A stretch of 37,531 bases of DNA from an archaeon (GTDB taxonomy: Archaea > B1Sed10-29 > WALL01 > JAGHAM01). The position numbers were made by a program, and so were the translations under genes. Under the pieces are notes generated by a model, which had not been told where the DNA came from, searched no databases, and saw only the letters and a program-made list of their open reading frames with translations. The stretch lies in the NCBI GenBank assembly GCA_021107635.1, contig JAIOSL010000030.1, positions 1 to 37,531 on the forward strand, given 5' to 3'. How positions within the stretch are numbered: the first letter of the stretch is position 1; each line of letters opens with the position of its first letter. This document shows positions 1 to 37,531 of the stretch, piece after piece.

Positions 1-510
1 ACTAGAATCAGATTCAGTAATATCTTTTATAAACCAACCAAAGTTAGCAGAGGAATTACTAACAAAACTTTGTGCATCTTCTGTGACATTAAATGAAATC
101 CAAGACTCTTCTTCAGTATTACTTAAGCTTGCAGTGTCAGTTGCCGTTGAAGAATAATCTCCTCCAGAAGTAGACCATTCACCACTAACAGAGTAATTAT
201 TCCAAGTAACACCAAGTTCAGTCCAATTTCTAGTAGGGTTCTGTTGAATTCTGTGCACCCCATGAGTTCTAGAGGAATTAGTATCTCCACTAGGAATATC
301 ATAAAAATATAAATCCAAGGTTGCGTTGTCAACAGTTGCAGAAGAAGGTATAGATGATAGGTTAAACGTAATTACTCCTCTTAAATCATTTGAAGAATCA
401 TCAGAACCTACTGCAATCAAACTAGAAGTGCCATAATTGGCATCTTGTTCAGAAGATTTACTATACACATAAGAATCACTAGTGTTGGAGGGGCCTGTGA
501 GTGTTTCACC
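1..510 (-). other. DNRLRE/disaggregatase-like carbohydrate-binding-type module within the giant CDS
   Basis: Translation DSYVYSKSSEQDANYGTSSLIAVGSDDSSNDLRGVITFNLSSIPSSATVDNATLDLYFYDIPSGDT...WTELGVTWNNYSVSGEW...WISFNVTEDAQSFVSN matches the typical DNRLRE pattern (NYG...L.V......R.LI.FNLSSIP....V.NATL.LY). Confidence 0.65.
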
Positions 511-3500
511 GAATCCAGGATCGGACGAATCAAGTAGGATGGTATAGTTTTGGCCTACAGTTAGATTGGTCCAGAGAGTTTTGTAACCGTCTATGCTCGT
601 ACAAGTTTGATTTTCAAATACAAAATCCGCACATTTTAGTAAGTAGTTTCCTTGAGCAGTTACTGTGAAGTTTGCACTGGATAAATTTAAGTTATCAAAA
701 TTAACAGAATATGTGCTTACAAACAAATCACTGGTTTCGCTGGTTGGACTATCTAGTTTTAGTGTGTTATAAGGACTTGTGTCAGTATGGTTATAGATAA
801 TTATCTTTTTTACGGGTATATCATCATATATCCGGATTTCGATATCAAGAATTCCAGAAGCATTTTCGATTATTTGAGTAGTTATGTTTAATAAATCTGA
901 ATTTTTGTCAATTACTATGATTGTATCGTGTTCATTTAGCTGGAACCACGTTGTTTGAGTGTTGTTAGTGTTTCCGTTTGTGTCGTTGGATAGTATGGTT
1001 ATGTTATATCTTCCAACATAAGTGGTATTAGTAAATGAAGCGTTGTATTTACCGTCTGTATTTACATCGTTCATTGAGATAATTTCATAGAAAGGTCCCC
1101 ATGATACATTTGCTCTAACAACACTAACTCCTAGTCCATCACTAACATTAGCAGTGATATTTACTGATTGCGTTTGATTGTAAGTTGTTCCAGATACTGG
1201 GTTAAGATCAGTTACATTTGGACCTCCTTGAACGTTTAATGTTTCTTCTGCAGTTTGAACTGATTTGTTGTAGTAAGCACTAAGATTATTTTGTATTTTG
1301 CAGTAATAACTTTGAGATCCTTCAGATTGAGTAGAAAAGTCTAAAGTGTATGTTGCTTTTCCGGACAATTTGGTATAGTTAGAATCTAAGTAATTTGTTG
1401 AATTGTAAAAATCAACAGAATAGCCAGATATTGCATTTTGAGTGTCATTTTCAGTTACGTTGCAGGTAATAGTATTAGTTCCAGTAGAAACAGTTCCTGT
1501 TGGTGTTTCCCAACGTACATCAGATTTGCCCCATACATAAAATGTTTTGTATGCTAGCGTGTCGTTCAAGTTGCTTGAGTTATCTCTAACATAAATCTTA
1601 ACAACATGCAATCCTATAGACCAACTTGAGTTTGTGCAGATGGTTTGGTTGGTCCAGTTACTCGTGAAAGGATCGGTTAAGTTTTGTTCAATTAAACTGC
1701 TACTCCAATTGTATTCAATCCAAGACACGTTAATGGTTTCATTCCATTGTGCAGTGATTTCTAAACACTCTCCTCTGTAGATATTTGTTTCGTTTGTTTG
1801 GTATGTTGATCCAACAACGAAAGGAGCGACGATATCAGCACTGCTTGAAACAGTAAGACTGTCTGAATCTTCGAATGTATCAGATGAGTTATATTGTGCA
1901 CTGGCATTATCTGAGATATTGCATTTAATGGAATACACTCCTGCACTACCAACAGTAAAGTTATATTCTGCCCAACCACTTGAATTAGTATAATTGAAAC
2001 CTAGGAAGGTTGTATCTCTCCAAAATGAAACATTATAACCGTTCAATCCAGAACTGGAATTAGAATCAGTGACTTTACAAGACATAATAGTATAATTATT
2101 TTCTTGCATACTACCAGGAACAACAGAACCCTCAGAGATACTTGCCCATCCCCACACTTCAATAGTTTGATTGGGCATGGTTCCGTTAGTGTTTCCTGAA
2201 GAATCATTTGCATATTGCTTCCATGCGAGTACTCCAGGAGTCATGCTAGTGTTTATTTGATGAGAGAAATTACTCCAATCGTCTGTGCCTGAAATACTCT
2301 GAGTTGAATTAACCCAAACACTTGAATCATTCAAAGATAATACTGCATAATCCAAGTTGTAGTTATCATGCCATGAAACATTTAAGTATAGTGTATCGCC
2401 TTTATGTGCCAAAGAAGATCCTTGTATTGTTGTATAGTTAGGAGCTATCAATTCGATTGTAGTTATGTTTGTTGTTTCATCGTTTCGAGAGTCTATGTGG
2501 TATAATGAAGTATTGGTTATGTTACATTTCAGTGTATGAGCACCAGGTGTACTTGCTGTGTAAACATAATTTGCCCAACCTGTGGAATTAGTGTTATTCG
2601 AGTTCAAATATACTCCATCTTCCCAAAATGAAACGTTATAGCCACTTATGCTGGAACTGTTGGTATCGTCTTCTATTTCGCATGAAACAAGAACTTTGCT
2701 GTTTAGAGTTGGTGTTGAATCATTGATGTTCATGTTCTTTACGTAAGCCAGACCGTATACGTTAAAGGATAAATAGCTTAGGCTGTTATTCCAGTTGTCG
2801 AACGGGTCCTTTGAGTATATTTTCACTACGTGATTTCCTAAGCGCCAAGTTGAAAGCACGTTGAGGGTGCGATTGGTCCAGTTTTGGTTGTTTGGTGAAG
2901 GTAGGCTTATTGAGTAGTTGAATAAGTCAGATAGTGTTGAATTGTATTCTGCTTTTGCTTCGTCGATGGATTCGTTCCATCTTGCATACACTTTGGCCGC
3001 GTTTCCTCGGTTTACTTGGGTAGTGTTGATTCCGTATGTATTTGAGTATAGGAAAGGGGGAATGGAATCAGAAGTAGAAAGGAATATAGTAGAATAATCT
3101 CTGAAAACATTGTTTGGGGCAGATATTTTGAACTCCACTGCACGAGATTCTTCGGATGCTCCGGTGAAGTTTACTATAAAGTAGAAAGTAACGTTAGTGC
3201 CGTTCGAGCCGATTCCCTCATTAGCAGATGTATTCCATTTTAAAGTTTCTCCTGAAAATGTGCCATTAAGACGTTCAGACACGTCTGTGGCATTCTTGTA
3301 CCAAACGTCTGTGCTTGCATTGATGAGCCAAGAAGCGTTAAGGTTAAGATAAGACACGTTTGATGTATTCATACTCCAATTCTGAGAGCTAGAATTAACA
3401 GAAACATCTATTTCAAACCGATATACCTGGTCTGTATTTAAGTAGAATGTTTTGTTTAGTCCGGAATCAGTCAAAGACCCGCTAGAGTGTGCGCTTGAGT

Positions 3501-6500
3501 TGTAAATGCGTATTTCGGAAACATCTAAGTCTAATGGACTGTCTATAACGTTAAAGTAGTAGTATCCTATGATTTGTGGTGGTGTGCGACTAACGTTCAG
3601 TAATTTACCGTCCGGGTTGACCATGTAAGCAAACACCCTGAAACTGCCAGTGTCGCCATTAGGGTTCCATGCTGTCCATAGAGGAGCTAAATGTATTACA
3701 TTGCATGAACCACATGGAGAGCTTAGGTTTCCTGCTTGAGACCCGTTATATTGCACTGATTGTTGCACCCATGACCCTGAAACATTTTTTTCTACGCCTA
3801 GTATGACATAACCGCTAAAGTTAACTGAACCCCAGTTCAGTATCGGCGCGCCTCTTTTTTCTTCCAGGTCTACTTGTAAACCGGGTTTTTTCGCCCAGTC
3901 TAATTGTGTTTCTGGTACGGCCCAAGCGTATGAAGGTTCGCTTGTCTCAATTTGGGAGTGTAAAAGAATTGGTTTGTCTGAAGTGATTATGCATGTGCCG
4001 CTTGATGTGGTGTGGGAGTAGTAGTATCCGCCAGTGTCGTTGTTTGAGATGCCTGTGGATGTGCAGTTGTCTGTTACTGTAGTTCCATTGAAGAGTATCC
4101 ATGCACTCATGACGTGATTTCCGCCATCGGCAGGATAAATAAATTTTGTTCCAACGCTTGAACCATCTGTTGAAGTGAGGTATGCTCCGCCATCACCATC
4201 ATTCGGATAACGCACGAGCGCGCTTGAGTTGGTTGTTACGTTGCATATTGCACCATCAGCAGAACCAACAATTAATACTGAGCCGTTAACTGTGATAGTT
4301 CCTGTGCTAGTGTTGCAGCCGGTCACTGAGTAGTTTATGGCTGAGTTTTCTGGATTGATTATGAGGAAGTCTCCGTTTCTTAATGTTCTGAATGAGAAGA
4401 ATGTTCCGTTCCATGTGCCGTTGTCTGAAGGTATTCTTGCTGTTCCGTCTCTAGCAGTGTACCCGTCACCCATGAGTAGAAATGTTTGAACTGGGTTGTC
4501 TGCGGTCAGTTTGTAAACATTGGGTGAGGTTGCATGGAATTCTGAGCTGCTTATGCCTGTAAGCGTGTCATCTTGAGTCACGTAGCTCTGGGTGTTGTAG
4601 TTATAGATGCTATAAGTTGTGTTCCCTCCTTCAGTAGCATGGATGGTTGTGTTTGTGTTGTCTGCGTCTTGCAAGCCCCAGAAGTAGAATGTTTTGCTTG
4701 TTGGCTGTGAGAGTGCGTCTAACGCATAAGTGAACGAATTGGGGTTGGTGTTTTTTAATGCTCCTAGGTACACAGATACGGGTTTGTCTGTTTTCACGGT
4801 GTAGAAATTGGGTGTCACTGAGGGGTTTGAAGGTAATTCAAAGTAGTTGTAGTAGTCTCCTGCATCGGATAAGTTTCCTGATGCAGATATTGATCCTCCA
4901 CTTATATCATAGCTTGTGTCATCATAATTAGCTATCACTACAAGTCCTTCGTCTGAGTCTGTTTGACTGTCATCCCATCTGTTGAAGCTTCCTTCGTAGA
5001 CAAACCAGTCAGTTGTATCATAGTTTGGTGCGGAGGCGTCATCGTATTTGTAGTATAAGTACAAGTCGTTTGCTGTTTGGTTTGCACTGATGTTGACCTG
5101 GAAGAAGAGGATTGTTTCTGTGGTGTTAAAGTCTGTCATTAAGTAAGGTAGTGCTTCTCCGCTTGTGACATTGTATATTCTGATGTCGTCGCCATCGGAT
5201 TGTACTTTTCCGTCGGATAATAATGTCTGTGTGTCTACAGTGATGTACACTAGTTGGTTTGTTAGGTTAAGTTCTGCTTGTTCGGATAAGTGTATTTGTT
5301 TTCTGTGATTGTAGAAAGCAACAGTCCAATTGTCTTGACATGATTCCAATAGGACATCTTCGTTTGGTAGGTACGTGTCGTTTCTTGTTATTGGTAGAGA
5401 AGATGCTTCTATGTCCAAGGTAAAAGAGCTGGAATTGCTTACTGTGCTTCCGGTGGTATCATTCGCCCAGACTAAAACGTTGTATGTGCCATTGTACCAG
5501 TAAATGCTTGTGTTGTATTCATAGGTATCATTACCTTTGTCGTTCATTCCGTATTCTATTTGAGTGCTGTTCGGCAAAGTGATTGTCACGGTGACATTGT
5601 CTACTGCATCATCATCTGTCACATTCGCATTTATACTGACACTCCAACCGTAACCGATGGTGCTGGCATTGAATGAAATTGAGTTTATGACTGGCTTTCC
5701 ACCTATGTCAAAAGTGAATGAATCGTTGTGTTTTAAGAAAGCGTAAACGCTGGTGTTTCCGTCGTATGTTACGTTTATCGTGTGCACTCCTGAGCTTGCT
5801 CCGGAAGGTATCACATAGTCTATTAGAGCTATTCCGGATGCATTGGTTGTGGCTGTACCTATAGAATACGAATCAGTTGTGTCGGTGAAATTAAGGGTTT
5901 GTGTGGGGATTGCTGTCCCGTTCTGATATTCGAGAGTTGCATATAAGCGTACAGTCTCTTCTTTGCTTGCATTGGTGTCGTTTACTGAGACTGTTGGTAT
6001 GGAAGTGTTTGAATATACGGTTATGTCAAGTAAAGTGAAGTCTCCTGTTGCGTTCGGAGAGCTAGATTCTATTCTGACTTGTTGTGGTCCAAGAGCTGCG
6101 TTCGAGCCGATGTCTGCTGTTATGTTGTTCCAGAATAGTACGCCAGAGGCCAGTGATGCTATCGTCTTGTTTGTTTGGCCTGAACTGTTTGTCCAACCGG
6201 AAGGCAAGGAATAATTGAGTGATACGTTTCCTGCTGTACTCCCGCCTGTGTTGTTTGTGTATGCTTCAAAGTCGTATGATTGTCCGCGTGTTACATTGAC
6301 TGGATGACTTTCAGTAGTTATCTCAAGAAGTCCTTCTGATCTGACTTCCAAAGTCAACGCACTTACTTGGGTGAAATTTCGTTCTTCATCAGGATTGTTG
6401 TATTCCAGGGTTATGTTGAGGACATAGTTATTGTCTGGGGTGCTGGAGTTCACTGTTATTGTGAAGTTTGTTGTACTGTTTGCTAAAGTAGTTATGTTGC

Positions 6501-9500
6501 CTATGTTTTTTGTGGATGATGAAGTTCCTTCTACAGTACAATTAAAGCCAGTGATACTCGGACAGTTCAGAGTTATGTTTGCATCAGTCATGTTCACTGA
6601 CCATTGGTTCTGGAAAGTGAAATTGTACTTTGCTGCTTGTGTTTTGTATACCCTGCTCGTGTTTAATGTGCTCTCGAAGGTGCTTGTTGTTTTGATTATT
6701 GTTATGTTGCGCGTGTCGTTGTAGGTGTAATCAAAGTTCGTGCCGTTAGCTGTCACGTTCCAGTACAAGGTATAAGTACCTGCTGGGACATCGCCCACTG
6801 GATATCCTGTGCTGTTATCCCATTTTTTGGTGCATGTGCTGTTTTCTGGTATGTTCGCGCATTGTTTTGTTTCGGTGTTCGGTCCGAATCCAGCATACGA
6901 ACCATCTTGCTTGATCAAGGATAGTGTCACATTCGGACTTATGAGTGTGTTGTTGATTGCTTGGACAGTGACGTTAATCCAATCAATTGTGTCGCTAACT
7001 TCGTACTCATCGACGGAATGCTCATACAAGTTCTCGTGTGTTATGTTGGTTACGTTCAATGTTCCTTTTATGATTTCAAACTCGTACGAGCTTAGGAGGT
7101 AATTGCCTGCATAGTCGTATAGCACGTTCCCGCTAGAGTCCTGTAGTTCAGAATAGACGCGATATGTCCCTGTAATCGTATTAGAAGTGCTCCAGCCTCC
7201 TTCGGTGTTCCAGATTGAGGTAAGATTGAGTTCATCTCCTGCTTGCAGGACTCGCAGTGTCGGGGTGCCTCCCCTATCGTTTACTACTGCTGGCATTTGG
7301 TTTGCCCATGAACCGTTGTTGTATCTTTGGACTAACATCCATAGATATCCTCTGATGGTTTCGTTTCCGTTGTTCTCTAGGTTTACATATCTGTCTTCTT
7401 CGTATGAATTGCCTAAAACTATGTCTGGATTGTATTTTCGTCCGTGTTTTGGTGTTAAAAATAGTGTTTCAGCGTCTTCTCCCGCTGATTCAAAGTATGC
7501 TTGTGCTGATGCGTTGCATACAATTTTGTACCCTGCATTTAAGGTCATTCCTGAGAAAAGTATTTTGTTGGGGTACGGTGCATTGTTTGTTGTTGAAGAT
7601 TGATTGTTGGTGTTGGTTCCATTTGTAGCGTATAGTCTGCATAAAGTGTTTGGTTCTTTAATGGCCATGGCAACATAGTCTGCGTTCTGTGGTAATATGA
7701 AGACTTTATCAAACTCGGAGTATGGTAAAAACGTAGATGCTTCTCCTGCATCTCCATCCGCTTGTTGGTATGCCCCTATTGTAGCATTAGCTACTATCCT
7801 TGTTGCAGGTTCATCTCCATGGCCTGAACCAGAAGGTCGCTCATATGCTGTTTCTCCTGCATCCAACATCATTGTGGTGTCTGTTCCATCTGAGTAGTAT
7901 ATTGTTACATTAGTGTTGTTTTCTGTTGCTGCTATTTGCACATAGTTTGATGCCACACCCCATAACTCAGTGCTTGCAGGGTACATCGGGAATGGATCGC
8001 CATTGTTATCTCCAACGTAATGAGCAAGTATTGAGACATTGGATTCGATGATTATTGAATTTCCGAGATCTGTTGCACTGTCTGGTGAAGCTCCTTCTGG
8101 GATAGTATATGTTTTGTTGGTGAAACTGCCTTGAGTTAGAGTAAAGTTGCCATCGCTTGACATTAATGATACTGAAGGTCCTGAGGCCGAGCCGTTATAG
8201 ACAAGAATTCTTGCGTCTCCGAAAGGAGAATAAAAGCCCACTATCGGTGGATTGTATCGTGTGTGATGATATACGAACTTGGTTCCTGCGAAACTTATTG
8301 GATTAAGAGTTGTTCCGAAAGACCCCAATTGTGTTCCAGTCGATAATGGCCCTTCAGCAGATAATGCTCCGCCAGCTGTCAAGTACGCGCTTGCGAAAGA
8401 TGTTGTTCCTTGTTCATCTAATGAAGTCTCCGTCCCCCCTATTTGTATTGTGCTGCCATTAACATAGCTGCCTACATCAATGCTGTCTCCGGTCATGGCT
8501 TCGTTGAGTATGTAATAAAGTTCTTGTGGTGAAGAATATGTGAACACCCCCACTTCATCAGAAACACTGTCTTCAATGTTTACATCATTTGAGTTTCCAT
8601 AATACATGTAGATGTTGTTTGATCCTGTGTTTAGTATTTTTGCTTGGAACCAAACGGATGTGTTTGTGGTGTTGCAATCTTCTTCCAGCCAGTGGGTTAA
8701 GTTGGTTGTTTCACTGCTCAACACTTGTTCTGATCCTGGTGTTGTAGTGGGGTAAGTATCTTTGTATTCTGTTCCGTACATGACTAGTCCAGGTTTTGCA
8801 GATATCGCGCCACCGAATTCGTCTGTGTGTGAACCGTCATGAAGATTTTCTTCTTCGACTGCATATTCGAGAGAATACGCAGTTACATTTCGGATTGCTT
8901 CGTGAGCGTTATCTCCTCCATCTTCTGTCATTATTTTTCCTATTATTGCCGGAGTTGAAGTAAAACCTGTAGTAGAATAAGTGTTGAATGAATGTGACCC
9001 TTCTACTATTGCCGCGTTCCATCTTGTTGTTTCTGTGGAATAGAATCCCACGGGCAATGCAAGCCAAGTGATTTCTTCATTAGTAAATGAGGGGTCTGAA
9101 GTATCTGATGCTTCTACGAACACTTGGAATCCAGTTAACACGCTCAAATCATCGCTTGTACTAGGAGTCAAGTCGGATTGTCTTGTTTTGATTTCTTCAC
9201 TGTTATTTAATGAAATGGTGTTTGCTATGATTACTGGTGCTGAAGAATAAGAATAATCAAAAGTGACTGTTCTATACGATGAACCACCACCTACAAAGCT
9301 TCCTGCTTGCAATTTTTCTCCCATTAAGATATGAGTTCCTTCTTTTACTGCAATCCAACCGAGAGTTTCGTTCGGGTGAATTTGGTCAAGGTTTGTTGAT
9401 TCTTGAATAGTAATATTAAATCCTGTTTCGTTGACACTTCCTACTCGTGAGAATGCTTCGTCGGCATTATTAATTGAATTTAAACTTGCTACTAAGATTG

Positions 9501-12500
9501 GTTGTTCTCCGGTTGCGTTTAAGTGAGCGAAGTTTATCCAGGACCAAGTGCTGTTTATAGATGCGTTTCCTGCTTCTCCGATGATTTCTCTGAACGTGTC
9601 GGTGTAATTGGTTGCTGTCGACGCTGATTTATTACCGTAATACAAGTAAAGTGTGGTTCCGCTTGTGGGTAGTTCTTCTAGATATGTCCATAGTTTGACA
9701 GAGGTTGATGAGATACTTTCAATCCAGAAAGGCACGGTTGAACTAGCAGAATAAGGAGTTGATTGGTTGGAATCAAATAAACGTATCTCGCTTTCTGAAC
9801 TTAAATGGTTTAGGGCAGAAGAGTCGGTTAGGGTTATTGGGAAAGTGAGATTGTATTGTGTTGAACCGTACGGATTGCTTATGGACAATGGCAATTCATA
9901 GGTTGTCAATGTGGTAGCAAATTGTATGTCTGAGCAGTTCAAGTTCATTTTTCCATCTGATATCAAAGTCTGCGTGTCCAAATCCAATGAAATTGGATAT
10001 TCAAAAACAGAACTACTACCTGAATTGGAGATGTTAAGGACTTCCCTGTAGTCATATGATGGTAGGTCCCAATCAAATTTGTTTGCCAAATTCACTGTGT
10101 CAAAATTTTTGTATTCGTCTTTGTCTGATTGTATATCCAATGTGCCACGTACGTTCAATGAATTGTTATAGACATTAGATTGATTTGAAACGCTTCCTGT
10201 GTTATTTGCAAACACATAGAGAAAATAATCTCCTGCAGCCCATAGATTGGTTAGGTTATATACATAGAGTCCTCCGGATGGACTCATAGGATAGGAAAGA
10301 GTTGTTTCATTTGGGTGAGTGACATACAGTAAAACATCGTCTAAGCCAGTATCATCTGATACATTTGCTTCTATATAGAAATATTCGTTTAAACCAATTT
10401 CCGTGTCGCTTATGCTAACTGAATGAATGTTCGGAGTTGAGACCACAGTTAAGTCACTGGTCGTAGAAGAACCAAGATAGTATATGCTTTCGTTTCCATC
10501 AAAAGATGCGTTTATAGTGTGTGCACCAAGAGACGCTGAACTAGATAGAGCATAAACTATGGATGCATAACCTTCTGCGTTTGTTGTTGTGTTCCCTATG
10601 AACACCACATCTGTTGAATCATTAAAGCTTATGTTTTGGTTTGCGATGCCAGAAACACCAAGTTGATCCATCAAACGCACTGAAATGGACACATTGGAAC
10701 CTTGAGCTTGAGTTGATGGCTCGAAAGACAACGAAATCAGAGAGGTGCTTTCTCTTACTGTGAAATTGACAAAATCTGAGCCAGTGTAGTTCAAAGAAGT
10801 GGAATCGATGGCATAGACTGTAATGTTGTGGACACCTTTAGTAAATGAAAGTGTTGTGTTCTGACAGCTTTCCAGAGTTACATTCGCAGCACCGTTTTTT
10901 GAATATAGGCATGTGTCCACTCCTTGCATGTCAGTAGCCGTATATTGCAGTGCTTTGCTTCCGATTCCAGTAAGGTTAGCATTATCTTCTGGAATGTAAA
11001 TTGTGACGTTTGGATGATCTGTGGGGTATATTGTCAAATTTCCGCTTGTTAGAGTGGTTCCGTCGGAATAACCGTCGTTTGGAGTGGCCTCACACTTCCA
11101 GACGTCTCCAGCTTCTGTTCCATTTGATAGCCACATATTGGTCTTGTTTTCGTAGAGAGCGTTTACCTGCTCTTCTGAGAAGGAGACATTAAACACAAGT
11201 ATGTCATCTATGGACCCATTGACATTTTCGTCCATTGTATCGCTTGCATCAGCACCTATAGTCCAATTTTGATTACTCATGACACTTCCAGTTGTTATGT
11301 CTATTTCTGAATCGGATTCAGTTCCATTGACATAAAGCTTAACCGTATTCCCTTTATCCCTTACCAATGCAATGTGATACCATTGACTAAGGTTTAAAAC
11401 ATTACCAACAAGAACAGTAGGGTTGTTATTGTCATCAATTTGTGCTTTTATTTGAATATTTCCACCACTCGGATCTGCGTGGATGTTAATATGACTGCTA
11501 GCTATTCCGTCATAATCGTTAATGAGATAACACGATTTGTTTTCAACAAAATATGCCCAAAGAGAAATGGTGAAACTATCATTGAGATTAATAGGATTGC
11601 TCTCATTAATGCCAGTATTTTCTAAAACAATATGATCCATACCACCATCAAACTGATAAGCTCCTTTACCATCATAACCACCAGTTCTGTTCCAAATGGC
11701 GTCTGAAACTGTTCCATTATAATCATTCTCTGAATAGTCTCTTGTGTAGGTTGAGTTGGAACCACCCTCGAAAGGTAGGTTCAAAACAGTTATGGATGAA
11801 TCGTTCAGATACCAATTATAGATATTTTTTACTGAATCGCTGTCTGCATCGCTCGTGGATTGATTATAACAAGTTAAATCTCCATAAGTCAAATTCCATA
11901 CAGAGCTTGAGTCGAGTATTGGAGCAGTATGAGTTGGTTGAGTATTTGCAACAGTGAAATTCCAAGTGTTTGTGAAATTAGTGTTGCTGCCAGTGTCATT
12001 GAACCACCAATACCATTGCACTGTTTGACCTCTAGTCGCATTGATTATCTTTGTTATCTCAATTTCTTCTGGTGCAGTCCACGCAACAACACTGTCATTG
12101 ACCCAGTCAGTACCATTGTAAAGAGAGAATATGTAATCTTCCCCGGCAACCGTGTCATTTAGAGTCACATTGAAGTATACTATTCCTCCTGTCTTGGTAC
12201 TATCAGAAGCATTGGTCTCATTGTTCGACCAGGTTGGTGTGTTCGGGTCGCTCCAGTTCAAAAAGACTGTCCGGTTAGCATTTCCCCAATCAGACTGGCT
12301 TGTATTATCAAAACATTGCACGTTCCAAATGAAAGTAACATTCTCTAGGTTGATTAAATTGAACAATGTAGTATTAGTGATTCCAGTGACACTGTTTGTT
12401 TGATTAAGAGACCAACCAGAGATGTTATGCCATAAACTACAATTCATTAAATCAACATCATCTGTCACAGAAACATTGAAAGTCAAATTCACGTATCTGT

Positions 12501-15500
12501 TTGAATCATTCACATGATTATCTAAAGGAGTTACAAGAGTTACATTCGGAGGAGCAGAAATAATAAAAGTCCGTGTTTCTGTACACACTTCGTTGCCATC
12601 CTTGTCAATCACACAAGCATAATAGGTGTAAGTGTCTTGGCCCAAACCAGTAAAGTTGCGGTCTAGATCATAAGTATTAGATTCATAACTTGCTTGAACT
12701 TCACTGAGTGATAACGTACGATTCCAGAGTTTTACTTCATCAATAGAACCATTGAAATGCCTGTCTCCAGTACCTTGTCCGCGCATGCCAATGAACAGCG
12801 GCTCATTTGATGTGGACGGAGTTCCACTGAGAATTTGGGTGTCTCTGAGACTACCGTCAATGTACAAACTCAAGTGAGAACTGTTGTATGTGCCAACAAT
12901 ATGATACCAGATTTCTTCGTTGAGACCTCCGATAGGAGGTTCATTAGTATAGTTTCGCCCTAGGTTTGTGTCCACAGCAAACTCAAACTCGGAATTATCC
13001 GTGTTATGCTGCAAGTTGAATCCATTGTCCGCGTTCCTGTTGAAAATTTGTGCCCAGCTATTGCTTTGAGAATTTTCTTTCACCCATGCTTCAACACTGA
13101 AATTGCTCCCAACATTAAATTCCGACTGGCTGGAGATATTCATGTAATCATCACTGCCATCAAACACAGCATACCCTCCACGATTTACAGCGCTCAAATT
13201 GACTATGTACGCTCCACCGGTCAAAACGCCATTGTTCGCGTAAGGTGAATTACCGTACACTGTGTTGCCAGAAACATTCTCGAAATCCCAATAGCCAACC
13301 AAATCGTTATCAAAAACAATATATGCACTCCTATCAAGCGAGCCAGAAACATTCACGTCCACATAAATCCAATTATTTGCGGAAGCAGTACCATTAGAAG
13401 GAGTTTGTGATGTAAATTCTATTGACGGAGCAGTCTGCTGCTGGATAGTGAAATTCTTAGTAGTCAAATAAGATTCTACATCGCTTGCATTGTCATCTGC
13501 TCTCGTTGTCACATTCATCTTGTAAGTTCCATTAGGAACGTTTGTAGTGTCAAAATAAATGCTCACGCTAGAATCATCATTACTGTAAAAGCTTGCGTTT
13601 ATAGTATAGTTGATGCTTCCATCTGGATTGCATAGGTATAAGGAGTGATTCACAGATCCAATACTATCTGGGTCTTTTGATACCCCAATTCCAATAGTCA
13701 TGTTGTCATAGAACGTTCCGTTCAAAACATAGTCTCCACAAGTACCTGTTGTGTGGCAAGGATGGTTTTCAGGAATTTTACCTTGAGCATAGTGTTCTAT
13801 GCTGGGCATTGAAATGGGGTTATTCATACGTTCTATCTCATCAGAATATAAAGAGAGATTAGTATAGTTATTTCCATAGATGTCTTCAACATAAACACCC
13901 AATTGAATTTCATCTCCATCCTTTCTAGAACTTAACCAGAGATCCCCCGTAAAGTTCTGTTGTGTGACATTGAAACCATCATCACCAACTTGCCAAGATG
14001 TATTTGTATTGGCAAAGCTTACATTAGTTCCAGAACTTCCATTGACATATCGTATGTTATAAGACCCTGAATCCTCGCTTGTCGTGTAATACAAATAGAA
14101 ATTGTCAGTAGAACCGATGCCAGCAAAAAGACCATTTATCACTGAGAAACAGGTTTGGGAGTACGAACTGTTCCTTGAAGAATAAGATATATCATCCAAG
14201 CATGAGGTATCCAGCGACTCCAGAAAAACACAGTTATCGTTCACGATAGGATCTGCGGTCACTTTAGCATACCCATCAGTTATTTTTTTATTTGAGTAAC
14301 GAGTGTTCCAAATCGCCAGCTCTTCAAGCGTACCATTGAAATAGTACTGATTAGTGCCATTGGAGTTGTCCCTACCAAACTCCAGTGCATCAACACCAGA
14401 CACATTTGCCAAAAAATAGGTTGAATTCTCATCTCCATTAGTATAATTCACGCTAATGTTTTCTGCATTAACAAAAACAGTATTGCCAGAACCATTGACA
14501 GCCCAATTGATGTAATACCACTTGTCTGCTTCGAAAATGTTCTGGCCAATAGTCTCAAGTGATACCTGGGTAGAGCCATTGCTGTCTAATCTAAGGAACA
14601 GCTCGTCTTGCTTCAAACCAAATTGGAAGAGATTTCCACTGTCATTATGATCAGAATAACTTACCACTACCTGACCAGGCAAGGTAACCACATTTGCTTT
14701 GAACCAAACAGAGATTAAACCTTCTGTGAGATTAAAAGAACCAGCTGGAATAGTAACATAGTCATCATTGCCATCAAAACCAAGCGCACTCGTTAGAAAA
14801 GAAGGTTCCCCATAATCGCTGCCATTGTAAGTCCCATTGTTTCCATTCACAGTATCAATAATCGATCCACTTTGTTCGTTCATGTGCCATAGGCCTTCAA
14901 TTCCGGGCACCCCAGAGGGTATTTCGTTAGCTATTGGGTCATAGGAACTGTTACAGTAATATGTCTTCAGTGGTTCGGTTGGAGAACTTGAGTAGTTTAT
15001 ATTTTTGAACAGACATATAGTATAATTTTCGGTATTTCTCATAGCCTCCATATCCCAAAACTTTAGTGACAAGTCATTGCCCTTGTTAATCGCATAATCC
15101 TTTTTTTCTTCATTCTCCAAGTTCACTCTATGCAAGAAAAAAGTGTTCCTGAACACGCTTGGTTCTACATTCCAAGTGAAATTGATTTGAGCCCAAGTAG
15201 AACCATTTGTGATATCTGTATGCAAAGCACTATCATCAAACACCCCGTAAGTAAAGGTGTCTGAGAACAAACTAGTACTCTCAAACCACTTTCCTTTATT
15301 CCGATTATGCGCTCGTAATATTTTTTCGGTTATAACACTATCGTTTTCAGATAAATTATTTGCTGGAGGTCTTATACTCCAACGATTCGGTATTCCTGGA
15401 TTAAGAGATCCATCCAAAGTAGTAGTGAACAACATCCGTGACTTGTTAATTCCATTAGCATCCGTGCAGTTTATCAAAGCAGTAAAAGTGCCGGATGATG

Positions 15501-18500
15501 AAGTTGTTATGTTGGAAGGGGTGATACTGACCACACTACAAACAGGTGCGATTGTATCATTAACTACGATTAAATCTCGGTCTTCGCCCCAATTAAAATT
15601 GCCGTCTACATCATATGATTTACAATTCCAAGTATGATTTCCAACACTGCTATTGACAGTCCATTGGGCACTCGCACTTGTTCCGTTAATTGCAGTAGTT
15701 TGACTAAGAACATAATTCCCGGTTCCAAAAACAGCAGTTAAATCGTCAAAGTATGTGTTTCCAGCCCAACCCATTACACCAATAGAACCATTAGTTAATT
15801 GAGTGTCTGGAATTTCACTTTCCCATGAAGGTTCTGTTTCTCCGTGTTCCCAGTGTTTTACGCGTACGTGTGTTCCATTCAAATCAACTTTGAACCAGTA
15901 CCAAGTGCTTGAAGACGTGTCATCAACAGCAAAACTTGAACTAGACCATCCTCCAGCATTAACCCAACTACCACCTACTCTCCCTCTAACAAGCATTTGT
16001 CCATTTTCGGTAAGATAACGCCAGTAGTTGTCACTGTCATTATAATAGAATACTATACCCATTGGATTAGAATCTTCCCTCTTGACCAAAGCTGTGTAAG
16101 TATAGTTTTCCCAACTGCGGTTACCTTGATAGATTACTTGTGTGCCCCCAGAAGAACCATTATTTTCCAGAACTCCACCAGAAACATTCCATTCATCCAT
16201 CCCATTACTCCAATCTGGATCTGCGGTCCAGTTTGAAAGGTTTGTTGAATCAAAGCCGTCTTCATAGAGAACAGTAGTTTCATTGAAATACAAGCTGATG
16301 TTAGTTAGGTTATAGTTATCTGTAGCAGAACAATTGAACACAATGTTAAGAGGAGATGTTTCAGTTGAATCAGCATCAGGAACATTCAAAGTGACGTTCG
16401 GTGGAGACGTCCAATAGTTCAACGAAACGGTTCTATTAGTATTATCCCAAGCCACTTGTGTTGTGTTATCAAAGCATTGTACGTTCCAAATGAAAGACAT
16501 GTTAGTCATGTTGTTTATTGTGAAATTTGTGACATTGCTTGTTCCAGTAACATTTTGTGTTTGATTTAAAGCCCAACCGGAAATATTATGCCAGAGACTG
16601 CAATTCACGATACCATCATTATCGGAAACCGTTGCATTGAAAGACATGTTCACATACTGAGTTGAATCGTTTGAATAACCTGCATGGGGTTGACTTAAAG
16701 TAACATTAAGGCAGCTAGTTTGATTAGATTCAACGCTGAAAGAAACAAAATCACTTTGATTTGCTATCATCAAATAAGATTGGTTTATCCAATCTGCTGA
16801 AAAACTAACAGTGGAAAATTGTATTTCATCGAGAATTCCATCAAAAGAACGTTGGCTTGAAGAATACCCTTGTCCAATCGAATTTATTATCACAGGATAT
16901 GTTCCGGTAGTAGAGTTAACGACTTCACCGTTTCTGTATAAAATCCAATGAGTACTGTTTTTTAGGACTGTAATGTGATACCAGGATGAAGTCCCAAAAT
17001 CACTGTTGTACCAATAAAGTACGTCCCCGTTATTGTCTTTTATCTTGAACGTTGTTCCATCAGAATCCAAGCCGATATAATTGTCTGTGTCAGTAGAAAC
17101 TCCAAGAGGGTAATTTTCTTCTAATTGATCTCGGTTAAACCAGAAAGAAACAGACCCGCTGCTAAAATTAAATTCAGGAATTTCGATTATATCCGTAGCT
17201 CCACTGAAACGCAATCCGTTCGAAATAATGCCTTCTACTCTTGCATCAACATTACTTGAATTTCCATGATTAGCGTTAGTAGTACTATCAATAATATCAT
17301 AGGCAGAACCAGAAGGAGTTTCATTAAAGTGCCATACGCTTGAATAACTAGAATTCCATACTCCAGTAGCATTTTCTCTGCTTTCTATTATAGTAGTGTT
17401 TTTGTAATAAACTGAGATTGTTTTTCCACTACTTTCTAAAGAGGGTAATCTTACCCAGATATATGCATTAGATGCAGTATAATTTTCTATTTCAAAAGAA
17501 AGCTCAGTGCCACCATACTCCTCAGAACATACTTCACTATAAAATCTCAAATCAGAATAATCAGAAAGCATATCAGAAGCTTTCGTTAAATTAATGAAAG
17601 CAGGGAAGTCTGCGAGAGTAGTACTTCCTGCGTTTGTAATGGTTATGTTCATACATTTTTGGAAAGAGGCATTAGGCCAGCCAGCATCATTGAATGCATA
17701 ACCTTCATCTTGTCCGAAAGTGAATGCGAGCGAGTGTTTTCCGCTTGTCAAGACTTTTGATGTTTCCTGGCTTTGAACTGAACAAGTATAGTTCTCTAAG
17801 AAAATACTTCCATTAATCCATGAGTAGTTAAGAGATTGATTCCCACAGGATATTTCAAGGAACTCAAGGTCTCCGGACGAGTTTTCGTTCCCCCATGAAG
17901 TACCATTGAAGGGTTGGATGGTAAGATTTGCTGAACCCTGTGTTGTGAAAGCTACTGTCCAGTTTCCGCCTACTGTCGGATAGCTTTGCACGTTAATGAT
18001 GTCAATGTCAATATCATAAGTGTCATTAGAAAGTCTTGGAACAAACCATTCAATTCTATCGTACGAACCATCCAAATCTAAGTCTAAATAAGAAATATCG
18101 TACGAACTATTCTCATTTAATCTTATTCGTTCTCCATTTATTACTCTATAGATAGTGGGTTTATAGCTTAAATCAGGCAAGTTAGTAAATGCTTTTACAT
18201 TAGTATAATGCATGCTCGCTTCTGAGAACACCAGCACTCTTCTGAAACCTTCAAACACTTCTTCAGTTTGCTCTGGCGCAGGCGTTTCATATTCAAGAGT
18301 ATAATTACCTCGGATTGATTCCCATTGAACAGGTTCTCCTACCTTTGCTGGCTTTTGCATTAACCTAGCGCCTTCTTCAAGAGTGCCATTAACTCCAGAA
18401 AGCATAGGGATATTCCATTCTAATATACCGTCTTGTAGTCTAGTTTCTTCTATTCCATTTACTCTTTTTCCATCAATTTCCTTGAAGAAAGAATAATTAT

Positions 18501-19758
18501 CTTCAGTTAAAGGGATTTTTACAGTTATGTTGTAGTAATGAAGTGAGCAATCATGGTGTACATATATTTGTTTTTCTGTTCCTGAAATGTTCAGTTCTGC
18601 AATTTCAAGATTAGGATAAGAAGCTATGAGTACACCGTTCTCATATACATTTATGTTTCTGGCTTCAGGAGGAATGATGTCTTCCAAATCTGTTAAAACT
18701 TCTACCAACTCAACTATTACAGGAGACGTTTGGAACGAAAGATTAAAGAATTTAGTCTCATTTGGGAAGAGTTTCATGGGAAGGTATTTAGCTGAGAAGG
18801 ATTGATTATTTATTTTAATATTAAATGCATCCGGAGGGACTGGAAGAGACACATTTGTGATAGATTGATTTTCGTTAGAATTATAAACAGTTATTTGTTG
18901 CGTCCAATTAACAAACTCTCCGATTAAAACATTACCTTGAACCACTTCATCAAAATAGACTTGTATGCCATGGTAGGTTAAATTTGGTTTATTTTCAACA
19001 AAAATAAAAATACTAGAACTAGAAGAACTTTGATTAGAACTTATTTTTATTGAATAATCTCCATCAGAGTCAAAAAATTCACTTGGACTCAATCTATATG
19101 AAAAAGAGTGTATGGAAGAGAGGTTATTGGATAATAAACAAACATCATTGAAGTAAACTTCAATCAAAAGATTTGAATCGTTTTCATAGTTTATTCCAGT
19201 AATGTCGATTAGTTCAACAGAAGAATACGTTTCTTTATTAGTTTGAAACACAATCCCTACAGGACTCCACAAGTCAGGATTTTCTGAATTATTGTTAATT
19301 GGAGGCAAACTTTGATTGACACTCAATTCAAAAATAGTAAGTTCTTGAGAGTTATTGCTTGGATTAAGATATTCAGACGCATCTCCTTCAAAAGATACAT
19401 CAGCTAACACAATACCTGGCTGAAGAGTTGGTGTAGTTAATTGGCCGCCATAGTCAGTAGAACCAGAGTAAAAAGAAGAATTATTAAGTAAAACAGTTAG
19501 GTTTTTTCCAGGAATACTCTCACCATTATCCAAAAATAACTCAATTAAAAGTGAATTGTTACCTAACAAAAAGAAGGAAATTTCCGTGTTAGCCCATATT
19601 TCAATAGTTTTAGACGCAGAAACAGACTTAAGCGTAGAGTTATCTGTCATCGTATGTGTCAATGCAACCACTGACGCACTCAGTAATAACAGCAAGACCA
19701 TTGCAGGTATTACTCTAGCCTGAGCTTTCTCTCCACGTTTCGTAACTAATTTTGACAT
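1..19758 (-). CDS. Giant multidomain cell-surface/adhesin-like protein, C-terminus truncated by the window edge (>=6586 aa)
   Basis: ATG at 19758 preceded by in-frame TAG; N-terminus MSKLVTKRGEKAQARVIPAMVLLLLLSASVVALTHT is a classic signal peptide. Codons align with the 60-nt lines (codon triplets 1-3, 4-6, ...); lines spot-checked near 1, 3841, 5941, 10021, 13861, 14941, 17581, 19021 and 19681 contain no in-frame stop. Absence of any terminated ORF of this frame in the supplied track agrees with an ORF open at the left edge. Translation is rich in N-x-S/T sequons and beta-sandwich modules. Confidence 0.93.
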   Translation of the reverse strand, partial: MSKLVTKRGEKAQARVIPAMVLLLLLSASVVALTHTMTDNSTLKSVSASKTIEIWANTEISFFLLGNNSLLIELFLDNGESIPGKNLTVLLNNSSFYSGSTDYGGQLTTPTLQPGIVLADVSFEGDASEYLNPSNNSQELTIFELSVNQSLPPINNNSENPDLWSPVGIVFQTNKETYSSVELIDITGINYENDSNLLIEVYFNDVCLLSNNLSSIHSFSYRLSPSEFFDSDGDYSIKISSNQSSSSSSIFIFVENKPNLTYHGIQVYFDEVVQGNVLIGEFVNWTQQITVYNSNENQSITNVSLPVPPDAFNIKINNQSFSAKYLPMKLFPNETKFFNLSFQTSPVIVELVEVLTDLEDIIPPEARNINVYENGVLIASYPNLEIAELNISGTEKQIYVHHDCSLHYYNITVKIPLTEDNYSFFKEIDGKRVNGIEETRLQDGILEWNIPMLSGVNGTLEEGARLMQKPAKVGEPVQWESIRGNYTLEYETPAPEQTEEVFEGFRRVLVFSEASMHYTNVKAFTNLPDLSYKPTIYRVINGERIRLNENSSYDISYLDLDLDGSYDRIEWFVPRLSNDTYDIDIDIINVQSYPTVGGNWTVAFTTQGSANLTIQPFNGTSWGNENSSGDLEFLEISCGNQSLNYSWINGSIFLENYTCSVQSQETSKVLTSGKHSLAFTFGQDEGYAFNDAGWPNASFQKCMNITITNAGSTTLADFPAFINLTKASDMLSDYSDLRFYSEVCSEEYGGTELSFEIENYTASNAYIWVRLPSLESSGKTISVYYKNTTIIESRENATGVWNSSYSSVWHFNETPSGSAYDIIDSTTNANHGNSSNVDARVEGIISNGLRFSGATDIIEIPEFNFSSGSVSFWFNRDQLEENYPLGVSTDTDNYIGLDSDGTTFKIKDNNGDVLYWYNSDFGTSSWYHITVLKNSTHWILYRNGEVVNSTTGTYPVIINSIGQGYSSSQRSFDGILDEIQFSTVSFSADWINQSYLMIANQSDFVSFSVESNQTSCLNVTLSQPHAGYSNDSTQYVNMSFNATVSDNDGIVNCSLWHNISGWALNQTQNVTGTSNVTNFTINNMTNMSFIWNVQCFDNTTQVAWDNTNRTVSLNYWTSPPNVTLNVPDADSTETSPLNIVFNCSATDNYNLTNISLYFNETTVLYEDGFDSTNLSNWTADPDWSNGMDEWNVSGGVLENNGSSGGTQVIYQGNRSWENYTYTALVKREDSNPMGIVFYYNDSDNYWRYLTENGQMLVRGRVGGSWVNAGGWSSSSFAVDDTSSSTWYWFKVDLNGTHVRVKHWEHGETEPSWESEIPDTQLTNGSIGVMGWAGNTYFDDLTAVFGTGNYVLSQTTAINGTSASAQWTVNSSVGNHTWNCKSYDVDGNFNWGEDRDLIVVNDTIAPVCSVVSITPSNITTSSSGTFTALINCTDANGINKSRMLFTTTLDGSLNPGIPNRWSIRPPANNLSENDSVITEKILRAHNRNKGKWFESTSLFSDTFTYGVFDDSALHTDITNGSTWAQINFTWNVEPSVFRNTFFLHRVNLENEEKKDYAINKGNDLSLKFWDMEAMRNTENYTICLFKNINYSSSPTEPLKTYYCNSSYDPIANEIPSGVPGIEGLWHMNEQSGSIIDTVNGNNGTYNGSDYGEPSFLTSALGFDGNDDYVTIPAGSFNLTEGLISVWFKANVVTLPGQVVVSYSDHNDSGNLFQFGLKQDELFLRLDSNGSTQVSLETIGQNIFEADKWYYINWAVNGSGNTVFVNAENISVNYTNGDENSTYFLANVSGVDALEFGRDNSNGTNQYYFNGTLEELAIWNTRYSNKKITDGYAKVTADPIVNDNCVFLESLDTSCLDDISYSSRNSSYSQTCFSVINGLFAGIGSTDNFYLYYTTSEDSGSYNIRYVNGSSGTNVSFANTNTSWQVGDDGFNVTQQNFTGDLWLSSRKDGDEIQLGVYVEDIYGNNYTNLSLYSDEIERMNNPISMPSIEHYAQGKIPENHPCHTTGTCGDYVLNGTFYDNMTIGIGVSKDPDSIGSVNHSLYLCNPDGSINYTINASFYSNDDSSVSIYFDTTNVPNGTYKMNVTTRADDNASDVESYLTTKNFTIQQQTAPSIEFTSQTPSNGTASANNWIYVDVNVSGSLDRSAYIVFDNDLVGYWDFENVSGNTVYGNSPYANNGVLTGGAYIVNLSAVNRGGYAVFDGSDDYMNISSQSEFNVGSNFSVEAWVKENSQSNSWAQIFNRNADNGFNLQHNTDNSEFEFAVDTNLGRNYTNEPPIGGLNEEIWYHIVGTYNSSHLSLYIDGSLRDTQILSGTPSTSNEPLFIGMRGQGTGDRHFNGSIDEVKLWNRTLSLSEVQASYESNTYDLDRNFTGLGQDTYTYYACVIDKDGNEVCTETRTFIISAPPNVTLVTPLDNHVNDSNRYVNLTFNVSVTDDVDLMNCSLWHNISGWSLNQTNSVTGITNTTLFNLINLENVTFIWNVQCFDNTSQSDWGNANRTVFLNWSDPNTPTWSNNETNASDSTKTGGIVYFNVTLNDTVAGEDYIFSLYNGTDWVNDSVVAWTAPEEIEITKIINATRGQTVQWYWWFNDTGSNTNFTNTWNFTVANTQPTHTAPILDSSSVWNLTYGDLTCYNQSTSDADSDSVKNIYNWYLNDSSITVLNLPFEGGSNSTYTRDYSENDYNGTVSDAIWNRTGGYDGKGAYQFDGGMDHIVLENTGINESNPINLNDSFTISLWAYFVENKSCYLINDYDGIASSHINIHADPSGGNIQIKAQIDDNNNPTVLVGNVLNLSQWYHIALVRDKGNTVKLYVNGTESDSEIDITTGSVMSNQNWTIGADASDTMDENVNGSIDDILVFNVSFSEEQVNALYENKTNMWLSNGTEAGDVWKCEATPNDGYSDGTTLTSGNLTIYPTDHPNVTIYIPEDNANLTGIGSKALQYTATDMQGVDTCLYSKNGAANVTLESCQNTTLSFTKGVHNITVYAIDSTSLNYTGSDFVNFTVRESTSLISLSFEPSTQAQGSNVSISVRLMDQLGVSGIANQNISFNDSTDVVFIGNTTTNAEGYASIVYALSSSASLGAHTINASFDGNESIYYLGSSTTSDLTVVSTPNIHSVSISDTEIGLNEYFYIEANVSDDTGLDDVLLYVTHPNETTLSYPMSPSGGLYVYNLTNLWAAGDYFLYVFANNTGSVSNQSNVYNNSLNVRGTLDIQSDKDEYKNFDTVNLANKFDWDLPSYDYREVLNISNSGSSSVFEYPISLDLDTQTLISDGKMNLNCSDIQFATTLTTYELPLSISNPYGSTQYNLTFPITLTDSSALNHLSSESEIRLFDSNQSTPYSASSTVPFWIESISSTSVKLWTYLEELPTSGTTLYLYYGNKSASTATNYTDTFREIIGEAGNASINSTWSWINFAHLNATGEQPILVASLNSINNADEAFSRVGSVNETGFNITIQESTNLDQIHPNETLGWIAVKEGTHILMGEKLQAGSFVGGGSSYRTVTFDYSYSSAPVIIANTISLNNSEEIKTRQSDLTPSTSDDLSVLTGFQVFVEASDTSDPSFTNEEITWLALPVGFYSTETTRWNAAIVEGSHSFNTYSTTGFTSTPAIIGKIMTEDGGDNAHEAIRNVTAYSLEYAVEEENLHDGSHTDEFGGAISAKPGLVMYGTEYKDTYPTTTPGSEQVLSSETTNLTHWLEEDCNTTNTSVWFQAKILNTGSNNIYMYYGNSNDVNIEDSVSDEVGVFTYSSPQELYYILNEAMTGDSIDVGSYVNGSTIQIGGTETSLDEQGTTSFASAYLTAGGALSAEGPLSTGTQLGSFGTTLNPISFAGTKFVYHHTRYNPPIVGFYSPFGDARILVYNGSASGPSVSLMSSDGNFTLTQGSFTNKTYTIPEGASPDSATDLGNSIIIESNVSILAHYVGDNNGDPFPMYPASTELWGVASNYVQIAATENNTNVTIYYSDGTDTTMMLDAGETAYERPSGSGHGDEPATRIVANATIGAYQQADGDAGEASTFLPYSEFDKVFILPQNADYVAMAIKEPNTLCRLYATNGTNTNNQSSTTNNAPYPNKILFSGMTLNAGYKIVCNASAQAYFESAGEDAETLFLTPKHGRKYNPDIVLGNSYEEDRYVNLENNGNETIRGYLWMLVQRYNNGSWANQMPAVVNDRGGTPTLRVLQAGDELNLTSIWNTEGGWSTSNTITGTYRVYSELQDSSGNVLYDYAGNYLLSSYEFEIIKGTLNVTNITHENLYEHSVDEYEVSDTIDWINVTVQAINNTLISPNVTLSLIKQDGSYAGFGPNTETKQCANIPENSTCTKKWDNSTGYPVGDVPAGTYTLYWNVTANGTNFDYTYNDTRNITIIKTTSTFESTLNTSRVYKTQAAKYNFTFQNQWSVNMTDANITLNCPSITGFNCTVEGTSSSTKNIGNITTLANSTTNFTITVNSSTPDNNYVLNITLEYNNPDEERNFTQVSALTLEVRSEGLLEITTESHPVNVTRGQSYDFEAYTNNTGGSTAGNVSLNYSLPSGWTNSSGQTNKTIASLASGVLFWNNITADIGSNAALGPQQVRIESSSPNATGDFTLLDITVYSNTSIPTVSVNDTNASKEETVRLYATLEYQNGTAIPTQTLNFTDTTDSYSIGTATTNASGIALIDYVIPSGASSGVHTINVTYDGNTSVYAFLKHNDSFTFDIGGKPVINSISFNASTIGYGWSVSINANVTDDDAVDNVTVTITLPNSTQIEYGMNDKGNDTYEYNTSIYWYNGTYNVLVWANDTTGSTVSNSSSFTLDIEASSLPITRNDTYLPNEDVLLESCQDNWTVAFYNHRKQIHLSEQAELNLTNQLVYITVDTQTLLSDGKVQSDGDDIRIYNVTSGEALPYLMTDFNTTETILFFQVNISANQTANDLYLYYKYDDASAPNYDTTDWFVYEGSFNRWDDSQTDSDEGLVVIANYDDTSYDISGGSISASGNLSDAGDYYNYFELPSNPSVTPNFYTVKTDKPVSVYLGALKNTNPNSFTYALDALSQPTSKTFYFWGLQDADNTNTTIHATEGGNTTYSIYNYNTQSYVTQDDTLTGISSSEFHATSPNVYKLTADNPVQTFLLMGDGYTARDGTARIPSDNGTWNGTFFSFRTLRNGDFLIINPENSAINYSVTGCNTSTGTITVNGSVLIVGSADGAICNVTTNSSALVRYPNDGDGGAYLTSTDGSSVGTKFIYPADGGNHVMSAWILFNGTTVTDNCTSTGISNNDTGGYYYSHTTSSGTCIITSDKPILLHSQIETSEPSYAWAVPETQLDWAKKPGLQVDLEEKRGAPILNWGSVNFSGYVILGVEKNVSGSWVQQSVQYNGSQAGNLSSPCGSCNVIHLAPLWTAWNPNGDTGSFRVFAYMVNPDGKLLNVSRTPPQIIGYYYFNVIDSPLDLDVSEIRIYNSSAHSSGSLTDSGLNKTFYLNTDQVYRFEIDVSVNSSSQNWSMNTSNVSYLNLNASWLINASTDVWYKNATDVSERLNGTFSGETLKWNTSANEGIGSNGTNVTFYFIVNFTGASEESRAVEFKISAPNNVFRDYSTIFLSTSDSIPPFLYSNTYGINTTQVNRGNAAKVYARWNESIDEAKAEYNSTLSDLFNYSISLPSPNNQNWTNRTLNVLSTWRLGNHVVKIYSKDPFDNWNNSLSYLSFNVYGLAYVKNMNINDSTPTLNSKVLVSCEIEDDTNSSSISGYNVSFWEDGVYLNSNNTNSTGWANYVYTASTPGAHTLKCNITNTSLYHIDSRNDETTNITTIELIAPNYTTIQGSSLAHKGDTLYLNVSWHDNYNLDYAVLSLNDSSVWVNSTQSISGTDDWSNFSHQINTSMTPGVLAWKQYANDSSGNTNGTMPNQTIEVWGWASISEGSVVPGSMQENNYTIMSCKVTDSNSSSGLNGYNVSFWRDTTFLGFNYTNSSGWAEYNFTVGSAGVYSIKCNISDNASAQYNSSDTFEDSDSLTVSSSADIVAPFVVGSTYQTNETNIYRGECLEITAQWNETINVSWIEYNWSSSLIEQNLTDPFTSNWTNQTICTNSSWSIGLHVVKIYVRDNSSNLNDTLAYKTFYVWGKSDVRWETPTGTVSTGTNTITCNVTENDTQNAISGYSVDFYNSTNYLDSNYTKLSGKATYTLDFSTQSEGSQSYYCKIQNNLSAYYNKSVQTAEETLNVQGGPNVTDLNPVSGTTYNQTQSVNITANVSDGLGVSVVRANVSWGPFYEIISMNDVNTDGKYNASFTNTTYVGRYNITILSNDTNGNTNNTQTTWFQLNEHDTIIVIDKNSDLLNITTQIIENASGILDIEIRIYDDIPVKKIIIYNHTDTSPYNTLKLDSPTSETSDLFVSTYSVNFDNLNLSSANFTVTAQGNYLLKCADFVFENQTCTSIDGYKTLWTNLTVGQNYTILLDSSDPGFGETLTGPSNTSDSYVYSKSSEQDANYGTSSLIAVGSDDSSNDLRGVITFNLSSIPSSATVDNATLDLYFYDIPSGDTNSSRTHGVHRIQQNPTRNWTELGVTWNNYSVSGEWSTSGGDYSSTATDTASLSNTEEESWISFNVTEDAQSFVSNSSANFGWFIKDITESDSS
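4980..5330 (-). other. DUF2341-like module within the giant CDS
   Basis: HRKQIHLSEQAELNLTNQLVYITVDTQTLLSDGKVQSDGDDIRIYNVTSGEALPYLMTDFNTTETILFFQVNISANQTANDLYLYYKYDDA. Confidence 0.65.
9690..10080 (-). other. DUF2341-like module within the giant CDS
   Basis: WDLPSYDYREVLNISNSGSSSVFEYPISLDLDTQTLISDGKMNLNCSDIQFATTLTTYELPLSISN...ESEIRLFDSNQSTPYSASSTVPFWIESISSTSVKLWTYLEELPTSGTTLYLYYGNKSASTATN. Confidence 0.65.
11160..11760 (-). other. LamG/concanavalin-like module within the giant CDS
   Basis: INLNDSFTISLWAYFVENKSCYLI...LNLSQWYHIALVRDKGNTVKLYVNGTESDSEIDITTGSVMSNQNWTIGADASDTMDENVNGSIDDILVFNVSFSEEQVNALYEN. Confidence 0.85.
12690..13290 (-). other. LamG/concanavalin-like module within the giant CDS
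   Basis: DLVGYWDFENVSGNTVYGNSPYANNGVLTG...YAVFDGSDDYMNISSQSEFNVGSNFSVEAWVKEN...EEIWYHIVGTYNSSHLSLYIDGSLRDTQILSGTPSTSNEPLFIGMRGQGTGDRHFNGSIDEVKLWNRTLSLSEVQ. Confidence 0.9.
14290..14910 (-). other. LamG/concanavalin-like module within the giant CDS
   Basis: EGLWHMNEQSGSIIDTVNGNNGTYNGSDYGEPSFLTSALGFDGNDDYVTIPAGSFNLTEGLISVWFKANV...ADKWYYINWAVNGSGNTVFVNAENISVNYT...YYFNGTLEELAIWNTRYSNKKI. Confidence 0.88.
15700..16290 (-). other. Concanavalin-like beta-sandwich module of a different subtype (DUF1080-like architecture) within the giant CDS
   Basis: LYEDGFDSTNLSNWTADPDWSNGMDEWNVSGGVLENNGSSGGTQVIYQGNRSWENYTYTALVKREDSNPMGIVFYYNDSDNYWRYLTENGQMLVRGRVGG...WYWFKVDLNGTHVRVKHWEHGETEPSWESEIPDTQLTNGSIGVMGWAGNTYFDDL. 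Confidence 0.6.
16780..17345 (-). other. LamG/concanavalin-like module within the giant CDS
   Basis: SVWHFNETPSGSAYDIIDSTTNANHGNSSNVDARVEGIISNGLRFSGATDIIEIPEFNFSSGSVSFWFNRDQ...SSWYHITVLKNSTHWILYRNGEVVNSTTG...RSFDGILDEIQFSTVSFSADWINQSYL. Confidence 0.87.
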
Positions 19759-20536
19759 CTACGGAAGCACTCCCAAGGGAGAGAACAAGTGCTGGATTGA
19801 ACTCTATCGTTGAAACACACGTTTGATTTATGTCTAAATTGCCACAGTCGCTCTTCTGGGTTGTTCCATCAGGCAATAGCCACAATAAAACAACATCTCG
19901 TACAATACCTCTCTTGTTAGTGACTGTTGCTTCAAACGCAGTGTTTCCGCCTCTTACTACCTTTTTCTCGCCTGTTAATTCTATTTCAAGTTCAGGTCCG
20001 AACAAATCTGAATCAATTCGATTAACAGTCTGATTTACCGGAATAGAAATGTTTTCAATTGTCTGGTTTACTTTTTCTGAGACGTTTATTGGAATGGACT
20101 GGTTTACCATTCCATTTTCTGGCTCAATCTCTGAACTTTCTCGAGTGTCAATTAGCCTAGGCTCTGAAGAATTAATTACTTCAGGGAAAACTGGCTCTAG
20201 ATCAACTTTTTCAGAGTTTTCTGACATAGAATTAGAGTCTTTAGAGTCAACACTGTCAACTGCCTCTAGTTCATGAGTTTCAACATTGTCAACAGTCTCT
20301 GGCTCAAAGACGAGTTCTTCATTTGTCTCAGGATTTTTTTCTAAATTTTCCGATAAAGAGTTCGATACATCCTGCTTTACTTCGTTTAGATCTTCGTGGT
20401 CGCGCTCCAGGATTGTTCCGTTGTAAGCTAAAGCCAAGCTAAAAAGTACTAAAAATGCGATAAACGCAGCAGTTACACGTATTTGTCCTCTATTTGCTTT
20501 GACAAAGCTGGAGCTAATTAATTTGATATGTTGCAC
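19715..20536 (-). CDS. Secreted/membrane-anchored protein with N-terminal TM, acidic Ser/Glu-rich linker and C-terminal Ig-like domain (273 aa)
   Basis: GTG start at 20536 preceded by a GGGGGG Shine-Dalgarno; N-terminal TM GQIRVTAAFIAFLVLFSLALAYNG; acidic linker; C-terminal beta-rich segment (FEATVTNKRGIVRDVVLLWLLPDGTTQKSDCGNLDINQTCVSTIEF). Its 3' end overlaps the giant CDS start by 44 nt, which implies coupling. Confidence 0.85.
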   Translation of the reverse strand: MQHIKLISSSFVKANRGQIRVTAAFIAFLVLFSLALAYNGTILERDHEDLNEVKQDVSNSLSENLEKNPETNEELVFEPETVDNVETHELEAVDSVDSKDSNSMSENSEKVDLEPVFPEVINSSEPRLIDTRESSEIEPENGMVNQSIPINVSEKVNQTIENISIPVNQTVNRIDSDLFGPELEIELTGEKKVVRGGNTAFEATVTNKRGIVRDVVLLWLLPDGTTQKSDCGNLDINQTCVSTIEFNPALVLSLGSASVDVKISYETWRESSG

Positions 20537-20545
20537 CCCCCCGAA

Positions 20546-20591
20546 AACCTGTTCACGGATTACAGGTTAGAACATTGGGTAAGAATGTTCT
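20546..20591 (-). promoter_or_regulatory. Tandem stem-loops in the 5' leader of the 273-aa/giant-protein operon
   Basis: On the minus strand, reading 5'->3': AGAACATT-CTTACCC-AATGTTCT followed immediately by AACCTGT-AATCCGTGA-ACAGGTT, then TTCGGGGGGTG with the GTG start. Both stems are perfect (8 bp and 7 bp). Confidence 0.55.
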
Positions 20592-20614
20592 GCTTATTAT
20601 AAAACTTTACATGC

Positions 20615-20622
20615 TTATAAAG
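20615..20622 (-). promoter_or_regulatory. Putative TATA box for the giant-protein operon
   Basis: TTTATAAG on the minus strand, about 26 nt upstream of the 5' edge of the first leader hairpin (typical archaeal TATA-to-TSS spacing). Confidence 0.45.
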
Positions 20623-20831
20623 GTAATAGTTATACAAAACGCTGAAACGCAGGTATAATGAGGTTTTTGGGATGAAATAGCTTTGGGTCCTTTTGTTGAA
20701 AAAAGAGTAACTTTTCGTACGCATGAATGAATAGCACCATCCTGTTTAGTCTCTGGTCTTAGAACTGTAGGATTTAAAAGGCTTAAGAAGACCCAAAATA
20801 AGCGAGAAAGAAAGCACAAATAGTTTAGAGA

Positions 20832-20843
20832 TAATCTAGATTA
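20832..20843. promoter_or_regulatory. 12-bp perfect palindrome TAATCTAGATTA (candidate operator)
   Basis: Perfect palindrome in the divergent intergenic region upstream of the AbrB-like gene. Confidence 0.35.
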
Positions 20844-20935
20844 AATAATAAAACAATAAATCGTACGTAGAGTATAGGTAGTAAAAATAGTAAAGATTTA
20901 AATAAAAAGTCGTACAGAAGATAATGGGGATCTAA

Positions 20936-21172
20936 ATGGAACATACACTTTCTAGAGTTATTGAACGAATAAAAGGCAAAACAGATTACAGGGAAACCAA
21001 GATAATAAAGAAAGCAAAGATCAGCTATGATGGCAAACAGTACTTGATAAGACTGCCTACAGAGATTGCCAGATTGTTTGAAATAAAGCAAGGTCAGTAT
21101 TTGGAATTCTCTGTTGATGTACCGTACACACAAGAAAAGAAAGAAAAGGTTGCAGTTGTAACCGTACGATAA
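20936..21172 (+). CDS. AbrB/SpoVT-like swapped-hairpin DNA-binding protein (78 aa)
   Basis: IIKKAKISYDGKQYLIRLPTEIARLFEIKQGQYLEFSVDVP resembles the AbrB fold; GGGGAT Shine-Dalgarno upstream and A/T-rich TATA-like gatttaaataaa near 20894. Confidence 0.75.
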   Translation: MEHTLSRVIERIKGKTDYRETKIIKKAKISYDGKQYLIRLPTEIARLFEIKQGQYLEFSVDVPYTQEKKEKVAVVTVR

Positions 21173-21180
21173 GTGATTAA

Positions 21181-21420
21181 ATGATTAAACTTAATCCGTT
21201 TGAACGTACTGTTCTCAGTGTTCTTAGTAGAGCAGGAAGACCACTCACCACACGACAAATAGCAGATTATAGTGATATGAGTTGGCTTACTGCAAGAAAG
21301 TACTTGGAAAAACTTGGAAAACAGAAAAGAGTTGAAAGAACAGTAAGAGGAAAATCAATTTATTGGAATTTAACCAGAGAAGGTGACATGTATTCAACAC
21401 TGAGAGGATTAAGCATATGA
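21181..21420 (+). CDS. Winged-helix transcriptional regulator (79 aa)
   Basis: FERTVLSVLSRAGRPLTTRQIADYSDMSWLTARKYLEKLGKQKRVERTVRGKSIYWNLT is a canonical wHTH pattern; starts 8 nt after the AbrB-like gene. Confidence 0.82.
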   Translation: MIKLNPFERTVLSVLSRAGRPLTTRQIADYSDMSWLTARKYLEKLGKQKRVERTVRGKSIYWNLTREGDMYSTLRGLSI

Positions 21421-21478
21421 ACGATACTTTAATATATCCAGTATTGAGTTTAAAATACACTCATTTAAGGGGATGTAA

Positions 21479-21970
21479 TTGGATCTTAGTATAATAACAA
21501 CCATTGTAGCTGCAATAGCCCTTATAATAGCACTTATAGATTTATTCATGCTTCTTTCAATCAGAAGAGAAACTGAATACATGAATGAAAAAATGCAGGA
21601 AAAAGAAAAAACTGCAATGCTAAACCACATGCTCATACCTTTTGAAAACATTGGCACTGGAAGTCGTGAGAGTATCGAAGAAGGAGTAAGGAGTATTGCG
21701 AGAGTCATGAAAGACAGCTTAGTAACAAAATATAACATAAAAAATGCTGCTACAGTAAAAGACCTTGTGGAAGAAATAAAAGACGTAAACATGGATTCAA
21801 AACTGAAAGATGAACTCCTAGATTTCTTTGATCATATCGCATACACAATTTATTCAGATGACATTTCAGCAGACTCTGTGAAGGGAATTAAAAGCCAAGC
21901 CTTGGATATCATCTCTAAATTAAATCTTAAAGTAGAAGAAAAACCTAAGAAAAAGTCTAAAAATAACTAG
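21479..21970 (+). CDS. N-terminal TM-anchored cytoplasmic helical protein of unknown function (163 aa)
   Basis: TTG start with AAGGGGATG upstream; one TM (IITTIVAAIALIIALIDLFMLLSI), then charged helical region and Lys-rich C-terminus. Confidence 0.7.
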   Translation: MDLSIITTIVAAIALIIALIDLFMLLSIRRETEYMNEKMQEKEKTAMLNHMLIPFENIGTGSRESIEEGVRSIARVMKDSLVTKYNIKNAATVKDLVEEIKDVNMDSKLKDELLDFFDHIAYTIYSDDISADSVKGIKSQALDIISKLNLKVEEKPKKKSKNN

Positions 21971-22173
21971 AATGGTTCAACTATCCCTGCGAAACTAAGT
22001 ATCAAATACAAAATAAGTACTATTTCTATTACAACTACAGCCAGCTCAAGATTAAGCGTTGGCTCAATCAAACGAGGTTGCTCTTTTCCATCTCCTGAAC
22101 CGTGCTTCTTCTTACCTTTTACTGTAAATAGTTCCTCTACCTTGAGTTTTAACCAATTACTTCTTTTTGGCAC
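21967..22173 (-). CDS. Small C-terminal-TM protein (68 aa)
   Basis: The listed ORF extends to 22206, but GTG at 22173 is preceded by AGGGGGATTCAAA (strong SD). VPKRSNWLKLKVEELFTVKGKKKHGSGDGKEQPRLIEPTLNLELAVVVIEIVLILYLILSFAGIVEPF; overlaps the upstream gene end by 17 nt. Confidence 0.7.
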   Translation of the reverse strand: MPKRSNWLKLKVEELFTVKGKKKHGSGDGKEQPRLIEPTLNLELAVVVIEIVLILYLILSFAGIVEPF

Positions 22174-24568
22174 TTTGAATCCCCCTATATCGTTTCCACA
22201 ACACATAAGCTGTAATCAAAGTCCAGATTAACACTAAAAATGGCAGTATTTGTGGTAAAGCTGGTGCAGATGGTTTAATGTCTATTAAAAGAGGAGAGAA
22301 CGCAAGTGTTTCATATTCATTAGAGTTAAGAACTAAAACACAATTACATTTTCCCATTCCGCCAACAGTCACCTTAAATTTGAGGGTGTCTTGCTTGCTT
22401 ATGTTTAGATCATAGTCTCTTTCACTGGAAAAATTTTTGACACATTCGCAGTTAAGGAGTTCTGCAGTGATATTACTTAAATCAAAATCTCCAGTGTTCT
22501 TGACAAGCATTTGATATTCTTGAGTTTCATGTTCAAATAGCATTAATGCAGTAGCAGCTTCTATTATTGTTAATTGAGGAAGTTTTTCTCGTGGAACAAC
22601 ATGCACTGTTAAATATTCAATGTCTAGGGTATAGTTTTCTGTTTTTGCTCTAACAGCAACCACATAAGTGCCAGGAATTTCATTGTCATAGACTTTGAGT
22701 AGCACTTCGCCTTGTTTTGATTCTAGTGAAGAAAGAATATCATAAGCAGCCCCAGTAAAATCCCATCCTTTCCTAACTTCTCCAGAAACAGATACGGTTG
22801 AAAGGCTTATGATTCCTAGATTAGTTAAGTTGAATTTGATTCCAATACTATCCCCTTGCTGTAAAGTGATACTGTCATCTTCAAGAACTAGGTCTAATTG
22901 AGGTGGAATTGGCATTATCTGAGTAGTGGTTGTCCTACGTTCAGGAGGTGGAGGAATTCCACCTTCTCCAGAGTCTGTGCCACCACCAGTCCCAATTCCG
23001 GTTCCATTAATTGTTCCATTAGGAGTTACTTGTTCGCCCATTGGAGCAAATACTGAAAAGTCAGAAATGTTTCCGGTAAGGAAATACTGATTGACTGGAT
23101 CAATCATGCTACTCCCAATAAAAGACCAGTTGCCATTCTGCCAACTTCCATTGATGTATGTCCCATTATGTTTCCATGTAAATACTGATGAAAGGAGGAT
23201 ATCATTTGGTAAAGGCAAAGAATACTTAAATTTAATATTTGCCCATGATTCTATCTCAGTCTTGTTAAGATAAAGCCATTGAAGGATATTAGTGAAACCA
23301 GGAATATCTTCAGGAGGATTGCTAACAGTCTTAACCACAACATCCCTAGAATCTAGGCTAAAGTTTGCAGAAGAACATCTTATATGTGTCAAGAAAGCAG
23401 TTGAACCCCCTTCGCTTTGAAATTCTGAATTATTGTTTGCTAAGACAAAATCGCGTACTGTAACATTAGTACTGTTATATAGATATATTCCTATTTCATT
23501 TATTTGAGAGGAGGTTCCAGAAAGTGAGATTTCATCACTATTGTAAACACAAATTCCTTGATAATAATCCGAAGCTCGGACATCTAACAAGCTTGCACGA
23601 GAAGCATTTAATACTTTTACAGCACATTTGTATGGAATTTTTGATAGATTGCCATCCCCATCCACTGTCTGATTAGCAAAGTTTACAGTCACGTCAGATG
23701 CATTTATTATGATACAATCATCTACTTCATTCCAAGCAGAACTATTTAGTAAGTAGTAGCCAGATTCATTAACAGTATCGCATGGTTCAAGAATTTTAAC
23801 TACTAAAGCGACCATACCGTTTATGTAAAGTTTTTCTCCTCCAATAAAACTATGATTGAATGGAGTACTGCTAAATCCTGAAACCAATTGTTCTTCAATG
23901 ACTGTTTCGTTTGAATCAACAAGAGACATTACCATAAAACCATTTGAATTGTTTATTATTGTTAGGTTGCTATCATGATATTCTGTTACTGTAAAAGAGG
24001 TGGTTCCGTCAACATCATTAACAGAAACACCTACTGAATAGTTGCCATCAAATAGTACTGAAAGATTGAGTGAGGTGTAATTAACAGAATGATTGTAAGA
24101 AGCATTATCAATTATTGTTAAGTTTGTGGTATTGTGCGTGCTGTTAAAAGAAAGAGTATCAGATATCAATAGAGTTGGTCTGCCAGGAAACCAAGCAAGA
24201 TAACTTGAGATATCAACATCGGGATAACTACAATTAGAAGAATCAATATGGCTTATTCTTAAGTATAGATTAAGAATGTTAATTGAGATGTTTCCGCTTT
24301 GGCTTGCATAAGCAAGAGTCATATACTTGTTGAGTATTTCGCTTGAATCATCAGAACAAACCTTCAAGTAAGCATTCGCATTCAGTATTGAATTGTCTTT
24401 ATATGACATGCTGTTCAAAGTTGAATTGTACCGATCAAATTCTAAAACAGTGAAATTGCTTCCATTGGCATAAATTAAGGAAGCATTAATTGTTGCAGAA
24501 GAAAGTTGGAATGCAAAAACTAGAAAGAGTAACATAATCCCTGTTTTTTTGAATTGATTGCATGTCAC
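22157..24568 (-). CDS. Cell-surface protein with parallel beta-helix segment, NEW3-like/Ig-like domains and C-terminal TM anchor (803 aa)
   Basis: Signal peptide (GIMLLFLVFAFQLSSATINA); beta-helix/NosD-like stretch (DDCIIINASDVTVNFANQTVDGDG...GICVYNSDEISLSG...GIYLYNSTNVTVRDFVLANN); Pro-rich linker; C-terminal TM ILPFLVLIWTLITAYVLWKRYRG. GTG start overlaps the preceding stop. Confidence 0.88.
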   Translation of the reverse strand: MTCNQFKKTGIMLLFLVFAFQLSSATINASLIYANGSNFTVLEFDRYNSTLNSMSYKDNSILNANAYLKVCSDDSSEILNKYMTLAYASQSGNISINILNLYLRISHIDSSNCSYPDVDISSYLAWFPGRPTLLISDTLSFNSTHNTTNLTIIDNASYNHSVNYTSLNLSVLFDGNYSVGVSVNDVDGTTSFTVTEYHDSNLTIINNSNGFMVMSLVDSNETVIEEQLVSGFSSTPFNHSFIGGEKLYINGMVALVVKILEPCDTVNESGYYLLNSSAWNEVDDCIIINASDVTVNFANQTVDGDGNLSKIPYKCAVKVLNASRASLLDVRASDYYQGICVYNSDEISLSGTSSQINEIGIYLYNSTNVTVRDFVLANNNSEFQSEGGSTAFLTHIRCSSANFSLDSRDVVVKTVSNPPEDIPGFTNILQWLYLNKTEIESWANIKFKYSLPLPNDILLSSVFTWKHNGTYINGSWQNGNWSFIGSSMIDPVNQYFLTGNISDFSVFAPMGEQVTPNGTINGTGIGTGGGTDSGEGGIPPPPERRTTTTQIMPIPPQLDLVLEDDSITLQQGDSIGIKFNLTNLGIISLSTVSVSGEVRKGWDFTGAAYDILSSLESKQGEVLLKVYDNEIPGTYVVAVRAKTENYTLDIEYLTVHVVPREKLPQLTIIEAATALMLFEHETQEYQMLVKNTGDFDLSNITAELLNCECVKNFSSERDYDLNISKQDTLKFKVTVGGMGKCNCVLVLNSNEYETLAFSPLLIDIKPSAPALPQILPFLVLIWTLITAYVLWKRYRGIQSAKKK

Positions 24569-26328
24569 GTTGTCACCATTTTCCAGAAGTTGGAGAAGAT
24601 GGAATAAATCCAGTCCATGGTTTGTTTTGCATAAGTATCTTCATTGAAAAATGTTGCATTGCTACCTTCTTGATAGTTAGTATAGTTTGTTACTGTCAAA
24701 GGAAAAGTACTGCTCACTTGAGTTCCATTACTCAAAAACATTAATGCCTGGCTTGCATTATCAGTTCCTTGCAAATAGAGTGAATAATTTCCAATGTAAG
24801 AACTTATATTAGTATAATTGTACTCACTTGCATAAAGCTTGTTTCCTGTTGGAATTGCTGTAAAGGATACATTACCATAATAGTCTGTTTGAAAACGAAC
24901 AATGTTTTTGTTTCTTGTTCCAGACTTGCTGATTGTTCCATTATCGTCAGTAGTACGATTCCAGACTTGTGTTGGACCCAGAAGGGTTAAACCATTTTCT
25001 TCCACTAACTCTAAGTCTGCATTAGAAACATTCAAATCATCAGAATTTCTTGCATGCAAAGTAAAGTTGTAAGGTCTTCCAGCCATTGGGAAGGTCTCTC
25101 CTCGCACTCCATTAATGTAAGTTTCTGCTATAGTAACTGCTTTCACTGTGAAAGCCTGTTGACGAGTATTATCTGATTCAACACATTCAATAATATCATT
25201 ATTATAATCAGCAATGACATTCACAACATAAGAACCGCTTTTGACTGATGCTTGCCAAGTAGTCGAACTGGCAGCAGAGGATCCCGGAACAATATTATCA
25301 TTTATTGATTCAGTCCAAGCAGAAACAATGGCATTACTTGAATTTCTGATTTCAATCCTAACATCAAAGTTAGTAACAACTTCAACGTTACCTCCCTGGT
25401 TTTCATCTGGAGTATCACGATAGTTTAGAAGAGTGTAATCTATCTGTAAAGTTTGATTATAGTAAATTTCGGAAGCGTTAAGGTTTACTGCACTAGTTTG
25501 AAGGTTAGCTCCTATACAAACAGGATAGCCTAACCCATTAATGACTACATAACGAGTAAAAGTTTGGTCATCTGAAGCAGACACTCCAACATTAAGAGTT
25601 ACTGGAAAAGTAGTATCTGATTTGATTAAACCTTGATTACAAGTAACACCATACTGGTCAGTACAAACACCAAGTGCCATTCGCCTATCAGAATTTATCC
25701 CAAAAGTACCACTCGCTGCTGACTGGGATGTAGATTGAGGCCCAGAAGGTGAATCATAAATAAATGTGATCATTGGAGTACTGATTGAGAGACTATCTGT
25801 TGTTTGAGTGTAACTTCTGCCAACACTGTATGAACCTCTAAGAGAACCAGAAACATTATCTGGAGTTATAAACTGCATGTTTGAACCTGAACCATCAGAT
25901 GCATGTAGGATGCACGGAACACCGGGAAAAGAAGCATAATAAACTGGAGGAGTAAGACTTAAAGAAGATGGAGAAAACCACAAGTTTCCTTCTGGAGAAA
26001 CTTTATAACAAGAACTGGAAGCAGTGTTTGCGTAAGCAAGAGGTTCAGTAGAAGATTTATAGGATATTAGCGCGTATGGTGTTGAGCCACTGTTATCTAT
26101 GCAGTAAACTGCTCCAACGTATCTTTGTCCTACATCACAGATTCGGAGTGTCGCATCTGCGTTTCCTTTTCCTGCGAGAGCATCTTGATACCAGTATTCT
26201 GGTCCTCCTGCTGAACCTGTAAAGAATAGGTTTACAGTGGTTTCAGAAGAGTCAATTATTGACCCAGAAGCTGCAAGAGCAGATGTTGTTAGGAGTAACA
26301 AAACAATTGCAAACCCGTTTTTTGTCAT
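24565..26328 (-). CDS. Secreted surface protein with CARDB-like domain (about 587 aa)
   Basis: Listed ORF starts at 26346, but AAAGGGATTCAAATG places the start at 26328 (MTKNGFAIVLLLLTTSALAASG). CARDB-like: SEIYYNQTLQIDYTLLNYRDTPDENQ...FDVRIEIRNSSNAIVSAWTESIND...SYVVNVIADYNNDIIECVESDNTRQQAF. Confidence 0.86.
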   Translation of the reverse strand: MTKNGFAIVLLLLTTSALAASGSIIDSSETTVNLFFTGSAGGPEYWYQDALAGKGNADATLRICDVGQRYVGAVYCIDNSGSTPYALISYKSSTEPLAYANTASSSCYKVSPEGNLWFSPSSLSLTPPVYYASFPGVPCILHASDGSGSNMQFITPDNVSGSLRGSYSVGRSYTQTTDSLSISTPMITFIYDSPSGPQSTSQSAASGTFGINSDRRMALGVCTDQYGVTCNQGLIKSDTTFPVTLNVGVSASDDQTFTRYVVINGLGYPVCIGANLQTSAVNLNASEIYYNQTLQIDYTLLNYRDTPDENQGGNVEVVTNFDVRIEIRNSSNAIVSAWTESINDNIVPGSSAASSTTWQASVKSGSYVVNVIADYNNDIIECVESDNTRQQAFTVKAVTIAETYINGVRGETFPMAGRPYNFTLHARNSDDLNVSNADLELVEENGLTLLGPTQVWNRTTDDNGTISKSGTRNKNIVRFQTDYYGNVSFTAIPTGNKLYASEYNYTNISSYIGNYSLYLQGTDNASQALMFLSNGTQVSSTFPLTVTNYTNYQEGSNATFFNEDTYAKQTMDWIYSIFSNFWKMVTT

Positions 26329-26351
26329 TTGAATCCCTTTAAACATGACTA

Positions 26352-27986
26352 TTAATTCAATGCATAATATAAATTACTACCTATGGAAGCCATAGAGTTA
26401 ATAGTGGTTTTGAATTCATTCTCGTTTAAAGTTTGATAACCACCTCTGATTCCAGTTCCTTCATCGCTTATGCTGTTAGTTGCGCTTACTTGAGGAGAAG
26501 AAAAATTTGCTAATGACACATAATTAGTATCATAAACAATAAGATTTAATGTTGATGACACTGGTGGATTATTAGTAGGTGCGACTAGGAAATAATTTCC
26601 GGTGGGTATATAAAATTCTCTGTGAAAACTCGTTTTATCTCCAATAACACTAACAGAACCTGTCGGAGGATGCATGACTAGCCATCCTTCAGTTTCTTGT
26701 AACCTGACATAACCGCTTAGTAGATTGTGAGACACAGAATCTCTGAGTCTTACTCTTAAAACGTTAGGAGCGCCAGTACCTAAATTGTTGATTAACGGAC
26801 TGATTGATCCATTGTTGTATACTGTGATATCATGATTTAAAGTTTGTTCTTCAGTGTTAGCCCAGTTATACATGTTACTTATGAGAGAATTAATTGCATT
26901 GATTGCAACTTTGCCATCATTGGAAAGATCTGATGGACTTAATGGTTTTTTGACTCCAGAGATTGTTCCTCTGGTTATTATTGAAAGATTTTGAGATGCA
27001 TAAATACCTTGTAAATCATCGCTTAAAATGACTGTAGATATGTAATAACTGCTTATCATAGGATATTCTGTTGGAACTGCTACAAATTGTATGTAACCGT
27101 TTGAGTCTGTTTTGCCTGCTGCAGCAGCAAAAGAGGTTATGCCACTAAGGCGTAAAGGAACGAACAGGTTATTTCCACTGTATTCTGCAACACCGACAGT
27201 AACATTTTCTACTGGACTTCCACCGTATAATTTTGTTATTCTTACGGTCAGGTTGTATGGTAAAGCTGGTTGGCTGAAGGCAGATCCCGCCACTCCATCG
27301 ATATATGTGGTTATGACATAGGCAGGAAGCTTGCTTAGTGTGTAAAAGTAGTAAGTTTGATCATAAGGTACTAAAAACTCAAAGTTACAGGAGGTGGAGC
27401 CTACACAAACATAGTCATCGAGTTCTACAAGGAAAAGAGGATAAGCTGTTGTTGAATTGTATTGGTATTTGAGCAGACCATATGAAACGTCTTCAGCTAA
27501 GGTTATATTATAGCCAGTATAATTAATACCATCAACAGCGAACTCAGTTTGATTACAACAAAAAGTATAATTGGGATTTGCTCTTACTGCATTATAGTTA
27601 GGATGAAAGTGAGGAAAATTTGTTTGATTGAACAAACCATCTTCCTGTAAATCAGCTGAAGTGACATTCTGAATGCTTGAAATGTTAAGAGACGTACTAA
27701 TAGGCAAAAGCCCAAAATAATGATATCCATCTTTTAAATTTTGGCCAGGAAGATCAGAGATTTGATATACACTTGCTGCACCGACACTAAAACTCTGAAA
27801 TGGAGTTGAGCCCATTGCAAGCGGAGTTACACTGAGAGAACCAAAAATTCCTGCCCACCTGCTTGTTGGAGTTATTGTATCTAAGTCAGCTCCATGTATA
27901 TAACCACTTTGAATACTTATGTTCTCAGCGAGCGCACTAGAGATGCATAACATGGTAAATACTATTACTATGACCTTACAGTTCAC
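26352..27986 (-). CDS. Secreted surface protein (about 544 aa)
   Basis: Listed ORF starts at 28103 inside the minD-like gene; GTG at 27986 after AGAGGGA gives signal peptide VNCKVIVIVFTMLCISSALAENIS. Contains a module shared with the adjacent surface protein (TYIDGVAGSAFSQPALPYNLTVRI). Confidence 0.84.
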   Translation of the reverse strand: MNCKVIVIVFTMLCISSALAENISIQSGYIHGADLDTITPTSRWAGIFGSLSVTPLAMGSTPFQSFSVGAASVYQISDLPGQNLKDGYHYFGLLPISTSLNISSIQNVTSADLQEDGLFNQTNFPHFHPNYNAVRANPNYTFCCNQTEFAVDGINYTGYNITLAEDVSYGLLKYQYNSTTAYPLFLVELDDYVCVGSTSCNFEFLVPYDQTYYFYTLSKLPAYVITTYIDGVAGSAFSQPALPYNLTVRITKLYGGSPVENVTVGVAEYSGNNLFVPLRLSGITSFAAAAGKTDSNGYIQFVAVPTEYPMISSYYISTVILSDDLQGIYASQNLSIITRGTISGVKKPLSPSDLSNDGKVAINAINSLISNMYNWANTEEQTLNHDITVYNNGSISPLINNLGTGAPNVLRVRLRDSVSHNLLSGYVRLQETEGWLVMHPPTGSVSVIGDKTSFHREFYIPTGNYFLVAPTNNPPVSSTLNLIVYDTNYVSLANFSSPQVSATNSISDEGTGIRGGYQTLNENEFKTTINSMASIGSNLYYALN

Positions 27987-28035
27987 AAAGTTCCCTCTAA
28001 GAAAAAATACGAGAAAGACATTAATAAAGGTATGC

Positions 28036-28800
28036 TCATAGCCTGAAAAGATTTGTAAGTCGTTCAAAGAACGTTTCTTCAGAGTATATTTCACCTGTGA
28101 CATGCTCGGATATTCTGCCCATATGATTTTTGAAACCGTTGCTAGAATATGTAGCTGGCATGCCTTTAAAAGCTGAGGACATCACGTTGAATTCAAATGG
28201 AATTTCACCGATTACGCTTGCGTTAAGCATTTTTTCAACTTCTCCTTTTCTGAGTTCATATTTGTGTCCAGTGGCTTTATTGATTATAACATGATGATTT
28301 GTATTCAATGCTTTTGCCAGTCTTATTGCACTTACTGTTGAAATAACACTAGGAGTATCTGGTGTTGTGACAACCACTACATCATCTGAAACTCCAATCA
28401 CTTGCTTGACTGTTTTGCCTATTCCTGGAGGAGAATCTAAGATAACATAATCATATCTTTGTTTAAGGTTGTTTAGGTTTCTTCTTAAGCGATCAGTTGA
28501 AATATTTTTCTCTCCATGAAAATCAATGCTAGTTGGCACGACATGCAAGCCAGAACTGTGAGAACAAAACGTGCTTAGATGAGGGCTACTAAGCTTTAGC
28601 ATTTTGTTTAAGTTTGTTGTAAGTTCAGGATGCCTATCTAAACCAAGATAATGGAAAACATTAGGTGTATGGTAATTCATATCTACTAAAATTGTTGGTT
28701 TCTCATGCTCTTTAGCTAAAAGCACTCCAAGCGAAGAAGCAACAGTTGTTTTCCCAACGCCACCTTTGGGAGAAACTATTCCAATAACCTTGCCAGCCAT
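28036..28800 (-). CDS. minD: MinD/ParA-family P-loop ATPase with C-terminal amphipathic helix
   Basis: Deviant Walker A KGGVGKTT; ILVDMNYHTPN; YVILDSPPG; C-terminus SEETFFERLTNLFRL. Confidence 0.93.
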   Translation of the reverse strand: MAGKVIGIVSPKGGVGKTTVASSLGVLLAKEHEKPTILVDMNYHTPNVFHYLGLDRHPELTTNLNKMLKLSSPHLSTFCSHSSGLHVVPTSIDFHGEKNISTDRLRRNLNNLKQRYDYVILDSPPGIGKTVKQVIGVSDDVVVVTTPDTPSVISTVSAIRLAKALNTNHHVIINKATGHKYELRKGEVEKMLNASVIGEIPFEFNVMSSAFKGMPATYSSNGFKNHMGRISEHVTGEIYSEETFFERLTNLFRL

Positions 28801-28836
28801 ACTAGTTTTTACGAAGCACAGCTATTTATAGTTAGG

Positions 28837-29844
28837 TTATATTGCGCCATACTTTGAGAACACTACCAATTCTACAATCAAGAACACGGTTATAAACAAT
28901 AAAATATAAAATTCGGAATTCAAAGCCACTCTTTCATTAGTCACAGATATTTCAGAAAGACTTTTTTCAAGAGATTCTTTATCACTTATTGAAGCAAACG
29001 CCCCTCCAGTTAATTCAGTTACCTCCGCCAAACCAACTGAATCCAGCTCTGGAATATTTAAACTAGTATATTTTTGGCCGGTTTTGTTCATGATTTGGAT
29101 TAATTCATAATAAATTTCTAATGTTTTATTATTGTTTCCAATACCAACAACATAAACGCGCACGTCTTGTTCTTTCAAAAAAGGAATAACATCACTCATG
29201 TTAGAACCAATATTGTTTTTTCCATCAGTGAAAACAAACACAACTTTATCTTTTTTAGGCCTGGTCTCATTTAGAATTGTAGCCGAAAGGCGTAACGCAT
29301 CAGCAAGAGCAGTTCCTGCTTCAGGACTAGCTTGTATGGACGTTACTACATCTCTAGCCTTGAACACATCATTGGTAGGCTTAAGTAATAACGCGGCTTG
29401 AGAGGAGAAGGTTATCACTCCAACCTTAGTTGCTTCAGGAAGCTTTTCGACCATAAAATTACCTGCAGCGATTTTTGCAGCTTCTAAACGATTAGGCTCA
29501 TAATCAGGCATCATCATTGTTGAAGAAACATCCATTGCGATTATAACGTTTGCATTAGCAACTGGCCTGAGCATGTTTATCTGAATAGATTCTGTGGCAA
29601 CCAAAAATAACAGTATGATTACTGCTGCTCTAATGAAAAAGAGCACTGGACTCACAGAAAATCTTTTTTTGCCTTCTACTTTCTTCAGTGTCTCAAAATT
29701 TCCGAATTTGATTACTCTCTTTTTTCTTTGTTGCACCATAAGCCAATAAGCAATAGTCAAACCAATGAACAAAACTAGTAAGATGATAAGACTCCTATAG
29801 GGAATCTCTACAAAAACTCTGAGACCATAAATGTCAAATTCCAT
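28837..29844 (-). CDS. BatA-like membrane VWA-domain protein
   Basis: N-terminal TMs, MIDAS motif IIAMDVSSTM, TNDVFKARDVVTSI, VFVFTDGKNN; C-terminal TM; 1-nt overlap with the DUF58 gene. Confidence 0.92.
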   Translation of the reverse strand: MEFDIYGLRVFVEIPYRSLIILLVLFIGLTIAYWLMVQQRKKRVIKFGNFETLKKVEGKKRFSVSPVLFFIRAAVIILLFLVATESIQINMLRPVANANVIIAMDVSSTMMMPDYEPNRLEAAKIAAGNFMVEKLPEATKVGVITFSSQAALLLKPTNDVFKARDVVTSIQASPEAGTALADALRLSATILNETRPKKDKVVFVFTDGKNNIGSNMSDVIPFLKEQDVRVYVVGIGNNNKTLEIYYELIQIMNKTGQKYTSLNIPELDSVGLAEVTELTGGAFASISDKESLEKSLSEISVTNERVALNSEFYILLFITVFLIVELVVFSKYGAI

Positions 29845-30779
29845 TATAACGCCACCAACTCAAAGTAATTTGTGAATGCAGTTATAAAATCTTCATTAGT
29901 ATAAATTTTGAAAAATTCTTGACCAGTATTCTGAAACGCTTTCTGAACTGCCATTTCTTCTTTCAAAGCTGCTTCTGCATACTTTTCTCGGATACTATCA
30001 ACATTAACTAGATTTACTTCTCCGGTATTAGGATCAGCCAGATAAACAGATCCAACACCTTCAGGCAAGTAAGAATCTCTTGGGTCTCTTACCATTATTC
30101 CAAAAACTTTTTTGAACTTAGTTGTAAATTTGCTGAGATCACCAGCAAACTCCTTGTTACCCATTCCAATGAAATCAGATATAATGAATAGCACAGTATC
30201 AGGACCAAAACTGCTAAGCACTGCTTTTGGCACGCAACTCCAATTCTTTTTTCCACCATAATGCTTTTTGTCAGTTATTATCTTGATCTTGGTATAATAA
30301 TCATCCATTGTTGAAGACGGTTCAACAAAAGCAGTAACTTTATCAGAAAATAAAAGTAATCCCACTTTATCTCCACTATTAACTCCAACAAAAGCCATGA
30401 CTCCTGCTACTAAAGCAGCATACTGAGTTTTAACCATTTCTGTTGTTCCAAGAAGCATTGTGTTAGACACATCCACTGCTAAAATAACATCCAACATGCG
30501 CTCTTCATCAAACACCTTGATGTAAGGTTTTGCCATACGCGCAGTTGCATTCCAGTCAATAGATGTTGCATCTTCAGAAGCAGTATACTCTCTAAGCCGG
30601 TCAAACTCAAGACCTTTTCCAGTAAGTAACATTAGATAGATCATCTTCAAGCCGAAAATGTCTATGAGTGTTCTAGCATCAACATCAAGCCTTCTCACAA
30701 GATCGTCAAAACTAAACTGGTTTACCGGAAGTTCTACCTCCGACTTTCCTTCTGGAAGAGTAATTTTTGGAAGTTGCAC
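29844..30779 (-). CDS. DUF58-family (VWA-like) protein
   Basis: TGKGLEFDRLREYTASEDATSIDWNATARMAKPYIKVFDEERMLDVILAVDVSNTML is a hallmark DUF58 pattern; located between MoxR and VWA. Confidence 0.93.
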   Translation of the reverse strand: MQLPKITLPEGKSEVELPVNQFSFDDLVRRLDVDARTLIDIFGLKMIYLMLLTGKGLEFDRLREYTASEDATSIDWNATARMAKPYIKVFDEERMLDVILAVDVSNTMLLGTTEMVKTQYAALVAGVMAFVGVNSGDKVGLLLFSDKVTAFVEPSSTMDDYYTKIKIITDKKHYGGKKNWSCVPKAVLSSFGPDTVLFIISDFIGMGNKEFAGDLSKFTTKFKKVFGIMVRDPRDSYLPEGVGSVYLADPNTGEVNLVNVDSIREKYAEAALKEEMAVQKAFQNTGQEFFKIYTNEDFITAFTNYFELVAL

Positions 30780-30782
30780 AAC

Positions 30783-31829
30783 TCAAAACGCTCCTACGGA
30801 ATCGAGAATTTCTGTAACAACATCATCAGTTGACAGTCTCTCCGCTTTCCCAGCATAGTTCAAAAGAATCCTATGTCTTAATACCTCATAAGCCATTTTC
30901 TTGACATCATCTGGAGTAGCATACGTTCTACCAGCAAATAACGCTGTCACTCTAGCAGCATGAGCAAGGAAAATAGATGCCCTAGGAGAACCACCATACT
31001 TAACATATTTTAGAAGCTTAAGGTTAGCTTCTTCTTTGCCTCTGCTTGTCATTACAATATCCGTGATGTATTCTTTTACTTCATCAGAAACATGCACTAA
31101 ACGTATGTCTTCCTGAATTTGTAGTATGTCTAGATCACTTATTATTGGCTTAACCGGATCAAAAGTAGATTCATGGCCAACTAACGTGTTCCTATCAATA
31201 ATCTGATACTCTTCTTCCCTATCAGGGTAATACACTAAAATCTTAAGCATGAACCTGTCCACAAGAGCTTCTGGCAAAGGATACACCCCTCTTTGTTCAA
31301 GAGGGTTTTGAGTAGCAATAACAAGGAAAGGCTCTTTCATCCTAAAATCATTACCAGCGATACTCACCTTACGTTCCTGCATGACCTCAAGCATAGCCGC
31401 CTGCGTCTTCGGTGGCGCACGGTTAATCTCATCAGCCAGAATAAAGTTAGCAAATATAGGACCTTTAATGATATAGAACTCTCCAGTCTTTGGGTTATAA
31501 GCATTCACACCAGTAATATCCGCTGGCAACAAGTCTGGCACAAACTGAATTCTCTTAAACGTCGCACCACTGATAGTACGAGCTAACGTCTCAACCAAAA
31601 GAGATTTTGCTATGCCAGGAACACCCTCAAGCAAAGTATTTGAATCTCCAAACAACGCCGTCAAAACTGCTTCTACAGTATCCTTCTGACCAATAACAAC
31701 CTTTCCAATCTCTGATCTCATAGCAGCAATCTTTACCTGATGACGCTTGACTGTTGCCTTATTCAGTTTAGTCTTCTTACCTCCTTCAGATCTAATAAGT
31801 TCCTCTGGCTTAGCACTAGCTACTGGCAT
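30783..31829 (-). CDS. moxR: MoxR-family AAA+ ATPase
   Basis: NTLLEGVPGIAKSLLVETLARTI, FKRIQFVPDLLPADITG, FILADEINRAPPKTQAAMLEVMQERKV, FLVIATQNPLEQRGVYPLPEALVDRFMLKI. Confidence 0.96.
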   Translation of the reverse strand: MPVASAKPEELIRSEGGKKTKLNKATVKRHQVKIAAMRSEIGKVVIGQKDTVEAVLTALFGDSNTLLEGVPGIAKSLLVETLARTISGATFKRIQFVPDLLPADITGVNAYNPKTGEFYIIKGPIFANFILADEINRAPPKTQAAMLEVMQERKVSIAGNDFRMKEPFLVIATQNPLEQRGVYPLPEALVDRFMLKILVYYPDREEEYQIIDRNTLVGHESTFDPVKPIISDLDILQIQEDIRLVHVSDEVKEYITDIVMTSRGKEEANLKLLKYVKYGGSPRASIFLAHAARVTALFAGRTYATPDDVKKMAYEVLRHRILLNYAGKAERLSTDDVVTEILDSVGAF

Positions 31830-31912
31830 AAATTTATCTTAACACCTTCCCGAATTTAAAGGTTTAGCAAACACCCCCGAAATTTAAACAATAAAAAACA
31901 AAAATTTGATAA

Positions 31913-32164
31913 ACACGTCAAGCAATCCAGGTTAACATATATATTACTACACGTGAAAAAGTTATGGAAGAAATAGATCCAAAGCGACGCAACCTCTTCT
32001 CGCGCGTCCAGGTATTCATCAAGGATATTAGAGTAGTGGACATAGAGAGAGTGGACAAATGTCCTTGTGCAGGAACACACGTTAAAAACACTAGTGAGAT
32101 AGGATAACTGGAAATAACAAGCAAAGGAAAAGACACAACAATAATTGGATACATACTAAAGTGA
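31913..32164 (+). pseudogene. Degenerate AlaX-type alanyl-tRNA editing protein (C-terminal remnant with in-frame TAA)
   Basis: VNIYITTREKVMEEIDPKRRNLFSRVQVFIKDIRVVDIERVDKCPCAGTHVKNTSEIG-TAA-LEITSKGKDTTIIGYILK-TGA; C-x-GTHVKNT-EIG is the AlaX/AlaRS editing-domain signature. No N-terminal half is present upstream. Confidence 0.65.
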
Positions 32165-32168
32165 AAAA

Positions 32169-32753
32169 ATGAAACTAATTTACCGCGGAGCAGAAGCAGA
32201 ACTATGGCAAGAAAAATACCTAGACATGCCTGTCGTTCGGAAAAAACGCATCGAAAAACCATACAAACAGCCTCTGCTCGACCAACGCCTACGCACAAGC
32301 CGAACGCGCAATGAAGCCAAGCTGCTCAGCACAGCACGGAAAGCAGTAAACACTCCTCACGTTTATGACATAGAAGAAACAGAACTGTTAATAGAGTACA
32401 TTGAAGGAACGCGCGTAAAAGAATTATTCTATCAAGGCAAAACAGAAATAGCAGAAAAAATAGGCAAGGAAATCCGAAAATTGCATGAACTTGGCCTAGT
32501 CCATAACGACTTAACAACCTCAAACATGATTCTTTCAGGGAAAAAACTATTCTTCATAGATTTTGGTCTTGGGAAAAAATCTGAAGAACTAGAAGACCGC
32601 GCAACAGACCTGGTTGTATTCAAAAAGATGCTGTCTTCCACACACTATGACGTTTTTGAAAAAGTGTGGCCACGATTCTTATCAGGCTACAAAGCAAACA
32701 ATAAAATACTCGCCAAGATTAATGACATTGAAAAAAGAGCAAGATACTTGTGA
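32169..32753 (+). CDS. bud32: KEOPS-associated kinase Bud32 (stand-alone)
   Basis: YRGAEAELW, RLRTSRTRNEAKLL, LIEYIEGTRVKE, GLVHNDLTTSNMIL, FFIDFGLGKKSEELEDRATDLVVFKKML. Confidence 0.96.
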   Translation: MKLIYRGAEAELWQEKYLDMPVVRKKRIEKPYKQPLLDQRLRTSRTRNEAKLLSTARKAVNTPHVYDIEETELLIEYIEGTRVKELFYQGKTEIAEKIGKEIRKLHELGLVHNDLTTSNMILSGKKLFFIDFGLGKKSEELEDRATDLVVFKKMLSSTHYDVFEKVWPRFLSGYKANNKILAKINDIEKRARYL

Positions 32754-32759
32754 TGCAAA

Positions 32760-33290
32760 ATGTTATTCGTAACTAGAAATAGAGGCAAGCTGTTAGAAGC
32801 ACAGCAAATAATAGGAAACGTAAAAAACAGTACTATTACTGTACCAGAAATTCAAAGTGATTCGCTCACAGAAATAGCAGCAGAAAGCGCAAAATATGCG
32901 TATGAAGAATTGCGTGAGCCTTGCTTTGTGGAAGACTCTGGTTTGTTCGTTCATGACCTAAAAGGATTTCCAGGCCCATATTCACATTATGCCTATGACA
33001 CAATCGGTCTGAAAGGCATCCTAAAACTGATGGAAGATAGGGCCAACCGAGGAGCAGAATTCCGTTCAGTAATTGGTTATGCAAATGCTACTGAAGTCAA
33101 GACTTTCATCGGTAGAGTTTATGGTACTATAACAGACGCACCTCATGGAGATGGCGGCTTTGGATATGACCCAATTTTTATCCCACTAAAAAGCGCGAAA
33201 ACCTTTGCAGAAGACTTAGAGCAAAAGAACAAACTCTCACATAGAGCAATCTCTATGAAAGCACTGAAAACCCACTTAGGCTATAGTTAA
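32760..33290 (+). CDS. rdgB: XTP/dITP (non-canonical purine NTP) pyrophosphatase, RdgB/HAM1 family
   Basis: LFVTRNRGKLLEAQQIIG, CFVEDSGLFVHDLKGFPGPYS, GDGGFGYDPIFIP, KNKLSHRAISMKAL. Confidence 0.96.
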   Translation: MLFVTRNRGKLLEAQQIIGNVKNSTITVPEIQSDSLTEIAAESAKYAYEELREPCFVEDSGLFVHDLKGFPGPYSHYAYDTIGLKGILKLMEDRANRGAEFRSVIGYANATEVKTFIGRVYGTITDAPHGDGGFGYDPIFIPLKSAKTFAEDLEQKNKLSHRAISMKALKTHLGYS

Positions 33291-33299
33291 AAGGCAACA

Positions 33300-33307
33300 T
33301 TTATAAA
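33300..33307 (+). promoter_or_regulatory. TATA box for the uS15 operon
   Basis: TTTATAAA about 26 nt upstream of the hairpin at 33330. Confidence 0.55.
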
Positions 33308-33329
33308 GCAAAGTAGTGCCAATAATAAC

Positions 33330-33346
33330 TTCCGGTTCTGCCGGAA
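33330..33346 (+). promoter_or_regulatory. Stem-loop in the uS15 leader (TTCCGG-TTCTG-CCGGAA)
   Basis: Perfect 6-bp stem with 5-nt loop at the predicted transcript 5' end. Confidence 0.5.
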
Positions 33347-33380
33347 ATCTTCGCTACCTCTTTTTACAAGAGTGATATAC

Positions 33381-33836
33381 ATGTCTAGAATACACGCAAG
33401 AAAAAAAGGAAAGAGCGGATCAAAAAAACCGCCAAACAAAACAGCTCCAAGCTGGGTTAGTCAAGACAAAGCCGCATGCGAAACACTGATACTAGAACTA
33501 GCGAAAGAAGGAAAAACCGCCAGTGATATCGGCAGGCTGCTCAGAGATGAACAGGGGATACCAAGCATCAAAGCCGTCACAGGAAAAAACATTACAGACA
33601 TCATGAAAGAGAATAAGATGGCCTTAGATCTCCCAGAAGATCTCATGAACCTCATCAAAAAAGCAGTAAACCTTAGAAAACACATGGAAAACAACAAAAA
33701 AGATCTGCATAACAAGAGAGGATTAGCACTAATAGAAGCCAAAATAAAGAGACTGCAACGATACTACAAAACTAAAAAAGTATTACCAAAAGATTGGTAC
33801 TACGAACCTGAAAAAGCAGCTCTATTGGTGAAGTGA
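33381..33836 (+). CDS. rpsO: 30S ribosomal protein uS15 (S15P/S13e)
   Basis: MSRIHARKKGKSGSKKPPNKTAPSWVS...DIGRLLRDEQGIPSIKAVTGKNITDIMKENKMALDLPEDLMNLIKKAVNLRKHMENNKKDLHNKRGLALIEAKIKRLQRYYKTKKVLPKDWYYEPE; ATG at 33381 gives the standard N-terminus (listed ORF starts at 33372). Confidence 0.97.
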   Translation: MSRIHARKKGKSGSKKPPNKTAPSWVSQDKAACETLILELAKEGKTASDIGRLLRDEQGIPSIKAVTGKNITDIMKENKMALDLPEDLMNLIKKAVNLRKHMENNKKDLHNKRGLALIEAKIKRLQRYYKTKKVLPKDWYYEPEKAALLVK

Positions 33837-33952
33837 TGAAATACAAAACAACAGTAGAAATATGCAAACATAAAATAGAAGGAAAATATGAACTGAAAGA
33901 ACTTCTACGAAAAATCGAGGAAGTGATACAATGGCAACAAAAAGAAAAGTAG
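33836..33952 (+). CDS. Small hypothetical protein (38 aa) between uS15 and eS1
   Basis: TGATG stop/start overlap with uS15; MKYKTTVEICKHKIEGKYELKELLRKIEEVIQWQQKEK; 3' end overlaps the eS1 start. Confidence 0.45.
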   Translation: MKYKTTVEICKHKIEGKYELKELLRKIEEVIQWQQKEK

Positions 33953-34506
33953 ACACTTGGAAAACAAAAAAATGGTATAAACTCATCGCTCCACCAAGCT
34001 TCAATGAAAAAGAACTTGGCGAAACACCAGCAAACAGTCCAAAAACGCTTGAGAACAGGACAATAAAAATTACGCTAGGCGAAATAACAGAAAAACGTGC
34101 TCAACAATATGTTGGCCTGTTCTTCAAAGTTAATAGAATAACAGGAGAACACGCATACACTGAAATCGTTGGGCATGAACTACAGCGCGGATATGTAGGA
34201 CGACAAACCAGAAGAATGAAAAGCATAGTACAAGCAATATTTGAAGTCAAAACAAAAGACAAAAAAACAGTTGAAGTTCAAGTAGTATGCCTAGCAAAGG
34301 GATCGATGAACGACAACCAAGAAAAAAATGTGCGAAAAACTCTTGTCGAAACAGTAACAGCAGAAGCAAAGAAAAAAAACTTTGAAGAATTCTTCCAAGA
34401 AATTGTATTCGGCAAACTGTCAACAGAAGTCTTCACAAAAGTTAAAAAGCTTTTCCCAATAAGTAGAGTAGAAATCAAGAAAAGCAGACTTAAAAGTGAA
34501 AAATGA
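33931..34506 (+). CDS. rps3ae: 30S ribosomal protein eS1 (S3Ae)
   Basis: DTWKTKKWYKLIAPPSFNEKELGETPANSPKTLENRTIKITLGEIT...RITGEHAYTEIVGHELQRGYVGRQTRRMKSIV. Confidence 0.96.
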   Translation: MATKRKVDTWKTKKWYKLIAPPSFNEKELGETPANSPKTLENRTIKITLGEITEKRAQQYVGLFFKVNRITGEHAYTEIVGHELQRGYVGRQTRRMKSIVQAIFEVKTKDKKTVEVQVVCLAKGSMNDNQEKNVRKTLVETVTAEAKKKNFEEFFQEIVFGKLSTEVFTKVKKLFPISRVEIKKSRLKSEK

Positions 34507-35222
34507 TGACAGAACTCCTAATACTTGGTCTTACAATACCATTTGCAATAGGAGCAATAGCATATTATACTAAAGCCTTGGACGCAAAAAGCTCTCTAGT
34601 CGGAGCAATCATGGGATACATGATAATACTCACCCAAGGTTTTGAATGGTTTATAGCATTCATAGCATTTTTTGCGCTTGGAAGCATAGCAACTAAATAC
34701 AGATACAAAGAAAAAACCGAGTATGGCGTCTCCCAAAAACAAAGAAAAATAGAAAACGTACTAGGAAACGGTCTTGTAGCTGTTCTCCTAGCTTTTTTTG
34801 GAAGTGCGTACAGTTTCACACCACTAGCTATCTATGGATTCTTCGCAGCTATAGCAACAGCCACAGCAGACACGCTATCCTCAGAAATAGGCATACTCTC
34901 AACAAACACTCCTGTTTCAGTCCTAGATTTTAAAACAGAAGTCAAAAGAGGAACAAACGGAGGAATAACAAACAGAGGCAACATGCTAATGTTTATAGGA
35001 TCAGGAAGCATAGCAGCAATAGCCTTAATGTTTTTCAACAATTGGCCACTCTTCTGGATAACACTTTGGGGAGGAATAATAGGATGCACAAGTGATTCCA
35101 TACTAGGCGCTACAATAGAGAATAAAGGGATTGTAGGGAACAGCACAGTTAATTTTCTTGCAACACTTTCAGGAAGTATTTTTGCGATAGGGCTATATCA
35201 ACTATTTCTTTCAGGATTCTAA
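34503..35222 (+). CDS. DUF92-family integral membrane protein
   Basis: SSLVGAIMGYMII, GSIATKYRYKEKTEYGVSQ, RKIENVLGNGLVAVLLAF, ATATADTLSSEIGILS, RGTNGGITNRGN, GCTSDSILGATIENKG. Confidence 0.92.
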   Translation: MMTELLILGLTIPFAIGAIAYYTKALDAKSSLVGAIMGYMIILTQGFEWFIAFIAFFALGSIATKYRYKEKTEYGVSQKQRKIENVLGNGLVAVLLAFFGSAYSFTPLAIYGFFAAIATATADTLSSEIGILSTNTPVSVLDFKTEVKRGTNGGITNRGNMLMFIGSGSIAAIALMFFNNWPLFWITLWGGIIGCTSDSILGATIENKGIVGNSTVNFLATLSGSIFAIGLYQLFLSGF

Positions 35223-35271
35223 GCAAAAAACTTATAAACGAGTCTAGGTTTATTTTAAACAGGAGTTCAAA

Positions 35272-35967
35272 GTGGACGCAGTAAAAACATACATCACAGG
35301 TCTCGACAGAATTATTGGAGGAGGAATACCTAAAGGCAGTTGTATACTAGTAAAAGGACCACCCGGAACAGGAAAAACTGTGTTTGGGCTTCAATACCTA
35401 TTTGAAGGATACGAAAAAGAAAATGCTGCAGGTATGCTAATCCAAATAGAAGAATTCGACCGCACACTAGACTGGTACAACAAAACATTTGATTGGGACC
35501 TAGGCATGCAACAAAAAAAAGGCAAACTAGCAATGTTCTCATTCAAACCGAAAAACTATGACAAATTCCAACCCTCAAAAATAGAAGGGGAGTTTCTCGG
35601 AAAACTCCAAAACATAATAGGACCAATGGGCGTCCAGCGTGTTGTGATTGATTCAGTAACACCACTTGAAGTAGCACTGGATAACGATGCAGACTATAGA
35701 AGAAGCTTTTACCAGACAGTAGAATTCTTCAAAAATAGTGGAGTAACCAGTCTGATAATTGCAGATGACGTAAACCCAATACGTAATCCATATGATGTAG
35801 AAGAACACATATGTGATGGTGTCATCAAAATGAGATTAAGAGAAGAAAATGGAGAATACAAAAAAGAACTGATGGTAACTAAGATGACCGCAACTAGATT
35901 TCCAACTGCATGGTTTCCAATTTCAATAAAAACAGGTGTAGGAATGAGTGTAAAGCCATTTTTGTGA
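35272..35967 (+). CDS. KaiC-like single-domain RecA-family ATPase
   Basis: ITGLDRIIGGGIPKGSCILVKGPPGTGKTVFGLQYLFEGYEKENAAGMLIQIEE; VVIDSVTPLEV; GTG start after AGGAG. Confidence 0.93.
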   Translation: MDAVKTYITGLDRIIGGGIPKGSCILVKGPPGTGKTVFGLQYLFEGYEKENAAGMLIQIEEFDRTLDWYNKTFDWDLGMQQKKGKLAMFSFKPKNYDKFQPSKIEGEFLGKLQNIIGPMGVQRVVIDSVTPLEVALDNDADYRRSFYQTVEFFKNSGVTSLIIADDVNPIRNPYDVEEHICDGVIKMRLREENGEYKKELMVTKMTATRFPTAWFPISIKTGVGMSVKPFL

Positions 35968-36007
35968 AAACTCTTTTTAAACTCAAAACATATAATACTC
36001 GTTCTAT

Positions 36008-36110
36008 AGCCCCGTCGTGTAGCGGCCACTTTTTTCGCAAGGAAAAAGCCGTAAAATCATACTGGCCTTTGAAGCCAGTGACCGCGGTTCGAATCCGCGC
36101 GGGGCTACCA
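36008..36110 (+). tRNA. trnQ: tRNA-Gln(UUG) with an approximately 25-nt insertion (putative intron) in the D-loop; CCA encoded
   Basis: Acceptor AGCCCCG/CGGGGCT-A-CCA; anticodon stem CTGGC/GCCAG with loop CTTTGAA (anticodon TTG); T-arm CGCGG-TTCGAAT-CCGCG; D-arm GTG...CAT interrupted by cttttttcGCAAggaaaaag hairpin. Confidence 0.88.
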
Positions 36111-36617
36111 CTTCTCTTCACTCAAAGAAACTTTCTCACGCTTTAAAATAACCAAGTACACACCCATAACCAAAATAATACTCAAAAACCAAAACCCGTT
36201 ATGAAGCGATTCAATTAACCCCCTGCCAAAACTTAAAGTCAAAGTAACACGCAAAACATTCCACAAAACAAACAAAGGTAAACCCAATAAAGCATACAAA
36301 AGCTTGTTCTTTAAAGGAGTAGCATACAACAAACCAGCAAAAATAGAATAAGAAACCACGCCAGTACAAGAAGAAACAATAGTGAAATTAATTAGAGTTC
36401 CACCTAAAAGAGTTAAAGTCAAACCACTTAAAAAAACATTGACTCCAATCAAACCCAACAAAAAATTTGCACCAGAAGCAACAATAACCTTCAAAGGAAA
36501 CAAAAAATCAGGAAAAGCAAAACCCATCGCTTTTGAAAATTCAGGAATCAAGAAAAAAAGATACAAAAGAACAAAAACCAAGAAAAACCGTTGCATAAAC
36601 TCCCTTAAAGTTACCAT
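36105..36617 (-). CDS. Exosortase/archaeosortase-family protein
   Basis: Polytopic membrane protein with the catalytic triad-like pattern: Cys in VSSCTGVVSY, Arg in WNVLRVTLTL, His in ESLHNGFWFLS. Confidence 0.82.
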   Translation of the reverse strand: MVTLREFMQRFFLVFVLLYLFFLIPEFSKAMGFAFPDFLFPLKVIVASGANFLLGLIGVNVFLSGLTLTLLGGTLINFTIVSSCTGVVSYSIFAGLLYATPLKNKLLYALLGLPLFVLWNVLRVTLTLSFGRGLIESLHNGFWFLSIILVMGVYLVILKREKVSLSEEKW

Positions 36618-37144
36618 GGGACCGCCTTAAAACCAAGCCTATGAGCAATAAAATTAGAAATTATGTGCAACACTGGAGTCAAAACTAATATAACAAGAAC
36701 AGACAAAAAATCAGGAAAAGCTACAACTGGAACAAAATACAAAAGCAAAAACGAAAAAAGCAACGCACCGAAAATAAAATCCCATTGATCGAGCAAAGGG
36801 GTGGCCTGACCCCGCTTTAAATCAAAACGTCTCTTAAAAAAAGAACCAACAGAATCACCAGTCATTGCTCCAAACGCAAGAAAAAAACCAAGAAGAATAG
36901 TTCCCTCTGAAAAAGTACCTCCTACTAACATAACAGAACCAGCTTGAACAACACTTGCTAAAGTTCCAAAACAAACACCAGACAAAAAACCGCCAAAAGT
37001 CTTACCTCGACCAAGCAAAGGTTTACCATCCAAAAACTTTAACCCCTGATCAAGAGGATGCCGATCATGAATTATTACCGCAGAAGCATTAGCAACATAA
37101 GCAGGCAAAATAAACCAAATCGCACCCAAAAAAACATTAAGCAT
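36611..37144 (-). CDS. carS: CDP-archaeol synthase (CarS/DUF46)
   Basis: LPAYVANASAVI, HPLDQGLKFLDGKPLLGRGKTFGGFLSG, AFGAMTGDSVGSFFKRRFDLKRGQATPLLDQWDFIFGALL. Confidence 0.95.
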   Translation of the reverse strand: MLNVFLGAIWFILPAYVANASAVIIHDRHPLDQGLKFLDGKPLLGRGKTFGGFLSGVCFGTLASVVQAGSVMLVGGTFSEGTILLGFFLAFGAMTGDSVGSFFKRRFDLKRGQATPLLDQWDFIFGALLFSFLLLYFVPVVAFPDFLSVLVILVLTPVLHIISNFIAHRLGFKAVPW

Positions 37145-37178
37145 TCTACTACATTGTACTCTGTCTTAATTTTAATAC

Positions 37179-37531
37179 TTAACTGTGAGAAAACTTCTGC
37201 TTAAACTCATTAAGCACTATCTCGGGAGACTTCTCCTTAAACTCAACAGGATCCCCCTCTAAAGCAAAAACCATAGAAGGCCTTTTGATTCCCAATTTCT
37301 TAAAAAGCTTTTTTTCAGTTCTGTTAGGTTTCCTTAATTTGCCCTTTACATCTCCACAAATCAATTCAAACCTCTTGAAAAACATAGATTCTTCCTCAAG
37401 CTGATAATGATGAGAATCGAGTAAATCTTTCTTCTGGATAGCCTTGAACAACTGCTTGTGAGTGCGGATTTTATCTAAATTCAAGATACTCTTATCAACC
37501 CAATACTCTTGATTATCGTTCTTGATCTCTC
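37179..37531 (-). CDS. Hypothetical protein, N-terminus beyond the right edge
   Basis: The 101-aa listed ORF extends in frame upstream to the edge (EIKNDNQEYWVDKSILNLDKIRTHKQ...), so the TTG start is probably not the true start. Confidence 0.6.
   Translation of the reverse strand, partial: EIKNDNQEYWVDKSILNLDKIRTHKQLFKAIQKKDLLDSHHYQLEEESMFFKRFELICGDVKGKLRKPNRTEKKLFKKLGIKRPSMVFALEGDPVEFKEKSPEIVLNEFKQKFSHS

Follow-up and report, generated by a model that had tools for sequence, protein, structure and literature searches.

A candidate giant adhesin encoded in a two-gene surface cassette of a small-genome archaeon

Little is settled about the means by which DPANN archaea recognise their partners and keep hold of them. 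The locus analysed here, from a small-genome archaeon, encodes a giant surface protein of at least 6,586 residues. The window, by which we mean the whole stretch of DNA analysed (37,531 bp), is an entire contig (C40) of a host bin (G000) of 1,198,584 bp that consists of 60 contigs and is 88% complete. The giant (1..19758, minus strand; 725 kDa as seen) starts with an ATG and is open at the contig edge. As the original prediction had claimed, a single minus-strand frame runs from the ATG at 19758 to base 1 over 6,586 codons with zero stops and no N, for which the base composition gives a chance probability with a log10 of about -192; the remaining five frames of the same region carry 313-577 stops apiece. 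The start itself is supported by a GGGAG-like ribosome-binding site, seen by eye approximately 9 nt upstream of the ATG both here and in a paralog on contig C16 of the host genome. Because the frame runs off the contig, it was probably missed by the ORF track, an omission that fits ORF listers skipping frames that leave their source.

The composition of the giant (11.7% Ser, 10.8% Asn, 10.4% Thr) is accompanied by 381 sequons where shuffled sequences have 152 +/- 10, that is 2.5 times the expectation, and by a sequon density of 5.8 per 100 aa versus at most 1.2 in neighbouring non-surface proteins, which bears out the predicted very dense N-glycosylation sequons. Extending the contig leftward to a stop and a C-terminal anchor, as had been proposed, did not succeed: no convincing counterpart of the window's first 70 bases was found elsewhere, the carbohydrate-binding module at the cut end is not continued at any contig end, and the visible 6,586 residues stop at the contig edge with no C-terminal anchor found among them. 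A frame of 1,098 aa entering contig C57 was considered as the continuation and rejected because its style differs. The giant is a real and intact surface protein, truncated by the contig edge rather than by a stop.

Its architecture was resolved by Pfam searches run in overlapping slices with curated cut-offs. Four LamG_3 domains, all above cut-off, lie at residues 855-991 (16786..17196, minus, as are all features of the giant), 1662-1826 (14281..14775), 2200-2355 (12694..13161) and 2721-2865 (11164..11598); DUF2341 was found at residues 733-813 (17320..17562), 3337-3406 and 3681-3730 and, below cut-off, at 4855-4933; and a DNRLRE-like module cut by the edge (7..453) is recognised above cut-off both as Disaggr_repeat (6436-6584) and as CBM96 (6426-6579). 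The LamG-like (at least four), DUF2341-like and DNRLRE-like modules of the original prediction are therefore all present, and to them can be added NPCBM_assoc at residues 4490-4564 and an H-type lectin match below cut-off at 3496-3567. Two further claims stood in part. With an HMM made from the Ig-like domain at the N-terminus, several further copies were detected within the giant, in keeping with the many Ig-like repeats proposed, but the Pfam Big matches (Big_1 at 4589-4670 and approximately 5893-5955, Big_7 at 6180-6255) are all below cut-off; similarly, the additional concanavalin-like module is visible by eye at residues ~1160-1345 (15724..16281) but is not recognised by Pfam.

Self-comparison, combined with Pfam, delineates a super-module A (residues 2985-4236; 7051..10806) composed of Ig-like domains, two DUF2341 domains, the weak H-type lectin match and an unassigned beta module, a paralogous super-module B (4563-5411; 3526..6072) that is 22-41% identical to A in pieces, and a C-terminal Ig-like tandem with a period of approximately 200 aa (5516-6201; 1155..3213). 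The internal repeats are 22-53% identical overall, which points to old duplications rather than assembly repeats. No catalytic domain was found in the 6,586 residues, PDB sequence searches with two slices of the giant returned no match, and single-sequence AlphaFold prediction of residues 3741-4217 gave no usable model (pLDDT 31.8).

Directly upstream of the giant lies a partner gene (19715..20536, minus) whose 273-aa product combines a GQ motif and a single transmembrane segment with an acidic stalk that bears sequons and, by eye, a CARDB/Ig-like domain at the C-terminus; the end of this gene and the beginning of the giant's share 44 nt. A partner HMM detects homologs immediately 5' of giants on C16 and in genomes G171 (whose contig C9 is, by shared sequence, JAFGSV010000028.1 of a Candidatus Aenigmatarchaeota archaeon), G187, G065, G191 and G061. 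Partner stop and giant start overlap in 8/8 junctions from seven loci, by 8, 11, 11, 11, 17, 23, 44 and 44 nt, and the overlap phase is identical in all eight (2 modulo 3). By these comparisons partner and giant form a two-gene cassette, duplicated on C16 (L049, G000:C16, where the giant, too, runs off its contig after 1,043 aa) and conserved in Aenigmatarchaeota, and we infer that the two genes are probably translationally coupled. A phase bias of longer gene overlaps is known. Since the eight overlaps share their phase, fusion of the partner to the giant by a programmed frameshift was also weighed; this was discarded, since by eye the giant has a ribosome-binding site of its own and since its transmembrane segment would come to lie mid-chain in the fusion.

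The family has a conserved head (residues 35-700; 17659..19656), which comprises an Ig-like domain at residues ~32-137, for which the HMM was built, and a beta-sandwich region at 480-700, and which has no Pfam family in any of 25 members. Residues 1-700 match the C16 paralog, with 44% identity over residues 1-342. Head homologs occur in 37 of 160 Aenigmatarchaeota genomes, some of the matches covering one subdomain only, and many sit in long, sequon-rich frames. The Aenigmatarchaeota giants are often cut at contig ends (L208, L211, L212, L213, L226 and others), so that true sizes and C-termini in the family are under-recorded. An AlphaFold model of residues 480-700, computed with 25 relatives, is all-beta (pLDDT 89); its best PDB matches are glycoside hydrolases of the GH2 kind, and because their TM-scores are low (0.34) we claim for the modelled region a beta-sandwich of Ig-like character and nothing more specific. 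Against the PDB, the head profile gave only weak sialidase matches.

The head had no match in 18 other genomes of the host phylum, which makes it necessary to ask whether the contig belongs to its bin at all. Ribosomal protein S3Ae, single-copy and encoded on C40, is 57% identical to that of a same-family genome, 41-48% identical within the same order and 31-36% within the same class, and at most 33% identical to Aenigmatarchaeota; because these identities follow the host's family, order and class, S3Ae places the contig in the host lineage. An assembly chimera or a mis-binned contig might be suspected from the missing head in the remaining host phylum, from the contig terminating inside a gene, and from third-position GC, which rises to 0.41-0.46 over residues 4001-5600 of the giant (window ~2959-7758), above all neighbouring genes, and then drops to 0.22 at the edge, a shift that perhaps reflects module exchange. 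With S3Ae speaking against mis-binning, and with no tandem repeats found, internal repeats just 22-53% identical and comparable frames in independent genomes speaking against a chimera, we regard this explanation as highly improbable, and the chimeric assembly of repeats that the original prediction had named as a danger is not supported. Horizontal transfer of the head is suggested by its absence elsewhere in the host phylum while the contig's S3Ae follows the host lineage, and by an identity of 54-56% between its region 480-700 and that of G214/G215 (Aenigmatarchaeota) when the S3Ae of the host and G214 are only 27% identical, though the tree of the head has little resolution, with the two host copies grouping at 89/84 and weakly nested.

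The N-terminal segment of the giant (residues 1-34; 19657..19758) has a KAQ-AR motif and one hydrophobic stretch, and is identical to that of the C16 paralog at 32/34 positions, versus 43% identity overall. The codons of these residues differ by 10 synonymous and 2 conservative non-synonymous changes, which together with the 32/34 identity indicates strong purifying selection. Such conservation is unusual for a cleaved Sec signal. The junction motif reads KAQ in the giant, RGQ in the partner and GQ, AQ or SQ among relatives; [GAS]-Q directly precedes the hydrophobic segment in 16/18 cassette-type N-termini versus 11/362 other membrane-segment ORFs (3 of the 11 proved to be family members), counts that come from a motif picked after inspection and from 18 related, hence not independent, rows. 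The single N-terminal hydrophobic segment of the predicted signal peptide is there, but it may be, in place of an ordinary cleaved Sec signal, an uncleaved or prepilin-type anchor. If the latter, a prepilin peptidase would cut at [GAS]|Q, and the helices of giant and partner would enter a type-IV-pilus-like assembly with the giant as a pilus or bindosome adhesin. The motif counts, the near-frozen N-terminus and the two Peptidase_A24 (prepilin peptidase) and five T2SSE-family ATPase matches in the host genome are consistent with this. Class III signals share G/A|Q and usually carry E at +5. This E is absent from both giant and partner, several members do not fit the strict [KRDE]-[GA] pattern, no pilus gene adjoins the cassette and the motif rows are kin, such that a prepilin-type giant is conceivable but doubtful. 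Elsewhere in the host genome (L145 6934-14085; G000:C42:146933-154084), two more sequon-bearing ORFs of 857 and 1,513 aa have KG-type pilin-like N-termini. In other giants (L220, L221, L223, L143) the membrane segment comes after a basic N-terminal segment of the YGPYYY type, such as MAYKRYIRKNGKVYGPYIYKSIRDENGNVRNIYV.

In several relatives the membrane segment is preceded by a winged HTH: in the G191 partner (HTH_IclR, 22.3 bits, cut-off 22), in a partner-like gene of G089 (HTH_23, 30.1, cut-off 24.6) and in the G215 giant (HTH_11, 35.4, cut-off 25), with matches below cut-off in G214, G208 and G171, while the G120 giant (at least 6,497 aa) opens with a segment resembling a winged HTH by eye. 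Because an HTH before the same segment must be cytoplasmic, these relatives would be N-in, which supports the N-in topology proposed for the window's giant. The window's cassette has no fused HTH; divergent from it are an AbrB/MazE-like small DNA-binding protein (20936..21172, plus; Pfam, below cut-off) and, 0.6 kb from the cassette, a stand-alone FaeA-like winged HTH (21181..21420, plus; Pfam, above cut-off), which in a single comparison weakly resembles the N-terminus of the G120 giant (29%, E = 8e-6). It could be imagined that the family is a membrane-tethered sensor-regulator, in which a single transmembrane helix connects a cytoplasmic winged HTH with a giant ectodomain that binds glycans, and attachment, perhaps with prepilin-peptidase cleavage at [GAS]-Q, alters gene expression; the HTH would be fused to giant or partner in several Aenigmatarchaeota and in the window perhaps be supplied by the separate divergent gene. 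As the case comes from one locus and a common fold, we consider it unlikely. If true, it would amount to contact sensing by a giant adhesin. The HTH fusions seen in relatives make it possible to test whether attachment and transcription are connected.

The reading that we favour, and hold to be rather probable, is that the locus is a two-gene surface cassette whose giant is an N-terminally anchored, N-glycosylated, glycan-binding adhesin by which the archaeon attaches to glycans, either on a partner cell or on a surface. In this model, the small stalk protein and the giant adhesin would be made from one cassette and inserted via the Sec pathway in such a way that the N-terminus stays cytoplasmic, each being held by its single N-terminal transmembrane segment starting after [GAS]-Q. 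Modules that bind carbohydrate (LamG, CBM96-like and perhaps H-type lectin) would sit far out from the cell on Ig-like spacers, the STT3 oligosaccharyltransferase, whose gene is present in the host genome, would coat the ectodomain with N-glycans, and the giant would most likely fasten the small-genome archaeon to its partner or to a surface. The originally predicted role in attachment or polysaccharide binding is thus partly supported, by the four LamG_3 domains, the CBM96/Disaggr module, the weak H-type lectin match, the STT3 gene and the published LamG giants of DPANN archaea (PMC6642349, PMC10266531). On the other hand, both LamG_3 and DUF2341 are also known from structural proteins and from enzymes that are secreted, which weakens the adhesin reading, and the lectin modules are not essential to the family, because the G120 and G061 giants, which have homologous N-terminal regions, gave no LamG match.

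Two other functions compete with an adhesin. The giant could bind environmental polysaccharide or form a matrix around the cell with no link to a host, since LamG_3, CBM96/Disaggr, NPCBM_assoc and DUF2341 are all known from carbohydrate-active proteins; the lack of any catalytic domain found in 6,586 residues speaks against such a capture or coat protein, which we think rather improbable. The missing C-terminus may hold another activity, and were this a cytoplasmic VirB4/TraG-like ATPase, the giant would be a device of the SPEARE kind. Its size and its LamG and adhesion modules are comparable, and SPEARE-like intracellular regions are reported in Aenigmarchaeota (PMC6642349, PMC10266531). However, AAA_10 (VirB4) has no match in the 88%-complete genome and the window's giant is anchored at its N-terminus, which makes this very unlikely.

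The analysis places the giant in a family that spans two phyla and can be defined by its head, its partner gene and the motif at the membrane junction, and this definition provides concrete domains for expression and testing. Several known systems invite comparison. At 22157-31829 (minus) the window also encodes MoxR AAA+, DUF58, VWA/BatA and MinD/ParA-like genes, behind which come three secreted proteins rich in sequons (583, 593 and 803 aa), the third having a hydrophobic segment at its C-terminus; a viral-contig scan with MoxR found no relative. This run is possibly a surface-protein assembly operon resembling the PFNA layout of bifidobacteria, in which MoxR AAA+ and DUF58 lie near genes for large secreted proteins of the Ig/FN3 kind (PMC8430577), although in the window the MoxR-DUF58-VWA series leads into different surface genes and a divergent gene cluster lies between it and the cassette. 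At 36105-36617 (minus), a 170-aa exosortase/archaeosortase-family protein (TIGR04178, above cut-off) adjoins CDP-archaeol synthase; a sorting signal that would mark the giant as an archaeosortase substrate would lie past the contig edge. With class III signal proteins, type IV pilins and the Sulfolobus bindosome the giant has a likeness in its G/A/S|Q-type motif before a single hydrophobic helix, in a genome with prepilin peptidases; it differs in lacking E+5 and in having a putative giant adhesin as ectodomain.

The closest likeness is to the giants of DPANN archaea. SPEARE proteins of Nanohaloarchaeota (PMC6642349, PMC10266531) have 5,998 to 9,409 aa, are mostly extracytoplasmic and combine LamG with many adhesion or Ig-like domains, and one was detected by proteomics (PMC6642349). 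The window's giant likewise has a very long ectodomain with LamG and other adhesion domains; most SPEAREs, in contrast, are anchored near the C-terminus and have a cytoplasmic region read as a restriction enzyme or VirB4/TraG ATPase, and neither kind of domain was found in the visible residues of the giant, which is anchored N-terminally. LamG expansions, for which partner attachment was proposed, are described in Mancarchaeum (Mia14), Undinarchaeota and other DPANN; the giant resembles these surface proteins in its four LamG_3 domains and one N-terminal hydrophobic segment, whereas in the available text of these reports (PMC5498576, PMC7414124) we found no description of such a head, partner gene or size. 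A Pacearchaeota protein above 5,000 aa is also published (PMC11573180). Because DPANN giants with LamG are already on record, neither size nor LamG content is new here. In a limited search of the accessible portions of the open-access literature we found no description of the head family, the cassette, the junction motif or the HTH fusions, and it is the conserved head, the overlapping partner gene, the junction motif and the DNA-binding relatives that look new.
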